From NCBI RefSeq assembly GCF_014196495.1, contig NZ_JACIDT010000011.1, positions 62,001-126,000 of the forward strand: DNA of 64,000 nucleotides. Direction: 5' to 3'. Shown here piece after piece: positions 1-64,000 of the stretch. Position 1 is the first letter of the stretch. Each line of letters begins with the position of its first letter. A program made the position numbers and the translations under genes. The notes beneath the pieces are model-generated. The model did not search any database. It saw only the letters and a program-made list of their open reading frames with translations, and was not told where the DNA came from. The DNA is from Sphingobium jiangsuense (GTDB lineage: Bacteria; Pseudomonadota; Alphaproteobacteria; Sphingomonadales; Sphingomonadaceae).

Positions 1-369
1 GGACTGGGGGTGAAGGCGTGGCGCGCCGAGGTCGCGCCCGATGGGGCAATGGCGCCGCCGCCGCGTCGCTCGCGGCGCGCGCTTTACGGCGCCGGCCTCG
101 TCACCGGCCTGTCCAATCCGAAGCTGATCGTCTTCGCCGCCGCGCTGTTCCCGCAGTTCATCGATCCCGCCCGCGCCTTCGCGCCGCAACTGGCGATCCT
201 GATCGGCAGCTTCCTGCTGATCGAATGCTTCTGGTACGCGGCCTATGCGCTGGGCGGCCGCTCGCTGGCCCGCTGGCTGGCGCCCGCGAACCGGCGGCGG
301 CTGTTCAACCGGCTGACCGGCGCGCTGTTCGTCGGTTTCGGCGGCGCGCTGCTTGGCGCGCGCGTCTAG
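1..369 (+). CDS. LysE/RhtB-family exporter, C-terminal part
   Basis: The reading frame is open from the first base of the window, so the start lies upstream and about 122 residues are visible. The opening Gly-Leu-Gly-Val-Lys-Ala-Trp-Arg matches the conserved 'LG.kawR' end of the first half of LysE/RhtB amino-acid and metabolite exporters. The later GLSNPKLIVFAAALFPQF stretch is the second-half signature, where the Asn-Pro-Lys motif is characteristic. Two more hydrophobic segments follow (about residues 60-80 and 105-120). The family are inner-membrane exporters of amino acids or homoserine lactones; the substrate here is unknown. The gene ends about 95 bases before pheS. Confidence 0.8.
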   Translation, partial: GLGVKAWRAEVAPDGAMAPPPRRSRRALYGAGLVTGLSNPKLIVFAAALFPQFIDPARAFAPQLAILIGSFLLIECFWYAAYALGGRSLARWLAPANRRRLFNRLTGALFVGFGGALLGARV

Positions 370-465
370 GGCATGCGGCGGCCCTTTTCACAGGCCCTTT
401 TCACGCGCCGGTCCTCTCGTTAGAGGAGAGCGCGAACCTTTCCTCCCCAAAGCCATGGGAAGAGC

Positions 466-1575
466 ATGACCGAGATTACAGCATTGAAGGCCGGATTGCT
501 GGCCGATATCGAACGGGCCGACACGCTGGAGCGGGTCGAGGAACTGCGCGTCGGCGCGCTGGGCAAGCAGGGGGTGATCACCGCGCTGCTCAAGACGCTG
601 GGCGCGATGAAGCCGGAGGAGCGGCAGCAGCGCGGCCCGGCGATCCATGACCTGCGGCAGGGCGTGACCGACGCCATCGCCACGCGCAAGGCGGCGCTGG
701 AACAGGCGGCGCTCGACGCGCGGCTGGCGAGCGAGCGGCTCGACATGACGTTGCCCGTCGATGCGGTGCCGCAGGGGTCGGTGCATCCGGTCAGCCAGGT
801 GATGGACGAGCTGGCGGAAATCTTCGCCGACCTCGGCTTCGCGGTCGCCAGCGGGCCGGAGGTCGAGGACGACTGGCGCAACTTCACTGCGCTCAACATC
901 CCGGAAACCCACCCGGCGCGCGCGATGCACGACACCTTCTATTTCCCGGACGCGGATGCCGAAGGCCGGGCAATGCTGCTGCGCACCCATACCTCTCCGG
1001 TGCAGATCCGCACGATGGAGTCTGTGGTTTCTTCCGGGCAGGAACCGCCGATCCGCATCATCGCGCCGGGCCGCGTCTATCGCAGCGACAGCGACGCGAC
1101 GCACACGCCGATGTTCCACCAGATCGAGGGGCTGGTGATCGACAAGGGCATCCATATGGGCCACCTCAAATGGACGCTGGAAACCTTCCTCAAGGCGTTT
1201 TTCGAGCGCGACGACATCGTGCTGCGCCTGCGCCCCAGCTATTTCCCGTTCACCGAACCGTCGGTCGAGGTCGATGTCGGCTATACGCTGGTGAATGGCC
1301 AGCGCGTGATCGGCGGCAGCGGCGATGACGCGAATGGCGGCTGGCTGGAGGTGCTGGGCAGCGGCATGGTCAACCGCAAGGTGATCGAGGCGTGCGGGCT
1401 GGATCCGGAAAAATGGCAGGGCTTCGCCTTCGGCACCGGCGTCGACCGGCTGGCGATGCTGAAATATGGGATGAACGATTTGCGCGCTTTCTTCGACGGC
1501 GACCTGCGCTGGTTGCGCCATTACGGCTTCTCCGCACTCGATATTCCGACGCTTTCGGGGGGAGTGGGCGCATGA
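466..1575 (+). CDS. pheS: Phenylalanyl-tRNA synthetase alpha subunit
   Basis: Catalytic subunit of the cytoplasmic alpha2beta2 enzyme that charges tRNA-Phe with phenylalanine. The 369-residue length is typical. An N-terminal coiled-coil tRNA-binding region (about 1-90) precedes the class II catalytic core. Motif 2 is visible as [20 protein letters not shown] (about 204-224) and motif 3 as [13 protein letters not shown] (about 323-335). The stop codon overlaps the pheT start in an ATGA, indicating translational coupling, the standard pheST arrangement. The ATG at 466 follows an AGGAGAG-containing leader at a distance, with a closer GGAAGAGC just upstream. Confidence 0.97.
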
Positions 1576-3965
1576 AGTTCACGCTGGGCTGGCTCAAGGA
1601 GCATCTGGAGACCGAGGCGAGTCTCGAAACCATTCTCGCCGCGCTCAACGATATCGGGCTGGAGGTCGAGGGCGTCGAGAATCCGGCGGAGAAGCTCGAA
1701 GGCTTCTTCGTCGCGAAGGTGTTGACCGCCGATCCCCATCCGCAGGCGGACAAGCTTCAGGTGCTGACGGTGGACGCCGGGAATGGTGCGCTTCAGGTCG
1801 TCTGCGGCGCGCCCAATGCGCGCGCGGGCCTGATCGGCGTGTTCGGCGTCGAGGGCGCGACGGTGCCCGCCAACGGCATGGTGCTGCGCAAGGCGGCGAT
1901 TCGCGGCGTCGAATCGAACGGCATGATGTGCTCGACCCGCGAGCTGGAACTGGGCGAGGATCATGACGGCATCATCGAGCTGCCCGCCGACGCGCCGGTC
2001 GGCACGAAATTCGCCGATTATGCGCGGCTCGACGATCCGGTGATCGATCTGTCGATCACGCCCAACCGGCAGGATTGCATGGGCGTGCGCGGCATCGCCC
2101 GCGATCTCGCCGCCAAGGGGCTGGGCCGGTTGCGTCCGCTCGACGAGGTGGTCGCGCATCTGCCCGCGCTGGCGCCGCAGGGCGCGGGTCCGGACGTGCG
2201 CGTCGAGGATGAAGAGGGCTGCCCCGCTTTCTATGCGCGCGCGGTGCGCGGCGTGAAGAATGGCCCGTCGCCCGAATGGCTGCAACAGCGGTTGCAGGCG
2301 GTCGGGCAGAAGCCGATCAGCGCGCTGGTCGACATCACCAATTTCGTGATGCTGGGCCTCGGCCGCCCGCTCCATGTCTATGACATGGCGAGCCTCAGGG
2401 GCGCTCTGGTGGCGCGCAAGGCCAGGGCGGGCGAGGAGGTGCTGGCGCTCAACGGCAAGAGCTACACGCTCGACCCGACGATGACGGTGATCGCCGACGA
2501 GGTTGGCGCGCACGATATCGGCGGTATCATGGGCGGCGAGCATTCGGGCGCGCAGGACGGCACTACCGACGTGCTGATCGAATGCGCCTGGTTCACGCCG
2601 GAAAGCATCGCCCGCACCGGGCAGAAGCTGAACCTCACCTCCGACGCGCGCGCGCGGTTCGAGCGCGGCGTCGATCCGGCGTTCCTCGACGAGGGGCTGG
2701 ATATCGCGACGCGCCTTGTGGTCGCGCTGTGCGGCGGCAGCCCAAGCGAGGCGACGCGGGCGGGCCGGCCGCCGGTCGAGCGGAAGATCGTCGCCTATGA
2801 TCCGGCGCGCTGCCTGTCGCTCGCCGGGGTCGATGTGAGCGCGGACGCGCAGAAGGCGATCCTCGAAAAGCTGGGTTTCGCGGTCGCTGCCGACTGGTCG
2901 GTCACCGTGCCGAGCTGGCGCCGCGATATCGACGGCCCGGCCGATCTGGTCGAGGAGGTGGTGCGCATCCATGGCCTCGCCAATGTGCCCTCGACGCCGC
3001 TGCCGCGCGCGCCGGGCGTTGCGAAGCCGATTGCGACGCCGGAGCAGCTGATGGAGCGCCGGGTGCGCCGCATGGCGGCCTCGCGCGGGCTCAATGAGGC
3101 GATCAACTGGTCGTTCATCTCCGAAAAGGAAGCCGAGACCGTGGGCGGGGGCGACTGGACGCTCGCCAACCCGATCAGCGAGGACTTGAAGGTGATGCGG
3201 CCCTCGCTGCTGCCCGGCCTGCTCTCGGCGGCACGGCGCAATGCCGATCGCGGCGCGCCCTCGATCCGCCTGTTCGAGGTCGGCCGCCGCTATTTCCGCC
3301 GCGCCGACGGCAGCAGCGACGAGCGGCTGACGGTCGGCATCGTGCTGGCCGGCGACAGGACGCCGCGCGGCTGGGCGACCGGCAAGGCGCAGCCCTTCAC
3401 CGCCTATGACGCCAAGGCCGAGGCGCTGGCGCTGCTCGCGGCGGCGGGCGCGCCGGTGGCGAACCTCCAGATGATGGGCGAGGCGGGCGCGAGCTTCCAC
3501 CCCGGCCAGTCCGGCACGTTGCGGCTCGGCCCCAAGGCGGTGCTGGCCGAATATGGCGTGCTGCATCCGGCGCTGGCGAAGCGGTTCGACCTCTCCGGCA
3601 CGGTGGTCGCGGTGCAGATCTTCCTCGACGCGATCCCGCAGAAGCGCAGGAGCGGCTTCATGCGCGCGCCCTATGCGCCGCCCGCGCTGCAATCGGTGAC
3701 GCGCGACTTCGCTTTCCTCGTGCCCGAAGGGGTGGAGGGCGATGCGCTGGTCCGGGCCGTGCGCGGCGCGGACAAGAAGGCCATCGTCGATGCGCGCCTG
3801 TTCGACGTCTTCACCGGCGCGGGCGTCGAGCCGGGGATGAAGTCGCTCGCCGTCGAGGTGACGCTGCAGCCGGGCGAGAAGAGTTTCACCGAAGAGGAGC
3901 TGTCGGCGATCAGCGCGGCGGTCGTGAAGGCGGCCGGGAAGCTGGGCGGCACCCTGCGCGGGTGA
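1572..3965 (+). CDS. pheT: Phenylalanyl-tRNA synthetase beta subunit
   Basis: Partner of PheS: it binds tRNA-Phe and contains the editing site that hydrolyses mischarged Tyr-tRNA-Phe. I chose the ATG at 1572 (797 residues) because it overlaps the pheS stop as ATGA and begins with the family-typical [12 protein letters not shown]; the frame is open further upstream but that part is pheS sequence in another frame. Domains in order are an N-terminal OB-fold tRNA-binding domain (about 40-150), the B3/B4 editing domain (about 210-380), B5 (about 400-470), an inactive synthetase-like core, and a C-terminal ferredoxin-fold anticodon-binding domain (about 705-797). Length is normal. Confidence 0.97.
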
Positions 3966-3971
3966 GAATAA

Positions 3972-4002
3972 GGGGCGGGCCAATGCGGCCCGTCCTTTCC
4001 CT
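3972..4002. terminator. Bidirectional terminator between pheT and a convergent gene
   Basis: The inverted repeat GGGCGGGCC (3974-3982) with GGCCCGTCC (3987-3995) surrounds a short loop and is followed by TTTCCCTT on the plus strand. It lies between the pheT stop (3965) and the stop of the convergent gene (4002), so it could serve both. One stem position is a G-T pair. Confidence 0.55.
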
Positions 4003-4544
4003 TATGCCTCAGGCAGCTTGCAGCGGCGCGATTCGGCGAGGCCGCGCAGATAGCCGCGCCGGGCGATGCCCGCGCTGACCGCCGCCTGCAACCGCCGTTC
4101 CGCCGGGGCCGCGCCGGTCACTTCGCGCACCAGCCCGCGAAACGGGATCAGCGAGTTGACGATCATCTTGCCGCTCGCCTCGGCGATCTTGCCCGCGCGA
4201 TTCTCGTTTTCCTGCTCGTTGGCGCTGAAATCCTGCCCCAATATCTCGTTGAGCGCGCCGATATCGGCGATGAGCGCCGCGCATTTCTTGCCGCTCGGCG
4301 GGGCATAGGGATTCTTCGCCGCCTCGCCCAGCAGCGGCGGGATCTTGGTGCGGGCGATGCCGACGTCGCGGACGGGCTGGCTGGCGATCGAACCCGCCTT
4401 GTCCAGCGTGTCGTCCTGCTTCTTCTCGTCCTTCTTCTCCTGCTGCTGTTGGGCCTTTTCCTCCTGCTGGGCATAGGCCGGTCCCGCCGCCGTCGACCCG
4501 GCGAGAAGCGCGAAGGCCGCCCAGAGGCCCCTCTGTGCCGTCAT
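4002..4544 (-). CDS. Hypothetical secreted protein
   Basis: I do not recognise a family. The 180-residue product starts with a clear Sec signal peptide (hydrophobic WAAFALLAGSTAAGPAYA, cleavage likely after AYA). A highly charged Gln/Glu/Lys-rich linker follows (about 27-50), then a helical region ending in CKLPEA. Two cysteines remain in the mature part (in GKKCAAL and RRCKLPEA) and could form a disulfide in the periplasm. I chose the ATG at 4544 because it places the signal peptide at the N-terminus and has an AAGGAAAAGGAAG leader; an upstream in-frame start would add 10 residues. It is convergent with pheT and divergent from prfC. Confidence 0.75.
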   Translation of the reverse strand: MTAQRGLWAAFALLAGSTAAGPAYAQQEEKAQQQQEKKDEKKQDDTLDKAGSIASQPVRDVGIARTKIPPLLGEAAKNPYAPPSGKKCAALIADIGALNEILGQDFSANEQENENRAGKIAEASGKMIVNSLIPFRGLVREVTGAAPAERRLQAAVSAGIARRGYLRGLAESRRCKLPEA

Positions 4545-4688
4545 CTTCCTTTTCCTTCCCAAAATACCGGCCAAAAATGCCGGCCGTCATCAGGAAAACT
4601 TGCGAAAGGCGGTTCCCGTTCCCTATAGGCCGCGATGCGGCGGACGCCGACCATCGCCCCGCCGCCTTCATCCAGGAAAGCCAGATCC

Positions 4689-6269
<1,581 letters not shown>

Positions 6270-6286
6270 AGGCGCAAGGCCGGGTC

Positions 6287-6303
6287 GGGCGGGGAAGCCG
6301 CCC
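6287..6303. terminator. Possible weak terminator hairpin between prfC and the PilZ gene
   Basis: GGGCGG (6287-6292) pairs with CCGCCC (6298-6303) around a five-base loop, between convergent genes. There is no T-run, so intrinsic termination is uncertain. Confidence 0.3.
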
Positions 6304-6305
6304 TG

Positions 6306-6944
6306 TCAGAGCTTGGGCTGGTGCGTTTCCAGCCAGCGGGCCAGTTCGGAAAAGCCCATCGGCATGTCGAAATGCAGGCCGGTCATGCCGTTGCGGACCC
6401 AGCGGACGGTGCCGCGCCGGGCGGGCAGGCCGTCGACCCGCGCGACCACCACATCGTCGATCCGCGCGACTTCCTGCGTTTCGAGGCAGAGGCCGTGCAG
6501 CGAGATGTTGACGATCGAGCCGCCGATGCTGCCGCCGCCTTCCAGCTCCAGCAGCACCCGGCCCGCCGCCAGAAAGCGGGGCGCGCGCGGCAATTTGCGC
6601 AGCACGCTGCGGGTCGGGCGGCTCTGGAGCATGTCCTGCACGTCGACCGGCTCGTCGAATTCGATGCCCGCGACATGATCGCCGGTCCAGCGCACGGTGC
6701 CGGTCACGACCTTGTCGGACCGCAGCTCGATCATGATCTTCTGGTCGGTCCGCACCGTGCCGCGCAGGTCCAGCTTGGCGCCGTCGCGGGACATGTTGCG
6801 CACCAGGCACAGCTGGTCCTGTCCGTCCACCACGGCGCGGCCCACCTTGAGCACGGTGACGTAGCGCTGCGAGGCGCGTCGGTCCTCGACCTGCCCCTCG
6901 GCGACGGGCGTTGCCTCTTCCTGCGTGATTTTGCTGTGCAGCAT
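6306..6944 (-). CDS. Tandem PilZ-domain protein
   Basis: The 212-residue protein has two PilZ-like beta-barrel domains. The first (about 20-105) begins with the basic motif EDRRASQRY and continues with NMSRDGAKLDL, resembling the RxxxR plus (D/N)xSxxG c-di-GMP-binding signature. The second (about 115-205) has NISLHGLCLETQ but a less basic leader (RAPRF). PilZ proteins bind c-di-GMP or act as structural adaptors in motility and exopolysaccharide control; the role here is not known. The ATG at 6944 is preceded by AGGGGAAGTC, a good ribosome-binding site; the frame extends about 21 codons further upstream. Confidence 0.85.
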   Translation of the reverse strand: MLHSKITQEEATPVAEGQVEDRRASQRYVTVLKVGRAVVDGQDQLCLVRNMSRDGAKLDLRGTVRTDQKIMIELRSDKVVTGTVRWTGDHVAGIEFDEPVDVQDMLQSRPTRSVLRKLPRAPRFLAAGRVLLELEGGGSIGGSIVNISLHGLCLETQEVARIDDVVVARVDGLPARRGTVRWVRNGMTGLHFDMPMGFSELARWLETHQPKL

Positions 6945-7146
6945 GACTTCCCCTGGAAAACCTTTTTCCGAATCCTCGCTCAGTCCCAGGGCAGAGCTTG
7001 CGCCCAAAAGTTGCCGGACTGGTTTGCGGACAGGGTAAAAATGGGATTAATCTGCTTTTTTCCAGCCGATACAGCAGGATAGGCGGCGGCATTCGTGGGC
7101 CGCCTCTTCCTTTGCGTTGGGGCGAGGAAAATTGTAAGGGGGCGCG

Positions 7147-8262
7147 ATGAACGCTCCCCAGTCCGATACAGGTCCGGCGCCCAAGAGCTGGATCGCCGCC
7201 ATCGCCCCCTATGTTCCCGGCAAGGCCGCCAGCGACGACGGCCGGCCGGTCGTCAAGCTGTCCGCCAATGAGAATCCGCTCGGCACCAGCCCGGCGGCGC
7301 GCGCCGCCTTCGCCGAGGGCAGCGCGGATCTGGCGACCTATCCCGATCCCGGCGCGGCGAAGCTGCGCGAGGCGATCGCGCGGGTGCACGGCCTCGATCC
7401 GGCGCGGATCATCTACGGCGCCGGGTCGGATGAGCTGCTGCACATCGCCGCGAGCGCCTATGCCGGGCCGGGGGACGAGGTGCTCTATGTGCGCTACGGC
7501 TTCTCGGTCTACGATATCGCCGCGCGGCGCGTCGGCGCGACGCCGGTGGTGGCGCCGGACAAGGACTATGGAACCGACGTCGATGCGCTGCTGGCGCTGG
7601 TGAGCGAGCGGACGCGGGTGGTGTTCCTTGCCAATCCCAACAACCCGACCGGCACGATGACGCCGCGTGGCGAAATCGCGCGGCTGCACGCGGCGCTGCC
7701 CACGGACGTGCTGCTGGTGATCGACCAGGCCTATGCCGAATATCTCGACGCGGAGGATGACGACGGCGCGCTGGAGCTGGCGAAGACCGCATCCAACGTG
7801 CTGGTGACGCGCACCTTCTCCAAGATATACGGGCTGGCGGCGGAGCGCATCGGCTGGGGTTATGCCGCGCCGCCGATCGTCGAGGCGCTGCACCGCATCC
7901 GTGCGCCGTTCAACATCACCACCGCCGGGCAGGCCGCCGCCGCCGCCGCCATCGCCGACGCGCAATGGGTGGAGGCGAGTCGCACCCACAACAGCCGCTG
8001 GCGGCAATGGCTGACCGAGCAGGTGGAGGGCATGGGCAATCACGGCCTGTCGGCGGTGCCGAGCAAGGCCAATTTCCTCCTCGTGCTGTTCAAGGGCAGG
8101 CTGACGGCCGAGCGCGCTTTTCAGGGGCTGATGCAGGCGGGCTATGCGACGCGCTGGCTGCCGGGGCAGGGCCTGCCCGACGCGCTGCGCATCACCATCG
8201 GCACCGAGGCGCAGATGCGCGACGTGGCGCGGCTGTTGCGGGACATGGCCGAGACAGTCTGA
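7147..8262 (+). CDS. hisC: Histidinol-phosphate aminotransferase
   Basis: PLP-dependent fold-type I aminotransferase, 371 residues. It converts imidazole-acetol phosphate to histidinol phosphate and in alphaproteobacteria often also transaminates prephenate or phenylpyruvates. Visible motifs are SANENPLG (39-46), GAGSDELL (91-98), NPNNPTG (163-169) and the Schiff-base lysine K226 in [10 protein letters not shown]. The neighbour on the opposite strand is a TyrA-type dehydrogenase whose 3' end lies 12 bases away, so histidine and tyrosine biosynthesis genes are adjacent. The ATG follows a GTAAGGGGGC leader. Confidence 0.93.
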
Positions 8263-8274
8263 GGCTGTCGCGCT

Positions 8275-9021
8275 TCAATCTGTCTGCGGCTTTTCCCCAT
8301 GCACCTGCGCCAGCAGGTCCGCCGCGCGGGTGACGAACTCTCCGGCGATCTCGTGCGCATAGGGATTGAGCGTCTGGATCGCGGTGAACAACTCGAAGCT
8401 GTCGCCGCCGATCAGCCCGGTCAGGTCGAGCAGATGCTGGTAGGTCTGCGTCTTCAGCATCTCGTCGGGAATGTTCATGCCGACCAGCGTGCGGCCGATC
8501 AAATGGGTCAGCGCCTGCACGAACGCCATTTCGCGGTCGTGCTCCTCCGCCGTGGTGATGCGCACGCGCAGGCCCATTTCCCGGCCCAGCGCGGCGACCT
8601 TCAGATGCTGGTCGCCGCGCAGCGGGCAGATGACGAACTGGCGCCCGGCAAGGCCGTCGCGCGCGACGCTCTGCGGCCCGAACAGCGGGTGGGTGGGCAC
8701 CACATGCACGGTCTCGGGCAGATGTTGCGCCAGCCATTGGCCCGGCAGCATCTTGACCGACGCGACGTCGACCACGGTGGCGCCGGGGCGCACCAGCGGC
8801 GCGATGCGGCGGATCACCTCCTCCATCGCCTGCACCGGCACGGCCAGCACCACCACGTCGCTGCGCGCGGCGTCTTCCAGCGAGAGCGGGCGGAAGCCCT
8901 GCGCGGCGATGGCGGCGGCGTCCTTATGGGGGTCATGCACGCCGATGTCGAACCGGCCGGCCAGCTCCGTCGCCGCCAGCCTGCCGAATTCGCCGAACCC
9001 GATGATCGCGAGGCTTTTCAT
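8275..9021 (-). CDS. Prephenate/arogenate dehydrogenase family protein
   Basis: NAD(P)-dependent TyrA-family enzyme for the oxidative decarboxylation step to tyrosine. The Rossmann motif IIGFGEFGRLAA begins at residue 6 and the conserved THPLFGPQS segment lies near residue 120. The protein is 248 residues, shorter than typical TyrA (about 280-310), with a reduced C-terminal dimerisation region. I chose the ATG at 9021 because it brings the Rossmann strand to the N-terminus; the frame extends six codons further. It follows plsC on the same strand with only 14 bases between them, so it is probably the last gene of the ftsE-ftsX-YdcF-plsC transcript. Confidence 0.85.
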   Translation of the reverse strand: MKSLAIIGFGEFGRLAATELAGRFDIGVHDPHKDAAAIAAQGFRPLSLEDAARSDVVVLAVPVQAMEEVIRRIAPLVRPGATVVDVASVKMLPGQWLAQHLPETVHVVPTHPLFGPQSVARDGLAGRQFVICPLRGDQHLKVAALGREMGLRVRITTAEEHDREMAFVQALTHLIGRTLVGMNIPDEMLKTQTYQHLLDLTGLIGGDSFELFTAIQTLNPYAHEIAGEFVTRAADLLAQVHGEKPQTD

Positions 9022-9035
9022 GGCGGCCGGGCCTA

Positions 9036-9782
9036 TCATGCTGGCGTGGAATGTCCATCCCCGCCCGCTTCCTCGCCGGGCAGGGGAGGGTTGAGCGCGT
9101 TGATCGCCGCATGAGCCAGCGCCTCGGCCTGCGCGCGGGGCAGGCCGGGCGGGATGACCGGGCCGATGCGATAGGTGACCGTGCCGGGGCGCTTGAGGAA
9201 GCTCTGGCGCGGGGACACCCGGCCGCTGTCCACCGCCACCGGCACCACCGGCAGGCCGAGCAGCTGATACATGGCGGCGAACCCGGCCTTCAGCGGCGGC
9301 CGCTCGCCATGGGGCACCCGCGTCCCTTCCGGGAACAGGCAGATCGGCCGCCCGCCGGCGAGCGCCTCCTTCGTCTGGCGCTGGAGATGGCGCAGCGCCG
9401 CCGCGCCCGTCGCCCGCCGGATGCCGATCATGCCGAAGCGCTGGCCGAGCTTGCCCCAGCCGGGAATGTCGAGCAGCTCCTGCTTGGCGACGATCACCGG
9501 CCGCTCGACCAGTTGCAGCAGGTCGATCGTCTCGAACATCGATTCATGCTTGAACACATAGAAATATTGCCCCTGTGGCACCGCGCCCTCGACGCGGACC
9601 TTCTGGCCGAGAATCCAGCGGCACAGCAGCCGATGGGTGGCGGACCAGCTCAGCACGATGCGGCGCAGCGGCCCGCCGCCCAAGGGCGTCAGCGCCAGCG
9701 CGGTCAGCACATGCAGTACCGACGACGTATAGAAAGCGACGGCGAACAGCGACGAGCGGAGAAAGACGAGCAGGGTGGCCAT
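9036..9782 (-). CDS. plsC: 1-acyl-sn-glycerol-3-phosphate acyltransferase
   Basis: Inner-membrane acyltransferase that makes phosphatidic acid from lysophosphatidic acid. It is 248 residues with an N-terminal membrane segment. Acyltransferase block I is HESMFE (the His-x4-acid motif has Glu rather than Asp, common in this subgroup) and block III is FPEGTRVPHG. It lies 8 bases after the YdcF-like gene in the operon that begins with ftsE, linking phospholipid synthesis to cell division genes. The call rests on motifs and length. Confidence 0.88.
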   Translation of the reverse strand: MATLLVFLRSSLFAVAFYTSSVLHVLTALALTPLGGGPLRRIVLSWSATHRLLCRWILGQKVRVEGAVPQGQYFYVFKHESMFETIDLLQLVERPVIVAKQELLDIPGWGKLGQRFGMIGIRRATGAAALRHLQRQTKEALAGGRPICLFPEGTRVPHGERPPLKAGFAAMYQLLGLPVVPVAVDSGRVSPRQSFLKRPGTVTYRIGPVIPPGLPRAQAEALAHAAINALNPPLPGEEAGGDGHSTPA

Positions 9783-9790
9783 GGCGGGGA

Positions 9791-10321
9791 TCAGATGCCG
9801 ACCAGCGCGGCGACGCGGCGCAGCAGATATTTATTATATTCCTTGAACAGCATGGCGAGGCTGGGGCGCGTGGGAACCGCGTCATAGACCAGCACGATGT
9901 CCTCCGGCAGCGCCTGGCGCAGCTCGAAGGCGGCGCGGCGCATGTGCCAGTCGCTGGTGATCAGGCGCACCGTGTCGTAGCCGCGCTTTTCCAGCCAGTG
10001 CGCCGTCTCTATGCCGTTGGAGCGGGTGTCGATCGCCTCCCGCCCCAGCGTGACGCAGCAGTCGAACAGCGTGTCGGGCGCCTTGTAGCGCACCGCCAGC
10101 TCATGCGGGCGGACGGAGCGGTCGACGCCGGAAATCAGCATCTTCTTCGCCGCGCCGTCGCGCAGCAGCGTCAGCCCCCGGTCGATCCGCCCCGCGCCGC
10201 CGGTCAGCACGACGATGGCGTCCGTGGTCCGCAGGTCGAGCGGCTGCGGCAGCCAGATCGAGAACCAGGCGAAGCCGAGGGCGTAGAGCAGCAGCAGGAA
10301 GGCGACGAAGCGCGAGATCAT
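9791..10321 (-). CDS. YdcF/DUF218-family protein
   Basis: The 176-residue product has one N-terminal membrane anchor (FVAFLLLLYALGFAWFSIWL) and a DUF218 domain, with DAIVVLTGGAGRIDRGL, the SNGIETAHWL stretch and LITSDWHMRRA. Members include SanA and ElyC, linked to envelope integrity and undecaprenyl-phosphate metabolism; the exact function is unknown. The ATG at 10321 overlaps the ftsX stop in an ATGA, which fixes the start and shows coupling. The frame is open far upstream, but that part lies inside ftsX. Confidence 0.85.
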   Translation of the reverse strand: MISRFVAFLLLLYALGFAWFSIWLPQPLDLRTTDAIVVLTGGAGRIDRGLTLLRDGAAKKMLISGVDRSVRPHELAVRYKAPDTLFDCCVTLGREAIDTRSNGIETAHWLEKRGYDTVRLITSDWHMRRAAFELRQALPEDIVLVYDAVPTRPSLAMLFKEYNKYLLRRVAALVGI

Positions 10322-11247
10322 AGCGTGCGCTCCAGCGCGCGGCGCACCGTGATGCGCGCGGTCAGCATCGCCAGCAGCGCGCCGCCCAGCGGAATGAGGG
10401 GAAGCAGCAGCATCAGCGGCAGCGGCAGGCGCACCAGCCCCGCCAGCTCCGCGTCGATGGCGCTCATCCGCGTGCCGAGCAGCCACAGCATCGCCCCGGC
10501 GGCGGCGAGGCCGATCGTCCCGCCGAAGATCGCGTCCATGCCCATGCGCCGCTGGAACAGCCGCGCGATCTGTATGTCGGTCGCGCCGAGCAGGTGCATG
10601 ATGTCGATCGTCGCCCGATGGGTGGCATGGGCGCTGCGCGCGGCGAGCATCACCACCGCCGCCGTCACCCCGACCATCAGCGCGACCAGCCCGGCGGCCA
10701 GCCACATCAGCGCGCGCATAAGCCGCTCGACCGGGCCGAGATAGCGCTCATGCGCGTCGATCCGCGCGGACGGGGCGATGGCGGCGATCCGGCGGGCCAG
10801 CGCGTCGATCCGCGCGGGCGGCGTGCCGGGCGCGGCCTCCATGTCGATCATCGCCGGGATCGGCAGCTCTTCGGGCGGGCTGTCGGTGCCGATCCACGGT
10901 TCGAGCTGTGCGCGAAGCTGCGCCTCCGGCACGACGGCGACGCCGCCTATGCCCTTTTCCGCGCGCAGCATCGCCGCGACGCGCCGCGTCTGGTCGGCCC
11001 GCAGCGCCGGGTTCGCCTCGACGATCTGCACCGTATAGCCGCCGCGCAGCTCGCCATGCATCTGCCGCAGCGCATGGGACAGCGACAGCACGGCGGCGGC
11101 GGCGAGGATGGTCAGGAACATCATGATCGCGATGATCCACGGCATCGGCCCGCGCCGCCCTTCGGGCAGCCAGCGGCTGCGCGCCGCCCTTGCCGCCCGG
11201 TCGGACCAGCGCCCGGCCTCCCGCATCTGCCGCGCCTCCTCCGTCAC
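10318..11247 (-). CDS. ftsX: Cell division protein FtsX
   Basis: Integral membrane partner of FtsE in the divisome ABC-type complex that controls periplasmic amidases. It is 309 residues: a basic cytoplasmic N-terminus, a first membrane segment (PMPWIIAIMMFLTILAAAAVL), a periplasmic extracellular domain (about 65-175), then three membrane segments containing the FtsX permease core. The start overlaps the ftsE stop as ATGA and the stop overlaps the next gene in the same way, so three genes are translationally chained. Confidence 0.93.
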   Translation of the reverse strand: MTEEARQMREAGRWSDRAARAARSRWLPEGRRGPMPWIIAIMMFLTILAAAAVLSLSHALRQMHGELRGGYTVQIVEANPALRADQTRRVAAMLRAEKGIGGVAVVPEAQLRAQLEPWIGTDSPPEELPIPAMIDMEAAPGTPPARIDALARRIAAIAPSARIDAHERYLGPVERLMRALMWLAAGLVALMVGVTAAVVMLAARSAHATHRATIDIMHLLGATDIQIARLFQRRMGMDAIFGGTIGLAAAGAMLWLLGTRMSAIDAELAGLVRLPLPLMLLLPLIPLGGALLAMLTARITVRRALERTL

Positions 11248-11984
11248 AGCGGCTTGCCCAGGGCGCGGCCGAGCAGCGCCGCCGGTTCGTTGCGCGGGGG
11301 AAAGCGCAGCGACCCGGTCGGGTCGATCAGCCGTCCCTTGTCCAGCCGCATCATCTGCGCATGGCCGATCATCGAGATCAGCGGCAGGTCGTGGGTGGCG
11401 ATGACGATCGTGGTGCCGAGCCGGTTCAGCGCCTCGAACAGGCCGAGCAGCCGCTTCGCCATTTCCGGGTCGACGTTGCCGGTCGGCTCGTCGGCGACCA
11501 ATATGTCCGGCCGGCCGATCACCGCGCGGGCGATGGCGACCCGCTGCTGCTCCCCGCCCGACAGCGATTCCGGCAGTGCGTCGGCGCGCTCGCCCAGGCC
11601 CACCCAGGCCAGCATCTCCTCGACCGGGCCGCCGATCTCCTGCTCGTCCATGCCCGCGAGGCGCAGCGGCAGCGCGACATTGTCGTGCGCGGACAGGTGA
11701 GGCACCAGCCGGAAATCCTGGAACACCACGCCGATGCGGCGGCGGAAGCCGGGCAGGCGGTTGCGGTGCATCATCACCACATCCTCCCCGAACAGCTTGA
11801 GCACGCCGCGCGTCGGCCGCTGCGACAGATAGAGCAGGCGCAGCAGCGACGTCTTGCCCGCGCCCGATGCACCGGTCAGGAAATAGAAACCGCCCGCCGA
11901 GAGGGAGAAGCTGATATCGGACAGCACCTCCTCATCAGCCCCGTAGCGCAGGCCGATATTCTCGAACTCGATAATGGCGTTCAT
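11244..11984 (-). CDS. ftsE: Cell division ATP-binding protein FtsE
   Basis: ABC ATPase of the FtsEX complex, 246 residues. Walker A is GASGAGKTSLLRLL (about 37-50), the signature is LSGGEQQRVAIARA, and Walker B is ILVADEPTGNVDPE. I chose the ATG at 11984 because MNAIIEFENIGLRYG is the normal FtsE start; upstream residues in the same frame are not conserved. It is the first gene of the leftward operon ftsE-ftsX-YdcF-plsC-TyrA and is divergent from the MJ0042 gene; the 166-base gap should hold both promoters. Confidence 0.95.
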   Translation of the reverse strand: MNAIIEFENIGLRYGADEEVLSDISFSLSAGGFYFLTGASGAGKTSLLRLLYLSQRPTRGVLKLFGEDVVMMHRNRLPGFRRRIGVVFQDFRLVPHLSAHDNVALPLRLAGMDEQEIGGPVEEMLAWVGLGERADALPESLSGGEQQRVAIARAVIGRPDILVADEPTGNVDPEMAKRLLGLFEALNRLGTTIVIATHDLPLISMIGHAQMMRLDKGRLIDPTGSLRFPPRNEPAALLGRALGKPL

Positions 11985-12150
11985 ATCCGTTAAGAGCCGG
12001 CCCCGCTTTGTCCCTTGCCGTCCATCGCACAAGGCCCGCCGCCCGTAAAGACCCGTAGATGCGGGCGGTTGGCGGCGGTTCGCGTCCCGCGCGACGTTAA
12101 TCCGCTCGTGGTGGCTTGCGCCGGAGTCGCGAGCGCGCTTAATAGATGGC

Positions 12151-13020
12151 ATGATCCTCGTGTGCCCCAATTGCGCGACGCGCTACATCGTCCCGGATGA
12201 GGCCATCGGCGTCAACGGCCGTCAGGTGCGTTGCGCCGCCTGCAAGCATAGCTGGTTCCAGCAGGGCGCCGCGCTGCCCCCGCGCGAGGAAAGCGTTCCG
12301 CCGACGCCGCCCGCCCCGGCGGTGGCCGCGCCCGCCTCGCGCGAGGAACATGCCACCCCGGCCGACGAGACGGCGGCCTCCGCTGCGCCCGCCGATCCCA
12401 TCGCCGCCGCAGCCGAGGAACAGGGCTATGACGCGGGCAGCGGCGGCGGGAACCCCCCGCCCGCCGGGCAGGCGCGGGCGGTGGACATATCCCAGGTCCG
12501 GCCTCCCCACCGGTCCGACTGGCGTGACGCCCCTGTCGGCGTGGAGGACGACGACAGCCTGATCGCGCCTTCGCCGTCGCGCAAGCCCCGGCGCAACCCG
12601 GCGCGGCTGTGGACCTATGCGGCGCTGGTCTTCTGCCTCGTCATCGTGGGGGCGGGCACGGCGCTCTATCTGTTCGGGCCGCCGCAATGGGCGGTGAAGG
12701 CGGGCCTGCTTTCCGACGCGCGGGAGCCGGATCTGCTGTTCTACCTCGCCAAGCCCGCCGAGCGCCGCAGCCTGCCCAGCGGGCAGGAATATTTCGCGTT
12801 CAGCGCCCGCATCGTGAACAGCGGCGCGCGCACCCTGTCGGTGCCGCCGGTCGAGGTCCAGCTACGCGACCGGCAGGACCGGCTGGTGTTCAGCTGGACG
12901 ACCAAGGCCGACAAGGCCGAGCTGAAGCCGGGGGAGGAGGCGAGCATCAGCGAAAGCCGCCTCGACATCCCCAAGAACGCGGAAAATCTCTCGCTCACCT
13001 TCGTCGAGGACGGCCGCTGA
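12151..13020 (+). CDS. MJ0042-type zinc-ribbon membrane protein with DUF3426-like domain
   Basis: The 289-residue protein starts with an MJ0042 zinc ribbon: C5-x2-C8 and C28-x2-C31, with the family-typical CPNCATRY and VRCAACKHSWF. A long Pro/Ala/acidic disordered linker follows (about 40-145). One membrane segment (LVFCLVIVGAGTALYLFG, about 158-175) precedes a C-terminal beta-rich domain (about 180-289) with the FSARIVNSG pattern of DUF3426, which would face the periplasm. This architecture is regularly found divergent from ftsE in alphaproteobacteria (family knowledge), as here. Its molecular function is not established. Confidence 0.85.
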   Translation: MILVCPNCATRYIVPDEAIGVNGRQVRCAACKHSWFQQGAALPPREESVPPTPPAPAVAAPASREEHATPADETAASAAPADPIAAAAEEQGYDAGSGGGNPPPAGQARAVDISQVRPPHRSDWRDAPVGVEDDDSLIAPSPSRKPRRNPARLWTYAALVFCLVIVGAGTALYLFGPPQWAVKAGLLSDAREPDLLFYLAKPAERRSLPSGQEYFAFSARIVNSGARTLSVPPVEVQLRDRQDRLVFSWTTKADKAELKPGEEASISESRLDIPKNAENLSLTFVEDGR

Positions 13021-13168
13021 TCCTTCCGGCATCGGCGGGCGTGGGACGGGCGGCGCGAAAAAGCGAATAATCGCGCAAAACGGATAAGGGCGCTTGCAAC
13101 CCCCTCCACCCTTTGCTAAGGGCCAGCGCCTGCCAGGTGCCGGGTCGACCGGCTTCCTACTCTGATGT

Positions 13169-13255
13169 GCGGTCGTGGCGGAACTGGTAGACGCGCAACG
13201 TTGAGGTCGTTGTGGCCGAAAGGCCGTGGAAGTTCGAGTCTTCTCGACCGCACCA
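13169..13255 (+). tRNA. tRNA-Leu (anticodon GAG)
   Basis: An 87-base cloverleaf with encoded CCA. Acceptor 5' GCGGTCG (13169-13175) pairs with CGACCGC (13245-13251), followed by ACCA. The anticodon stem CAACG (13196-13200) pairs with CGTTG (13208-13212) around the loop TTGAGGT, giving anticodon GAG (13203-13205). The long variable arm (TGGCCGAAAGGCCG region) is typical of class II leucine tRNA, and GTTCGAGTC is the T-arm. No integrase or duplicated 3' end was seen nearby. Confidence 0.97.
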
Positions 13256-13372
13256 CAGAGTCCGGCATGTGCCGGACGATATTTTCCAGATAAAACAGAG
13301 GTATGAAGAACCGCGCGGTTCTGCGCGATTTCGGGGTATGCGTAGATGCCGGAACGCCCGGTTGGGTGACCT

Positions 13373-13714
13373 CTATCGCGATGGCGGATCATCCGCCGAG
13401 CGAAGCAGCAGGTCGTCGGTGACGGTCATGGTGAATATGGGGTCGGCATCGGCGGGCACTTCGGCGATCGCATCCAGAAACGCCGCGCGGGTCGCGGGGT
13501 CGTCATAGACCATTTTCCGGTCGAATGCGGCGCGCCAGGTCGCTTCGTCCGGCCATTCGGCATAGCCGACAAAGCGGCCGTCGGCGTCCCGGTGCAGGCG
13601 GGAGCCATAGCTGCCGTAGCGTTCCCGGATGAGCTGCATGCCGCGCCGCCACGCCTTGCGGAACTGCTCTTCCTTGCCCGGATGGACGCGCCACCAATAT
13701 ACGGCAACAAACAT
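13373..13714 (-). CDS. Antibiotic biosynthesis monooxygenase (ABM)-like domain protein
   Basis: The 113-residue protein starts MFVAVYWWRVHPGKEEQFRKAW, matching the first beta strand and helix of the dimeric alpha/beta-barrel ABM superfamily. A second half with GYAEWPDEATWRAAF follows the usual 'a.W.s.ea...' pattern. Such proteins include small cofactor-free monooxygenases and stress proteins; no catalytic assignment is possible. It is probably transcribed alone; the ABC permease gene follows on the same strand 82 bases away in genome order but its promoter lies elsewhere. Confidence 0.7.
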   Translation of the reverse strand: MFVAVYWWRVHPGKEEQFRKAWRRGMQLIRERYGSYGSRLHRDADGRFVGYAEWPDEATWRAAFDRKMVYDDPATRAAFLDAIAEVPADADPIFTMTVTDDLLLRSADDPPSR

Positions 13715-13796
13715 GGCTGTCTCCTCAGATGCACCTCCTGAACGCCTGTAAGGCGGGGATCGTTTCGTCGGAGGCCGGATCGCCGGCCGATCGGGA

Positions 13797-16331
13797 TCAG
13801 AGCGCGCGCAAGGCGCGGGCCGGGCGCACGGACAGCAGCGGTATCGATCCCAGCAGGCCGATCCCCAGCGTCAGCACCGCGCCCGCGCCCAATGTCATGA
13901 GCACCAGCAGCCAGTCGGGCGACCAGTGGAATTCGAAGATCTGCACGATCACGAACCACGCCGCCGCCGACCCCAGCGCCAGCGCAACCAGCGCCAGCAC
14001 CGCCGCCAGCAGCGCATATTCGATCGCCTGGCTGCCCAGAATCTGCCAGCGGCTCGCGCCCAGCATCTTCAGCACCACGCTGTCATAGGCGCGCGCCTGC
14101 CGGGATGCCGCGATGGCGCCGATCAGCACCGCGATGCCCGCCAGAATGGCGACCGACCCGGCCAGCACGATGGCGGTGGCCATCTGCCCCAGCAGCACCG
14201 TCACCTGCCCCACCACCTCGCTGGTGGCGATGATGGAGATGGGTGGGAAGGCCGCCAGCAAGGCGCGGGAGAGCTGCCCCTCCGACCCCCTCGACGCCAG
14301 CGTGACGGTCGCCGCCAGACTATGCGGCGCGTCGCGCAGGCTGTTGGGAGAAAAAACCATGATATAGTTGAAGCCCATCGTCTCCCATTTGACCTGCCGC
14401 AGCGAGGCGATCCGCGCCTCGATCTCGCGGCCCAGCACGGAAACGACCAGAGTGTCGCCGATGCCGACCCGCATCGTCTTCGCCGCGTCGCGATCCAGCG
14501 AGATCAGCGGCGGCCCGGCATAATCCTTCGGCCACCAGGCGCCCTCCACCAGATCGGACCCTTCGGGCAGGGTGTCGCTGTAGGTGACGCCACGCTCGCC
14601 GCGCAGGAACCACGCATCCCTGGGCAGTTCCGCAAGGTCGGCGACGCGGGTGCCGCCATAGGCGATGATGGTCCCGCGCAGGGTAGGGACGATGTTGAGC
14701 GACGCCCCCGGCGCCTCGCGCGCGACGATCTGCTGAAACTGGCGCTGCTGCGCGATGGGGATGTCGAGCACGAACTGGTCCGGCGCGGTCTGTGGCACGG
14801 TGTTGCGAATCTCGGCGCTCAGGCTGGACTGGATCGCCGCCAGCGTGACGAAGAGGGTGAGGCCCAGCCCCAGCGCCACCACCAGCGCGGAGGTCTGCGC
14901 GCCGGGGCGGTGCAGATTGGCGATGGCCAGCCGGGCGAGAGGCGCGCGCGGCGACGGCATCCGGCGCGCCAGCCGCCGCACCAGCAGGCCGATGCCGAAC
15001 AGGATGGCGAGAACGGCGCCTACTCCGCCCAGCACCGATGCGGCGAAGAGCGGTTCCCGCGCCGTCCCCAGCGCGAGCGCGATCGCGGCCAGCGAAGCGA
15101 GCCCCACGGCGATCAGGCTCGTCCGGTCGATCCCCGGCTGCCGGTCGACGGTTTCGCGGAACAGCGCAGCGGCGGGCAGGACGCGCGCATGGGCGAGCGG
15201 CGGCATGATGAAGATGAAGGCGATCAGCAGGCCATAGGCCGCGCTGATCAGGAGCGGCCCCGGCGTCAGCGCGAAGGTGGGCTGCACCGGCAGTATGTCG
15301 CGCGCGCCCGCGACCAGCGCCATCGGCAGCAGCACGCCCACCGCCAGACCGCAGGCCGTGGCCAGTACCGCCACCGCGCCGATCTGCATCAGGTAGATGC
15401 GGGAAATGTCGCCCGCCGACGCACCCAATATCTTGAGCGTGGCGATGCCGTTGCGCTTGATCGCGAGATAGGAGGTGACGCCATTGCCCACCCCGATCCC
15501 TGCAATGGCGAGCGCCGCCAGCCCGATCAGCGTCAGGAACTGGCCCATGCGCTCGAAGAAGCGGCTGGTCCCCGGCGCGGCGCGATCGCGATCCTTGACC
15601 TCGAACCCGGCGGCGGGGAAGGCGCGCTTCAGCGCGTCGCCCGCCGCGCGCGCATCGGCGCCGGGCGCGATGCGGATGCGATATTTGCTTTCATAAAGGC
15701 TGCCCGGCTGGATCAGGCCGGTGCGGCGCACCCCCTCCAGCGAGGTGATCGCCACCGGCCCCAGGGTGAAGCCTTCCCCCACCCGGTCCGGCTCGTCGGC
15801 GATGATATCGCGGATACGGAAATCCGCCTCGCCATAGCGCAGATGCTGTCCGGGCCGCAGATCGAGCCGGTCGGCCAGCGCCTGGCCGACCACCACCTCG
15901 TCGGCGGTCATCGCCCCGGCGGGGCCGCCGTTGAGCAGCAGCGTGCCGTAGAGCGGATAGGCGCCGTCCACGCCCTTCAATTCGGTCAGCACGGCGGAGG
16001 CGCCCCCGTTCGCGCCATCGCGGCCGCGTGGATGCTGCGCCATCGCCCGCAGCCGGATGGTCTCGCTCAGCTGCCCGGTGCGGCGGAAGGCGGCCTTTTC
16101 CAGCTCGCTCGCCTCGCGCTGCGCCATCGCGATCTCGACATCGCCGCCCAGCAGGATCCGGCCCTTGCCGGCGATCTCTCCGGTGATGGCGGTCGTCAGG
16201 TTGCCGATCGTCGCCAGCGTTGCCACCCCCAGAAACAGGCAGATAAACAGCAGGCGCAGGCCGCGCAGGCCGCGATGCAGGTCGCGGCGCGCGATCCGCC
16301 AGCATCCGCGCCAGCCCAGCCCCGTCATCAT
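13797..16331 (-). CDS. ABC transporter permease, FtsX-like (YbbP type)
   Basis: The 844-residue membrane protein has two FtsX permease units: an N-terminal membrane helix, a periplasmic MacB-like domain, three helices near the middle, a second cluster (about 390-500), another periplasmic region, and three C-terminal helices. This is the arrangement of YbbP/LolC-MacB-like permeases that act on envelope lipids or lipoproteins without a transport channel. The start at 16331 overlaps the ATPase stop in an ATGA; I chose MTGLGWRG for that reason. Together with the ATPase and the divergent SGNH lipoprotein it forms the ybbA-ybbP-tesA layout known in many proteobacteria. Confidence 0.88.
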   Translation of the reverse strand: MMTGLGWRGCWRIARRDLHRGLRGLRLLFICLFLGVATLATIGNLTTAITGEIAGKGRILLGGDVEIAMAQREASELEKAAFRRTGQLSETIRLRAMAQHPRGRDGANGGASAVLTELKGVDGAYPLYGTLLLNGGPAGAMTADEVVVGQALADRLDLRPGQHLRYGEADFRIRDIIADEPDRVGEGFTLGPVAITSLEGVRRTGLIQPGSLYESKYRIRIAPGADARAAGDALKRAFPAAGFEVKDRDRAAPGTSRFFERMGQFLTLIGLAALAIAGIGVGNGVTSYLAIKRNGIATLKILGASAGDISRIYLMQIGAVAVLATACGLAVGVLLPMALVAGARDILPVQPTFALTPGPLLISAAYGLLIAFIFIMPPLAHARVLPAAALFRETVDRQPGIDRTSLIAVGLASLAAIALALGTAREPLFAASVLGGVGAVLAILFGIGLLVRRLARRMPSPRAPLARLAIANLHRPGAQTSALVVALGLGLTLFVTLAAIQSSLSAEIRNTVPQTAPDQFVLDIPIAQQRQFQQIVAREAPGASLNIVPTLRGTIIAYGGTRVADLAELPRDAWFLRGERGVTYSDTLPEGSDLVEGAWWPKDYAGPPLISLDRDAAKTMRVGIGDTLVVSVLGREIEARIASLRQVKWETMGFNYIMVFSPNSLRDAPHSLAATVTLASRGSEGQLSRALLAAFPPISIIATSEVVGQVTVLLGQMATAIVLAGSVAILAGIAVLIGAIAASRQARAYDSVVLKMLGASRWQILGSQAIEYALLAAVLALVALALGSAAAWFVIVQIFEFHWSPDWLLVLMTLGAGAVLTLGIGLLGSIPLLSVRPARALRAL

Positions 16332-17017
16332 GGCCGCCGGTCCGCCACGATCCGCCCGTCGCGTATCTCGATGATGCGGTCGCACCGTTCGGCAAGGGCG
16401 GGGTCGTGGGTGATGATGACCAGCGTGGTCCGGTTGGCCGCGTGCCGGGCGAACAGCAAGTCGACGATCGTGCCGCTGGTCCCGCCATCGAGATTTCCGG
16501 TCGGCTCGTCGGCGAAAATGATATCCGGCCCCGGCGCCACCGCGCGGGCGATGGCGACGCGCTGCTGCTCGCCGCCGGAAAGCTGCGCGGGGTAATGGTC
16601 CAGCCTGTGGCCCAGCCCTACCGCCTCCAGCTCCGCCGCGGCGCGGGCGAAGGCGTCGGCCAGCCCCGCAATCTCCAACGGCACCGCGACATTTTCAAGC
16701 GCGGTCATCGTCGGCAGCAGGTGGAAGCTTTGTAGGACGATGCCCACGCGCCCGCGCCGCGCCCACGCCAGCCCATCTTCATCCAGCGGGCCATAATCGA
16801 TCCCGGCGACCCGAACCTCTCCGCCGCTGGCGCGTTCGAGGCCGGAGAGGATCGCCATCAGCGAGGACTTTCCCGAACCCGACGGACCCAATATGGCAAG
16901 GCTCTCGCCCTGCGCGATCGACAGGTCGATGCCCTTGAGAATCTCCGTCGTGCCAAGCGACAGCGTGACATTGCGCGCTTCGACGGCGATAGGAAGGGGA
17001 CTGGACGAACCGTGCAT
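16328..17017 (-). CDS. ABC transporter ATP-binding protein (YbbA type)
   Basis: The 229-residue ATPase has Walker A GPSGSGKSSLMA (44-55), Q-loop ...VLQSFHLLPTMTALENV, signature LSGGEQQRVAIARA and Walker B IIFADEPTGNLDGG. It belongs to the MacB/LolD-like group that pairs with FtsX-type permeases. Its stop overlaps the permease start by four bases. The 5' end faces the arylesterase gene, whose start lies only 17 bases away, so the two promoters must overlap or lie inside the neighbouring coding sequence. Confidence 0.92.
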   Translation of the reverse strand: MHGSSSPLPIAVEARNVTLSLGTTEILKGIDLSIAQGESLAILGPSGSGKSSLMAILSGLERASGGEVRVAGIDYGPLDEDGLAWARRGRVGIVLQSFHLLPTMTALENVAVPLEIAGLADAFARAAAELEAVGLGHRLDHYPAQLSGGEQQRVAIARAVAPGPDIIFADEPTGNLDGGTSGTIVDLLFARHAANRTTLVIITHDPALAERCDRIIEIRDGRIVADRRP

Positions 17018-17034
17018 GAATGAAGGAAACCTCG

Positions 17035-17766
17035 ATGGCGCGAAACTGGCTGTCTTATGCGGGCTATATGGCCGCCGCGCAATTGCTTGCGGCCTGTTCG
17101 GGTGATCCGGCGCGGAATACCGTCGCCGATTCCGTCGTTCAGGACCAGAATGCCACGGCGCCGAATGCCACGGCGCCGATGGCGGAGCGCAAGCTGGTGC
17201 TCGCCTTCGGCGACAGCCTCTATGCGGGCTATGGCGTGGCGCAGAACGAAAGCTTCCCGCGCCAGCTGGAAAAGGCCTTGCAGGCGCGCGGCGAGGCGGT
17301 CGAGGTGCGCAATGCGGGCGTTTCCGGGGAAACGACGCAGGGCGGGTTGCAGCGTCTGGCCTTCACGCTCGACGGCCTTCCCCGCAAGCCCGATCTCGTG
17401 CTTCTCGGCCTCGGCGGCAACGACATGCTGCGCGGCCTCGACCCGGCCCAGAGCGAGAAGAATCTGCGGGAGATGCTCGATATGCTGAAGGCGCGCCAGG
17501 TGCCGGTCCTGCTGACGGGCATGCTGGCGGCGCCGAATATGGGCGCCGAATATGCGGCGCGGTTCAACGCCATCTATCCCGCCTTGGCCAAGGAGTACGG
17601 CCTGCCCCTCTATCCCTTCTTTCTTGAAGGCGTGATCGGCAACCCCGATTATATGCAGGCCGATTCCATCCACCCCAATCCCGCCGGCGTGGATATCGTC
17701 GCGGGAAAAATCGCGCCGCTTGTCGCCGGGGCTTTGCGGGCGGAATCAGCTCCTGACGGCGGCTAG
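17035..17766 (+). CDS. Arylesterase / SGNH-hydrolase lipoprotein (TesA-like)
   Basis: The 243-residue GDSL hydrolase has its nucleophile S61 in AFGDSLYAGYG, the Gly block in NAGVSGETT, GGND in LLGLGGNDM, and the Asp-x-x-His pair in DSIHPNPAG near the C-terminus. The N-terminus carries a lipobox, LLAAC with C21, so it is predicted to be a lipoprotein in place of the secreted form of E. coli TesA. A 15-base tandem repeat (17149-17178) encodes NATAPNATAP in the linker. I chose the ATG at 17035, preceded by GAAGGAAA. Confidence 0.9.
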   Translation: MARNWLSYAGYMAAAQLLAACSGDPARNTVADSVVQDQNATAPNATAPMAERKLVLAFGDSLYAGYGVAQNESFPRQLEKALQARGEAVEVRNAGVSGETTQGGLQRLAFTLDGLPRKPDLVLLGLGGNDMLRGLDPAQSEKNLREMLDMLKARQVPVLLTGMLAAPNMGAEYAARFNAIYPALAKEYGLPLYPFFLEGVIGNPDYMQADSIHPNPAGVDIVAGKIAPLVAGALRAESAPDGG

Positions 17767-17789
17767 AACTTCCGTCATTCAACCGCATT

Positions 17790-18518
17790 TCATTGCCGCC
17801 AGCGGCAAAAATCATCCTGCATCGCCCGGTCGAGGATGCCGCGGCACTCGGCATATTCCGGGCGGGCCGGTTCGATCACGCCCATCGGAACGCCCGGCAT
17901 CTGCATCTGCGGCACGAAAGCGATCGGGCAGGCAACGGGAACGAGCTGCGATCCCGCGCCGACCTGCAAGGTCGTCAGCAGGCCGAACATCCGCCCCTCG
18001 CGCGTGGGGCGGCCAAGGATGACGAGCCGGTGCTGCCCCTGTTCGTTGGTCGACAGATAGATGTGCCCCGACAGATTGGGCATCGACACATGGCCCGACT
18101 GGGCGAAGGCGCCGTCCGCCCGGTCCGCTTCGGCGAAGCGCAGATAGCCCGCCGCTTCGTCCCATTCCATGCGCGTGCGATAGGCGATGACCGCGCCCGG
18201 CGTGCCGAAGCTGGCCCGCAGCGTCACATAATCCTGCTCGATCCAGCGGATCGCCGCGCGGCTGTAGGCGCCCATATGATCGGGCGCGAGATCGCGCGCC
18301 GCGCCCGGATCGGTTCGCGGGCCGCCGCGCAAGGGCGTGCCCAGCGCCTCCTCGATCCGCACCACCGTCGCCAGGGTGAAGGGGCGGCTGCCCGACAGCG
18401 CCTTTTCGAGCGTGGAGAGGCTGATCCGCGCCATGTCCGCCAGCGCCTGCCGCGACATGCGCCGCCGCGCCAGTTCCTCGCGCAGCCGCTCGGCAAAGCT
18501 GTCGTCCACGTCCTGCAT
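17790..18518 (-). CDS. Helix-turn-helix (XRE-like) transcriptional regulator
   Basis: The 242-residue protein has an N-terminal helix-turn-helix (about 8-60: RLREELARRRMSRQALAD...ISLSTLEKALSG), typical of XRE/Cro-like DNA binders. The C-terminal domain (about 90-240) has the pattern Y..LRASFGTPG and GHIYLSTNEQGQHRLVILG, suggesting a small ligand-sensing beta barrel; I do not know its ligand. I chose the ATG at 18518 because it follows AGGGGTGGGG. An in-frame start 48 bases upstream exists. Confidence 0.75.
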   Translation of the reverse strand: MQDVDDSFAERLREELARRRMSRQALADMARISLSTLEKALSGSRPFTLATVVRIEEALGTPLRGGPRTDPGAARDLAPDHMGAYSRAAIRWIEQDYVTLRASFGTPGAVIAYRTRMEWDEAAGYLRFAEADRADGAFAQSGHVSMPNLSGHIYLSTNEQGQHRLVILGRPTREGRMFGLLTTLQVGAGSQLVPVACPIAFVPQMQMPGVPMGVIEPARPEYAECRGILDRAMQDDFCRWRQ

Positions 18519-18696
18519 CGGCCCCACCCCTGAATAGATACCGGACAATTCCGCACAAAACCGCACAAGCCGTCAAGCCTCTTCGCGCGCGCCGCACATC
18601 TCCGCCCGCTCCGGCAAAAAGCGGCATGGCTTGCCGATGGCTGTCCGGCATGGCGCGGGCCTAATGGAAAGGCTCCGCTTTTTCAGGGAGTGCACC

Positions 18697-20805
18697 ATGC
18701 CCGTTTTTCTCTTCCCCCGCCGGTCGCGCAGCCGACTGGCGCTCGGCCTCTCGCTGCTTCTGGGCCTTGTCGCCCTTATTTTCCTGACCGGCCGCCTCAC
18801 CGCCGCCGATGCGGAGGCGGACCCCGACGCCATCGGCAGCGGCACGCTGATGCTGCGCGGAAAGGGCGTCGCCACCGCCATGCCCGCCCTGCGGCTGGGC
18901 ACCGACATGGACGTGACCGTCAGCGGCCAGACCGCCCGCATCCGTGTGACACAGGCCTTCCGCAACACCGGCGACCGGTGGATGGAGGCGGCCTATCTCT
19001 ACCCGCTGCCCGATGACGGCGCGGTCGACAGCCTGAAGATGGTGGTCGGCCAGCGCGTCATCATCGGTCATATCAAGCGCCGCGAGGAAGCCCGCGCGAT
19101 CTACGATAAAGCCCGCGACGAAGGAAAGAAGGCGGGCCTCGTCGAAGCCGAGCGCCCCAATATGTTCCGCACCAGCGTCGCCAATGTGGGGCCGGGCGAA
19201 ACCGTGCTGATCGCCATCGAATATCAGGCCCCCGTCCGCCAGCTCGGCGGCGAATTCGCGCTGCGCCTGCCGCTGGTCGTCGGCCCGCGCTACACCCCGG
19301 CGCAGGTCCCCGCCGCCGACGCGCAGGCCGTCACCGCTCCGCTCGCGCATCCCGCTCTGGGCAAGGGGCTGAACCCGGTGTCGATCACCGTCCGCCTCGC
19401 CCCCGGCTTCAGGCCCGCCAATCTCATCAGCCCCTATCACCGCATTGCGGTCGAGCAGGAGGGCGAGCAGAACCGCATCATCCGCCTCGCCGATGGGGAG
19501 GTGCCCGCCGACCGCGATTTCGAGCTGCGCTGGCGCTCGGCCGACGCCGATCCGACTGTCGGCCTGTTTCGCCAGAACCTCGACGGCGAGGACTATCTCA
19601 TGGCCGCCATCACCCCGCCGACGCAGGAGCGCCAGCCCGCCGCCACGCCCCGCGAGATGGTGTTCGTCATCGACAACAGCGGCTCGATGGGCGGCAGCTC
19701 GATGGACGCGGCCAAGGACAGCCTGCTCTATGCGCTCGACACGCTGCGCCCGCAGGACCGCTTCAACATCATCCGCTTCGACGACACCATGACCCGCCTG
19801 TTCGACGACAGCGTCCCCGCCACGCCCGAACAGATCGCGCTGGCCAGGCGCTTCACCAGGGGGCTGGAGGCCAATGGCGGCACCGAAATGCTGCCCGCGC
19901 TGCAATCGGCGCTGATCGACAGCCGTCCCGACGATTCGGAAACCGTCCGCCAGATCGTCTTCCTGACCGACGGCAATATCGCGAACGAAAAGGAGATGAT
20001 GGCCGCCATCGCGGCGAAGGCGGGCCGCAGCCGCATCTTCATGGTCGGCATCGGCTCCGCGCCCAACCAGTATCTGATGCGCCGCATGGCCGAGGCGGGC
20101 CGGGGCGCCTTCACCAATGTCGGCACCGGCAACGAGGTCGCCGCGAAGATGACCGCGCTGCTCGACCGCCTGACCGCTCCGGTGGTCCGCGACCTTAAGG
20201 TCGGCGTCGAGGGCGCGTCTCTCGACCTCACCCCGCGCAAGCTGCCGGATCTTTATGCGGGAGAGCCGCTGGTGCTGCTGGGCAAGGGCAAGGCGTCCGG
20301 CGGCAGGCTGACCGTCAGCGGCACGATCGGCGGCAGGCGCTGGTCGCAGACCGTCGATCTGGGCGAGGCCATCGACAGCCCCGCCGTCGCGAAGCTCTGG
20401 GCCAATCGCCGCATCGCCGATGTCGAGGCCGCCCGCTGGGCAAGGGAGACCGACGCGGCCACCGCCGACGAGGCCATCGCGCAGCTCGGCCTCGCCTATG
20501 GCATCGTGACTTCGCAAACGAGCCTCGTCGCGGTCGACGAAACCCCGGCGCGGCCCGAAGGCGCGACGCTGACGCGCGAGGAACTGCCGCTGCTGCTCCC
20601 CGCGGGCTGGGATTTCGATGTTCTCTTCGGCGGCCGGACGGCGGGCGCGGGCGGGGGCGGCGCCATCCGGCCCGCCGATCAGGCCGAGGCCATGGACCTG
20701 CCCGAAACCGCAGCCGGCTATACCGCGCTGATCGGCCAGGGCGCGGCATTGCTGCTCATCGGCCTCGCCGGTCTCGGTTTCCGGCGCCGGAGGGCCCGCG
20801 CATGA
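18697..20805 (+). CDS. Sortase-target protein with VIT and VWA domains
   Basis: The 702-residue exported protein is of the 'marine proteobacterial sortase target' type. It has an N-terminal membrane segment (about 13-30), a VIT domain (about 50-170; e.g. RVTQAFRNTGDRWMEAAYLY), and a von Willebrand A domain (about 315-490) with the MIDAS start VIDNSGSMGGSS. The C-terminal cell-sorting signal is LPETA (668-672), then a hydrophobic helix and RRRRARA. The sortase gene starts inside its stop codon (ATGA). I chose the ATG at 18697 because it begins just before the signal helix; 22 upstream codons are unconserved. Confidence 0.9.
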   Translation: MPVFLFPRRSRSRLALGLSLLLGLVALIFLTGRLTAADAEADPDAIGSGTLMLRGKGVATAMPALRLGTDMDVTVSGQTARIRVTQAFRNTGDRWMEAAYLYPLPDDGAVDSLKMVVGQRVIIGHIKRREEARAIYDKARDEGKKAGLVEAERPNMFRTSVANVGPGETVLIAIEYQAPVRQLGGEFALRLPLVVGPRYTPAQVPAADAQAVTAPLAHPALGKGLNPVSITVRLAPGFRPANLISPYHRIAVEQEGEQNRIIRLADGEVPADRDFELRWRSADADPTVGLFRQNLDGEDYLMAAITPPTQERQPAATPREMVFVIDNSGSMGGSSMDAAKDSLLYALDTLRPQDRFNIIRFDDTMTRLFDDSVPATPEQIALARRFTRGLEANGGTEMLPALQSALIDSRPDDSETVRQIVFLTDGNIANEKEMMAAIAAKAGRSRIFMVGIGSAPNQYLMRRMAEAGRGAFTNVGTGNEVAAKMTALLDRLTAPVVRDLKVGVEGASLDLTPRKLPDLYAGEPLVLLGKGKASGGRLTVSGTIGGRRWSQTVDLGEAIDSPAVAKLWANRRIADVEAARWARETDAATADEAIAQLGLAYGIVTSQTSLVAVDETPARPEGATLTREELPLLLPAGWDFDVLFGGRTAGAGGGGAIRPADQAEAMDLPETAAGYTALIGQGAALLLIGLAGLGFRRRRARA

Positions 20806-21413
20806 CCGCCATCGCCATCCGCAAGGGGGGACGCGCCATCGGGCGCGTCCTTCCGACGCTGTTCCTGGCCCTGCTCTGCGCGGCCGGCCTCGTCCTGATG
20901 GCGAGGGGCGCGGCCATCCCCGCCAAGGCGTGGGTCGCGCAAATCCTGCTCGACCGCGCCTTCGAGCGCAGTCTGGCCGGGCACCGGCCGGTCAAGCCAT
21001 GGCCCTGGGCCGATACCGCCCCTGTCGCCCGCATCACCCTGCCACGCCTGGGCGTCAGCGAGGTGGTGCTGTCGGGCGGATCGGGGCAGGCCATGGCCTT
21101 CGGCCCCACGCTGCTGCCCGGCAAGCCGCTGGTCACGATCATGGCCGCCCACCGCGACACCCATTTCGCCTTCCTGAAACGGGCCCGGCCCGGCGATGTG
21201 GTCGAGGTCCGATCGATCAGCGGCGCAATCAGCCGGTACCGGATCACCGGCGCGGCCATCGCCCGCTGGGACCGCTTCGCCTATCCGGCCAACCCGTCCC
21301 GCCCGCTATTGGCGCTCACCACCTGCTATCCTTTCGACGCGATCGAGCGGGGGCCGCTCCGCTATATCGTCTGGGCCGAGCGGCAGATGCCGGATGGTGT
21401 CCCCGTTCGATGA
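20802..21413 (+). CDS. Class GN (proteobacterial) sortase
   Basis: Cysteine transpeptidase anchored in the inner membrane by one N-terminal helix (about 15-35), 203 residues. The catalytic residues are H117 (AAHRDTHF), C175 (LTTCYPF) and R187 (GPLRYIVW), the full sortase triad. It overlaps the LPETA-bearing VIT/VWA gene by four bases, the dedicated one-enzyme-one-substrate pairing known for this proteobacterial class. What the substrate is attached to in a Gram-negative cell is unknown. Confidence 0.92.
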   Translation: MTAIAIRKGGRAIGRVLPTLFLALLCAAGLVLMARGAAIPAKAWVAQILLDRAFERSLAGHRPVKPWPWADTAPVARITLPRLGVSEVVLSGGSGQAMAFGPTLLPGKPLVTIMAAHRDTHFAFLKRARPGDVVEVRSISGAISRYRITGAAIARWDRFAYPANPSRPLLALTTCYPFDAIERGPLRYIVWAERQMPDGVPVR

Positions 21414-21506
21414 AACCGTGTCCAACCGGCTTCGGCGGCGGCCCCGGAGGCCGGACAGGCCAAAGCCTTTTTTGACAGCCGCCGCCGATCGGCGCATGGG
21501 CGGGGG

Positions 21507-22658
21507 ATGAAGCTCGCCCATTTCGACGCCGGCCTTTTCCTGAACGGCTATTGGCAGAAGCGCCCTCTGCTGATCCGCAATCCGTGGGACGTATGGCGCA
21601 ATCCGCTGGAGCCCGACGAACTGGCGGGCCTCGCCTGTGAGGAGGGCGTGGAAGCGCGCCTTGTCACGCGCGACGGGGATCGTCTGGCGATGGAATCCGG
21701 TCCGCTGCCCGAAGCCCGTTTCGGCGAACTGGGCGACGGACCGTGGACGCTGCTGGTGCAGGCGGTCGATCATCATGCGTCCGATGTCGCGGCGCTGATC
21801 GAGCCGTTCCGCTTCGTGCCGGACTGGCGCATCGACGATGTGATGGTCAGCTACGCCACCGACGGGGGCGGGGTCGGGCCGCATTACGATCAATATGACG
21901 TGTTCCTTGTGCAGGGGCTGGGCAGGCGGCGCTGGCGCGTGGGGCCGCGATGCGATGCCGCGACGCCGCTGGTGCCGCATGAGGATCTGCGCCTGATCGG
22001 CGATTTCGAGGCGACCGGCGACTGGATCCTCGAACCGGGCGACATTCTCTACGTGCCGCCCGGCTTCGCGCATGACGGCATCGCGGTCGGCGACGACTGC
22101 ATGACCTATTCGATCGGCTTCCGCGCGCCCTCCCGCGCGGAGCTGGTCGAGGGCTGGTGCGGGCATCAGGCCGACGCGCTGGCCGAGGACGACCGCTATG
22201 CCGACCCCGACCTGACGATACAGGCCCACCCCGGCGAGATCGCCGCGCCCGCGCTCGACCGGCTGCATGCGATGGTGATGGAGGCGCTGTCCGACCGGGA
22301 TGCCTTCGCCCGCTGGTTCGGCCTCCATGCCAGCCAGCCCAAATATGCCGAGGCGGACTGGCGGCCGGAAGAGCCGATCGGGCGGCAGGAGGTGCGCGCG
22401 TTGCTGGCCGAACGAGTGGCGCTGGTTCGCAATCCGGCCAGCCGCTTTGCCTTCATCCGCCAGCGGGAGGATGCGATCCTGCTGTTCGTGGATGGCCATT
22501 GCTTCGACTGCGCGGGCGATGCCGCCTCGCTGGCCGAGCAACTGTGCGCAGGCCCGGCCCTGACGGTCGATCCCGCCCTTGCCGCATCGCCCGCCGTCCT
22601 CGCCCTGATCGCCGCGCTGATCGATCAGGGCAGCCTGGCGTTCGACGACGGAGAGTGA
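21507..22658 (+). CDS. JmjC-type 2-oxoglutarate oxygenase, RoxA/YcfD-like ribosomal protein L16 arginine hydroxylase
   Basis: 383-residue Fe(II)/2-oxoglutarate oxygenase. The first iron-binding pair is H126-x-D128 in GPHYDQYDVF and the second histidine is H189 in PPGFAHDG. The N-terminal FLNGYWQKRPLLIRN and the JmjC core match YcfD, which hydroxylates an arginine of ribosomal protein L16 (uL16). A C-terminal dimerisation and winged-helix region (about 215-383) is present. It lies 6 bases before rluE, so two translation-apparatus modification genes form an operon. Confidence 0.88.
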   Translation: MKLAHFDAGLFLNGYWQKRPLLIRNPWDVWRNPLEPDELAGLACEEGVEARLVTRDGDRLAMESGPLPEARFGELGDGPWTLLVQAVDHHASDVAALIEPFRFVPDWRIDDVMVSYATDGGGVGPHYDQYDVFLVQGLGRRRWRVGPRCDAATPLVPHEDLRLIGDFEATGDWILEPGDILYVPPGFAHDGIAVGDDCMTYSIGFRAPSRAELVEGWCGHQADALAEDDRYADPDLTIQAHPGEIAAPALDRLHAMVMEALSDRDAFARWFGLHASQPKYAEADWRPEEPIGRQEVRALLAERVALVRNPASRFAFIRQREDAILLFVDGHCFDCAGDAASLAEQLCAGPALTVDPALAASPAVLALIAALIDQGSLAFDDGE

Positions 22659-22664
22659 GCGGCG

Positions 22665-23234
22665 ATGGTCCTCCTCCTCTTCAACAAGCCTTATGGCGTC
22701 CTCTGCCAGTTCACCGATGAAAGCACCGGCCCGACCCGTCCGACGCTGGCGTCGTTCATCGACAGGCCCGGCGTCTACCCGGCCGGGCGGCTGGACCTCG
22801 ACAGCGAAGGGCTGCTGCTGCTGACCGATGACGGCCGGTTGCAGGCGCGGATCGCCGACCCGCGTTTCAAGATGCCGAAAACCTATCTGGTGCAGGTCGA
22901 GGGCGATCCCGACGAGGCCGCGCTGGAGCGGTTGCGGCGCGGGGTACGCCTGAAGGACGGCCCGACCCTGCCCGCGCGGGTCGAGCGCATCGAGGCGCCG
23001 GCGCTCTGGCCGCGCGATCCGCCGGTCCGCTTCCGCAAGAGCGTGCCCGACTGCTGGCTGCGGCTGACGATCAGCGAGGGGCGCAACCGGCAGGTGCGGC
23101 GGATGACGGCGGCGGTGGGGCACCCGACGCTGCGGCTGGTGCGCTGGCGCATCGGCGACTGGACGCTGGACGGCCTCGCGCCGGGCGAGTCGCGCGTGGC
23201 GGCGGAGACAAGCGGCCCGAAAGGCGCGCGCTGA
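22665..23234 (+). CDS. rluE: 23S rRNA pseudouridine synthase, RluE-like
   Basis: The 189-residue protein is of the RsuA/RluB/E/F family and lacks the N-terminal S4 domain, as RluE does. The catalytic aspartate lies in [19 protein letters not shown] and the C-terminal signature is [25 protein letters not shown]. RluE makes pseudouridine 2457 in 23S rRNA (E. coli numbering). The N-terminal [14 protein letters not shown] is the standard family start. It follows the RoxA-like gene within 6 bases. Confidence 0.9.
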
Positions 23235-23909
23235 TCACGCCCTTTTGGTGGCGAACCAGATGACGTGCCTCGGCCCCTTGCCGTTGCTGCGCGCCCGCAC
23301 TGCGACTTCCTCGACGATCAAGCCGGCGCGGGCAAGGCGGCGGGCGAAGGCGGCGTCCGGCGCGGCGGACCATATCGCCATTATGCCGCCGGGCTTGAGC
23401 GCCGCCATCGCCGCCGCGATGCCCTGCGCCGAATAGAGCCGGTCGTTCGCCTGACGCACCAGCCCGTCCGGCCCGTTGTCCACATCGAGCAGTATCGCGT
23501 CATAGCTTTCCCGCGCCGCGCCGATCACATCGGCCACATCCGCCTGCACGAGGTGCACGCGCGGATCGTCGAGGCAGCCCGCCGCCAGCTCGGCCATCGG
23601 CCCGCGCGCCCAGTCGATGATTTCCGGCACCAGCTCCGCGACGGTGACCTGCCCGTCGCCGCCGAGCCGGGCCAGCGCGGCGCGCAGCGTGAAGCCCATG
23701 CCATAGCCGCCGATCAGCAGATGCGGGCGCGCCCTGCCGTGCAGCCGGTCGCAGGTGAGAGTGGCGAGCGCCTCCTCCGATCCGCTCATCCGGCTGCTCA
23801 TCAGCTCGTTGCGGTCGAGGACGATCATGAAGTCCCTGCCGCGACGATAGAGGGTGAGTTCCGCCCCGCCGGGTACCCTGGCCGATCCGATATATTCGCG
23901 CGCCTGCAT
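23235..23909 (-). CDS. Spermidine synthase-like methyltransferase-fold protein
   Basis: The 224-residue Rossmann protein resembles the spermidine-synthase family: LLIGGYGMGFTLRAAL is motif I, EIIDWARGPM follows the acidic strand-two position, and YDAILLDVDNGPDGLV is motif IV. The family includes many non-polyamine members of unknown substrate. The gene is convergent with rluE, directly abutting its stop. I chose the ATG at 23909, preceded by AGGGGAAATCAT; the frame extends 10 codons further upstream. Confidence 0.78.
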   Translation of the reverse strand: MQAREYIGSARVPGGAELTLYRRGRDFMIVLDRNELMSSRMSGSEEALATLTCDRLHGRARPHLLIGGYGMGFTLRAALARLGGDGQVTVAELVPEIIDWARGPMAELAAGCLDDPRVHLVQADVADVIGAARESYDAILLDVDNGPDGLVRQANDRLYSAQGIAAAMAALKPGGIMAIWSAAPDAAFARRLARAGLIVEEVAVRARSNGKGPRHVIWFATKRA

Positions 23910-24013
23910 ATGATTTCCCCTGCCGGCCGTTCGTCGCAACCGGCCCTTCGCCAGCGGCCTTCCGCCGCCCGCGAGGGTTTACGGCAAGCAGGGGCGGTGT
24001 CAAAGGAGGAAAG

Positions 24014-24463
24014 ATGCGCTATTTCCTCGATACCGAATTCAACGGCTTTGGCGGCGACCTCATCAGCCTTGCGCTCATCCCGGAGTTTGGCGACCAGGAA
24101 TTCTACGTCTCGCTTCCCCTGCCGGCGGAAATCCACCCCTGGGTGGCGCAGAATGTGATCCCCTATCTCCGCTTCGTGCCGCCGGGGGTCGATCATCAGC
24201 TGAGCCGTCTCGATGCGGCGCGGCATCTGGAGGCCTATCTGGCGAATGACCGCGATCCGCTGATCGTGGCGGATTGGCCGGACGACCTCGCCCATTTCTG
24301 CGGCCTGCTGGTGACCGGTCCGGGCGAGATGATCGCGCTCGACGGGCTGCGGCTGGAGCTGTTCAACGGCGTGGGGTTCAGCGCCGCCGCCAACAGCCGG
24401 ATGCCGCACAACGCCCTGCACGATGCGCGCGCGCTGAAGGATTTTTACCTGAACGCGATCTGA
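24014..24463 (+). CDS. DEDDh-like 3'-5' exoribonuclease domain protein
   Basis: 149-residue protein starting MRYFLDTEFNGFGGDLISLAL, the ExoI motif (D-x-E) of the Rv2179c-like 3'-5' exoribonuclease family (DUF5051). A central aspartate lies in IVADWPDD and the ExoIII-like HNALHDARAL near the C-terminus supplies the DEDDh His and Asp. It probably trims RNA 3' ends; the specific substrate is unknown. The leader AAAGGAGGAAAG is a strong ribosome-binding site. It is divergent from the spermidine-synthase-like gene. Confidence 0.8.
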   Translation: MRYFLDTEFNGFGGDLISLALIPEFGDQEFYVSLPLPAEIHPWVAQNVIPYLRFVPPGVDHQLSRLDAARHLEAYLANDRDPLIVADWPDDLAHFCGLLVTGPGEMIALDGLRLELFNGVGFSAAANSRMPHNALHDARALKDFYLNAI

Positions 24464-24539
24464 CCGCCCCAGGGAGGACGGACCGGGGAACGATTCGCGA
24501 CGCGGCTTGTTGATCGATGGAACGTCCAAGGAGGGCGAC

Positions 24540-24737
24540 ATGGAACAGCAGGACAAGCGCGAGGATCGCGCGCAGGATCCGGCGGAAGGCCGGAACGATA
24601 TTCCCCCGCCGGAAAAAGGCTCGCCGGGCGGCGATGAAAGCGCGGTTTCCGACGAGGCCGCGGAGCATGTCGAAAAGGGCAAGGACAAGGACGCCAATCC
24701 CCTTGCGCCGCCCATCAACATCCAGGGCGGAAGCTGA
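24540..24737 (+). CDS. Small hydrophilic protein, hypothetical
   Basis: A 65-residue, highly charged and Pro/Gly-rich product with no hydrophobic core, probably disordered, with no family recognised. A strong ribosome-binding site GGAGGG stands 5 bases before the ATG, which supports a real gene. It is followed 83 bases later by a similar small hydrophilic gene. The composition resembles stress-induced or desiccation-type small proteins, but this is only an impression. Confidence 0.6.
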   Translation: MEQQDKREDRAQDPAEGRNDIPPPEKGSPGGDESAVSDEAAEHVEKGKDKDANPLAPPINIQGGS

Positions 24738-24820
24738 GGCGCTCCACGGCATTGCCCACGGAATTGCAGGACGCGCCGCCGCCGCGCGAGGCCCGGCGGG
24801 ATGTTTCACGGGAAACGGAA

Positions 24821-25006
24821 ATGGCGAAACAGGAAGATCATGACCGGGAAGCGGCCGAGAATCGCGGCAAGCGGGCGGTGCCCGGTTCCGGCGAGGTGAA
24901 GGGCAGCGGCGCGGGCGCCGGAGGCGGCGGCAATCCTGAGGATTTCGACAGCGACGCGGCGGCAGGCGGCGACGGCCCGCAACCGGATTCCCTGAAAGGG
25001 CGATAG
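24821..25006 (+). CDS. Small Gly/Asp-rich protein, hypothetical
   Basis: A 61-residue hydrophilic product with a glycine-rich centre and acidic C-terminal half (PEDFDSDAAAGGDGPQPDS), no recognised domain, and predicted disorder. The ATG at 24821 is preceded by GGGAAACGGAA. The in-frame start 69 bases upstream would overlap most of the spacer from the previous small gene and is less likely. Context: it sits between the exoribonuclease-like gene and a hemerythrin gene. Confidence 0.55.
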   Translation: MAKQEDHDREAAENRGKRAVPGSGEVKGSGAGAGGGGNPEDFDSDAAAGGDGPQPDSLKGR

Positions 25007-25140
25007 CCGCCGGTAACCGCTTCCCTGTCCACAGGATATGCGCCCGGCGGTTTCTTCATTCCTCACGATTCATCGATCGGTCGTCCCCGAAGAGGGCGGG
25101 GGTTTTCTCCCGCCCTCGTCCGGTTGTTCCTGCGGGCGGC

Positions 25141-25653
25141 TCAGGCGGGGATGAGGTTCACCGCATTGGGCTTGGCCATCGGCAGGCCGGCGGCCTTGGC
25201 CTGACGCAGAAGTTCTTCCTTGCGCGCCATCATCCGGTCGCGCAATTCGACCAGATCGACGCCCGTCTCGCGGCATTGGGCGAACATGCCCTCCGACGGC
25301 ATCTCCTCCTCGCGCACATGATGCTTGATCTCCTCGGACAGCACCTTGACCTTCGCATCGTAGAAATCGTCGGCGGGCGATCCCGCCTCGATATCGTTGA
25401 TCAGCACCTTGGCGCCGTCATGCTCGACATAGGCCTCGTCGAGCGTGTGGTCCTCTATCTTGCCGCGAAAGGCCGGATAGAAGATTTCTTCCTCTATCGT
25501 CGTGTGGATTTTCAGCTCGGTGCAGATTTCATGGGCGATATCCTGCTTCCGGCCCGCGGACCGCGCCTTTTCGAACTGCTCGAACAATTGCTCGACCTTG
25601 CGATGATCCGCCTTCAGCAGCGCGATCGCGTCGGTAAACCCGTTCGTCTTCAT
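25141..25653 (-). CDS. Hemerythrin HHE-domain protein
   Basis: The 170-residue four-helix protein has the di-iron ligand pattern of HHE proteins: H17 (KADHRKVEQLF), H50 with E54 (KIHTTIEEEIFYP), H78 (VEHDGAKVL), and HH111-112 with E116 (KHHVREEEM). These cytosolic proteins bind O2 or NO or act in iron and redox stress. The mature sequence ends in a Lys/Ala-rich tail. It is convergent with the small genes to its left and divergent from the histidine phosphatase gene. Confidence 0.9.
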   Translation of the reverse strand: MKTNGFTDAIALLKADHRKVEQLFEQFEKARSAGRKQDIAHEICTELKIHTTIEEEIFYPAFRGKIEDHTLDEAYVEHDGAKVLINDIEAGSPADDFYDAKVKVLSEEIKHHVREEEMPSEGMFAQCRETGVDLVELRDRMMARKEELLRQAKAAGLPMAKPNAVNLIPA

Positions 25654-25841
25654 GATGCTCTCCTCTTTCGCTTTCCTGTCTCCGGTTCCTCAGCAACCGT
25701 CCATGGGAGGCGCCGGTTCCCTGCGAACCGCTCGCAACGGGACGGATGGAGCGGCGGGGGATCGAAACCGCGCCTTCGGCCGTTGGTCCCCTCGCACAAG
25801 GTCCGCCGCATCAGGGCCCGCAGCATCAGGAAAGGGAGGAT

Positions 25842-26609
25842 ATGCGCTCGATCCACTGGCCCCGGCAGCTCATCATCGTGCGGCACGGGCAGAGCGCGGG
25901 CAATGTCGCCCGCGATGCCGCGACCCAGTCCGCGATCGACCGCATACCCCTTTCCGAACGCGATGCCGACGTGCCGCTGAGCGAGGCCGGGCGGCGGCAG
26001 GCGACCGCGCTCGGCCACTGGTTCGCCAGCGGCCGGGAGGAGGACCGGCCGGAGGTGCTGCTGTCCTCTCCCTACAGGCGCACCTGCCAGACGGCGGAGC
26101 TGTTCCGCGCGGCGGGCGGCTGCGCGCCGGATATCCCGATCTGCTTCGACGAGCGGCTGCGGGAGAAGGAGTTCGGCATCCTCGACGGCCTCACCGTCAC
26201 CGGCATCCGCAATCTCCAGCCCGAACAGGCGGCGCTGCGCCAGCTGCTCGGCAAATTCTATCACCGGCCGCCGGGCGGCGAGAGCTGGTGCGACGTCATC
26301 CTCCGCCTGCGCTCGGTGCTCGATACGATCGCGCTGCACCATGCCGACCGCCGGGTGATCCTCTTCACCCATCAGGTAGTCGTGCTGTGCATGCGCTATA
26401 TCATCGAAGGCATGACCGAGGCCGAGATATTGGCGATCGACCGTGCGCAGGACGTCGCCAATTGCGCGATCACCGACTATCGGCTCGATTCCGAGGGCGG
26501 CGACGGTGGCGCGCTGGTGCTGCACCGCTACAACGTCACCGCGCCGATGCGCGAGGAGGCCGCGCCGGTCACCCGCGCACCCGACGCGATCCAGGGCGTG
26601 CGGGGATGA
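25842..26609 (+). CDS. Histidine phosphatase superfamily protein
   Basis: The 255-residue phosphoglycerate-mutase-like enzyme has its phosphohistidine motif VRHGQSAGN at about 13-21 (R14-H15-G16), catalytic acid in LREKEFGILDG, and the second histidine in FTHQVVVLCMRYI. Substrate cannot be predicted. I chose the ATG at 25842, preceded by AAAGGGAGGAT. The stop overlaps the NnrD start in an ATGA. Confidence 0.88.
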   Translation: MRSIHWPRQLIIVRHGQSAGNVARDAATQSAIDRIPLSERDADVPLSEAGRRQATALGHWFASGREEDRPEVLLSSPYRRTCQTAELFRAAGGCAPDIPICFDERLREKEFGILDGLTVTGIRNLQPEQAALRQLLGKFYHRPPGGESWCDVILRLRSVLDTIALHHADRRVILFTHQVVVLCMRYIIEGMTEAEILAIDRAQDVANCAITDYRLDSEGGDGGALVLHRYNVTAPMREEAAPVTRAPDAIQGVRG

Positions 26610-27511
26610 GCGACATGCTGATCGACCGCGACTGGCTCGCCGCGCACCCGTTGCCCGTGATCGACGACGGCTGCGACAAGAACGGCCGGGGACGCGTGCT
26701 GGTCGCGGGCGGGGCGGAGTTCGTGCCCGGCGCGCTGCGCCTCACCGGCGAGGCGGCGCTGCGCGCGGGCGCGGGCAAGCTCCAGATGGCGACGGTGCGC
26801 CCCGCCGCCCTGCCGCTGGGCGTGCTCGTGCCCGAAGCCGCGATGATCGCGCTGCCCGCGCAGGACGATGGAGAGATTGCGGCGGGCGCGGCCGAGCTGC
26901 TGATCGAGCGGGCCAGCCGCTGCGACATGCTGATCCTGGGGCCGGGGATGAGCGCCAGCACCCGCACCGACGAACTGGTCGCGCGCGTGCTCGAAGGGGT
27001 GGAGGCGCCGCTGGCGATCCTGCTCGACGCCGCCGCGCTGACCGCCGCGCGCGATCTCCGCCCGTTGATCGCGCGCCATGACGGGCGGGTGATCCTGACG
27101 CCGCATCATGGCGAAATGGCCATATTGGCCGACCTGCCGCCCGAAGACGTGGCGCGCGACGCTCCGGCGGTTGCAGCCGCCATCGCCGCCGAATTCGGCG
27201 CGGTGGTGCTGCTCAAGGGCGAGGAAAGCGTGCTCGCCGGTCCGGCGGGCGAGCGGCTGCGCTATGCGGGCGGCGGCGCGGGGCTGGCCACCGGCGGATC
27301 GGGCGACGTGCTGGCCGGAATCATCGGCGGGCTGGCGGCGCGGGGCGCGTCCCCGTTGCACGCGGCGGCCTGGGGCGCGTGGGTCCATGGCGAGGCGGGA
27401 CGCAGGCTGGAAAGCGCGATGGGCGGCGTCGGCTTCCTCGCGCGCGAACTGCTGCCCCTCATTCCCCGGCTGCTGAACGGCCATGCCGACGAAGGATCGA
27501 AATGCCCGTGA
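26606..27511 (+). CDS. nnrD: ADP-dependent NAD(P)H-hydrate dehydratase
   Basis: 301-residue ribokinase-fold enzyme that repairs hydrated NAD(P)H. Motifs include RVLVAGGAEFVPGALRLTGEAAL, LTPHHGEMA and the catalytic/ATP-site region TGGSGDVLAGIIGGLAARG near the C-terminus. It is the NnrD half only; many bacteria have an NnrE epimerase domain fused in front, which is absent here. The start overlaps the histidine phosphatase stop (ATGA), which fixes it although the frame is open much further upstream. Confidence 0.9.
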   Translation: MSDMLIDRDWLAAHPLPVIDDGCDKNGRGRVLVAGGAEFVPGALRLTGEAALRAGAGKLQMATVRPAALPLGVLVPEAAMIALPAQDDGEIAAGAAELLIERASRCDMLILGPGMSASTRTDELVARVLEGVEAPLAILLDAAALTAARDLRPLIARHDGRVILTPHHGEMAILADLPPEDVARDAPAVAAAIAAEFGAVVLLKGEESVLAGPAGERLRYAGGGAGLATGGSGDVLAGIIGGLAARGASPLHAAAWGAWVHGEAGRRLESAMGGVGFLARELLPLIPRLLNGHADEGSKCP

Positions 27512-27589
27512 AATTCGCGGGTGCAGGAACAAAGGGCGGCCGGGGCCATTCTATTTCCATGCCGCCAGAGCAACTGCCGTGAGGAGAAG

Positions 27590-28219
27590 ATGGCGATACC
27601 CGATCACCCCCTGCATTCCGCCGGTTCGATATCGAGCGAACCCGTTCCCTCGCCGCTGGGCATCAGCTTCGGGGAGTTTCTCAAGCACCCGCTGAAGGTC
27701 GGTTCGGCTTTTCCGGCGTCCGACAGGATGGTTCGCCGCATGCTGGCGCCGATCAAATGGGGCGCGGTCGGTCTGTGCATCGAATATGGGCCGGGCACCG
27801 GGGTGTTCACCCGCGCGATCCTCTCCCGCCTGCCGCGCTCCGCCACGTTGCTGGCCGTGGATACCAGCCGGGAATTCACCCGCCATCTCCAGCGGCATAT
27901 CGACGACCCGCGCCTGCGCGCGGTCACCGGGACGGCGGCGGACATAGAGCAGATCGCCGCGCGGCTCGGCCTTGGGCAGGCGGACGCCATCCTGTCCGGC
28001 CTGCCCTTTTCCACCCTGCCGCAGGAAACCGCAGCCGCTATCGTCGCATCGAGCGCGCAGCTGCTGCGGCCGGGCGGGCATTTCCTGGCCTATCAGATGC
28101 GCGCGGCCGTCCACCCCCATCTCACGCGGCATTTCGCCCGCGTGGACAAGGGGTTCGAATGGTGGAACATCCCCCCTTGCCACCTTTATTGGGCTACAGG
28201 TCCGCGCCGTTCCCGCTGA
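27590..28219 (+). CDS. Class I SAM-dependent methyltransferase (phospholipid N-methyltransferase-like)
   Basis: 209 residues. An N-terminal helix GISFGEFLKHPLKVGSAFPASDRMVRRM and motif I CIEYGPGTGVFTRAIL resemble the PmtA/KsgA-like methyltransferases that act on phosphatidylethanolamine. Motif IV region is ILSGLPFSTLPQE. I chose the ATG at 27590, preceded by GTGAGGAGAAG. The 3' end overlaps the convergent EamA gene by 34 bases, so both C-termini share DNA. Confidence 0.78.
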   Translation: MAIPDHPLHSAGSISSEPVPSPLGISFGEFLKHPLKVGSAFPASDRMVRRMLAPIKWGAVGLCIEYGPGTGVFTRAILSRLPRSATLLAVDTSREFTRHLQRHIDDPRLRAVTGTAADIEQIAARLGLGQADAILSGLPFSTLPQETAAAIVASSAQLLRPGGHFLAYQMRAAVHPHLTRHFARVDKGFEWWNIPPCHLYWATGPRRSR

Positions 28220-29157
28220 TGCGCCGAAAGGCAGCTGACGACGCTGAGCACGACGAGGACGAAGGCGGCGGCCTCGGTCGCCGTCGGCAGGCGCTGTTCC
28301 CATAAGAAGGCGTAGAGCAGCGCGAAGAGCGTTTCGAACAGGATCATCTGCCCGACCAGCGTCAGCGGCAGCAGCCGGCTCATCCGGTTCCACAGCGTGT
28401 TCCCGGCGAGCGAGGCGAAGATCGCGACGCCGATCGAAACGCCCGCAAAGGTCGCCCAGTCGCCCGCCGCGCGGTTCCAGTCGTCGAGCGCCAGCGTCGC
28501 CGGGATCAGCAGCAGCGCCTGCGCGCCCGTGACGATGCCGATCAGCAGGTTCCAGTCGTGGACGGACACCCGGTCGAGGCGTGCGAGGCATCGGCTGTTG
28601 CTGACCGCGAAGGCCGTCCATGAGGCGAGCGCGCCGATCGCGCAGGCAAGGCCGATCAGTTGATCCCGCACCGAGCCGGAGGCGGGCGCGGCGATCGCCT
28701 GCCAGCCGATGCAGACCGCGCCCGCCGCGCACAGCAGCAGCGATGGGGTGAGGCGCGCAAGCGGCACCGCGCCCCGGTCGCGGCTGCCGATAATGGTGAC
28801 GGCGACCGGCAGGAAGCCGATCACCAGCGAGGTCATCGCGATGCCGCCGGTCTGCACCGCGGTCGCCAGCAGCACATAATAGAGCGTGTTTCCGGCAAGG
28901 GCGAGCCAGCCCAGCGCCAGCCAGTCGCGGCGCGACAGCAGCGCGACCAGCCGCCGCCGGCGCGGCGCGACCAGCAGCGCGGAGAGCAGGCCATAGGCGA
29001 GATAGCGGCCGACCGTCAGCTGAAGCGGGCTGAACGCGCGCGCCAGTTCCGGCGCGAGGAACACCAGCCCCCACAGCGCCCCCGCGCCCATGCCGCACAG
29101 CACGCCCATCGGGGTCGATCCGGCATGGGGAGCATGTCCCAACAGGCTTGTCCGCAC
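28186..29157 (-). CDS. EamA/DMT-family permease
   Basis: The 323-residue membrane protein has about ten hydrophobic helices in two EamA repeats; the first repeat carries GAGALWGLVFLAPEL and the second ALASWTAFAVSNS, both typical DMT signatures. It is an exporter or importer of small metabolites. The gene is divergent from an Lrp-type regulator 100 bases away, a common layout for amino-acid exporters controlled by Lrp/AsnC proteins. The start is GTG. It overlaps the convergent methyltransferase gene at its 3' end. Confidence 0.85.
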   Translation of the reverse strand: MRTSLLGHAPHAGSTPMGVLCGMGAGALWGLVFLAPELARAFSPLQLTVGRYLAYGLLSALLVAPRRRRLVALLSRRDWLALGWLALAGNTLYYVLLATAVQTGGIAMTSLVIGFLPVAVTIIGSRDRGAVPLARLTPSLLLCAAGAVCIGWQAIAAPASGSVRDQLIGLACAIGALASWTAFAVSNSRCLARLDRVSVHDWNLLIGIVTGAQALLLIPATLALDDWNRAAGDWATFAGVSIGVAIFASLAGNTLWNRMSRLLPLTLVGQMILFETLFALLYAFLWEQRLPTATEAAAFVLVVLSVVSCLSAHQRERRGPVAQ

Positions 29158-29257
29158 CGCTTTCCCTTTCGTGCTTGAATGACCGGGTGAGACATATCAG
29201 CGCATATGTGGGTTGTGCGCTCTTGATTGGCGGGCAAAATGCAACAAAAACTCGCTG

Positions 29258-29746
29258 ATGGCCAAGCGACCTCTTCCTTCCGCCCGCCCGCTCGATTCGT
29301 TCGACCGCGAAATCCTCCGCATCGTCCAGCAGGACAACAAGACGCCGCAGCGGATGATCGCCGAGGCCGTCCATCTTTCCGCCGCCGCCGTGCAGCGGCG
29401 CATCGCGGCGATGGAGCAGGCCGGGGTGATCCGCCGCAATGTGGCGCTGGTCGATCCCGATGCGCTGGCGGTGAGCGTTACCGCGATCGTGGAGGTTTTC
29501 CTGCGCGACGAGCGCACGGCGAGCATCGACCGCGCCAAGGCGCTGTTCCGCGCCACGCCGGAGGTGCAGCAATGCTATTACACCACCGGCGGCACCAGCT
29601 TCGTGCTGGTGATCCTGACGCAGGACATGCGCTCCTACGAAGCGCTGACCCGCAGCCTCTTTTCCGACCATGAATGGGTGGCGAGCTTCCGCACGCTGGT
29701 CGCGCTGGACCGGGTGAAGGCCGACACGTCGATCGTCATTCCCTGA
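29258..29746 (+). CDS. Lrp/AsnC-family transcriptional regulator
   Basis: 162 residues: an N-terminal helix-turn-helix (about 10-60: LDSFDREILRIVQQDNKTPQ...IAEAVHLSAAAVQRRIAAME) and a C-terminal RAM ligand-binding domain (about 75-155) with QQCYYTTGGTSFVLVIL. It probably senses an amino acid and regulates the divergent EamA transporter. I chose the ATG at 29258 because it is the normal start position for the family; the frame extends 15 codons upstream. It marks the left border of the catabolic region. Confidence 0.88.
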   Translation: MAKRPLPSARPLDSFDREILRIVQQDNKTPQRMIAEAVHLSAAAVQRRIAAMEQAGVIRRNVALVDPDALAVSVTAIVEVFLRDERTASIDRAKALFRATPEVQQCYYTTGGTSFVLVILTQDMRSYEALTRSLFSDHEWVASFRTLVALDRVKADTSIVIP

Positions 29747-29850
29747 CTGGGGTGCCGCTGCCGGCCCTGATCCTGCCTGTCCGCCGGGGGGATGGACAGC
29801 AGTCGGAAAAATGCCTACAAAATATTATCCTATTTATCGGAGGTGAGAGG

Positions 29851-30453
29851 ATGAGGAAAGAGGATGACGCGGCCCCCAGGGGGCAGGAAACCGGGATCAG
29901 CCGCCGGCATCTGGCCGCGCTGCCGCTGGGCGCGGCCGCACTGGCGGCGATGGCGGGCAGCGCCCCGGCGCGGGAAACGCTCGAAGGCCCCTCGCTGGCG
30001 GAGCGGGCGGCGATCGAGGATCTCTTCACCAGCTATGTCTGGTCCTATGATTGCAGCGACGTCGCGCTCTTCCTCTCGCTGTTCGTCGAGGACGACCCGC
30101 TCGTCGTCGGCATGGGCAAGCCGCATCGCGGCAAGAAGGCGATGGCCGACTGGTTCGCCTATCTGCTGGACATAAGGGAGAGGGAAAACGGGCTGTGGCT
30201 GCATCAGGCGGCGCATCATCACTATCGCTGCCACGGCGCGAACTGGCTGGTCTACAGCTATGCGACGCATTTCGCCTATGACCTCGGCGCGAAGGGCTAT
30301 GCGGTGCGCAGCCTGGGCTATTTCGTCAGCGAACTGGTCCGCGCCGGGCAGGGCTTCCGCTTCCGCCGGTTCAGCATCGCCCATTGGGACAAGACCGCGC
30401 TGCCATGGTCGAAGCCGCTGCCCTGGGCCGAAGCCGACGGCCTGAAGTCATGA
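29851..30453 (+). CDS. Exported NTF2/SnoaL-like protein (Tat signal)
   Basis: 200 residues. The N-terminus has a twin-arginine-type signal: SRRHLAALPLGAAALAAM ending in APA. A SnoaL_4/NTF2-like domain follows (about 48-180), beginning ERAAIEDLFTSYVWSYDCSD and containing LHQAAHHHYRCHG. In this fold such pockets bind steroids or aromatics and some members are dehydratases or cyclases; the function here is unknown. The ribosome-binding site GGAGGTGAGAGG is strong. The stop overlaps the next NTF2 gene in an ATGA. Confidence 0.78.
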   Translation: MRKEDDAAPRGQETGISRRHLAALPLGAAALAAMAGSAPARETLEGPSLAERAAIEDLFTSYVWSYDCSDVALFLSLFVEDDPLVVGMGKPHRGKKAMADWFAYLLDIRERENGLWLHQAAHHHYRCHGANWLVYSYATHFAYDLGAKGYAVRSLGYFVSELVRAGQGFRFRRFSIAHWDKTALPWSKPLPWAEADGLKS

Positions 30454-31421
30454 TCGGGCGGCTGCGGGGCCTCGTGCCGGGGCTTGCGTTGGCGGCGCTG
30501 GCGGTCGGGGCGGCGGCCGTGCCGCTCCTGCCCCTCCACGCGCAAGCCGGGGCGGAGAGCGACCATCGCGCGCGGACCGAGGCGACCCGCGCTGTCGCGA
30601 CGCAATTCCTGCGCCGCATGTTCGTGGACCGCGATGTCCGCCGCGCCTATGACGATTTCGCCGCGCCGGATCTGATCCAGCACAACCCGATGATGGCGGA
30701 CGGGCTGGCGGGGCATCGCGCCTATTTCGCGCAGCTGGAGCAGCGCGCGGGAAGCAGCGCGGGCTGGGCCAATGTCAACAACATGATCCTGGTCGACGGC
30801 GATCTGTTCGCCCTGCATCACCATGCCTTTACCGGGCCGGACGACAGGGGCCGGGTGTTCGTCGATATCTGGCGCGTGGCGAACGGCAGGATCGTCGAGC
30901 ATTGGGACGTGATCCAGCCCATTCCCGCCGAAATGGCGCATGACAACGGCATGGGATGCGGCAAGGGCGAGGATCATGCCGCCGCGCTTGCGCTGCGCGA
31001 CACGATCGCCGCGCCCGCCTGCGGCCTGCCCGACAGCGCCGCCTCCCGCAGCCGGAGCCTGGAGGTGGTGGACGCCTATGACCGCATGCTGCGCGGCGGA
31101 CAGGTGAGGGAGGCGGTCGACCGGATGCTGACGGACGACTACCGGCAGCACAGCCCGCTCATAGCGGACGGAAAAGCGGGCGCGCTGGCCTTTCTGGAAC
31201 GGCTGCTCGACAAGGACGCCGCTGCCAAACTGGTGATGGGGCCGGTGCGGATCATCGCGGAAGGGGACTTCGTGCTGATGCACCGGCTGACGCGCTATGC
31301 CGATGGGATGCGCACCGCCAATGTGGAAATCTTCCGGGTGCGGGACGGCCGGATCAGCGCCCATTGGGACGTGAAGCAGCCGATTCCCGAAACGGCCGCC
31401 AACGGCAACGGCATGTGGTGA
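30450..31421 (+). CDS. Exported two-domain NTF2/SnoaL-like protein
   Basis: 323 residues with a signal or anchor helix (LVPGLALAALAVGAAAVPLLPLH) and two tandem SnoaL-like domains of the COG4922 type. Domain one (about 47-165) ends EHWDVIQPIPAEMAHDNGMG and domain two (about 200-323) ends AHWDVKQPIPETAANGNGMW. These endings match the single-domain proteins at 36166 and 50103, so this looks like an internal duplication. Predicted periplasmic. The start overlaps the upstream gene as ATGA. Function unknown; COG4922 members are only predicted aldol-condensation-type enzymes. Confidence 0.75.
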   Translation: MIGRLRGLVPGLALAALAVGAAAVPLLPLHAQAGAESDHRARTEATRAVATQFLRRMFVDRDVRRAYDDFAAPDLIQHNPMMADGLAGHRAYFAQLEQRAGSSAGWANVNNMILVDGDLFALHHHAFTGPDDRGRVFVDIWRVANGRIVEHWDVIQPIPAEMAHDNGMGCGKGEDHAAALALRDTIAAPACGLPDSAASRSRSLEVVDAYDRMLRGGQVREAVDRMLTDDYRQHSPLIADGKAGALAFLERLLDKDAAAKLVMGPVRIIAEGDFVLMHRLTRYADGMRTANVEIFRVRDGRISAHWDVKQPIPETAANGNGMW

Positions 31422-31510
31422 GACGGTCGGAAGCCCTGCCGATGGCCTGATCGCCGCGCCCTTCGCACCCCGTTCAACAGAGGGGGTGACATTTCCGCAT
31501 CATACGGATA

Positions 31511-31537
31511 TAGTATCCAATATAGTCTAACAATAAT
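31511..31537. promoter_or_regulatory. Candidate GntR operator upstream of the first Rieske oxygenase gene
   Basis: AT-rich island in a 268-base intergenic region (31422-31689) otherwise without features. TAGTATCCAATATAGT (31511-31526) is identical to 16 bases at 40140-40155, and ATAGTCTAACAAT (31522-31534) matches the palindrome ATTGTATAACAAT at 10 of 13 positions. It stands about 155 bases before the start codon. Confidence 0.5.
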
Positions 31538-31689
31538 GAGTCCGGATGCCCGTGCGGCGCTGGACGGCGTGTCGGGAGAGGGCCAGCGCGAGACGGGAAA
31601 TACCGGTCGGAACTGGCCCATGCTTGTGAACGAGAAGGGATGGCCCGCCGGGGAGCGGCGGCGCGGTTCCGCAATGGAGGGATGATCGC

Positions 31690-32742
31690 ATGTATTTACG
31701 CAATTGCTGGTATCTTGCCGGTTGGCGGAGCGACTTCGCCGATGGGCAAGTCCATGCCGTTACCATCTTGAACGAGCCGCTGGCGGTGTATGTGACCGGC
31801 CACGGCAAGGCCGTCGCGCTCGAGGACCGCTGCCCCCATCGGGCCGCGCCGCTGTCCAAGGGGCGGCGCGAGGGCGACGACATACGCTGCATGTATCATG
31901 GCATCATGTTCGGCCCCGACGGCGCCTGCACCGAACTGCCCGGCCAGCCGGTCATCCCGCCGTCGGTGTGCGTGCGCAGCTATCTGGTGGAGGAACGCCA
32001 TGGCGGCGTCTGGGTCTGGATGGGCGACGCCGCGCTGGCCGACCCGTCGCTGATCCCCGATTTCATCGGCCCCGACAGCGAGGAGTTCGCGATCACCGCG
32101 TCGCATCTGGACATCGCGGCCGAGGGGCAACTGCTGATCGACAATCTGCTCGACGTGTCGCACGCGCCCTATGTGCATGAGGCGACCTTCGGCGCCGGGG
32201 ACCGCAAGACCATCCAGATGCAGATCGAGGGCGAGCATCAGGCGGTGACCACCCGCCTGGCGCGCGGCGTGCACATCGAACGCTGGCATGTGGGGCGGCA
32301 GAAGAACCCCTATGTGCCGGACATGCCGTCCGACGATCTGGTCATCAACGAGGTGAACGTGCCGGGCGTGTTCACGCTGCGGACCCGCTGCTACGCGCCG
32401 GGCGTGCAGCAGCGCTGCGGCGCCGACGGCATCCCCGCCGAGGATCCGATTCTGGAACGCTCGGTCGGGCAGGTCGTCACCCCGGTGGCGCCGGGCCGCT
32501 GCAAGCTGTTCTTCGCGGTGGGGCCATGGGCGCGCCGCGCCGAGCTGAAGCAGCGCGTGTTCGACATCGCCTGCGAGGCGTTCCAGGAGGACGAGGCGAT
32601 CATCGAGGCGCAGCAGCAGATCATCGACAAGACCCCCGACCGGCCGATGATGACGCTGGGGATGGACGGGCCGCTGGTGCGCTACATGAACATCGTGCGG
32701 CGGCTGAAGAAGGAAGAGGAAGGCGAGGCGGTGGCCGCCTGA
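31690..32742 (+). CDS. Rieske non-haem iron oxygenase (VanA/DdmC-like)
   Basis: 350-residue terminal oxygenase. The Rieske [2Fe-2S] ligands are C48, H50 (EDRCPHRAAP) and C67, H70 (CMYHGIMF). The mononuclear iron site follows the dicamba-monooxygenase pattern DNLLDVSHAPYVH: N152, D155, H158, H163. This subgroup (vanillate O-demethylase, dicamba demethylase) removes O-methyl groups or hydroxylates aromatics, taking electrons from a separate reductase or ferredoxin. No reductase or ferredoxin gene is seen in the window. The substrate is unknown. A GGAGGGATGATCGC leader precedes the ATG. Confidence 0.9.
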   Translation: MYLRNCWYLAGWRSDFADGQVHAVTILNEPLAVYVTGHGKAVALEDRCPHRAAPLSKGRREGDDIRCMYHGIMFGPDGACTELPGQPVIPPSVCVRSYLVEERHGGVWVWMGDAALADPSLIPDFIGPDSEEFAITASHLDIAAEGQLLIDNLLDVSHAPYVHEATFGAGDRKTIQMQIEGEHQAVTTRLARGVHIERWHVGRQKNPYVPDMPSDDLVINEVNVPGVFTLRTRCYAPGVQQRCGADGIPAEDPILERSVGQVVTPVAPGRCKLFFAVGPWARRAELKQRVFDIACEAFQEDEAIIEAQQQIIDKTPDRPMMTLGMDGPLVRYMNIVRRLKKEEEGEAVAA

Positions 32743-32805
32743 CGGCCGGGCCATGCATCGATGCGGCGGGGAAGGGCGGGGCGCGGCGGCGATCCCGCCC
32801 TTTCC

Positions 32806-33999
32806 TCATTCGGCGGGCTGGGGATCGGGCTCGCGCGCGACCAGCCGGAAGGTCGCGAGCGCCGAGCCGACGAGGCAGAAGGCGACGACGACCGCAAGCC
32901 CGCCGCCGTCGCCCCGATAGGCGAGGCCCGCGATCCACGAGGCGATCGCGCCCGCGGTGAAGGTCGTCGCCCCGAACAGGGCGGCGGTGGAGCCGCTGCG
33001 CAGAGGATCGACGCCCAATCCCCCCGCCATCGTGTTCGCCTGCACCGGCGCGATGCTGGCGACGACGAGGAAGAGCAGGCCGACCAGCACCGGCAGGCCG
33101 CCCGCACCGGTTGCGGCGAACAGCAGCAGCGCGGAGGCGAAGACCAGCGCGTTGCGGGCCGACAGGCGCAGCACCTGCGCGGGCATGCGCGTGCGGAGCA
33201 GCCTCCGGTTGATCTGGTTGGCGCAGACGAGGCCGACCGAATTGGCGGCGAAGAGGATGCTGAAGGCGCGCGGCGTCATGCCGTATCCGTCGATCAGCAC
33301 CGTCGCGGAATTGGCGACATAGGTGAAGAAGGCCGCGCTGTTGCATGCCGCCGTGGCGAGATAGCCGAGCAGCTGGCGGTTGCGCAGCAGCGCGACATAG
33401 CTGCGGAAAGGATGCTCGAACCGAGCATTGGCGGCGGTGGCGGCGGAGCGGCTTTCGGTGAGGACGGGAAAGGCGAACAGCAGCGTCAGCAGGCTGAACG
33501 CGGCCATGACGAGGAAGATGAGGCGCCATTCGCCGAACTGGATGATCCCCGCGCCGATCATCGGCGCCAGCACCGGCGCCATGCCGCCGATCAGCGCGAG
33601 CAGGGAAAAGAGGCGCGCCGATTCGCGCGCGTCGAGCCGGTCCCGCACCACCGCCCGGCCCGATACCATCACCGCGCAGGCGCCCAGCGCCTGGAACAGG
33701 CGGGCGGCGAGCAGCACGGGGAAGGCGGTCGCCATCGCGGCGACCAGCGAGGCGAGGGTGAACAACGCCAGCCCGGAGAGGATCATCGGCCGCCGCCCCA
33801 GCCGGTCCGACAGCGGACCCGTCACCAGTTGCCCCGCCGCTATGCCGATCAGGAACACCGAGACGCTCTGCCCGGCCAGCCGCGCCGAAATGCCCAGATT
33901 GGCCGCCAAAGCGGGCATGGCGGGCAGGTACATGTCGATGGCCAGCGGCGCGATCGCGCCGAAGGTGGCCAGCAGGATGATTTCTTTACGGGTCAGCAT
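32806..33999 (-). CDS. MFS transporter, Bcr/CflA drug-efflux type
   Basis: 397 residues, 12 predicted membrane helices. MFS motif A is GPLSDRLGRRPM after helix 2, and the helix-1 DMYLPAMPALAANLG region is typical of Bcr/CflA proton-driven efflux pumps. It may export toxic aromatics or their breakdown products. It is convergent with the Rieske gene and divergent from the aromatic-acid-transporter-like gene; the shared 106-base gap holds an operator-like element. Confidence 0.85.
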   Translation of the reverse strand: MLTRKEIILLATFGAIAPLAIDMYLPAMPALAANLGISARLAGQSVSVFLIGIAAGQLVTGPLSDRLGRRPMILSGLALFTLASLVAAMATAFPVLLAARLFQALGACAVMVSGRAVVRDRLDARESARLFSLLALIGGMAPVLAPMIGAGIIQFGEWRLIFLVMAAFSLLTLLFAFPVLTESRSAATAANARFEHPFRSYVALLRNRQLLGYLATAACNSAAFFTYVANSATVLIDGYGMTPRAFSILFAANSVGLVCANQINRRLLRTRMPAQVLRLSARNALVFASALLLFAATGAGGLPVLVGLLFLVVASIAPVQANTMAGGLGVDPLRSGSTAALFGATTFTAGAIASWIAGLAYRGDGGGLAVVVAFCLVGSALATFRLVAREPDPQPAE

Positions 34000-34040
34000 C
34001 GGGCCTCTGGCTGGTTGGGGGTTGCGCCGGGGAAAAAGCG

Positions 34041-34073
34041 ATATACAATAAATCGTATAACATGATGGTATAC
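34041..34073. promoter_or_regulatory. Candidate operator between divergent MFS genes
   Basis: AT-rich segment with CAATAAATCGTATAACATG. The 14 bases AAATCGTATAACAT (34050-34063) recur exactly, in the opposite orientation, at 48033-48046 upstream of the second Rieske gene. A TATAC half-site lies at each edge. Confidence 0.5.
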
Positions 34074-34105
34074 TAAATATGCCGAGAGGTTCAAGGAGAG
34101 AAGCC

Positions 34106-35428
34106 GTGAGTCATGCTGACGCCGGTTCCGGCCGCGCCCGCTGGACGCCCAAGCAGGTTCAGCTGCTGGTGCTGTTGCAGCTCATCTTCATATTCGACGG
34201 GGTCGACATGCAGATCATTGCCGTCGCGCTGCCCGCGATCGTCGGCGACTGGAACTTGCCGCTGTCGGCGTTCGGGCTGGCGATGGCGGCCGGGCATGCC
34301 GGGTCCTTCGTCGGCGCGCCGGTGGTGGGGATGCTGGCGGACCGCTGGGGGCGGAAACCGGTCATCATCGCCGGGGCGCTGCTGTTCGGGACGATGACGA
34401 TGCTGCTGGCGCTGGCACGCGACCCGCAACAACTGGTGCTGTTGCGCTTCATCGCCGGGCTGGGGCTGGGCGGGTGCGTGCCGCCCGCGCTCGCGCTGGT
34501 GACCGAAAGCATGCCCGCCCAGCGGCGCGGCCTGTGCGTCGCGCTGTCGATGGTGTGCCCGCCGATCGGCATCGCGCTGGCCGGGTTGCTGGCGAAATGG
34601 CTGATTCCGGCGATCGGCTGGGAAGGGCTGTTCCTGACCTGCGGGCTGGCGCCGATCGCCATCGTGCTCCTGCTGGTCTTCTTCCTGCCCGAATCCCCGG
34701 CCTTCCTCGCGTTGCGCGGCGGCAACGAGCAGAAGCTCGCCGCGCTGCTCAAGGCGCTGGCGCTGGAGGCGCCCTCGTTCCGGTCGCGGCAGGGAGACGT
34801 GCCGTTCTTCGCCGCCTTCGGCACCATCTTCGCGGCGGAGCGGCGGGTCGCGGTCGCGGGCCTGTTCGCCGCCTTCTTCTTCGGCTATCTGACGATGAGC
34901 CTGGTGCTCGGCTGGCTGCCCTCGATGTTCACCGCGTCGGGCTATCCCCATGCGCTGGCCGCCACCTCCATCTCCATCTTCAGCCTGGCGGGCATCGCCG
35001 GGGTGCTGGCCACCGGCTGGCTGATCATGAACTGCGGCGAGAGGCTGACGACCAACATCCTGATCGGCGGCGGGATAGTGGTCGCGCTGCTGCTGGGCCT
35101 GACGCTGCCCGCGCCCGACCTGCTCCAGTCCCTTCCGCTGGTCAGCATCATGCTGCTGTCCTTGCTGGGCATGACGATGAACGGCTTGGTCACCGCCCTT
35201 TATACCGGCGCGTCGAGCCTGTTCCCGCCCCATGTCCGGTCCAGCGGCATTGGGCTGGGCAGCATGGTCGGCCGATCCGGTGCGATGTTCGGCGGGTTCG
35301 TCGGGCCGTTCGCCATCGGCCAGCATGGGCCATGGGGCTTCTTCCTCGTCGGCGCGATTTTGCTGGGGCTGGCGATGCTCGGTTTCAATCTCCGGCGCCA
35401 GCGGCTGGCGCCCTCGCCCCTGTCGTGA
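34106..35428 (+). CDS. MFS transporter, aromatic acid:H+ symporter-like
   Basis: 440 residues with 12 membrane helices. The first helix carries FDGVDMQIIAVALPAI, matching the D-x-x-D-like helix-1 motif of PcaK/VanK-type aromatic acid symporters, and motif A is GMLADRWGRKPVI. Likely imports an aromatic acid. I chose the GTG at 34106 because AAGGAGAG sits just upstream; an ATG at 34079 adds nine codons but overlaps the operator-like AT-rich region and has no ribosome-binding site. Confidence 0.82.
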   Translation: MSHADAGSGRARWTPKQVQLLVLLQLIFIFDGVDMQIIAVALPAIVGDWNLPLSAFGLAMAAGHAGSFVGAPVVGMLADRWGRKPVIIAGALLFGTMTMLLALARDPQQLVLLRFIAGLGLGGCVPPALALVTESMPAQRRGLCVALSMVCPPIGIALAGLLAKWLIPAIGWEGLFLTCGLAPIAIVLLLVFFLPESPAFLALRGGNEQKLAALLKALALEAPSFRSRQGDVPFFAAFGTIFAAERRVAVAGLFAAFFFGYLTMSLVLGWLPSMFTASGYPHALAATSISIFSLAGIAGVLATGWLIMNCGERLTTNILIGGGIVVALLLGLTLPAPDLLQSLPLVSIMLLSLLGMTMNGLVTALYTGASSLFPPHVRSSGIGLGSMVGRSGAMFGGFVGPFAIGQHGPWGFFLVGAILLGLAMLGFNLRRQRLAPSPLS

Positions 35429-35520
35429 CGTGCCGGGCCATCCCGGCCTTGCATTGCCGCGCGGGCCGGGCTTTTCTGCATTCCGGCCGGGCTTGCGTCC
35501 CGCATCGATATCGTATACTC

Positions 35521-35566
35521 ATATAATATTCAATATGTGATAACAGTCTGACGATAACAGTCTGAC
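35521..35566. promoter_or_regulatory. Candidate operator with tandem repeat upstream of the DoxX-like gene
   Basis: TAATATTCAATAT is followed by ATGTGATAACAGT, both resembling the region's operator. The 14-base GATAACAGTCTGAC occurs twice in direct tandem (35539-35552 and 35553-35566). The start codon lies 56 bases downstream. Confidence 0.45.
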
Positions 35567-35621
35567 CGGGTGAGCGCGGGTGAAGCGACCGGCGCGCCGG
35601 GGGACATGAGGAGAGGAACGA

Positions 35622-36128
35622 ATGACGGACATGACCATGGGGGCAGGCGCCCGGCAACCGGGCGCGCGGCGCGAGGGGCGGGCCTTCACCATCTTCATCT
35701 ATGCGGTGCAGTTCTTCTTCGGCGGCTGGTTCCTCGCCCATGGCGCCAATCACTGGCTCGAATTCTTCCCCCGGCCGTCGGGGTCGTCGTCCACCTCGCA
35801 TGAGCTGATCGCCGCGCTCAACCATTCGGGCCTGTTCGTGATGGTGAAGGCGCTGGAGATCGTGACCGGCGTGCTGCTGCTTGCCAACCGCTTCGTGCCG
35901 CTGGCAGCGGTCGCGGCCTTTCCCGTCACCCTGTCGATCGCGCATCTCAACCTCGTCGCCAATGACGATGCGATGAGCCATGCGGTCGGGGTTATCATCA
36001 TCCTGCTCAACGGTCTGATCGCGCTCGGCCATCTCGACAAGTTCCTGCCGATGCTGGTGATGAACAATGGCGACCCGACCGATCGGGGGCTGCGCCAGCT
36101 GTTCGGCCGCCGCCGCGACGAGCGCTGA
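35622..36128 (+). CDS. DoxX-like small membrane protein (copy 1)
   Basis: 168 residues with four predicted membrane helices (about 25-45, 72-92, 95-115, 122-142) and a basic C-terminal tail. It shares the pattern ...K-x-L-E-I-x-x-G-x-L-L-L-A-N-R-F-x-P-L with three other membrane proteins in this region (36666, 40397, 45083). DoxX-family proteins are inner-membrane proteins associated with quinone-linked or oxidative stress redox complexes; the function here is not known. It heads a three-gene set with an NTF2-like gene and a second DoxX-like gene. Confidence 0.75.
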   Translation: MTDMTMGAGARQPGARREGRAFTIFIYAVQFFFGGWFLAHGANHWLEFFPRPSGSSSTSHELIAALNHSGLFVMVKALEIVTGVLLLANRFVPLAAVAAFPVTLSIAHLNLVANDDAMSHAVGVIIILLNGLIALGHLDKFLPMLVMNNGDPTDRGLRQLFGRRRDER

Positions 36129-36165
36129 TCCGGCCGATCTCCCAATCGAATAAAAGGAAAAGACG

Positions 36166-36666
36166 ATGCGAGCATGGGTGCATGGCTTGTGCATAGCGGC
36201 GGGCATCGCGGCGCCGGTCGCGCTGACCTTCTGGTTCACGTCCGACTATGGACCGCGCAGCAAGGCGCATTATGCCGCGGTGGAGGAAAGCCAGGCGACA
36301 CCGAAGGAGGTCGTGATGGCGTTCGAGAAGATGGGCATCGACGAACGCAGGCCGAAAGAGGCGGTGGAGCGCTATTTCTCGCCCGACGTGATCGACCATG
36401 ATCCCAATGTCGCGGGCGACCGGCAGTCGATCATCGATCATCTTTCCGCCCTCGACTGGGACAAGGCGGGGCCGACGCGCACGATCAAGCATGTTATCGC
36501 CGAGGGCGACATGGTGGCGGTGCATCATCATCTCGTCCGCCAGCCGGGAACGAAGGGGATCGCGGCGGTCGACATGTTCCGCGTGAAGGAGGGCAAGATC
36601 GTCGAGCATTGGAGCGTGCTCCAGCCGCTGCCCGAAACCTCGCCCAACCGCCATGGAGCCTTCTGA
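36166..36666 (+). CDS. Exported SnoaL-like protein (COG4922 type)
   Basis: 166 residues. An N-terminal hydrophobic segment (HGLCIAAGIAAPVALTFWF) acts as signal or anchor, so the NTF2-fold domain (about 45-166) should be periplasmic. The core has YFSPDVIDHDPNVAGDRQSI and VHHHLVRQPG, with the C-terminal EHWSVLQPLPETSPNRHGAF. It is a close paralogue of the protein at 50103 (long identical blocks, e.g. FSPDVIDHDPNVAGDRQSII). The histidine-rich pocket suggests metal or acid-base chemistry, unproven. Its stop overlaps the next gene by one base (TGATG). Confidence 0.78.
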   Translation: MRAWVHGLCIAAGIAAPVALTFWFTSDYGPRSKAHYAAVEESQATPKEVVMAFEKMGIDERRPKEAVERYFSPDVIDHDPNVAGDRQSIIDHLSALDWDKAGPTRTIKHVIAEGDMVAVHHHLVRQPGTKGIAAVDMFRVKEGKIVEHWSVLQPLPETSPNRHGAF

Positions 36667-37316
36667 TGTCTGACGCGGCGCGCATCGCGCATATCGACGG
36701 CGCGCGGGCGGTGGTCATCGTCCGCTGGGTGCTGGGGGTGCAGTGCCTGCTGTCGGGGTTGAACTGGTGGTTTCGGATATTGCCCTTCCCCAACATCCTC
36801 GATCCGGTCGGCGGGCCGATGAAGCATCAGGTGATCGCCGCGATGATCGCGACCGGATGGATGTTCAGCGCCGCCAAGATCGTCGAGATTCTGGTCGGGG
36901 TGGCGCTGCTCGCGAACCGGTTCGCGGTGCTGATCCTCGTCGTGGCCTTCCCGATCCTGATGACGACCTTCCTGCTCGACGCCATTCCGTTCGGCCGCGC
37001 GGCGGTGGGGTTCGCGGCAGGGCAGGTGACGGGCGCCAATTTGTGGGCGGCCTTTCTCGACATGATCTTCTTCGGCGGCGCGGTGTTCCTGATGCAGGGC
37101 CATCTGATGATCGAATGGTTCGGCAATTACCGGCAGCTCTTCACCCCCACGCCGGACGCGGCGGTGCCGGATCGCGGCTGGTCCTGCCCGCGCGCGATGG
37201 CGGTGCTGCGCTGGGCGTCGATCCTGATCGGCGGCGCGTCGACGGTCTGGATCGTCGGCATGGTCGGGCAATGGCTGATCCCGTGGAGCAGCCTCGCGGT
37301 ACTGGCGCCGCGCTGA
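36666..37316 (+). CDS. DoxX-like membrane protein (copy 2)
   Basis: 216 residues, four to five predicted membrane helices. The first helix ends SGLNWWFRI and the second contains KIVEILVGVALLANRF, the signature shared with the other DoxX-like copies. A C-terminal extension (about 165-216) adds one more helix (ASILIGGASTVWIVGMVG). The start overlaps the SnoaL gene by one base, so translation is coupled and the two products may work together at the inner membrane. Confidence 0.75.
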   Translation: MSDAARIAHIDGARAVVIVRWVLGVQCLLSGLNWWFRILPFPNILDPVGGPMKHQVIAAMIATGWMFSAAKIVEILVGVALLANRFAVLILVVAFPILMTTFLLDAIPFGRAAVGFAAGQVTGANLWAAFLDMIFFGGAVFLMQGHLMIEWFGNYRQLFTPTPDAAVPDRGWSCPRAMAVLRWASILIGGASTVWIVGMVGQWLIPWSSLAVLAPR

Positions 37317-37451
37317 GGCGCGTGAAGGAACGTTGCCCGTGTGGGCGGTGTGGGGAAGGGCTGATATAGCCCCGATCGTCACCCTGAGCCTGGTTGGCTG
37401 CGCTGGCCTTCGGCTCAGCGGCCATTTCCCCGGATTGAGCAGCTTGATGGA

Positions 37452-37474
37452 GCTGAAACAAGTTCAGCATGACG
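37452..37474. repeat. Short intergenic palindromic element
   Basis: GCTGAA (37452-37457) and TTCAGC (37463-37468) flank ACAAG, followed by ATGACG. The same words (tgaaacaagttcagcatgac) resemble a short dispersed repeat I associate with sphingomonad genomes; copy number cannot be checked here. The 282-base gap 37317-37598 holds this, a terminator and no gene. Confidence 0.35.
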
Positions 37475-37544
37475 ATTGAAGGCGAAGGTCCACTTCTGCC
37501 CACCGTCACTCATTGCGGCGAGTTCACAAAACAGCATGACCGCC

Positions 37545-37577
37545 CAAAAAGAACGGCGGCCCGCAAGGACCGCCGCT
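37545..37577 (-). terminator. Rho-independent terminator of the first TonB receptor gene
   Basis: Read on the minus strand, CGGCGGTCC, a TTGC loop and GGGCCGCCG (37554-37575) form a GC-rich stem followed by TTCTTTTT. It lies about 22 bases after the stop codon of the receptor gene. Confidence 0.8.
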
Positions 37578-37598
37578 CCATGATCCCGCCGCTTCGCG

Positions 37599-40058
37599 TC
37601 AGAAGCGGTAGTTCAGTTCCAGCCCGACCTCGCGCGGCCGCCCCAGATCCAGCATCTCGAACCCGAACACCGCATCGTGCCTGCCCGCGCCCAGGCCGGG
37701 GGAATCGAGCGAGGCGGGGCCCGCCGGGTCGAAGCCGCCGGTGAGATAATATTTGTCCAGCAGGTTGTTGCCGGTCAGCGCGATGCTCCATCCCGCCTTG
37801 GATCGATATTCGATCCGGCCGTTGAGCAGCCCGTAGGACGGCAGCATCACCATGTTGGTCGGCGAGGCGGTGCTGGCCTGGCTGTCCTTCCACCCCCAGT
37901 TCAGGTCGAACGAGGCTTCGCCGGCGTCGGATACCGGTACGCTATAGCTCGCGCCGAGACTGTACGACCATTTCGGGCTGCGGAAATAGGGCGTGGTCCG
38001 GGCGATCTGCACGATGCCGGAATTGATGCCCAATATGTCGTCATTATAGCGGGTGTGGACATAGCCGCCGCTCGCCCGCAACAGCAGGCCGCCGATGGGC
38101 GCGGCCATCAGCTCCACCTCCACGCCCTTGACCGTGGCGTCGCCGTTGACGGTGAACTGCGTGGGCGGCGGCGCGGAATCGATATACTGGATCTGCTGGT
38201 CCTTGTAATCGGTGTAGAAGCCGGTGATGTTGAAGCGCAGCTTGCGGTCGAACAGATCCGAGCGCAGGCCGACCTCATAGGTCCACAGATTTTCCGGCGC
38301 GAAGCTGGACAGCCCGCAGACCTGCGGATCGACGCAGTTGGTTTCCACCGTGTCGTTGAAGCCGCCGCCCTTGAAGCCCTTGGCCGCCGACACATAGGTC
38401 ATCACATCGTCGTTCCAGTGATATTCGAGGCCGAAGCGCGGCGACAGGTTGGACCAGCTGTCCTTCACCGTATGCGCCATCGCGACCCCGCCGATGCGGC
38501 CGCGGCCCTCGCGGAAGGCGGTATATTCCTTGGTGTCGCGGTTCCAGCGCAGGCCCAGCGTCGCGACCAGCCCGTCCGTTATGGAAAAGCTGCCCTGCCC
38601 GAACAGCGCGATGCTCTTCGTCGTGATGAACTTCTGCTCCAACTCGCCCAGCCCGATCCCGTCGGCCGGATTGACGAAGAGCGAGCCGTCGTCGGCATAG
38701 GCGCTGTTGCTGTTGGAGCCGGACCCCAGCCGCCGCCGGTAATCCTCCGCCTTGTCCCAATAATAGAAGGCGCCGACCACCCATTTCAGCCGGTCGGCGA
38801 AGGACTGGCCGGTGAACTGGAATTCCTGCGTGAAATATTCGATCCCGATCCGCTCGTTAAGGCCATAGAGCGGCAGCGGCGAACGGTCGAAATCCTGGTT
38901 CTGGGTCTGGTCGAGATCGCGGTAGCCGGTCAGCGACTTGGCCGTCACCGTGTCGCTCAGCTCATAGGCGATGGTGCCCGCCAGCCCGTAGGACTTGAAC
39001 CGGTTGGTGTCGGGCACCAGCCCGCCATAGACCTCGTAGCGGCCGCCCGCCTGGCCGAGGAAATAGGCGAGGTCGGCCGCCGCGTTGGTATATCCCGACG
39101 GCGATGCGCCGGCGGGTGCCAGCGCGCGCGCCTGCGCGCCCCGCGTCACGTTGGATGCGCTGCAGGTCGGGCTGACCGCGACGCAATAGAGCGCCGTCGG
39201 GTAGAGGTCGGTCGGCTCATAGCGGGCAATGACCGTCGGCGATCCGTCGTCATGCGTGCGGATGGTGTCGGCCGACAGTTCGATATCGAGGCGCGGCGTC
39301 GGCTGCCAGCGCGCCTGCGCCCGCATCACGGTCGAGTTCCGGTCGCCCAGCCGGTCGCCGTCGATGATGCGCGTGACATAGCCGTCCTGGTTCTTCTGCG
39401 AGGCGGAGAAGCGGACCGCCAGCGTATCCGCCAGCGGCAGGTTGAGGTTGGCCGACAGGTCGCGGCGCTGATAGCTGCCGATCGCGGCGCGCACATTGCC
39501 CGACACGGCGGCGAAATCCGGCCGCTTGGTGACGTAGCGGATCGCGCCGCCCGCCGTATTGCGGCCGAACAGCGTGCCCTGCGGCCCGCGCAGCACCTCG
39601 ACCCGCTCCACATCCAGCAGGTCGAGCAGCGCGCCGTTGGGGCGGGCGAACAATATGTCGTCGACATAGACGCCGACCGAGCCTTCCTGCGTGACGAAGC
39701 CCGACGGCGCGCCGCCGATGCCGCGAATGGCGAAGGAGGCGATCGCGTTGCCCTGCGCCATCGTGCCGCCGATGCTGACATTGGGAATGAAGGTGTCGAA
39801 CTTGTCGAGGCTGTCCACGCCTGCGGCGGCGAGTTGGTCGCCATTGAGCGCGACGACCGACAGCGGCGTGTCCTGCAGGCTCTGTTCATAGCGCTGCGCG
39901 GTGACGATGATGTCGGCTATTCCGCCCCTGGCGGAAGGATCGGCCAGTGCGGTTTCGTCCTGCGCGAAGGCGCCGGTGGCGATGATGGCGGTGGCAAGGC
40001 CGAATGTCGCGGCGCCCGTTTTCAGGCTGGCGCGGATAGGGGTTTTCAACGATCGCAT
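37599..40058 (-). CDS. TonB-dependent outer membrane receptor (1)
   Basis: 819 residues with a signal peptide (about 1-31, ending AFAQ), a TonB-box-like segment (ADIIVTAQR), a plug domain (about 55-165, with ALNGDQLAAAGVDSL and EVLRGPQGTLFGRNTAGG), and a beta barrel ending in an aromatic residue (ELNYRF). Such receptors in sphingomonads import siderophores, sugars or aromatic compounds; the location beside oxygenase genes suggests an aromatic or related ligand. I chose the ATG at 40058 because GAGGAAG precedes it. It is divergent from a DoxX-like gene. Confidence 0.92.
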   Translation of the reverse strand: MRSLKTPIRASLKTGAATFGLATAIIATGAFAQDETALADPSARGGIADIIVTAQRYEQSLQDTPLSVVALNGDQLAAAGVDSLDKFDTFIPNVSIGGTMAQGNAIASFAIRGIGGAPSGFVTQEGSVGVYVDDILFARPNGALLDLLDVERVEVLRGPQGTLFGRNTAGGAIRYVTKRPDFAAVSGNVRAAIGSYQRRDLSANLNLPLADTLAVRFSASQKNQDGYVTRIIDGDRLGDRNSTVMRAQARWQPTPRLDIELSADTIRTHDDGSPTVIARYEPTDLYPTALYCVAVSPTCSASNVTRGAQARALAPAGASPSGYTNAAADLAYFLGQAGGRYEVYGGLVPDTNRFKSYGLAGTIAYELSDTVTAKSLTGYRDLDQTQNQDFDRSPLPLYGLNERIGIEYFTQEFQFTGQSFADRLKWVVGAFYYWDKAEDYRRRLGSGSNSNSAYADDGSLFVNPADGIGLGELEQKFITTKSIALFGQGSFSITDGLVATLGLRWNRDTKEYTAFREGRGRIGGVAMAHTVKDSWSNLSPRFGLEYHWNDDVMTYVSAAKGFKGGGFNDTVETNCVDPQVCGLSSFAPENLWTYEVGLRSDLFDRKLRFNITGFYTDYKDQQIQYIDSAPPPTQFTVNGDATVKGVEVELMAAPIGGLLLRASGGYVHTRYNDDILGINSGIVQIARTTPYFRSPKWSYSLGASYSVPVSDAGEASFDLNWGWKDSQASTASPTNMVMLPSYGLLNGRIEYRSKAGWSIALTGNNLLDKYYLTGGFDPAGPASLDSPGLGAGRHDAVFGFEMLDLGRPREVGLELNYRF

Positions 40059-40139
40059 ATCAACTTCCTCTCCCCGTGATTGCTTCGTTTGGCCCGGCAC
40101 GGCCGCTCAGCAGACGGTGCGGGCAGGTGTCTACTCTAA

Positions 40140-40166
40140 TAGTATCCAATATAGTTAGTCAATAAT
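40140..40166. promoter_or_regulatory. Candidate operator for the first TonB receptor gene
   Basis: TAGTATCCAATATAGT (40140-40155) is identical to 31511-31526, and ATAGTTAGTCAAT (40151-40163) is the adjacent partner element. It stands about 80 bases upstream of the minus-strand start at 40058. Confidence 0.5.
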
Positions 40167-40300
40167 GTTTAAAAATCCGCATTTCCGGCTGTTTTCCGTG
40201 CCATTCGGTCTATCCGTTTCCCGGATTTCGGCCGCATGGATGGGGAGGTCCCGCGCCTCCTTCCGTATCGCCAGCCCTGCTTTTCGCTTGCGTGGCCGAT

Positions 40301-40327
40301 TATAGTATTCAATATAATATGCAATTA
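40301..40327. promoter_or_regulatory. Candidate operator for the DoxX-like gene at 40397
   Basis: TAGTATTCAATATAAT (40303-40318), then ATGCAATTAT. It differs from the 31511 and 40140 copies at few positions and stands about 70 bases before the start. Confidence 0.45.
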
Positions 40328-40396
40328 TCGCGCAATCGAATCGGTCGAACCGCCTGGAGGGAACGCCGGCGAAAAGGCGAGGAGGGGAGAAAGAGG

Positions 40397-40933
40397 ATGT
40401 GGGATTTCTTCGGAACGGACGGGGGCAGGTCCGGCTGGACCGCCTATGCGATCCTGTGGCTGCGCATCGCCTTCGGCGTCCATTCGCTGGTGTCGGGGCT
40501 CAACTATTTCTTTCACCTCGTGCCCCCGGCGGCGATCCACCTGTCGCCCGCCGCGCCCTTCGTCGCCGCGCTGGACGATGTGGGATTGTTCTTCTGGATC
40601 AAGCTGGTCGAGGTGGCGGTGGGCGTGCTGCTGCTGCTCAACCTCTATGTGCCGCTCGCGCTGGTGATGGAGATGCCGACCACCTTGTCGATCTTCTACC
40701 TCAACACCTTCGTCGATGCGATGCCGCGCCAGCTCTACACCGGGCCGAAGGAGCTTTTCCTCAACCTGATCCTGATCGCTGCCTATTCGGCCTATTTCCT
40801 GCCGCTGCTGACGGCGAAGGCCGAATATACGCCGATCTGGCGCAAGGCGCGCAACGCGGCGGGGCGAAACCCCGTATCCGGCCCCGTATCCGGCCCCGTG
40901 TCCGGCGTGGCGCAAGCGGAGTCCGACGCATGA
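40397..40933 (+). CDS. DoxX-like membrane protein (copy 3)
   Basis: 178 residues with four membrane helices. The shared signature appears as HSLVSGLNYFFHLV and KLVEVAVGVLLLLNLYVPL. The C-terminus carries a PVSGPVSGPVSG repeat encoded by three near-identical 12-base units (about 40869-40906), possibly a flexible tail. I chose the ATG at 40397 with GAAAGAGG upstream; the frame is open 35 codons further. The stop overlaps a 28-codon open frame in an ATGA. Confidence 0.75.
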   Translation: MWDFFGTDGGRSGWTAYAILWLRIAFGVHSLVSGLNYFFHLVPPAAIHLSPAAPFVAALDDVGLFFWIKLVEVAVGVLLLLNLYVPLALVMEMPTTLSIFYLNTFVDAMPRQLYTGPKELFLNLILIAAYSAYFLPLLTAKAEYTPIWRKARNAAGRNPVSGPVSGPVSGVAQAESDA

Positions 40934-41016
40934 ACATGTTCGATGCCATCCCCTTCGCGGCGGCCACGCTGATGGTCCTTGTCGCGCTGCTGCACGACCG
41001 GCGCAAGCAGCGATAG
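40930..41016 (+). CDS. Possible 28-residue membrane microprotein
   Basis: A short open frame starting in the ATGA overlap with the DoxX-like gene. The product has one hydrophobic helix (IPFAAATLMVLVALL) and a basic end HDRRKQR, fitting a positive-inside single-pass peptide. The overlap start and strand agreement with the upstream gene support translation; the short length makes this uncertain. It ends 13 bases before the convergent MarR gene. Confidence 0.4.
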   Translation: MNMFDAIPFAAATLMVLVALLHDRRKQR

Positions 41017-41029
41017 CGGGCGCCTTCGC

Positions 41030-41488
41030 TCAGGGCCGCCGCAGCGGCGCGCGGCTGAGGTCGTTGCCCGCGTCGGTCGTCTTGCGCAGCAGGGCGTGGA
41101 AGGTGCGGCGCTCCTCCTCCGACAGGCAGGCGACGATATCCTCCTGCACCCGCTCCACCCAGGGGGTGGCGGATTCCAACACCCTTTCCCCCTCGGCGGT
41201 CAGCGTCAGGATGCGCGCGCGCCGGTCCTTCGCGCTGGTTTCGCGCAGCACCAGCCCCTTCTGCGCCAGCCGGTCGACCACGCCGCCGATGGTTGCGCGA
41301 TCATAGGCGATCAGTCCGGCGAGCGTCCCCTGGTCCAGCCCCGGATGGTCGTGAAGCGTTGCCATCGCGGCATATTGCACCGATGTGAGGTCCAGCCCCG
41401 CCTCGGCCATCCGTGCGGCGAAAAGCGATACGGATATCTGTTGCAGGCGGCGGATCAGGTGGCCGGGCATGATGTGCAGGCTGCTCAT
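41030..41488 (-). CDS. MarR-family transcriptional regulator
   Basis: 152 residues with the winged-helix MarR fold: LIRRLQQISVSLFA, LTSVQYAAMATLHDHPG, the recognition helix region LIAYDRATIGGVVDRLAQKG, and the wing KDRRARILTLTAEG. MarR proteins usually repress catabolic or efflux genes and are released by aromatic ligands. It is divergent from the first SDR gene across 131 bases that include an AATTGTATATTATAT element, so it may control itself and that gene. Confidence 0.92.
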   Translation of the reverse strand: MSSLHIMPGHLIRRLQQISVSLFAARMAEAGLDLTSVQYAAMATLHDHPGLDQGTLAGLIAYDRATIGGVVDRLAQKGLVLRETSAKDRRARILTLTAEGERVLESATPWVERVQEDIVACLSEEERRTFHALLRKTTDAGNDLSRAPLRRP

Positions 41489-41565
41489 CCCCCTAACTAG
41501 CGTCCCTCTGCCGCACTTCTCAAGCGGATTGCGCGCACCGGTTTAGGTCTTTCCTTCGGCGTCAC

Positions 41566-41596
41566 AATTGTATATTATATCGTCATTCAATATAAT
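41566..41596. promoter_or_regulatory. Candidate operator upstream of the first SDR gene
   Basis: AATTGTATATTAT (41566-41578), then CGTCATTCAATATAAT (41581-41596), aligning with the other operator-like sites. It lies between divergent marR and SDR genes, 24 bases before the SDR start; a MarR site is an alternative reading. Confidence 0.45.
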
Positions 41597-41619
41597 ATTA
41601 CATCAAGAGGGAGGCCGCG

Positions 41620-42426
41620 ATGGCGGAGCAGGGCAAGATTCTGGTTACCGGCGCATCATCGGGAATTGGCGCGGCCTATGCGGAGGAACTGGCGCGGCGC
41701 GGGCGGGACCTGCTGCTGGTCGCGCGCCGCGTCGACCGGCTGCGGGCGCTGGCGGCGCGGCTGGAGGAGGCGCACGGCGTCGCTGTGGAGCTGTTTCCCG
41801 CCGATCTCGCCGACCCTGCCGACCTGCGCCGGGTGGAGGCGCGGATCGAGGCGGGCGGCGACGTCGATTTCCTCATCAACAATGCCGGGATCGGCGACAT
41901 TTCGCTGTTCGTCGAGCAGCAGCGCGACACGCATGAGCGGATGATCGCGGTGAACGTGCTCGCGCTGACGCGCCTCACCCATGCCGCCATCCCGGCGATG
42001 CTGGCGCGCGGGGGCGGCACGGTCATCAACATCGCGTCGGGCTTCGCCTTCGACTTCATGCCGGGCGCGAGCGTCTATGCGGCGACCAAGGCGTTCGTCG
42101 TCCAGTTCACCCATGTGCTCGACGCGGAACTGGCCTCGCAGGGGCTGCGCTTCCAGGCGCTGGTGCCGGGGCTGACGAGGACCGGGCTGGGCGGCGCGGA
42201 GGAAAGCGGCTTTTTCGACCAGTTCCCGCCGGAAATGGTCATGGACCCGGCGGTGCTGGTCAAGGCGTCGCTGGCGGGGCTGGAGCTGTCGGAACTGGTC
42301 TGCCTTCCCCGGCTGGCCGACCCCGCCGATCACGACCGCGCCCATGCGGCGATGCGCGCCGTGGGCAAGACTCCGCCCCACAATCATGTCGCGGAGCGCT
42401 ACCAGTTGGACGCCGAAAACGCCTGA
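41620..42426 (+). CDS. Short-chain dehydrogenase/reductase (SDR 1)
   Basis: 268-residue classical SDR. The cofactor motif TGASSGIG lies at 10-17, NNAG at about 90, the catalytic Ser region INIASGFAF, and Y153-x3-K157 in VYAATKAF. It lacks a clear acidic residue after the first strands (LLLVARRVDRL), favouring NADP(H), an inference. It is probably monocistronic, and may oxidise an alcohol or diol from oxygenase chemistry. Confidence 0.88.
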   Translation: MAEQGKILVTGASSGIGAAYAEELARRGRDLLLVARRVDRLRALAARLEEAHGVAVELFPADLADPADLRRVEARIEAGGDVDFLINNAGIGDISLFVEQQRDTHERMIAVNVLALTRLTHAAIPAMLARGGGTVINIASGFAFDFMPGASVYAATKAFVVQFTHVLDAELASQGLRFQALVPGLTRTGLGGAEESGFFDQFPPEMVMDPAVLVKASLAGLELSELVCLPRLADPADHDRAHAAMRAVGKTPPHNHVAERYQLDAENA

Positions 42427-42765
42427 ACAGTGCTAAAAACGGCGGCCTTCCGGCGTCGCCGCGCCCCGTGGCGCGTCTCTCTACGGAGCAATGTTAGCGA
42501 AAAATGTACTCAAATTTGTATAATTTTTTTGTAGACAATCTTTGCCGGTGCGGGCATTTGTACCATGGAGCAACAAAGCGGGGAATCGGATGTCCGGCAA
42601 GGATGGCGTTCCCGTAGTTCTGCCTTGTTCGGCACGGTTTTCGACCTGTTTTCATGGATATGAAGCGATGAGGGAAATATCCGGGAAGCAGACCGACAGG
42701 CCAAAGCAGGGCCGGCAAGTCAATCGATAACAGATAATTGAGATGGATTGCGGAGAGGGGATATA
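42427..42765. other. Long leader region of the second TonB receptor gene
   Basis: 339 bases with no credible gene. It contains a weak terminator-like stem CGCGCC/GGCGCG (42460-42475) followed by TCTCTCT, ending the SDR transcript. The operator-like element at 42518-42540 follows, then about 220 bases of untranslated leader before the receptor start. Confidence 0.5.
42518..42540. promoter_or_regulatory. Candidate promoter/operator of the second TonB receptor gene
   Basis: The 22 bases at 42518-42539 (GTATAATTTTTTTGTAGACA plus AT) match 49250-49271, upstream of the third SDR gene, at 21 of 22 positions. They contain TATAAT and a TTGTAGACAAT palindrome-like part. Confidence 0.5.
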
Positions 42766-45006
42766 ATGTCCAAAATCTATAAGGCTTCAACACTGGTTTC
42801 TTCGGTCGCGATGGCGTTGGCCCTGACGGGCGGCGCGGCTTTCGCCCAGTCGGCGGAGAGCGGCGCCCCGGCGGCCGCATCCGGCGCGCAGGGGTTGCAG
42901 GACATCATCGTCACCGCGTCCCGCCGTGCGGTCAGCGTGCAGAAGGAATCGCGGGCGATCACCGCGATTTCCGCCGACGAACTGGTCCGCAGCGGGGTGG
43001 ACAATGCGGCGGCGATCCAGAATCTGGCGCCCGGCCTCACCATCGCGACGAACGGCCCGCAGTTGCAGATCTCCATTCGCGGCGTCGGCGACCGCACGAT
43101 CAACTCGGCGACCGACCCGGCGGTGGCGATCAACGTCGACGGCGTCTATTTCCCCAAATCCTACGAGGCGTCGGGCGCCTTCTTCGACCTCGACCGCATC
43201 GAGGTGCTGAAGGGGCCGCAGGGCACGCTCTACGGCCGCAACGCGTCGTCCGGCGCGATCAACCTCGTCACCGCCAAGCCCCGGTTCGACACCAGCGGCT
43301 ATGGCGAGGTCGAGATCGGCAATTACGGCAACCAGCGCGTCACCGGCGCGTTCAACGTCGCGCTCAGCGATGTGGTCGCGTTGCGCGTCGCCGGTCAGGT
43401 GACGGACCGGCAGGGCTATCTTTCCGACGGCTATGGCGACGACATCAAGCAGAGCGTCCGTGCCCATCTGCTGATCGCCAGCGGCGACACGTCGATGCTG
43501 GTGACGGCGGGCTATTCGCATCTCGGCGGCAAGAGCGACGCGGGCGTCATCGCGCGGCGGTTCGGCGACACCCCGCCGCTGACCAGCGTTCCCGTGCCAT
43601 CCGACCCGTGGGCCGGGCCGACCGATCCGCAAACGCTGGCGCGCATCGCCGCGACCAACCCCGACGGCGTGACGCAGCCCCGGACCGACGGGTTCCAGGA
43701 TATCGACATCTTCAACCTGTCGGTCAATTTCGAGCATCGCTTCGACTGGGGCACGCTGACGCTGATCCCCAGCTATGTCGGCGCCCGGTTCGAGAACCTC
43801 GCCTATGCGGCGCTGGTCGTGCCGACCTGGAACAAGATGAAGAGCGACCAATATGCGATAGAGGGGCGGCTCTCCTCCGCGGACGGCGCGGCGGTGCGCT
43901 GGGTCGTCGGCGCCTTCGCCTCGCGCGAGGATGCCGACGACAAATATCAGAGCAAGATCCTGCCGACCTTCGCGCTGCCGACCTATGCGCCGGAGCGCAA
44001 CGACGATACCTGGGCGGTGTTCGGCGAGGCCAATGCCAGCCTCAGCGACAGCTTCCGGCTGATCGGCGGCGTCCGCTACACCTGGGAGAAGAAGACCGTG
44101 AGCGGGGCGACCGCGCCGGTGTTCGGGCCGATCCCGGAATTCCCGCTGCCCATCACCGGATCGATCGCGGACCTGCCGGGCGCGTCCGACATCAGCGGGC
44201 GGCGGATCGACAAGGCGGTGAATTTCCGCGCCGGGGCCGAATATGACGTCGCCCCGCAGGTCATGGTGTATGCGACGGTCGCGACCGGCTTCAAGGCGGG
44301 CGGCTTCTACAACGACATCGCGCCCAGCAACAGCTACAAGCCCGAAAAGCTCACCGCCTATACCGCCGGGCTCAAGAGCCGCTTCATGGACAACCGGCTG
44401 CAGCTGAACATCGAGGGCTTCTACTGGGATTATACCGACAAGCAGGAAACCTTCCTCGGCTTCGGCTCCGTTCCGGGCAGCGTCATCCTGCTGACCAAGA
44501 ACGCGGCGAGTGCGCGGCTCTATGGCGCGGACGTCTCCGTCGCGGCGCAGATCACGCCGACGACGCAGCTTTCCGCCGAGGTCGAATATAACGACAACAA
44601 GTACAACACCTATATCGTGGACACGCTGGCGGGGCCGATCGACAATAGCGGGGAGCAACTGGTCCGCGCGCCCAAATGGTCCGGCCATGTGTCGTTCGAC
44701 CAGGCGATACCGCTGGCGGATTCGATGGGCGAGCTGAGCTTCAACGCGCAGATGCGCTTCACCTCCAGCTATTGGCTGACCAACGACTTCGTGCCGATCG
44801 AGCGGCAGACGGCCTATCAGGTCTATGACGCGTCGCTGCAATGGGTGTCGCCGGGCAAGGCGGTCACGCTGACCGGCTATGTCAAGAATATCGGCAACAA
44901 GGTCTATTATTCGGGCGGCGTCGTGTCGGATAACCTGCGCGACGCGGTGGTGGGGCAGATCGGCGCGCCGCGCACCTATGGCGCCCGGCTGCGGCTGACC
45001 TTCTGA
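42766..45006 (+). CDS. TonB-dependent outer membrane receptor (2)
   Basis: 746 residues: signal peptide (about 1-28, ending AFAQ), TonB-box-like LQDIIVTASRR, plug with SGVDNAAAIQNLAPG and EVLKGPQGTLYGRNASSGAIN, and a barrel ending ARLRLTF. It resembles the large sphingomonad family of receptors near aromatic catabolic genes. GGAGAGGGG precedes the ATG. It is followed by a strong hairpin and a DoxX-like gene on the same strand. Confidence 0.92.
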   Translation: MSKIYKASTLVSSVAMALALTGGAAFAQSAESGAPAAASGAQGLQDIIVTASRRAVSVQKESRAITAISADELVRSGVDNAAAIQNLAPGLTIATNGPQLQISIRGVGDRTINSATDPAVAINVDGVYFPKSYEASGAFFDLDRIEVLKGPQGTLYGRNASSGAINLVTAKPRFDTSGYGEVEIGNYGNQRVTGAFNVALSDVVALRVAGQVTDRQGYLSDGYGDDIKQSVRAHLLIASGDTSMLVTAGYSHLGGKSDAGVIARRFGDTPPLTSVPVPSDPWAGPTDPQTLARIAATNPDGVTQPRTDGFQDIDIFNLSVNFEHRFDWGTLTLIPSYVGARFENLAYAALVVPTWNKMKSDQYAIEGRLSSADGAAVRWVVGAFASREDADDKYQSKILPTFALPTYAPERNDDTWAVFGEANASLSDSFRLIGGVRYTWEKKTVSGATAPVFGPIPEFPLPITGSIADLPGASDISGRRIDKAVNFRAGAEYDVAPQVMVYATVATGFKAGGFYNDIAPSNSYKPEKLTAYTAGLKSRFMDNRLQLNIEGFYWDYTDKQETFLGFGSVPGSVILLTKNAASARLYGADVSVAAQITPTTQLSAEVEYNDNKYNTYIVDTLAGPIDNSGEQLVRAPKWSGHVSFDQAIPLADSMGELSFNAQMRFTSSYWLTNDFVPIERQTAYQVYDASLQWVSPGKAVTLTGYVKNIGNKVYYSGGVVSDNLRDAVVGQIGAPRTYGARLRLTF

Positions 45007-45013
45007 TCGGCCT

Positions 45014-45060
45014 TCCGCCTGTCCCGGCCCGCCCCGCGGGCGGCGGCCGGGACAGGCGGA
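45014..45060 (+). terminator. Very stable hairpin between receptor and DoxX-like genes
   Basis: A perfect 16-base stem (45014-45029 with 45045-45060) with an inner CGCCC/GGGCG stem. There is no T-run after it, so it may cut expression of downstream genes or stabilise the upstream mRNA rather than end transcription. Confidence 0.5.
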
Positions 45061-45082
45061 GCAGGGGAGTGAGGGGCATGGC

Positions 45083-45685
45083 ATGACGGAGAAAATGGCT
45101 GTCGCCGCGCGGCTGTTGATGGGGATCATCTACACGCTGAACGGCCTCAACTGGTGGTTCAAGATCATCACCCCCTATCCCAGCATCTCGGACTTCGCCC
45201 ATATGGCGCCGCCGCCCGATGTGGTGGGGGCGATGATAGAGAACGGCATCATGTTCCACATGGTCAAGGGCATAGAACTGTTGACCGGCATCGCGCTGCT
45301 GCTCAACCTGCTGACGCCCCTGATGCTGGTGGCGGTGCTGCCGATCACCATTTCCGTTTTCATCGTCGACGTGTTCTTCGTCGCCCATCTGCGCGGCATG
45401 GTGATGGGCGCTGGGTCGCTGGCGCTCAACCTCTATCTGCTGCTCGTCCATCTGGAGAGCTATCGTCCGATGCTGGTGCTGCGCGCCGCCGACGGGGCGC
45501 CGCTGCCGCCCGACGCGCCCAATCTGGCCGACAGGCTCCAGTCGATCGTCCGGCCGGTCCGGCCAGTGATCGGCGTGGCGGCAATCCTGCTGGGCGCGGT
45601 CATGCTCGGCTGGATGCTGGTGATGATCGGCCAGTATATCGCCCATCCGCTGCCCTTCGGCGCGGGCCTGCCGCCCCGCCCCTGA
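45083..45685 (+). CDS. DoxX-like membrane protein (copy 4)
   Basis: 200 residues with four helices plus a fifth near the C-terminus (IGVAAILLGAVMLGWMLVMIG). The shared signature is present as TLNGLNWWFKI and KGIELLTGIALLLNLLTPL. The closest in layout is copy 2 at 36666, which also has the extra helix. It is followed 21 bases later by a Tat-exported SnoaL-like gene, repeating the DoxX/NTF2 pairing. Confidence 0.75.
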   Translation: MTEKMAVAARLLMGIIYTLNGLNWWFKIITPYPSISDFAHMAPPPDVVGAMIENGIMFHMVKGIELLTGIALLLNLLTPLMLVAVLPITISVFIVDVFFVAHLRGMVMGAGSLALNLYLLLVHLESYRPMLVLRAADGAPLPPDAPNLADRLQSIVRPVRPVIGVAAILLGAVMLGWMLVMIGQYIAHPLPFGAGLPPRP

Positions 45686-45706
45686 TCCGTTTCGGGAGGA
45701 TTAGCC

Positions 45707-46255
45707 ATGACCAGCCCTTCATCCTTCACCCGCCGGGACCTGGCGCTGGGCGCCACCGGACTGCCGCTGATCGGCCTCGCCGCCTCGGCCGATGCCGCTG
45801 CCCCCGCCGTCCCGGCGGGCGGACGGGCGCGGGCCTCCGTTCCGGCGGAGGACCGGCTGGACATGATCGAACTGATGGCCCGCTATGCCTGGGCCTATGA
45901 CACCGGCATGGCAGATGCGCTGGCGGCGACCTTCACGCCCGACGGCGTGCTGGAGGTTTTCGGCAAGACGCTCGCCACCGGCCGCACCGGCTTCGCGGCA
46001 TTCCTCGCCACGGCGGCGGAGATGCGCGGGGACAGCGGCTGGCAGCATCTGTCGGACCATCATGTGTTCCGCGACTATGACGGCGAGCGGTGCCGCATCT
46101 ACAGCTATTATCTGATGCCGGAAAGCGACGCGGCGGGCGGCAATGTCCATCTGCGCGCGATGGGATATTATGTCAGCCATTGCGTGCGCACCGGCGCGGG
46201 CTGGCTGTTCGAGAAGCGCGAGGTGGTGCGCTGGAACGGCAGGCAGCCTTTCTGA
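45707..46255 (+). CDS. Exported NTF2/SnoaL-like protein (Tat signal)
   Basis: 182 residues. A twin-arginine signal (FTRRDLALGATGLPLIGLA) is followed by a SnoaL_4-like domain (about 48-180) starting RLDMIELMARYAWAYDTG, with HLSDHHVFRDYDGERCRIYSYY-like core residues. It is similar in layout to the protein at 29851 (AIEDLFTSYVWSYDCSD). In this fold the tyrosine and histidine residues often line a steroid- or scytalone-type pocket; no reaction can be assigned. It is convergent with the MBL hydrolase gene. Confidence 0.78.
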   Translation: MTSPSSFTRRDLALGATGLPLIGLAASADAAAPAVPAGGRARASVPAEDRLDMIELMARYAWAYDTGMADALAATFTPDGVLEVFGKTLATGRTGFAAFLATAAEMRGDSGWQHLSDHHVFRDYDGERCRIYSYYLMPESDAAGGNVHLRAMGYYVSHCVRTGAGWLFEKREVVRWNGRQPF

Positions 46256-46259
46256 TCCC

Positions 46260-47144
46260 CTATTCCGGCAGGAAACGGAAGCGGAAGGCATCGCCGTCGC
46301 GCTCCACATGGCCCGCCGAGCGCCCGCGGAAGTGGGCGGGCAGCAGCACCGTGTCGCTGTCCGCGATCTCGTTCAGCAAGGCGGTGCGGACTTGGGCTGC
46401 CAGCGCGCCGTCCCAGTCGGCGAAGAAGGGAAGGTCGGGCCGCACCAGCTGCACCGGATGATGGAGGACGTCGCCGGAAAACAGCGCGGAAGGGCCGCCC
46501 TGCCGCGCCTCTACCATGCAGCAGCCGGGCGAATGACCGAAGGCCGGGCGCAGCCAGAGGCCGTTGCCGATCTCGCCGTGCACCAGGCTGTCCTCATCGA
46601 CGATATCGGCCTGCCCGGCCTCCACCACCGGCAGCACCGAATCGAGATAGGCCTCGCGGTGGAACGCCTCATGCTCCTGCTCGCTGAAGAAGGCATGGTC
46701 CCTGCGCCCCAATATGTAGCGGGCATTGGAGAAGGTCGGCACCCAGCGGTCGCCCTCGCGCCGGGTGTTCCAGCCGACATGGTCGGCGTGCAGATGGGTG
46801 CACATCACCATGTCGACATCCTCCGGTTCCACCCCCAGCGCGCGCAGCCGGTCGAGCCAGGACGTGTCCAGCCGGTGGGCGAAGGGGATCGACCGGTCCT
46901 TGCCGTTGCCGTTGCAGCTGTCGATCAGCACCGTCTTGCCGCCGATGCGGAGCAGATAGCTGTGCACGCTGAGCGTGAAGGCGGACGCGGCCGGGTTCGC
47001 CGTCAGGCTCTCGTCCCGATACCAGCCGCGCAACCGGGCGAGGTCGGCCGTGGTGACGCCGGGCAGCGCCATCGCCATGGGAAGCCCGCTTTCCATCTCG
47101 ACGATCTTGTGGATGGTGAGATCGCCGAGGGTTATCGCCGTCAT
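46260..47144 (-). CDS. MBL-fold metallo-hydrolase
   Basis: 294 residues with the zinc motif H117-x-H119-x-D121-H122 in CTHLHADHVGWN, then GHSPG, SGDVLH and PAHF, supplying the remaining ligands. The layout fits the lactonase-like branch (AiiA and relatives also have THLHxDH), so it may open a lactone or other ester in the pathway; a quorum-quenching role is not supported by context. It is the second gene of a leftward pair with an SDR, 27 bases after it. Confidence 0.85.
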   Translation of the reverse strand: MTAITLGDLTIHKIVEMESGLPMAMALPGVTTADLARLRGWYRDESLTANPAASAFTLSVHSYLLRIGGKTVLIDSCNGNGKDRSIPFAHRLDTSWLDRLRALGVEPEDVDMVMCTHLHADHVGWNTRREGDRWVPTFSNARYILGRRDHAFFSEQEHEAFHREAYLDSVLPVVEAGQADIVDEDSLVHGEIGNGLWLRPAFGHSPGCCMVEARQGGPSALFSGDVLHHPVQLVRPDLPFFADWDGALAAQVRTALLNEIADSDTVLLPAHFRGRSAGHVERDGDAFRFRFLPE

Positions 47145-47171
47145 GTCCGCTGCATCCTTGTTGCGCGCGCC

Positions 47172-47927
47172 TCAATGCTTCGCATGGCCGCCGTCCACGA
47201 CGAGGGTCTGGCCGCTGACGAAGGCGGCGCCCTCGCTGGCGAAGAAGGACACGACCGGCGCGCTGTGCTCCGGGTAGCTGATCTGCTTCACCGCCTGATC
47301 CTTCACGAAGCCTTGCATGAAGGCAAGGAAGCTTTCCTCGTCGGGGAAGGCGCCGCGCGTGGTGCCGGTGACGGTCGGGCCGGGGGCGATGGCGTTGACG
47401 GTGATGCCATATTGGCCCAACTCCCCCGCCAGCGCGCGGACATAACCGATGCTCGCGCTCTTGGAGGCGACATAGGCGGTCAGGCCGGCGGGCGGAATGA
47501 AGCAGCTGTTCGACGCGACGTTGATGATGCGGCCCCAGCCCTTCGTCTTCATGCCGGGGATGACCGCCTGTGTCATCAGGAACATGCCGTCGACGTTGAG
47601 CGACATGATGCGCCGCCACAGTTCCAGATCGACGCTTTCGTGCGGCGTGAAATCATAGACGCCCGCATTGTTCACCAGCACGTCGCCGCCGCCCATCTCG
47701 GCATCGATCGCCTCGACCGTCGCGGCGATCCGCGCGGGATCGCGCAGGTCGCAGGCATAGCCGCGCGCCTTGCCCCCCGCCGCCTCTATCTGCGCGGCGA
47801 CGGCGTCGGTCGGGCCGATGTCGACCAGGGCGACGCGAAAGCCGTCCTGCGCCAGCCGCCGCGCATAGGCGGCGCCGAGCCCGGTCGCCGCGCCGGTGAC
47901 GATGGCGGTTTTCTGCATTGCGGTCAT
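47172..47927 (-). CDS. Short-chain dehydrogenase/reductase (SDR 2)
   Basis: 251-residue classical SDR: TGAATGLG (11-18), acidic D36 after strand two favouring NAD(H), NNAG near 86, and catalytic Y152-x3-K156 (AYVASKSAS). I chose the ATG at 47927, preceded by GGGGAGTG. It leads the pair with the MBL hydrolase and is divergent from the second Rieske oxygenase gene. Confidence 0.88.
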   Translation of the reverse strand: MTAMQKTAIVTGAATGLGAAYARRLAQDGFRVALVDIGPTDAVAAQIEAAGGKARGYACDLRDPARIAATVEAIDAEMGGGDVLVNNAGVYDFTPHESVDLELWRRIMSLNVDGMFLMTQAVIPGMKTKGWGRIINVASNSCFIPPAGLTAYVASKSASIGYVRALAGELGQYGITVNAIAPGPTVTGTTRGAFPDEESFLAFMQGFVKDQAVKQISYPEHSAPVVSFFASEGAAFVSGQTLVVDGGHAKH

Positions 47928-47987
47928 CACTCCCCGTCCATATCCCTGTTTTAATGGCCTTGTCTCAGGCAGGGCTATAATCTGCAA

Positions 47988-48002
47988 AATGGTTAGTCAA
48001 TA
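47988..48002. promoter_or_regulatory. Candidate operator upstream of SDR 2
   Basis: ATGGTTAGTCAAT (47989-48001) shares GTTAGTCAAT with the receptor site at 40151-40163. It stands about 60 bases from the minus-strand SDR start, in the 175-base gap divergent to the Rieske gene. Confidence 0.4.
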
Positions 48003-48030
48003 TGATAGTGGATCAATCGCCGCTTCTTGA

Positions 48031-48057
48031 CAATGTTATACGATTTAATATAACAAT
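48031..48057. promoter_or_regulatory. Candidate operator upstream of the second Rieske gene
   Basis: ATGTTATACGATTT (48033-48046) is the exact reverse complement of 34050-34063. An ATATAACAAT half-site follows. Start codon 46 bases downstream. Confidence 0.5.
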
Positions 48058-48102
48058 CTGGCGCGAGAAGAAACGGGAAAAGGACAGGAATCGGGTGCGA
48101 AG

Positions 48103-49206
48103 ATGCTGAAATATCTGCGGAACTGCTGGTACGCGGCGGCCTATGCGGACGAGGTGGGCGACACTCCGCTCGAACGGCAGCTGCTCGGCCATCATGTCGT
48201 GCTGTTCCGCGACGAGGCGGGCCGGGCCGCGATATTGGAGGATCGCTGCCCCCACCGTTTCGCGCCGCTTTCCTCCGGGCAGGTGGTGGGCGATACCATC
48301 CAGTGCCCCTATCACGGCCTGCGCTTCGACCGCACCGGCGCCTGCACGCACAATCCGCACATGAAGGGCGGCGGCCCGCTGAAGGCCGCGTCGGTGCGGT
48401 CCTGGCCGGTGCTGGAGAAATACGGCATCCTCTGGCTTTGGCCGGGCGACCCGGAACTGGCCCGGCCGGAGGCGCTGCCGCGCGTCGAGTTTCTCGAACG
48501 GCCGGAAGAATATAGCGTCGTCAAGGGCCTGCTGCATGTGCGCGGCCATTATGAACTGGTGGTCGACAATCTGCTGGACCTCAGCCATGCCGCCTATATC
48601 CACCCGCAATTCGCGGGCGGGCAGTACAGCATCGAGGAATTGCTGGCCGCGACGACGCAGAAGCTGGAGCGGCGGGACCGGTCGATCGTCAACCACCGGA
48701 TGCGGAGCGGACTGGCCGCCCCCGCCGCCAGCCAGGCGCTGTTCGGCTTCGATGCGGATATGCCGGTGCACACCGAATCCACGATGACCTGGCATCCGCC
48801 CGCGATGCTGGATTTCGCGGCGGGCAGCTGGGTCGTGGATACGCCGAAGGAGGAAGGCGCGCATATCCCGCAGCTGCATTTCATCACGCCGGAAACCGAA
48901 TTCACCTCGCATTATTTCTTCGTCAACGGCCGCAACCGGCGTCGCGACGATCCCGAGGTCGACAAGGCGCTGCTCGATTTCTTCGACCTCGCCTTCGCGC
49001 GGCAGGACGAGCCGATGATCGAGAAGGTACAGCGGCGCATGGGGGCGGTGAGCGACATCAACGAGCTGCACCCGATCCTGCTGGCGACCGACGCGGCGCC
49101 GGTTTCGGCCCGCCGCCTGCTGGCGCAGCTGATCGCGGAAGAGGAAAGGGCGGCCGGGCAGGGCGGACCGGGCGGGCCGGACAGGGCGACCGTCGCGGCC
49201 GAATAG
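48103..49206 (+). CDS. Rieske non-haem iron oxygenase (VanA/DdmC-like, second)
   Basis: 367 residues. Rieske ligands are C49, H51 (DRCPHRFAP) and C68, H71 (CPYHGLRF), at the same numbers as in dicamba monooxygenase. The mononuclear iron motif DNLLDLSHAAYIH gives N156, D159, H162 and H167. It is therefore a complete terminal oxygenase of the O-demethylase group, with an unusual long Gly/Pro-rich tail (GQGGPGGPDRAT). Electron donors are not encoded nearby. It has its own operator-like site and is followed by a separate SDR promoter. Confidence 0.9.
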   Translation: MLKYLRNCWYAAAYADEVGDTPLERQLLGHHVVLFRDEAGRAAILEDRCPHRFAPLSSGQVVGDTIQCPYHGLRFDRTGACTHNPHMKGGGPLKAASVRSWPVLEKYGILWLWPGDPELARPEALPRVEFLERPEEYSVVKGLLHVRGHYELVVDNLLDLSHAAYIHPQFAGGQYSIEELLAATTQKLERRDRSIVNHRMRSGLAAPAASQALFGFDADMPVHTESTMTWHPPAMLDFAAGSWVVDTPKEEGAHIPQLHFITPETEFTSHYFFVNGRNRRRDDPEVDKALLDFFDLAFARQDEPMIEKVQRRMGAVSDINELHPILLATDAAPVSARRLLAQLIAEEERAAGQGGPGGPDRATVAAE

Positions 49207-49248
49207 CGCCGGTGCATGGCCCCGCTGGCGGCTTGCATCTCGCAAAAT

Positions 49249-49271
49249 AGTATAATTTTTCTGTAGACAAT
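49249..49271. promoter_or_regulatory. Candidate promoter/operator of SDR 3
   Basis: GTATAATTTTTCTGTAGACA plus AT (49250-49271), 21 of 22 identical to 42518-42539. TATAAT may serve as a -10 element with the palindrome-like part near the start of transcription. SDR 3 begins 50 bases later. Confidence 0.5.
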
Positions 49272-49321
49272 TTTCGGAGGTGGATGATATCCCGCTCCGA
49301 TAGAAAACGGGTGGAGAGACC

Positions 49322-50071
49322 ATGAAATCGCTGGAAGGAAAAGTCGCTGTCGTCACCGGGGCAGCCAGGGGCATCGGCGCGGAGATGGTGCGCGCGCTCG
49401 CCGCCGAGGGCGCGGCGGTGGTCGCGGCCGATATCCTGCCCTGCGACGAGACGGCGGCCAGCGTGACCGCGGCGGGCGGACGGGCGATCGGCGTCGTCGG
49501 CGACATCAGCGCGGACGATCATGTCGCCGCGCTCGCCCAGGCCTGCCGCGAGGCGTTCGGGCCCGCGCATATCCTGGTCAACAATGCCGGGCTGCACCCC
49601 GACCCGATGCCGTTCGAACAGCTCAGCCTCGCCTATTGGCGCAAGACCATGGCGGTCAATCTCGACGCGATGTTCCTGACGATGCAGGCGTTCCTGCCGC
49701 AGCTGAAGGAAAATGGCTGGGGCCGGATCGTCAACATCTCCTCCTCCTCGGCAAACACCGCGCCGCCCAACGGCGCGCCCTATGTGGCGAGCAAGGCCGG
49801 GGTGGTGGGGCTGACGCGCGCGGCGGCGACCGAGTTCGGCAAATATAACATCACCGTCAACGCCATCGCCCCCAATCCGGTGCGCACGCCGGGCGCCGAC
49901 GGCGCGATCAGCGAGGAGATGTTCCAGATGATCGCGCAGATGCAGCCCATCCCCCACGTGATGGAGCCGCGCCACCTGACCGGCGCGCTGCTGTTCCTGT
50001 GCACCGACGGCGCGGAATTCATCACCGGGCAGAATCTGCATGTCGACGGCGGCATGGTCCGTGCGGGGTGA
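49322..50071 (+). CDS. Short-chain dehydrogenase/reductase (SDR 3)
   Basis: 249 residues. TGAARGIG (12-19), acidic D37 (AADILP) favouring NAD(H), NNAG (87-90) and Y154-x3-K158 (PYVASKAG). The strand NAIAPNPVRTPG is the family's substrate-loop start. It is the first gene of a rightward set: SDR, SnoaL-like, MFS exporter. A GGAGAG leader precedes the ATG. Confidence 0.88.
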   Translation: MKSLEGKVAVVTGAARGIGAEMVRALAAEGAAVVAADILPCDETAASVTAAGGRAIGVVGDISADDHVAALAQACREAFGPAHILVNNAGLHPDPMPFEQLSLAYWRKTMAVNLDAMFLTMQAFLPQLKENGWGRIVNISSSSANTAPPNGAPYVASKAGVVGLTRAAATEFGKYNITVNAIAPNPVRTPGADGAISEEMFQMIAQMQPIPHVMEPRHLTGALLFLCTDGAEFITGQNLHVDGGMVRAG

Positions 50072-50102
50072 GGGGAAACTGACTTAAAGGACGGAGAAAA
50101 TC

Positions 50103-50603
50103 ATGCGGACCGGCACCCATCTGCTCGCGATCATGGCCGGCATCGCCGCGCCGGTCGCGCTTACCTTCTGGACGACCTCCTCGGCCGGCCCGCGCAGCGC
50201 CGCCCATTATGCGGCGGTGGAACAGCGCGCGCTCGGCACCCGCGAGGTGATCGAAGCCTTCGAGAAAATGGGGATAGACGAGCGCAAGCCGAAGGAAGCG
50301 GTGCTCGCCTATTTCAGCCCGGACGTGATCGACCATGATCCCAATGTGGCGGGCGACCGCCAGTCGATCATCGACTATCTCGACAAGCGCGACTGGTCGA
50401 GCGGCGTTCCCAGGCGCACCATCCGCAACATCATCGTCGAGGGCGAGCTGGGCGTGGTCCATCATCATATCGTCCGCAAGCCGGGGGAGAAGGGGATCGC
50501 CGCGGTCGACATCTTCCGGGTGCGGGACGGCAAGGTGATCGAGCATTGGGACGTGTTGCAGCCGGTGCCGGAAGAAAGCGCGAACCGGCACGGCATGTTC
50601 TGA
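50103..50603 (+). CDS. Exported SnoaL-like protein (COG4922 type, paralogue)
   Basis: 166 residues, the same length as the protein at 36166, with the same N-terminal hydrophobic segment (MAGIAAPVALTFW) and shared blocks FSPDVIDHDPNVAGDRQSII, VHHHIVRKPGEKGIAAVD and EHWDVLQPVPEESANRHGMF. Predicted periplasmic or membrane-anchored. The match across its whole length indicates a recent duplication within this cluster. It lies between SDR 3 and an MFS gene; no DoxX-like gene is adjacent. Confidence 0.78.
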   Translation: MRTGTHLLAIMAGIAAPVALTFWTTSSAGPRSAAHYAAVEQRALGTREVIEAFEKMGIDERKPKEAVLAYFSPDVIDHDPNVAGDRQSIIDYLDKRDWSSGVPRRTIRNIIVEGELGVVHHHIVRKPGEKGIAAVDIFRVRDGKVIEHWDVLQPVPEESANRHGMF

Positions 50604-50670
50604 GCCTCCCTCCATTGCGGCGACGCGGCGGGCCGGTTAGGGGGAGGCCGACGGCAGGGAGCGGAAGAGA

Positions 50671-52074
50671 GTGCGGGAAGGCGGCGTCAGCGGAAACAGT
50701 GCACGGGACGCGCCGCCCGAAGGGCAGGAGGGCCTGCCCGTTCCCCGGCGCTACTGGGCGATAGCCGGGCTCTGCCTTTCCACCGCCGCGATCGTTCTCG
50801 ACGGGGCGGTCGTCGCCGTCGCGCTGCCGACCATCACCCGCGATCTGGGCATCAGCCCGTCCAGCTCCGTGCATGTCGTCACCATCTACCAGCTCGTCGC
50901 CGTCGTCAGCCTGATCCCGATGGCGGCGCTGGGCGACCGGCTCGGCTATCGCGCGGTCTACCGCTTCGGCCTGTCGCTGCTGACGGTTTCGGTGCTGCTC
51001 TGCTTCTTCGTCAAGGGGCTGATCCCGCTGCTGATGCTGCGGTTCGCGCAGGCGATCGGCGCCTCCCTCTCGCTCAGCGTGTCCTCCGCCCTGCTGCGGG
51101 AGGTGTATCCGGCGCGGATATTGGGGCGCGGCCTCGCGCTCAACAGCATGATCGTATCGGTCTTCACCTCGGTCGCGCCGACGCTGGGCGGGGCCATCCT
51201 CGCCTATGCGCGCTGGCCGATGGTCTTTGCGAGCGCGGTACCTTTTGCGCTCGCCGCGCTGCTGCTGTCGCGCAGCATGCCCGATCCGGTCCGGCGCAGC
51301 GGCAGCTTCGATTTCGGCGCCGCGCTGCTCTACGGCTGCACCATGGCGATGCTGTTCGGGGCGATGGACGGCAATGTCGGCTTCGATCCGGTCGCGCGGG
51401 TCGCGCTGCTCGCCGGGGCGATCCTGCTCGGCCTGAACCTCTATCGCCGCGAAAGCCGCAGGGAACGGCCCGTCATCCCCGTCGACCTGCTGCGCCAGCC
51501 GGTGCTGGGCCTGTCCGCGCTGGGATCGGTGCTGTGCTTCATGGCGAGCATGGCGGTGATCGTCATGCTGCCCTTCCGGCTGGAGATGCTGCACGGCTTC
51601 ACCACGCCGCAGATCGGGCTCATCATGTCGATCTGGCCGCTGACCACGCTGGTGGTGGCGCCGGTCGTGGGCCTGCTCAGCGACCGGATACCGGCGCGGC
51701 TGATCGGCACGGTGGGCATGGCGGTGGCGACGCTCGCGCTGTGCCTGCTGGCGGAGATGGACCGGGGCGGCGCGGCCGATTTCTACTGGCGGCTGGCGCT
51801 GTGCGCGTTCGGCTTCGCCTGCTTCACCGCGTCGAACGCGCGGCTCATCCTCGCCCATTCGCCGCGCGACCGCGCCGCCTCGGCCGGCAGCCTGATCTCG
51901 ACCGCGCGGCTGACCGGGCAGAGCATGGGCGCGATCCTCGCCGGGACGGTATTGTCGGCCGGGGCGATCGCCAGCGGCGGCTCCTTCTATCTGCTGGCCG
52001 CACTCACCGCGCTGACCGGCCTGTGCAGCGTCAGCCGGGGCGCGAAGCCCGGCGGTCAGTCGGCGGCCCAGTAG
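50671..52074 (+). CDS. MFS transporter, DHA2 (EmrB/QacA) type
   Basis: 467 residues with about 14 hydrophobic helices. The first helix carries AAIVLDGAVVAVALPTI, the DHA2-family signature (LDxxVVxVALP), and motif A is ALGDRLGYRAVY. Likely exports a toxic intermediate or drug. The start is GTG at 50671 with GGAAGAGA upstream. Its 3' end overlaps that of the convergent GntR gene by 19 bases. Confidence 0.85.
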   Translation: MREGGVSGNSARDAPPEGQEGLPVPRRYWAIAGLCLSTAAIVLDGAVVAVALPTITRDLGISPSSSVHVVTIYQLVAVVSLIPMAALGDRLGYRAVYRFGLSLLTVSVLLCFFVKGLIPLLMLRFAQAIGASLSLSVSSALLREVYPARILGRGLALNSMIVSVFTSVAPTLGGAILAYARWPMVFASAVPFALAALLLSRSMPDPVRRSGSFDFGAALLYGCTMAMLFGAMDGNVGFDPVARVALLAGAILLGLNLYRRESRRERPVIPVDLLRQPVLGLSALGSVLCFMASMAVIVMLPFRLEMLHGFTTPQIGLIMSIWPLTTLVVAPVVGLLSDRIPARLIGTVGMAVATLALCLLAEMDRGGAADFYWRLALCAFGFACFTASNARLILAHSPRDRAASAGSLISTARLTGQSMGAILAGTVLSAGAIASGGSFYLLAALTALTGLCSVSRGAKPGGQSAAQ

Positions 52075-52736
52075 CCCGGCATCATGTCGAACATCTCGCT
52101 CAGCAGCTGCTCGATCCTGTCGCGGTCCTTCTCATAGGCGGCGAGCAGCGCGTCGCGATCCTGCGCGACGAGCGCGTCGTACATCGCCTTCTCGCCGGTC
52201 ACCGACGCATCGTCGGGCAGCAGCGCCCGGAACCGGTCGGTCAGCGTCCACAGCCGCATCGCCTCGCGCAGCAGCGTCTTGTGCGGCGACAGGCCGAACA
52301 TCAGCTCCCGCGCCTGGGTGAGGGCCTCCATCCAGTTTTCCCGATTGGCGAGGGTGCGGGGCCGGGAAATGATGTCGAAGCAGCCCTTGATGCGCTTCAG
52401 CTCCGCCTTGGTGGGCCAGCGCGCGGTGCGGAGCAGCTCTCCCTCCAGCCAGCGGCGCATCCGGTACAGCTCCATCGCCTCCGAGCGGGAGAGCTTCGCG
52501 ACGAAATAGCCCCGGTTGCGGTCGTGCTGGAGCAGCCCTTCGGCGTGCAGCTGCTTGAGCGCTTCGCGCACCGGCACCTTGCTGATCGCATAGTCCTCCG
52601 CAAGGCCGGTCTGGGTCAGGTGCTGGCCGGGCAGCATCATGCCGCGCAGGATAGACCGGCGGATGATGTCCACGATGCGGTCGGACAAGGCCCCTTCCGG
52701 GGCGGGAGCGGCGGCGATGCTGGCGTGCGATGTCAT
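52056..52736 (-). CDS. GntR-family regulator, FCD type (1)
   Basis: 226 residues: winged helix (about 15-80: RIVDIIRRSILRGMMLPG and VPVREALKQLHAEGLLQ) and FCD ligand domain (about 90-220). It is a clear paralogue of the regulator at 56162 (shared VPVREALK, RWPT.AEL, LTDR.RALP). It is the last gene of a leftward operon MFS, alcohol dehydrogenase, GntR, and no operator-like site lies directly before it. Confidence 0.9.
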   Translation of the reverse strand: MTSHASIAAAPAPEGALSDRIVDIIRRSILRGMMLPGQHLTQTGLAEDYAISKVPVREALKQLHAEGLLQHDRNRGYFVAKLSRSEAMELYRMRRWLEGELLRTARWPTKAELKRIKGCFDIISRPRTLANRENWMEALTQARELMFGLSPHKTLLREAMRLWTLTDRFRALLPDDASVTGEKAMYDALVAQDRDALLAAYEKDRDRIEQLLSEMFDMMPGYWAAD

Positions 52737-52767
52737 GCGACGTTCACACCGAAAAGCTGGGCATGTG

Positions 52768-53880
52768 TCAAGCGTCTCGCCATGGGCTGACGGTGACGTG
52801 GATCGCGCCCTCCATGCCGCGCCCGGCGGTGGCGAGAATCGCGTCGTGGACCTGGTCGAGGCCGAAATCGTGGCTGCACAGCAGGTCGACCGGCCAGCGG
52901 CCCGACCCGATCAGCTGCAACGCCAGCTCCACCGAGCGATAGCTGTGGCCGCGCGGCGCGCGCACCGTCAGATAGCGTTTCTTGATCTCGCCGATCGGGA
53001 TCTGCTGGCGCAGGCCGTTGAGGTTGAGCCACGCCCCCTTGGCCGCGAGGGCGACGGCCTGCGCGGCGATCGCGCCGGTCGGGTCGCCGGTGGTGTCCAC
53101 CACCACGTCGACGCCCCGGCCGCCGGTTTCGCGCATGACGATCGCTTCCAGATCCTCCTGCTCCACATCGACCGCGATATCGGCGCCGAGGCGCGGCGCG
53201 AGGTCGAGCCGGGCGCGGTCGCGCGTCATGCCGCAGAGGATGACCTTCGCCGCGCCCGCCGCCTTGGCCGCCAGCGCGCAGCCCAGTCCCTGCTGGCCGG
53301 GGCCGTAGACCAGCACCGTCTTGCCCAGCCCCGCGCCGCCGTCCAGCACCGCCCATTGCACGCCATTGCCCAGCGGCACGGCCAGCGTCGCATGGCGCGC
53401 GTCCATGTCGGCGGGGATCCTGTGGATGACGGCATTGGGCGCGAGATACATATAGTGCGCATTGCCGCCCCAGAGATGCGGCGCATGATCGGCGTTGCAG
53501 GTGCCGTAGCGCAGCGTGTTGAACTGGTCCTTCACGTTGAAGAAGTCCGCCTCCATGCACAGGCGGAAATCGCCCTGGCGGCACCAGTGGCAGTGCCAGC
53601 AGGGCAGATATTCGTGCAGGGCGATGCGGTCGCCCGGCTTCAGCCCCCAGCGGCGGGCGGCGTTCTCGCCCAATGCCTCGACCATGCCGACATTCTCATG
53701 CCCCATGATGCAGGGCGCGCTGTCGGGCTTGCGGTACATTTCCGGGTCGCTGCCGCCCACGCCGGACGCCTCCACCCGCAGCAGACCGTCGTCCGCGCCG
53801 ATGCGGGGGCGTTCGAATTCGCGGATCTCGGTTTTCTCCACGTCCACCTTGACGGCGGCGCGTACCGGTAAATCTCCCAT
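52768..53880 (-). CDS. Zinc-type medium-chain alcohol dehydrogenase, atypical
   Basis: 370-residue MDR protein. A complete structural zinc cluster C94, C97, C100, C108 (PCWHCHWCRQGDFRLC) and GHE at 60-62 are present. The normal catalytic zinc cysteine in the CGSD motif is replaced: here it is GVGGSD, with Gly at 42. The NAD motif GPGQQGLGCAL follows. It may be a zinc-poor or differently liganded enzyme or an altered oxidoreductase. Two bases separate it from the upstream MFS gene and 31 from the downstream GntR gene. Confidence 0.85.
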   Translation of the reverse strand: MGDLPVRAAVKVDVEKTEIREFERPRIGADDGLLRVEASGVGGSDPEMYRKPDSAPCIMGHENVGMVEALGENAARRWGLKPGDRIALHEYLPCWHCHWCRQGDFRLCMEADFFNVKDQFNTLRYGTCNADHAPHLWGGNAHYMYLAPNAVIHRIPADMDARHATLAVPLGNGVQWAVLDGGAGLGKTVLVYGPGQQGLGCALAAKAAGAAKVILCGMTRDRARLDLAPRLGADIAVDVEQEDLEAIVMRETGGRGVDVVVDTTGDPTGAIAAQAVALAAKGAWLNLNGLRQQIPIGEIKKRYLTVRAPRGHSYRSVELALQLIGSGRWPVDLLCSHDFGLDQVHDAILATAGRGMEGAIHVTVSPWRDA

Positions 53881-53881
53881 A

Positions 53882-55090
53882 TCAGGCCTCCCTGGGCTTC
53901 AAGGTGACGGCGGGCCTGATCCGCCCGCTCAAGAGGATGAACGCGACCAGCAGCGGCGGTATCGCGAACAGCAGGTAGAGGCCGGAGCGCCCGGCGCCGA
54001 ATTGCAGCGCCAGCCCCGCGAGGATCGGCCCGGCGGTGGCGCCCAGCCGCCCGATGCCGATGGCCAGGCCGGTGCCCGCCGCGCGCACCTCCGCCGGGAA
54101 CAGCAGCGGCGTGCTGGCATAGAGGCTGGTCATCGCGCCCGCCATCACCAGCCCGACGAGGGCGGAGGCGGCGTAGATCGTCCACAGGGCGTCGGTCGTC
54201 CCGGCGAACAGCGCGATCGCGAGGCTGAAGGCGAGGAAATAGACGCTGGCGATGCGCACGAGGCCGAGCCGGTCGGCCAGCAGCCCGAACAGCAGCGGCC
54301 CTATCAGGCTGCCGATGTTGACGATGGTCATCGCCGTCGCCCCGACCTGTTCCGGCACCGCGAGCGAGACGGTGAGGCGCGCGGTCCACAGCAGGATGAA
54401 ATAGAAGCTGATCATGTTGAGGAAGAAGGCGAGGCAGATGGCGATGGTGTTGCCGCGCTGCGTCTCGCCGAACAATTGGGCGCGCATGGTGGCTGGCGGG
54501 CGCGGCCCGGCCGCGCCGTTTTCCCGCGCCGCCGGTTCCGGCAGGGTGAAGAGGTTGACGAGGAACACCAGCAGCGCCAGCGCGCCGCCGAGCAGGAAGA
54601 CGATCTGCCAGCCATGCGTCATCATCAGGCCGATGGCGAGGCCGCCCGCCAGCGTCGAGCCGAGCGGATAGCCCGCCGAGAAGATCGCCATCACCGTGTT
54701 GCGCCGGTCGGGCGGCGCGATTTCGGCCACCACCGTGTTGAGCGTGGCGAGCACGCCGCCGATGCCGAGGCCGGTCAGCAGCAGCATCGCCAGCAGTTGC
54801 GTGACATTGGCCGCCGCCGCCGCGCCGAACATGCCGAGCGCCACCAGCAGCAGCGAGGCGAGCGTGACCTTGCGCCGCCCGAACCGGTCGGCGAAGGGCG
54901 ATATGACAAGCGAACCGAGCATCATCCCCGCCGGGCCGGAAGCGAAGACCAGCCCCAGCATTGCGGGATCGAGGTTCCACACCCGCTCGATCGCCTTGCC
55001 GATGAAGGCGACGGCGACGACGCCGTAGCCGTCGACGAGATTGCCCAATATTGCCCCGCCGATGGCGAGCGACCGCGTCGTGGACGGCAC
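53882..55090 (-). CDS. MFS transporter, aromatic acid:H+ symporter-like (2)
   Basis: 402 residues, 12 helices. The helix-1 motif LVDGYGVVAVAFIG and motif A ISPFADRFGRRKVT resemble the AAHS family (PcaK, BenK). Probably imports an aromatic acid. The GTG start at 55090 has GAGGGGATCAAAG upstream. It is the first gene of the operon with the alcohol dehydrogenase and GntR regulator 1. Confidence 0.82.
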   Translation of the reverse strand: MPSTTRSLAIGGAILGNLVDGYGVVAVAFIGKAIERVWNLDPAMLGLVFASGPAGMMLGSLVISPFADRFGRRKVTLASLLLVALGMFGAAAAANVTQLLAMLLLTGLGIGGVLATLNTVVAEIAPPDRRNTVMAIFSAGYPLGSTLAGGLAIGLMMTHGWQIVFLLGGALALLVFLVNLFTLPEPAARENGAAGPRPPATMRAQLFGETQRGNTIAICLAFFLNMISFYFILLWTARLTVSLAVPEQVGATAMTIVNIGSLIGPLLFGLLADRLGLVRIASVYFLAFSLAIALFAGTTDALWTIYAASALVGLVMAGAMTSLYASTPLLFPAEVRAAGTGLAIGIGRLGATAGPILAGLALQFGAGRSGLYLLFAIPPLLVAFILLSGRIRPAVTLKPREA

Positions 55091-55115
55091 CTTTGATCCC
55101 CTCAGTTTGCTATGA

Positions 55116-55140
55116 CTATAATGCCTAACAATTTAATATT
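55116..55140. promoter_or_regulatory. Candidate operator upstream of the MFS-ADH-GntR operon
   Basis: ATAATGCCTAACAATTTAAT; the core AATGCCTAACAAT (55120-55132) aligns with ATTGTATAACAAT. Thirty bases before the minus-strand MFS start. Confidence 0.4.
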
Positions 55141-55250
55141 CAGCATTTCCGCTCTTCGCTGACAAGCCCAAAAGGGGCGGCGGCGGGACGGAGGCTGAAA
55201 AATGCCGGTACCATGCGGGTTTTGCCTCCCCTCGGAAAAGAATCATTCAC

Positions 55251-55275
55251 TATTGTATAACAATAATGAATACCA
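55251..55275. promoter_or_regulatory. Best operator-like palindrome of the region
   Basis: ATTGTATAACAAT (55252-55264): five-base arms ATTGT and ACAAT around a three-base centre, the form typical of FCD-type GntR operators. Upstream of the amidohydrolase gene (start 55315) and divergent from the MFS operon. Confidence 0.55.
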
Positions 55276-55314
55276 TAATAGAAAAGCAGGTTGAAGGACA
55301 AGGGGGTAGGCTCA

Positions 55315-56154
55315 ATGTATGATTCCCACGCGCATGTGATTTCGGACGATCTGGCGGCGTTTCCGGCCATGGACGCCGCCGATCCCGCGGTCGCGGCGCG
55401 GTTGCGGGATCCGTTCACGGCGGAAAGGCTGTTGCGCGAAATGGACGGCGCGGGGGTGGGCAAGGCGCTGCTGGTGCAGCGCGGCCAGATCTATGGTTTC
55501 GACAATCGCTATATCCTCGCCGCCGCCGGGGCCAGCGGCGGCAGGCTGAAGGCGGTGTGCGGCGTCGATGCCGCCGATCCCGGCTGCGGCGCCGCCGTCC
55601 GGCGGCTGCGCGAGGAAGGCGCGGCGGGCGTCCGGCTGATGGCGCGGCTGGGCGAGCGGAGCTTCGGCTGGCTGGACGGCGAGCATGCCGGCGGCTTCTG
55701 GCGGGCGGCGGTGGACTGCGCGCTGCCGGTCTGCGTCCACTTTTTCGGCTGGAATCGCGAGGAGGGGCTGGAGCGGCTGGAAAGCCTGCTGGATCGCCAC
55801 CCGGTCGCCCATCTGGTCATCGACCATCTGACCAACGCGCCGATTCAGAGCGCGACCGAGTGCGGCATCGATGCGCCGGTGCGGCGGATCAGCGAGCGTG
55901 GCTCAGTTGCGCTGAAATTCACCGCCATCCCGCTCAACGATCTGGCCGAGCGGGGGATCGACGCGGGGCGAGTGCTGGACGCCTATCTCGCGCTGTTCGG
56001 GGCGGACCGGCTGCTGTGGGGATCGGACGTCACCCAGTCCAGGGGCGGCTATGAGGATCTGGCGGCGAGCGGCCGGGCCGCCGTCGCCGGCTTCCCCGCC
56101 GACATCCGCGAGCGGCTGCTTCAGGCCAATGTCGCGCGCATCTACGGCCTGTAG
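55315..56154 (+). CDS. Amidohydrolase 2-family protein
   Basis: 279-residue TIM-barrel metal-dependent hydrolase. HxH is MYDSHAHV, later histidines occur in VCVHFFGWN and VIDHLTNAP, and the C-terminal aspartate is in RLLWGSDVTQS. Family members hydrolyse or decarboxylate ring-derived acids and lactones. I chose the ATG at 55315 because GGGGGTAGG precedes it; a TTG eight codons earlier is the only longer option. It is transcribed alone, toward the convergent GntR gene 2. Confidence 0.85.
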   Translation: MYDSHAHVISDDLAAFPAMDAADPAVAARLRDPFTAERLLREMDGAGVGKALLVQRGQIYGFDNRYILAAAGASGGRLKAVCGVDAADPGCGAAVRRLREEGAAGVRLMARLGERSFGWLDGEHAGGFWRAAVDCALPVCVHFFGWNREEGLERLESLLDRHPVAHLVIDHLTNAPIQSATECGIDAPVRRISERGSVALKFTAIPLNDLAERGIDAGRVLDAYLALFGADRLLWGSDVTQSRGGYEDLAASGRAAVAGFPADIRERLLQANVARIYGL

Positions 56155-56161
56155 GGGGCGC

Positions 56162-56833
56162 TTACAGTCCCCGGTCCTCCAGGATGGACAGCACCTCCTC
56201 CTCGAAGGCGCGCCGCCTGTTGGCCCGGACCTTCAGCAGCTTCTTGGTGTCCTGCTGCGCCAGCGCGGCGACGAGGTCGGCCTTGTTGACGATGGTGCGC
56301 GCGGTCGAGGCGCGGCGCGGCAGCGGCACCAGCGCGCGGTAGCGATCCGTCAGCGACCAGTAGCGCATCGCCTCGCGCACCATGATCTTGTTGGGCGAAA
56401 GGTCGAACAGCGCATGATGGAAATCCTGATGCCTCGACCACCATTCCGCCCGGTTGCCCTCGTTGAGCAGGCGCTCCAGCTCCTCGGCGCGGGCCCTGAA
56501 ATCGTCCAGCTCGGCCTCGGTCGGCCAGCGGATCGTCTTCAACAGCTCATCCTCCACCATGTCGCGCAGGCGGAAATATTGGCGGGCTTCGCTGGCGGAA
56601 AAGCGGGCGACGAAGAAGCCGCGATTGGGGTCATGCTCGACCACGCCCTCGGCGGAGAGCAGCTTCAGCGCCTCGCGCACCGGCACGCGGCTCGCCGAGA
56701 ATTGCTCGGCCAGTTCGGTCTGCCCCAGCCGGATGCCGGGGGAATAATGGCCGCAGGCGATCAGGGTGCGCAATTTGCCGGCGATGACCGAGGGAACGGC
56801 GTCTGCGGGCTGCTTTTCCAATTTGGTTGCCAC
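56162..56833 (-). CDS. GntR-family regulator, FCD type (2), likely autoregulated
   Basis: 223 residues: winged helix with VPVREALKLLSAEGVV and FCD domain including DFHHALFDLSPNK. A paralogue of the regulator at 52056. The GTG start is preceded by GTTGTATGACAAT (56852-56864), an 11 of 13 match to the palindrome at 55252, only 18 bases upstream. This makes it the best candidate for the regulator that reads the operator family in this region. It lies 8 bases from the convergent amidohydrolase stop. Confidence 0.9.
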   Translation of the reverse strand: MATKLEKQPADAVPSVIAGKLRTLIACGHYSPGIRLGQTELAEQFSASRVPVREALKLLSAEGVVEHDPNRGFFVARFSASEARQYFRLRDMVEDELLKTIRWPTEAELDDFRARAEELERLLNEGNRAEWWSRHQDFHHALFDLSPNKIMVREAMRYWSLTDRYRALVPLPRRASTARTIVNKADLVAALAQQDTKKLLKVRANRRRAFEEEVLSILEDRGL

Positions 56834-56851
56834 TTTCAGTCTCTATATGGT

Positions 56852-56864
56852 GTTGTATGACAAT
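56852..56864. promoter_or_regulatory. Candidate autoregulatory operator of GntR 2
   Basis: GTTGTATGACAAT, followed by GATG as ATTGTATAACAAT at 55252 is followed by AATG. It stands directly before the GntR 2 start codon. Confidence 0.5.
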
Positions 56865-56958
56865 GATGTAGGCAAAATTCCTCAATTTGGAAAGCGGGAA
56901 CAGAAAAAGGGCGAAAATCCGGCGTATCCGGTGCCGCCCCTTCCGCGCCGCGCCGCTG

Positions 56959-58176
56959 CTATTTGCGCCGGTTGCGCAGCGTGAACTCGGACGGCTTGAG
57001 GCCGCAGGCGGCGCGGCCGAAGCTCGCCATCGCCGTGTCCCAGGTGAAGGCGAAATGCTGCGCGGCGCTGTTGACGTCGCGCCACACCCGCTGGAGCGCA
57101 TGGCCGTCATAGATGCCGGTGCCGCCCGATGCCTCGAAGATGCGCGACGCGGCATAGCGCGAGGTCTGCGCCGCCCATGCCCAGTCGCGCGGGATGCGCG
57201 CCCGTTCCAGCGGGGTGATGTCCGCCGGGGTGCGCGCGCGGTCGATCGCCTCGGCATCGCTGACGACCAGCGCCAGCGCCGCGTCCACATCCGCCGCCGC
57301 CTCGGCGATGCGCGCATAGGTCGCCGCCTGCTCGCCGATCTCGACATCGCCCGCGCCGTCGAGCCGTTCGCCCAGCTGCCGGGCGAAGGCGGCGATCGCG
57401 CCCTTCGCCATGCCGATCGGCGCGCCGATGATGGAGAAGGGCGCGATGTCGGCGAAGGGCATGTGATAGACGGCGCGTTCGTGCCGCTGCGCGCCGGGGG
57501 AATTGCCGCTCAGCATGTCGGCGAGCGCCACCGAGCGATGGGCCGGGATGAACGCGTCGGCGATGCGGATGGTGCGGCTGCCGGTGCCGCGCATGCCGAT
57601 GGTGAACCAGTCGTCCACCACCTCTATGTCGGACCGGGGCACGACGAAGAAGCGCGGTTCGAAGCTGCCGTCGGCGCGCGTCACCCCGTTGCCGATGATC
57701 ACCCAGTCGGCGAAGTCGATGCCGGAACAGAAGCGGCCGTCCCCGCCGGTCAGGCGATAGCCGCCCTCGACCGCCTCCACCGTGCCGCCCAGCCGGAACA
57801 CGGTGGCGATCAGCGCGTCGGGATCGGCGAACACATCCTCCTGCGCCTGTGCCGGGAACAGGTTGAGCAGCCAGCTGTGCCCCGCCAGCACGCCATAGAC
57901 CCAGCCGGTCGAGCCGCACACGGCGGCGATCTCGGCGGTGACGCGCACCAGATCGGCGAAGCCCAGCTCGCTGCCGCCCAGTTCGCGCGGGGTGACGATG
58001 TTGAACAGGCCGGTCGCCTTGATTTCGGCGATGGTCTCTTCCGGCACGCGGCGGTCCGCATCGACGCCTCGCGCCCGTTCGGCGATGCCGGGCAGCAGCG
58101 CGCGGATGTGGGCCAGCGCGTCGGCGCTGCTTTCGATTCGGGGGCGATCCGCGCCGATTTTCAGATTCGTAGCCAT
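56959..58176 (-). CDS. Flavin-dependent monooxygenase, HsaA/acyl-CoA-dehydrogenase-like
   Basis: 405 residues, acyl-CoA dehydrogenase fold. The N-terminal helical domain ends in CGSTGWVYGVLAGHSW. The middle beta domain has GRFCSGIDFADWVIIG and GMRGTGSRTIRI, and the C-terminal helices carry GGTGIYDGHALQRVWRD. These features fit two-component flavin hydroxylases that act on phenols (HsaA, HpaB-like group); they need a separate flavin reductase, not seen here. It follows the BNR-repeat gene within 20 bases. The ATG at 58176 has AGGAAAAGGATCATC upstream. Confidence 0.85.
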   Translation of the reverse strand: MATNLKIGADRPRIESSADALAHIRALLPGIAERARGVDADRRVPEETIAEIKATGLFNIVTPRELGGSELGFADLVRVTAEIAAVCGSTGWVYGVLAGHSWLLNLFPAQAQEDVFADPDALIATVFRLGGTVEAVEGGYRLTGGDGRFCSGIDFADWVIIGNGVTRADGSFEPRFFVVPRSDIEVVDDWFTIGMRGTGSRTIRIADAFIPAHRSVALADMLSGNSPGAQRHERAVYHMPFADIAPFSIIGAPIGMAKGAIAAFARQLGERLDGAGDVEIGEQAATYARIAEAAADVDAALALVVSDAEAIDRARTPADITPLERARIPRDWAWAAQTSRYAASRIFEASGGTGIYDGHALQRVWRDVNSAAQHFAFTWDTAMASFGRAACGLKPSEFTLRNRRK

Positions 58177-58196
58177 GATGATCCTTTTCCTGCCGC

Positions 58197-59348
58197 TCAG
58201 CCTTGCGCGGCGATTTCCTGCTGCTTCAGCTCCGCCTCGATCTCGGCCCGCCGCTCGTCCGACAGGAACCAGCGATAATGCCCGCCCTTGGAAATGGGCG
58301 GCAGCCGATCGGCCAGCAGCGACCAGTGCGCGCCGCAATCGTCGCTGTGGAATATCTCGCCGGTGGCGGTCCCGGCATAGAGGCTGAAGCCATCGGGCCG
58401 CACATGCATGCCCATCGCCTCGATATTGCCGGTGATCTTCGGCAGGCCGGTGCCGAGCGGCGCCCATGTCTCGCCGCCATCCGCGCTGTAGAGCACGGTC
58501 GGGTCGGCCATCGGCACATCCTGCTCGCGCCATTTGCGCGGCGCATTCTGGGGCCCGCCCATGATGACGCCGTTTTCGTCGCGCGGGTCGAGGAACATCG
58601 CGTCGGGATAGCCGATGCGATCGTCGCGCGTGGTCAGGTGCGTCCATTGCCCATGGCGGCAGCGATACAGCCCCTCGCCTCCGTTCATCAGGAAATCGTC
58701 GGGGTCGGACGGGCGGAAGAGCACGCGATGATTGTCGTTGTAGAAGAAATCCTCGCCCGATTCATAGCCGGTGACCTCGTCCCAGCTCTCGCCGCCGTCG
58801 GCCGATTTCAGCAGCGCGCCCTGCTCGATGCAGATATAGATGTCGTCGGGACGGGCCGGGTGGAAGGCGATGTTCTTCACATGGGCGACATGGGGCGGGG
58901 GCGGGAAGGTCCATTTATCGGTGTTCTTCACCTTCAGCATGCCGGGCAGCGCCTGCCAGCTGCGGCCGAGATCGGTGGATTTGTAGAGCACCGGCGGTTC
59001 GGTACCGAGCCAGAGCACCGCGCCTTCGGGCCGCTGCTGCACGGCGAGCGTATAGATGTGGCGGCTTTCCAGCCCCTCGTTGCACGGCGCCCAGCTCTCT
59101 CCCCGGTCGTCGCTGACCCATAGGCCCGCATCATAATGGCCGCCCGCGAACAGCAGGCCGGAGCGCGGTTCCAGCGCCAGCGCGCTGATATGATGGTCGA
59201 TCAGCTTGCGGCCGGTCAGCCGCCAGTCCCCGCCGGGCGCGCGCTCGAAAATATGGATGCCGTGAAGCGTCGCGGCCAGCAGGCGCGTCGGCGGGCCGTC
59301 GCCTTCCGTCACCACGCCGCCGTTGCAAGACAATAACGCAAGCATCAA
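58197..59348 (-). CDS. BNR/VPS10-type beta-propeller protein
   Basis: 383 residues with repeated sialidase-type Asp-box motifs: SDDRGESWAP, STDLGRSWQ, SADGGESWDE, SADGGETWAP and SDDCGAHWS. Each begins a propeller blade. No signal peptide is obvious, so it may be cytosolic. Such proteins are often called glycosyl hydrolases or sortilin-like but frequently have no enzyme activity. It is the first gene of a leftward pair with the flavin monooxygenase, divergent from the ring-cleavage operon. Confidence 0.8.
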   Translation of the reverse strand: MMLALLSCNGGVVTEGDGPPTRLLAATLHGIHIFERAPGGDWRLTGRKLIDHHISALALEPRSGLLFAGGHYDAGLWVSDDRGESWAPCNEGLESRHIYTLAVQQRPEGAVLWLGTEPPVLYKSTDLGRSWQALPGMLKVKNTDKWTFPPPPHVAHVKNIAFHPARPDDIYICIEQGALLKSADGGESWDEVTGYESGEDFFYNDNHRVLFRPSDPDDFLMNGGEGLYRCRHGQWTHLTTRDDRIGYPDAMFLDPRDENGVIMGGPQNAPRKWREQDVPMADPTVLYSADGGETWAPLGTGLPKITGNIEAMGMHVRPDGFSLYAGTATGEIFHSDDCGAHWSLLADRLPPISKGGHYRWFLSDERRAEIEAELKQQEIAAQG

Positions 59349-59428
59349 AAACCCTCCCTCTCCGCGCCGAATGCCGGTGGACCGAGGCGAATATTATCGG
59401 CGAAGCGGATATTGACCTCTTAGGCAAG

Positions 59429-59453
59429 ATTGTTATACATTTATGTATCCAAT
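59429..59453. promoter_or_regulatory. Candidate operator between the propeller and ring-cleavage operons
   Basis: ATTGTTATACAT (59429-59440), 12 of 13 to the reverse palindrome including the next base, followed by GTATCCAAT. It stands 21 bases before the plus-strand start at 59474 and serves both directions. Confidence 0.5.
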
Positions 59454-59473
59454 GCAAGAGGGGAAATTCAAGC

Positions 59474-60547
59474 ATGCCAGCAGACGCCGTGCCCGGAGAC
59501 GCCGCGAATCCGTCGCCCGATCCCTTGGCCGATCCCTTGATCGTCGATTGTCACGGCCATGTCAGCGCGCCGGATGCGCTCTGGGTCTATAAATCGCTGC
59601 TGCTGTCGCACCGGGGCGAACATGGCCGCAAATTTCCGGAGGTGAGCGACGAGGAACTGCTCCATTTCGCGAACAAGAAGGAAATGGCGCCCTGCGGCCA
59701 TCTGGACATGCTCGACAGGGCGGGCACGCACCGCCAGCTGCTTTCGCCCCGGCCGTTCCAGCAGATGCATTCGGAAAAGCCGGGCAAGCTGGTCCACTGG
59801 TTCACCGAGGAAACCAACAACATCATCGCCCGCACGGTGAAGCTGCTTCCCGACCGTTTCTTCGGCGTCGCGGGCCTGCCGCAGGTCGCGGGCGATCCGG
59901 TCGAGGTGGTGCTGCCGGAGCTGGAGCGCGCGGTCAGGACGCTGGGATTCAAGGGCTGTCTGCTCAACCCCGACCCGTTCGAGAACCGCCCCGGCACCGA
60001 GCCGCCCGCGATGGGCGACCGCTACTGGTATCCTCTCTACGAGAAATTGTGCGAGCTGGACGTCCCCGCGCATATCCACAGCGCCACCTCCCATTCGGAA
60101 CGCTCCCCCTATACGCTCAACTTCCTGCTCGATGAGACGACCGCCGTCTACGGCCTCATCCATTCCGACGTGTTCAAGGATTTTCCGACGCTCAAGATCG
60201 TCGTCAGCCATGGCGGCGGGGCGATTCCCTATCATGCCGGGCGCTTCCACGCATCGGCGCTGCGGCGGGGCGAGAATTTCTACGAGCAGCTGCGCCAGCT
60301 CTATTTCGACACCGCGCTCTACAGCGAGGAGGCGCTGCGCCTGCTGATCAAGACCGTGGGCGTCGACAATTGCCTGTTCGGCGCCGAATGCCCCGGCGTC
60401 GGGTCCGCCGTCGACCCGGAAACCGGCGACACGCTTGATCATATCGCGCCTTTCATCAAGGGCTTCGACTGGCTGAGCGACGAGGACAAGCGCAAGATAC
60501 TCTCCGGCAACGCGATCCGGGTCTTCAATCTGGAGGGGCTGGAATAA
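59474..60547 (+). CDS. Amidohydrolase, LigJ-like (4-oxalomesaconate hydratase family candidate)
   Basis: 357 residues. The metal motif is H27-x-H29 (IVDCHGHVSAP), with further histidines in PAHIHSA and VSHGGGAIPYH, and the C-terminal FGAECPG, where Glu replaces the usual Asp of amidohydrolases. That last feature and the following SAVDPETGDTLDHI resemble LigJ, the 4-oxalomesaconate hydratase of the protocatechuate 4,5-cleavage pathway. Its place before a LigB-like dioxygenase and LigK-like aldolase supports this. The stop and next start share one base (TAATG). Confidence 0.82.
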   Translation: MPADAVPGDAANPSPDPLADPLIVDCHGHVSAPDALWVYKSLLLSHRGEHGRKFPEVSDEELLHFANKKEMAPCGHLDMLDRAGTHRQLLSPRPFQQMHSEKPGKLVHWFTEETNNIIARTVKLLPDRFFGVAGLPQVAGDPVEVVLPELERAVRTLGFKGCLLNPDPFENRPGTEPPAMGDRYWYPLYEKLCELDVPAHIHSATSHSERSPYTLNFLLDETTAVYGLIHSDVFKDFPTLKIVVSHGGGAIPYHAGRFHASALRRGENFYEQLRQLYFDTALYSEEALRLLIKTVGVDNCLFGAECPGVGSAVDPETGDTLDHIAPFIKGFDWLSDEDKRKILSGNAIRVFNLEGLE

Positions 60548-61539
60548 TGGCGCGGATCGTCATGGGCATCGGCACCAGCCATGGGCCGATGCTGGTCACC
60601 AGTCCGGAGCAATGGGCCTCGCGCCTCGCCTTCGACAAGGCGGTGGACCATGCCTGGCGCGGCGGCAGCTGGCGGTTCGAGCAGCTCGTCGCCGAGCGCG
60701 CCGGGCAGGGCTTCGACCGGCAGGTGACGCCGGAGGCGATGGCCGCGCATCAGGCGCGTTGCCAGGCGGCGCTGGACGAACTGGCGCGTCTCTTCGCCGA
60801 GGCGCGGATCGACGTCGCCGTCATCATCGGCAACGACCAGATGGAGATATTCGACGAAAGGCTGATCCCGGCCTTCGCCGTCTTCCACGGCGAGGCGATC
60901 ACCAATTACGAATTCCCGCCCGAACGCCTCGCGCAACTGCCGCCCGGCATCGAGCAGTCGCTGCCCGGCTACATCCCCAGCGGCGGCGCGGTCTATGCGG
61001 GGCAACCCGATCTGGCGCGCGCGATCATCGGCCGGGCGATGCGGGACGGCTTCGACGTCGCCGCGATGAAGGCGCTGCCCAAGCCGGAGACGCCGCATGC
61101 CTTCGGCTTCGTCTATCGCCGGATCATGCGCGACCGGCCGGTGCCGAGCGTGCCGGTGCTGGTCAACACCTTCTACCCGCCCAACCAGCCGACCGTGCGG
61201 CGCTGCTATGATTTCGGCAAGTCTATCCTGCGCGGGATAGAGGAATGGGACAGCGACGCCCGCGTCGCCGTGTTCGCGTCGGGCGGCCTCACCCATTTCG
61301 TCATCGACGAGGAGATCGACCGCCTGTTCCTCGACGCGATCCGCGCGCGCGACATCGGCCGGGTCGCCGATCTGGGCGAGGCGGTGTTTCAGGACGGCAC
61401 GTCGGAGCTGAAGAACTGGATCCCGCTCGCCGGCATGATGGCCGATCTGGGGCTGGAGCCGGAAATCCTCGATTATGTCCCCTGCTATCGCAGCGAGGCG
61501 GGCACCGGCAACGCGATGGGCTTCGTCTGCTGGCGCTGA
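60547..61539 (+). CDS. LigB-like class III extradiol ring-cleavage dioxygenase
   Basis: 330 residues of the LigB fold. Candidate Fe(II) ligands by position are H12 (GTSHGPML), H68, and E255 or E256 in GGLTHFVIDEEIDRL, with a candidate catalytic H184 (PHAFGFVY). Protocatechuate and gallate dioxygenases use H12, H61 and E242 (LigB numbering). There is no LigA-type alpha subunit gene or fused domain here, so the substrate and oligomer are uncertain. It overlaps the LigJ-like gene by one base. Confidence 0.85.
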   Translation: MARIVMGIGTSHGPMLVTSPEQWASRLAFDKAVDHAWRGGSWRFEQLVAERAGQGFDRQVTPEAMAAHQARCQAALDELARLFAEARIDVAVIIGNDQMEIFDERLIPAFAVFHGEAITNYEFPPERLAQLPPGIEQSLPGYIPSGGAVYAGQPDLARAIIGRAMRDGFDVAAMKALPKPETPHAFGFVYRRIMRDRPVPSVPVLVNTFYPPNQPTVRRCYDFGKSILRGIEEWDSDARVAVFASGGLTHFVIDEEIDRLFLDAIRARDIGRVADLGEAVFQDGTSELKNWIPLAGMMADLGLEPEILDYVPCYRSEAGTGNAMGFVCWR

Positions 61540-61574
61540 GCGGCCGGGGGCGACAAGGAACAAGGAAAAGACGA

Positions 61575-62234
61575 ATGACCGCTGACCCTCAAGTGACACG
61601 GCTGCGCAGGCTGGATTGCTGCGCGGTTTCCGATGCGATGGACAGGCTGAAGATAAGGGGGCAGGTCACGACCCTGCGGCAGCGTTCCGGCAGCGGACGC
61701 ATCGCCGGCAGGGCCGTGACCGTGCGGCTGGGCACCGGCGATCCGCCGCCGGGGCCGCCTCGCCATCTGGGCACCACCGCGATCGAGCTGGCCGGTCCCG
61801 ACAGCGTGATCGTGGTCGAGCAGCGCACCGGCGTGGAGGCGGGCTGCTGGGGCGGCCTGCTGACGCTGGGCGCCAAGGTGCGCGGCGTCGCCGGGGTGAT
61901 CGCCGACGGCCCGGTGCGCGATATCGACGAGGCGCAGGGCTATGACTTCCCGATCTTCACCAACCGCACCACCTGCCTGACCGCGCGGGGCCGGGTGGTT
62001 GAGAAGGAAACCAACGGCCCGGTCGCCATCGGCGAGTTGACGGTCGAGCCGGGCGATTATGTCGTCGCCGACGGCAGCGCCTGCCTGTTCATCCACCCCG
62101 CCGACATCGACCGGGTGCTCGACGCGGCGGAGGAGATCGTCGCGCGCGAGGCGGCGATGGCCAAGGCGATCCTCGCCGGCACGCCGATCAGCGAGGTGAT
62201 GGGCGGCAATTACGAACATATGCTTCAGCAGTGA
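61575..62234 (+). CDS. RraA/LigK-fold protein (1)
   Basis: 219 residues of the RraA-like fold with the aldolase pair in DGPVRD (D111 to D116), as in HMG/CHA aldolases. The N-terminal region DCCAVSDAMDRLKI and the middle RTGVEAGCWGGLL are this copy's variants. Function may be aldolase, oxaloacetate decarboxylase or a pathway isomerase substitute. The ATG follows GGAAAAGACGA. First of three tandem paralogues. Confidence 0.8.
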   Translation: MTADPQVTRLRRLDCCAVSDAMDRLKIRGQVTTLRQRSGSGRIAGRAVTVRLGTGDPPPGPPRHLGTTAIELAGPDSVIVVEQRTGVEAGCWGGLLTLGAKVRGVAGVIADGPVRDIDEAQGYDFPIFTNRTTCLTARGRVVEKETNGPVAIGELTVEPGDYVVADGSACLFIHPADIDRVLDAAEEIVAREAAMAKAILAGTPISEVMGGNYEHMLQQ

Positions 62235-62238
62235 GAGA

Positions 62239-62913
62239 ATGAGAATGATGGAAGGCCCCCCTAAAGACACCAACGTCGCACGCGCCGCGCGGCTCGACAC
62301 CGCGACGATCAGCGACGCGCTCGACCGGCTCGGCATCGTCGGCCAATGCTATGAGATCAAGGGCCGCGACCCTTCCTTCCGTTTTGCCGGGCGCGCGTTC
62401 ACCATGCGCTGCGGCCCAGCCGCCAATCCGCCCGGAACGGTCGGCGACTATATCGACGACGTGCCGGAAGGGCATGTCGTGGTGATCGACAATGGCGGGC
62501 GCACCGACGCGACCATCTGGGGCGACATATTGACCGAGATCGCCCACCGGCGCGGGCTGGCGGGCACGGTGATCGACGGCATCAACCGCGACGTCGCCCT
62601 CTGCCGCGAGCTGGGCTATCCGGTCTTTTCGAAGGACCATTGGATGCGCACCGGCAAGGACCGGGTGCAGGTCGAGGAGATGAACTGCGTCGTCACCATA
62701 GGCGGCGCGCGCGTCGGCCCCGGCGACCTGCTGCGCGGCGATGCCGACGGCGTGCTGGTGATCCCGCGCGGGCATGAGGAGGCGGTGCTCGCCGCCGCCG
62801 AGGAGATTCACGCGGCGGAGGAGCATATCCGCGCCGCCGTGCGCGGCGGCATGCGGCTGGACGAGGCGCGGCGCCAGTTCAAATATCACCAGCTCCAGAC
62901 GCGGCGGGATTGA
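62239..62913 (+). CDS. RraA/LigK-fold protein (2)
   Basis: 224 residues, with DGINRD (D113 to D118) retaining the Arg-Asp pair and RLDTATISDALDRLGI as the N-terminal family motif. The start is uncertain: ATGs at 62239, 62245 and 62248 are in frame and the leader is only GAGAG. It begins four bases after the previous stop and ends overlapping or just before the third copy. The exact reaction is unknown. Confidence 0.8.
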   Translation: MRMMEGPPKDTNVARAARLDTATISDALDRLGIVGQCYEIKGRDPSFRFAGRAFTMRCGPAANPPGTVGDYIDDVPEGHVVVIDNGGRTDATIWGDILTEIAHRRGLAGTVIDGINRDVALCRELGYPVFSKDHWMRTGKDRVQVEEMNCVVTIGGARVGPGDLLRGDADGVLVIPRGHEEAVLAAAEEIHAAEEHIRAAVRGGMRLDEARRQFKYHQLQTRRD

Positions 62914-62918
62914 GCGCG

Positions 62919-63584
62919 ATGGCGGGGATCGATCCCACATCGCGCATCCGCGCCGACGGCTTCGACCGGGTCGCGCCGGATCTGGTCGAGCGGGCGCGCG
63001 CGCTTTCCGCCGCCACCGTGCACGAGGCAGGCGGCAAGATCGGCGTGATGCCGCCGCAGATAAAGCCGGTGCACCCGCATTTCCGCGTCTGCGGCCCCGC
63101 GCTCACCGTCCATTCGCCGCCCGGCGACAATCTGTGGCTGCACCATGCGATCTGCGCCGCGCGGCCGGGCGACGTGCTGGTCGTCCACTGCAACGGCGCG
63201 TTCGACCATGGCTATTGGGGCGAGGTGATGTCGACGGCGGCGAAGGCGCGGGGCTTGGGCGGGCTGGTGATCGACGGTGGCGTGCGCGATTATCTGCTGC
63301 TCGGCGAGGTGGGCTTCCCCGTCTTCGCGCGCGGCCAGTGCATTCGCGGCACCGGCAAGGACAGGGACGCGATCGGCTGGATCAACGCGCCGCTGCTGTT
63401 CGGGTCGCTGGTGGTGCATCCCGGCGATCTGGTGATCGGCGACAATGACGGCGTCGTCATCGTCCCGCAGGCGCGGGCGGGCGAGGTGATCCTCGCCTCC
63501 GAGCGGCGCGATGCGGACGAACTGGCAATATGCGCGCGGCTGATGGCCGGGGAAACCACGCTCGACATCTACGGGCTGCGCTGA
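62919..63584 (+). CDS. RraA-fold aldolase, LigK-like (4-carboxy-4-hydroxy-2-oxoadipate aldolase candidate)
   Basis: 221 residues. This copy is the closest to LigK/HMG-CHA aldolases: ATVHEAGGKIGVM at the N-terminus, PPGDNLWLHHAI, and GGVRD with R123-D124 at the family's catalytic pair position. The reaction would split 4-carboxy-4-hydroxy-2-oxoadipate to pyruvate and oxaloacetate. I chose the ATG at 62919; a TTG at 62910 overlapping the previous stop is an alternative. Confidence 0.85.
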   Translation: MAGIDPTSRIRADGFDRVAPDLVERARALSAATVHEAGGKIGVMPPQIKPVHPHFRVCGPALTVHSPPGDNLWLHHAICAARPGDVLVVHCNGAFDHGYWGEVMSTAAKARGLGGLVIDGGVRDYLLLGEVGFPVFARGQCIRGTGKDRDAIGWINAPLLFGSLVVHPGDLVIGDNDGVVIVPQARAGEVILASERRDADELAICARLMAGETTLDIYGLR

Positions 63585-63628
63585 CGGCTCCCTTCTTTCA
63601 TCAACTTTTGGCGGCAGGCGGACGACCT

Positions 63629-63919
63629 ATGACCCACTATTTCCTGATCCAGTACCGGCAGACCGGCAGCAACGAACTGCGCGAGGAGAAGAGGGGCGAG
63701 CATATCGCCTATCGCAAGGGGCTGGGCGCGGCGCTGGCGCTGGCCGGGCCGCTGCTGGACGAGGAGGGGCGGCCGGTCGGCAGCGTCATCATCCTGCGCG
63801 CGGAGGATCGCGGCGCGGCGGAGCGGATCGCGACCAGCGATCCCTTCGTCGCGGCCGGGCTGCTGGAACTGGAGTCGATACAGGCGATGCGCATCGCGGC
63901 GATGGCGCCGCCCGCCTGA
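63629..63919 (+). CDS. YciI-family protein
   Basis: 96 residues of the YciI dimeric alpha/beta fold: FLIQYRQTG at the start, R..H..Y-type KRGEHIAYRKGL, GPLLDEEGRPVGSVIIL and SDPFVAAGLLE. The conserved His and Asp positions of this family suggest acid-base chemistry; muconolactone isomerase-like members occur in aromatic pathways. It is the last gene of the ring-cleavage operon and its stop lies inside a large hairpin. Confidence 0.85.
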   Translation: MTHYFLIQYRQTGSNELREEKRGEHIAYRKGLGAALALAGPLLDEEGRPVGSVIILRAEDRGAAERIATSDPFVAAGLLELESIQAMRIAAMAPPA

Positions 63920-63938
63920 AGGACGGGCGGCGCCATCG
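63900..63938. terminator. Hairpin ending the ring-cleavage operon
   Basis: A perfect 15-base stem (63900-63914 with 63924-63938) and a nine-base loop overlapping the YciI stop codon. There is no T-run. It could act in both directions, since a gene on the minus strand ends at 63941. Confidence 0.5.
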
Positions 63939-63940
63939 TC

Positions 63941-64000
63941 CTATCTTCCGAGCGCGCGCAGCAGCCGGGCGGCGTCCATCGGCTTGCCCTCCATGCCGAC
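63941..64000 (-). CDS. C-terminal end of an unidentified protein
   Basis: The minus-strand frame is open from the right edge of the window to a TAG at 63941-63943, encoding VGMEGKPMDAARLLRALGR. It is too short to assign. It is convergent with the YciI gene across the hairpin. Confidence 0.45.
   Translation of the reverse strand, partial: VGMEGKPMDAARLLRALGR

Follow-up and report, generated by a model that had tools for sequence, protein, structure and literature searches.

The window, the whole stretch of 64,000 nucleotides that was analysed, carries a catabolic gene cluster with the regulators and presumed targets listed here. The host bacterium is related to known lignin degraders.

41030 to 41488, minus strand: MarR-type regulator (PF01047), not conserved with the sites
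48103 to 49206, plus strand: Rieske2, VanA-type oxygenase (Pfam), presumed target
52056 to 52736, minus strand: GntR1, FCD-type GntR regulator (PF00392, 55 bits; PF07729, 29 bits, cut-off 24.3)
56162 to 56833, minus strand: GntR2, FCD-type (VanR-group) GntR regulator by model and fold matches (PF00392, 60.7 bits; PF07729, 47.2 bits; both above cut-off)
59474 to 60547, plus strand: LigY-like C-C hydrolase (5vn5, 462 bits), presumed target
60547 to 61539, plus strand: LigB-type (LigZ-like) dioxygenase (Pfam LigB), presumed target together with the LigY-like gene

Between and before the genes lie the following sites, given without strand and scored in bits with the matrix from this genome (own) or with a matrix trained on related loci (relatives').

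31510 to 31534: paired-dyad site, 155 bp before Rieske1; 28.5 own, 31.0 relatives'
34052 to 34076: paired-dyad site between the divergent MFS1 and MFS2; 29.8 own, 23.3 relatives'
35510 to 35534: paired-dyad site before orf168 (35622); 30.6 own; next register, 35522, 22.8 relatives'
40139 to 40163: paired-dyad site, 38 bp before TonB receptor 1; 30.9 own, 25.1 relatives'
40302 to 40326: paired-dyad site near the 5' end of orf213; 19.6 own, 26.6 relatives'
41567 to 41591: paired-dyad site between MarR and SDR1; 31.9 own, 25.6 relatives'
42515 to 42539: paired-dyad site, 208 bp before TonB receptor 2; 36.4 own; register 42502, 27.0 relatives'
47989 to 48013: weak dyad site in the SDR2-Rieske2 gap; 14.4 own; neighbouring register, 47977, 21.8
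48033 to 48057: paired-dyad site in the SDR2-Rieske2 gap, with 45 bp to either gene; 26.3 own; 33.9 relatives' in a 26-bp register
49247 to 49271: paired-dyad site, 50 bp before SDR3; 34.1 own, 17.0 relatives'
55120 to 55144: weaker site, 29 bp upstream of the run of MFS4, ADH and GntR1; 16.6 own; register 55107, 19.2 relatives'
55252 to 55276: paired-dyad site with exact ATTGTATAACAAT, 14 bp before amidohydrolase 1; 35.4 own, 29.9 relatives'
56852 to 56876: site 18 bp before GntR2; 21.0 own, 16.8 to 18.5 relatives'
59429 to 59453: paired-dyad site, 20 bp before the LigY-like gene; 30.2 own, 26.5 relatives'

The original prediction had listed 14 AT-rich, ATTGnnTAC-like elements and described the best of them as an arm-spacer-arm operator. 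All 14 were recovered: nine by a scan with ATTGTATAACAAT, three (40303, 41566 and 42527) by a 12-mer scan, and those at 35535 and 49259 solely inside the 25-bp sites found with the matrix at 35510 and 49247. The elements are real, but they are not whole units, each being one half of a 25- to 26-bp paired site. The unit consists of two abutting pseudo-palindromes of the ATTGTnnnACAAT or ATnGTATnCAAT type, with centres 12 to 13 bp apart and a total length of 25 to 26 bp; the dyads had been noticed, but their pairing in a fixed register had been overlooked. Operators of FCD-type GntR proteins have a short palindrome of the TnGTnnnACnA type as their consensus. Palindromes of this kind were found both in the dyad consensus from relatives, ATTGTAATACAAT, and in the predicted best element, which is present as the exact 13-mer ATTGTATAACAAT at 55252 to 55264. 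The element placed 18 bases ahead of GntR2 was likewise found, as a dyad starting at that distance.

An earlier profile of dyad offsets was partly circular because its sites had been picked with a two-dyad matrix. In a non-circular count, where one anchor pair can count twice, a second dyad at 13 bp outscored every other offset between 7 and 45. With laxer anchors in the relatives, counts were raised at two further offsets as well, 15 at 10 bp and 14 at 11 bp, versus 22 at 13 bp. The very short half-site words ATnG/CnAT gave a noisy picture, with a top offset of 21 in the own genome (6 versus 1.0) and of 43 in the relatives, followed there by 10, 2, 22, 9 and 21.

The elements are confined to about 33 kb (31.5 to 64.4 kb), ending just beyond the window. 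Allowing up to 3 mismatches, ATTGTATAACAAT gave 14 rows in the window, all within 31522 to 59441; these are 13 places, because 55252 matches on both strands, against 1.29 expected from 100 shuffles (largest shuffle count 5). Positions 1 to 31500 yielded zero matches at the same threshold, in line with the original prediction, which had noticed none in the first 29 kb. A further site lies past the window end (L001:352-376, window position 64352). The proposal of one GntR regulon over 28 kb was correct in that a local regulon marked by a shared operator family is well supported, but its extent was too short, since the regulon reaches past 59453. A genome-wide profile search (model R1, which regains 8 of its 12 training sites at E<=10) placed all eight of its matches inside the cluster. 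The relatives-trained matrix gave 14 peaks in the cluster, while 482 kb of control DNA gave 1; the peaks correspond to 11 places, because a site can be counted in more than one overlapping register. When the threshold was lowered to the minimum shown (>=12 bits), the contrast shrank to 28 versus 5.2 expected. Outside the cluster, within the 115 kb of this contig that were covered, the top window scored 14.4 bits, equal to the site at 47989, which together with 55120 (16.6 bits) is the weakest by the own matrix. Resampling matched for base composition failed to reproduce the motif by expectation maximization (EM) in the own genome or in the relatives; the nulls had fewer random starts in both cases (15 versus 40 and 6 versus 12), so the real data were somewhat favoured. 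Part of what the matrices score is simply AT content. Scanning the window for RNA families gave none that reached the gathering score.

De novo motif finding in 12 related loci, without this genome, recovered the same dyad pair. These were 12 of 17 relative loci; L056, L063 and G126 were omitted as near duplicates, and two more as uninformative, namely G017, which lies at a contig edge and has a broken GntR2, and L060, which lacks the cluster. With a width of 25 the EM ended up in a different register (LLR 198); a width of 24 gave 232. Sites of at least 17 bits were present in 15 of the 17 loci, the exceptions being G017 and L060. GntR2 is present in all of them by construction, because the loci were chosen by GntR2; the sole elements free to vary were the sites, GntR1 and MarR. 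Paired sites were found alongside GntR2 relatives in other genera, and in Sphingobium sp. SYK-6 sites lie upstream of the same genes. In G140, the genome of L060, GntR2 is 60% identical, and neither paired sites nor the cluster were found within about 10 kb. The R1 scan of the genus matched 2 of 94 genomes and had little power, because it missed 5 of the 7 that carry GntR2. Similarly low power applied to cmsearch with a short model, which added 3 sites beyond the own genome among 26 sources (L055, L056 and L058); the genus scan added 1 (G034).

The winged-helix GntR and FCD domains were found in both GntR2 and GntR1, and the six-helix effector domain of the VanR group was found as well; the fold search listed 50 entries, and further families are possible beyond these matches. 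We consider an FCD-type GntR the best reading of the candidate binder, because the sites accompany GntR2 relatives and precede gntR2, the MarR gene is not conserved, and the contig is without LysR. The original prediction had proposed such a binder, which conservation favours, but had overlooked that GntR1 and GntR2 are paralogues (43% identical). In two relatives the sites do without GntR1. G133, a metagenome-assembled genome, has a syntenic cluster on a 39.5-kb contig with GntR1 missing between MFS3 and ADH, and G138 encodes two GntR2-type proteins and no GntR1-type protein; both keep the paired sites. GntR2 is the best-supported candidate regulator, because of this persistence and because MarR is not conserved.

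The sites, their pairing, their restriction to the cluster, their conservation in other genera and their survival in the absence of GntR1 and MarR are observations; from them we infer that GntR2 is the binder, that it represses and does not activate, that its dimers lie side by side, and that an effector acts on it. The cluster is probably a local regulon for lignin-type aromatics in which two GntR2 dimers on paired operators repress transcription until an aromatic acid releases them. GntR2 would place neighbouring dimers on the two dyads, over or close to the promoters of the genes for transporters, Rieske oxygenases, SDRs and an amidohydrolase; the LigY/LigZ-like ring-cleavage genes and gntR2 itself would also be under its control. 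Repression would last until an aromatic acid of the pathway frees GntR2. Most likely, the paired sites let one repressor switch on the whole gene neighbourhood together.

GntR1 and GntR2 might act jointly, as mixed assemblies or with one dyad each. A GntR1-type gene accompanies the GntR2 relative in 14 of 18 genomes (13 of the 14 with a Ser-Lys-Val-Pro signature, G136 counted on score alone), and among aligned sequences the residue matching Arg45 of Atu1419 is Arg in 10 of 10 GntR2 and Lys in 8 of 8 GntR1. In addition, the first two metal-ligand places of the window's GntR2 are taken by His135 and His139, with no His after residue 140, and this effector-domain pair is absent from GntR1, which has Leu/Arg-type residues in the two columns. 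The paired sites of G133 and G138 speak against joint action, as does the lack of a fixed site orientation relative to the gene, and we regard it as unlikely. Also quite doubtful is a more elaborate form, in which the two co-occurring paralogues, one of them with a degenerate effector domain and a consistent Arg-to-Lys difference at the guanine-reading residue, would make up a mixed repressor on the paired dyads, with sensing of the aromatic left to one and register and cooperativity determined by the other.

The MarR protein is a very unlikely binder. One paired site lies 78 bp upstream of its gene, and the related published SYK-6 cluster is MarR controlled, the MarR-type DdvR being described as repressor of ligXa and ddvT (PMC6874591). 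However, MarR matches at E<=1e-15, a threshold that diverged MarRs could escape, occurred in none of the 17 relative loci, 15 of which have a site of at least 17 bits. The other SYK-6 ligY locus has no clear dyad pairs either; it contains an AT-rich island of up to 22.7 bits without the look of a dyad pair.

That the elements are mere AT-rich sigma-70 promoters in a GC-rich genome is scarcely plausible. Four sites overlap promoter-like hexamers (31486-31514, 40162-40133, 55093-55122 and 59412-59441), the counts of which were not clearly above chance (6 versus 3.0, sd 1.7; 3 versus 1.7, sd 1.3). This reading was rejected because the genome scan and the control DNA are almost devoid of such sites elsewhere and the promoter consensus has no room for 13-bp pairing; the composition-matched resampling also opposes it. 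A LysR-type activator, whose box is ATAC-N7-GTAT, could be read into the palindromic 25-bp consensus of the own genome (ATAC and GTAT 7 bp apart), but it is hardly credible and was rejected, since none of the genome's 41 LysR HTH matches lies on this contig (C11), and several top relatives' sites have 6 bp between the words.

Regulons of FCD/VanR-group GntR proteins are already known, and the paired-dyad operator is a new variation on them; narrow literature searches, largely without subscription papers, gave no recognised report of this operator or of the two regulators. The VanR operator of Caulobacter, ATTGGATCCAAT, governs a VanA-type O-demethylase; this 12-bp palindrome is very similar to one half of the paired site, but it belongs to a vanillate system, unlike the present cluster. 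The same letters appear, with no species named, in a passage of PMC7970624, and C. crescentus VanR is described in PMC6888825 as a GntR-type repressor of vanAB. The VanR-group FCD GntR repressor Atu1419 of Agrobacterium fabrum binds (PMC7797058) single 10-mers 109 to 190 bp apart that a tetramer bridges, whereas here the dyads abut in pairs. Of the four ligands of its metal site (one Asn, three His), GntR2 of the window keeps at most two, which does not decide VanR-group membership, the universality of that site being uncertain. Escherichia coli NanR acts on (GGTATA)3, and its dimers (PMC8012715) sit side by side on close GTATA-containing repeats in a defined spatial arrangement. Closely repeated units at a set spacing (13 bp) were also found here, and the dimers would be arranged likewise. 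NanR differs in having three repeats and a 32-residue N-terminal extension for cooperativity (same source), where the present site has two pseudo-palindromes and the GntR domain match begins at residue 17 in both GntR proteins, leaving no such extension. If our reading is true, the paired-dyad register offers a clear test case for side-by-side GntR dimer packing without the NanR extension. Deletion of gntR2 would then be a direct handle on the aromatic pathway, and the inducer would hint at the substrate.

The published ligXa-ligZ-ligY cluster and the one in the window are paralogues. The LigY-like match to PDB 5vn5 had first led us to assume the published DDVA cluster; this was dropped because the SYK-6 gene closest to the window's is distinct from the crystallised LigY, to which a second SYK-6 gene elsewhere is the nearer match. 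Of the two ligY-type genes in SYK-6, the one at 2,099 kb is 91% identical to the protein in the window; the other, at 821 kb, is 61% identical and is assumed to be the published ligY. One repressor would, if the reading holds, govern transcription of an entire second LigY/LigZ-type cluster that is present also in this model lignin degrader. The DdvR system of SYK-6 (ligXa-ligZ-ligY-ddvT; PMC6874591) resembles the window in its LigXa/LigY/LigZ-type enzymes, TonB receptors and local control, and differs in that its repressor is of the MarR type.

The recurrent ATTGnnTAC-like elements of the original prediction are genuine, but they are not whole operator units; read side by side, they are halves of a 25-bp paired site, formed by two abutting pseudo-palindromes of 12 and 13 bp.

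Examples of 25-bp paired sites in the window
31510-31534, paired site
40139-40163, paired site
41567-41591, paired site
55252-55276, paired site
59429-59453, paired site

De novo expectation maximization (EM) on 24 cluster intergenic regions returned a 25-bp palindrome with a log-likelihood ratio (LLR) of 122.6, compared with 40.9-53.6 in four resampled null sets and 44.0 in 15 regions of the left half. A single-dyad search reached an LLR of just 41-42 against nulls of 23-29. Dyad spacing was determined from anchors matching the plain consensus ATTGTnnnACAAT with at most 2 mismatches, no spacing being presupposed. The cluster contained 16 anchors (1.4 expected), with a second dyad at 13 bp in 9 cases (next-best offset, 4). 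Relatives yielded 38 anchors (8.9 expected), 11 of them at 13 bp (next-best offset, 5); with laxer anchors (3 mismatches), 111 were obtained against 77 expected, 22 at 13 bp, with offsets 10 and 11 accounting for a further 15 and 14.

The elements are confined to the catabolic cluster. The best 13-mer form gave 14 matches with at most 3 mismatches (1.29 expected), all in the cluster. In a de novo matrix scan of 115 kb of the contig, the 22 top-scoring windows (including overlapping registers of one site) all fell at 31.5-64.4 kb, and the best window outside reached 14.4 bits; sites 47989 and 55120 were weak by matrix score. A sequence-only model of 12 sites produced 8 genome-wide matches at E ≤10, all 8 in the cluster; these are training sites, and the informative part is that no others occurred elsewhere. 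A matrix from other genomes only gave 14 peaks of at least 22 bits at 11 places in the cluster (33.1 kb) and one such peak in 482 kb of same-genome control, although AT-rich islands can score 22.7 bits through composition. Given this near-absence of sites in the genome scan and control DNA, the motif is not equally frequent at random intergenic sites, and the predicted operator family withstood the genome-wide scan.

The source genome belongs to the same genus group as Sphingobium sp. SYK-6 (NC_015976.1), which also has a GntR2 match. With the matrix built from the source genome, SYK-6 showed 10 peaks of at least 16 bits in 60 kb around its GntR2 cluster and 5 in 400 kb of control; 11 further loci, scored likewise, gave 43 peaks against 6.2 expected.

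Sites in SYK-6 and the corresponding window sites
2080829, before the Rieske2 orthologue, 24.4 bits (window 48033)
2082065, before the SDR3 orthologue, 25.5 bits (window 49247)
2086636, before the amidohydrolase orthologue, 21.3 bits (window 55252)
2098794, before the ligY orthologue, 15.8 bits (window 59429)
2105160, before the next Rieske gene, 16.1 bits (window 64352)

With the source genome left out, EM recovered ATTGTTATACAAT-ATTGTATAACAAT from 132 intergenic regions at 12 relative loci (LLR 271 versus 77-87). Sites of at least 17 bits were present in 15 of 17 relative loci, whose records are labelled Novosphingobium, Sphingobium, Sphingomonas, Parasphingopyxis, Hyphomonadaceae and others. 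A genus scan of low power gave matches in 2 of 94 genomes. A strong paired site was observed on a 4.4-kb contig of another genome (G034 C11, 3192-3217) that gave no match to any cluster gene of the window.

Relatives of GntR2 (E ≤1e-30) occur in 7 of the 94 genus genomes, counting the source genome, and at no less than 58% identity at 13 named loci. A GntR1-type partner accompanies them in 14 of 18 genomes (in G136 on score alone); G133, G138, G140 and G017 are without one. In G133 a single contig has the cluster, several paired sites and GntR2 without GntR1, and G138 encodes two proteins of GntR2 type, so the paired operator does not require GntR1. Counting against GntR2 as the regulator, no sites were found near GntR2 in G140. 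The G017 relative of GntR2 (C63, ~198-844) lies close to the end of its contig and is split between two reading frames. The recognition segment S-[RK]-V-P-[VI]-R-E-A-L-K is common to GntR1 and GntR2; at the residue matching Arg45 of Atu1419, whose role is described in PMC7797058, GntR2 has Arg and GntR1 has Lys. The GntR2 model (pLDDT 89.7) had McbR and AlkR/VanR as nearest structures among the best 50 fold-search entries; that of GntR1 was poorer (pLDDT 79.1). The cluster's MarR had no match in the 17 relative loci, and none of the genome's 41 LysR domains lies on the contig.

One site was located 18 bp 5' of gntR2, as predicted, and another precedes the MFS4-ADH-GntR1 run; repression with self-repression is therefore the simple and most likely reading of the sequence. 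Beyond the DNA sites and their gene company, we infer that GntR2 dimers would sit side by side, one on each dyad, repressing the cluster genes and gntR2 itself until released by an aromatic acid of the pathway. An overlap with promoter-like hexamers was seen at four sites, the number of such matches not being clearly above chance. Close packing of FCD GntR dimers on repeated units is described for NanR in PMC8012715; there NanR packs via an N-terminal extension, whereas GntR2 is without such an extension. In MFS2, the start of the longest ORF falls 2 bp after the paired site at 34052-34076, and the actual start may therefore be further downstream.

The cluster occupies the right half of the window (bases 62001-126000 of the 157-kb contig; genome 4.8 Mb, 67 contigs). 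It encodes two VanA-type Rieske oxygenases, SDRs, SnoaL-like proteins, a zinc alcohol dehydrogenase, two amidohydrolases (one LigY-like), a LigB-type dioxygenase, two LigK-like proteins, two TonB receptors, MFS transporters, one MarR and two FCD GntR regulators. A LigXa-type oxygenase, an amidohydrolase and a GCV_T-domain protein follow directly beyond the window end. A second LigY/LigZ/LigK/LigXa-type pathway spans window 59474-63584 and L001:390-4040, L001 being the DNA continuing past the window. Two SYK-6 genes encode counterparts of its LigY-like protein: one at 2.099 Mb, with 91% identity, and one at 0.82 Mb, taken to be the published ligY, with 61%. The GCV_T-domain kind of protein includes O-demethylases such as LigM. 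Just 5' of the GCV_T-domain gene lies a perfect ATTGGATCCAAT palindrome (L001:2563-2574; window 66563), the sequence of the Caulobacter VanR operator.
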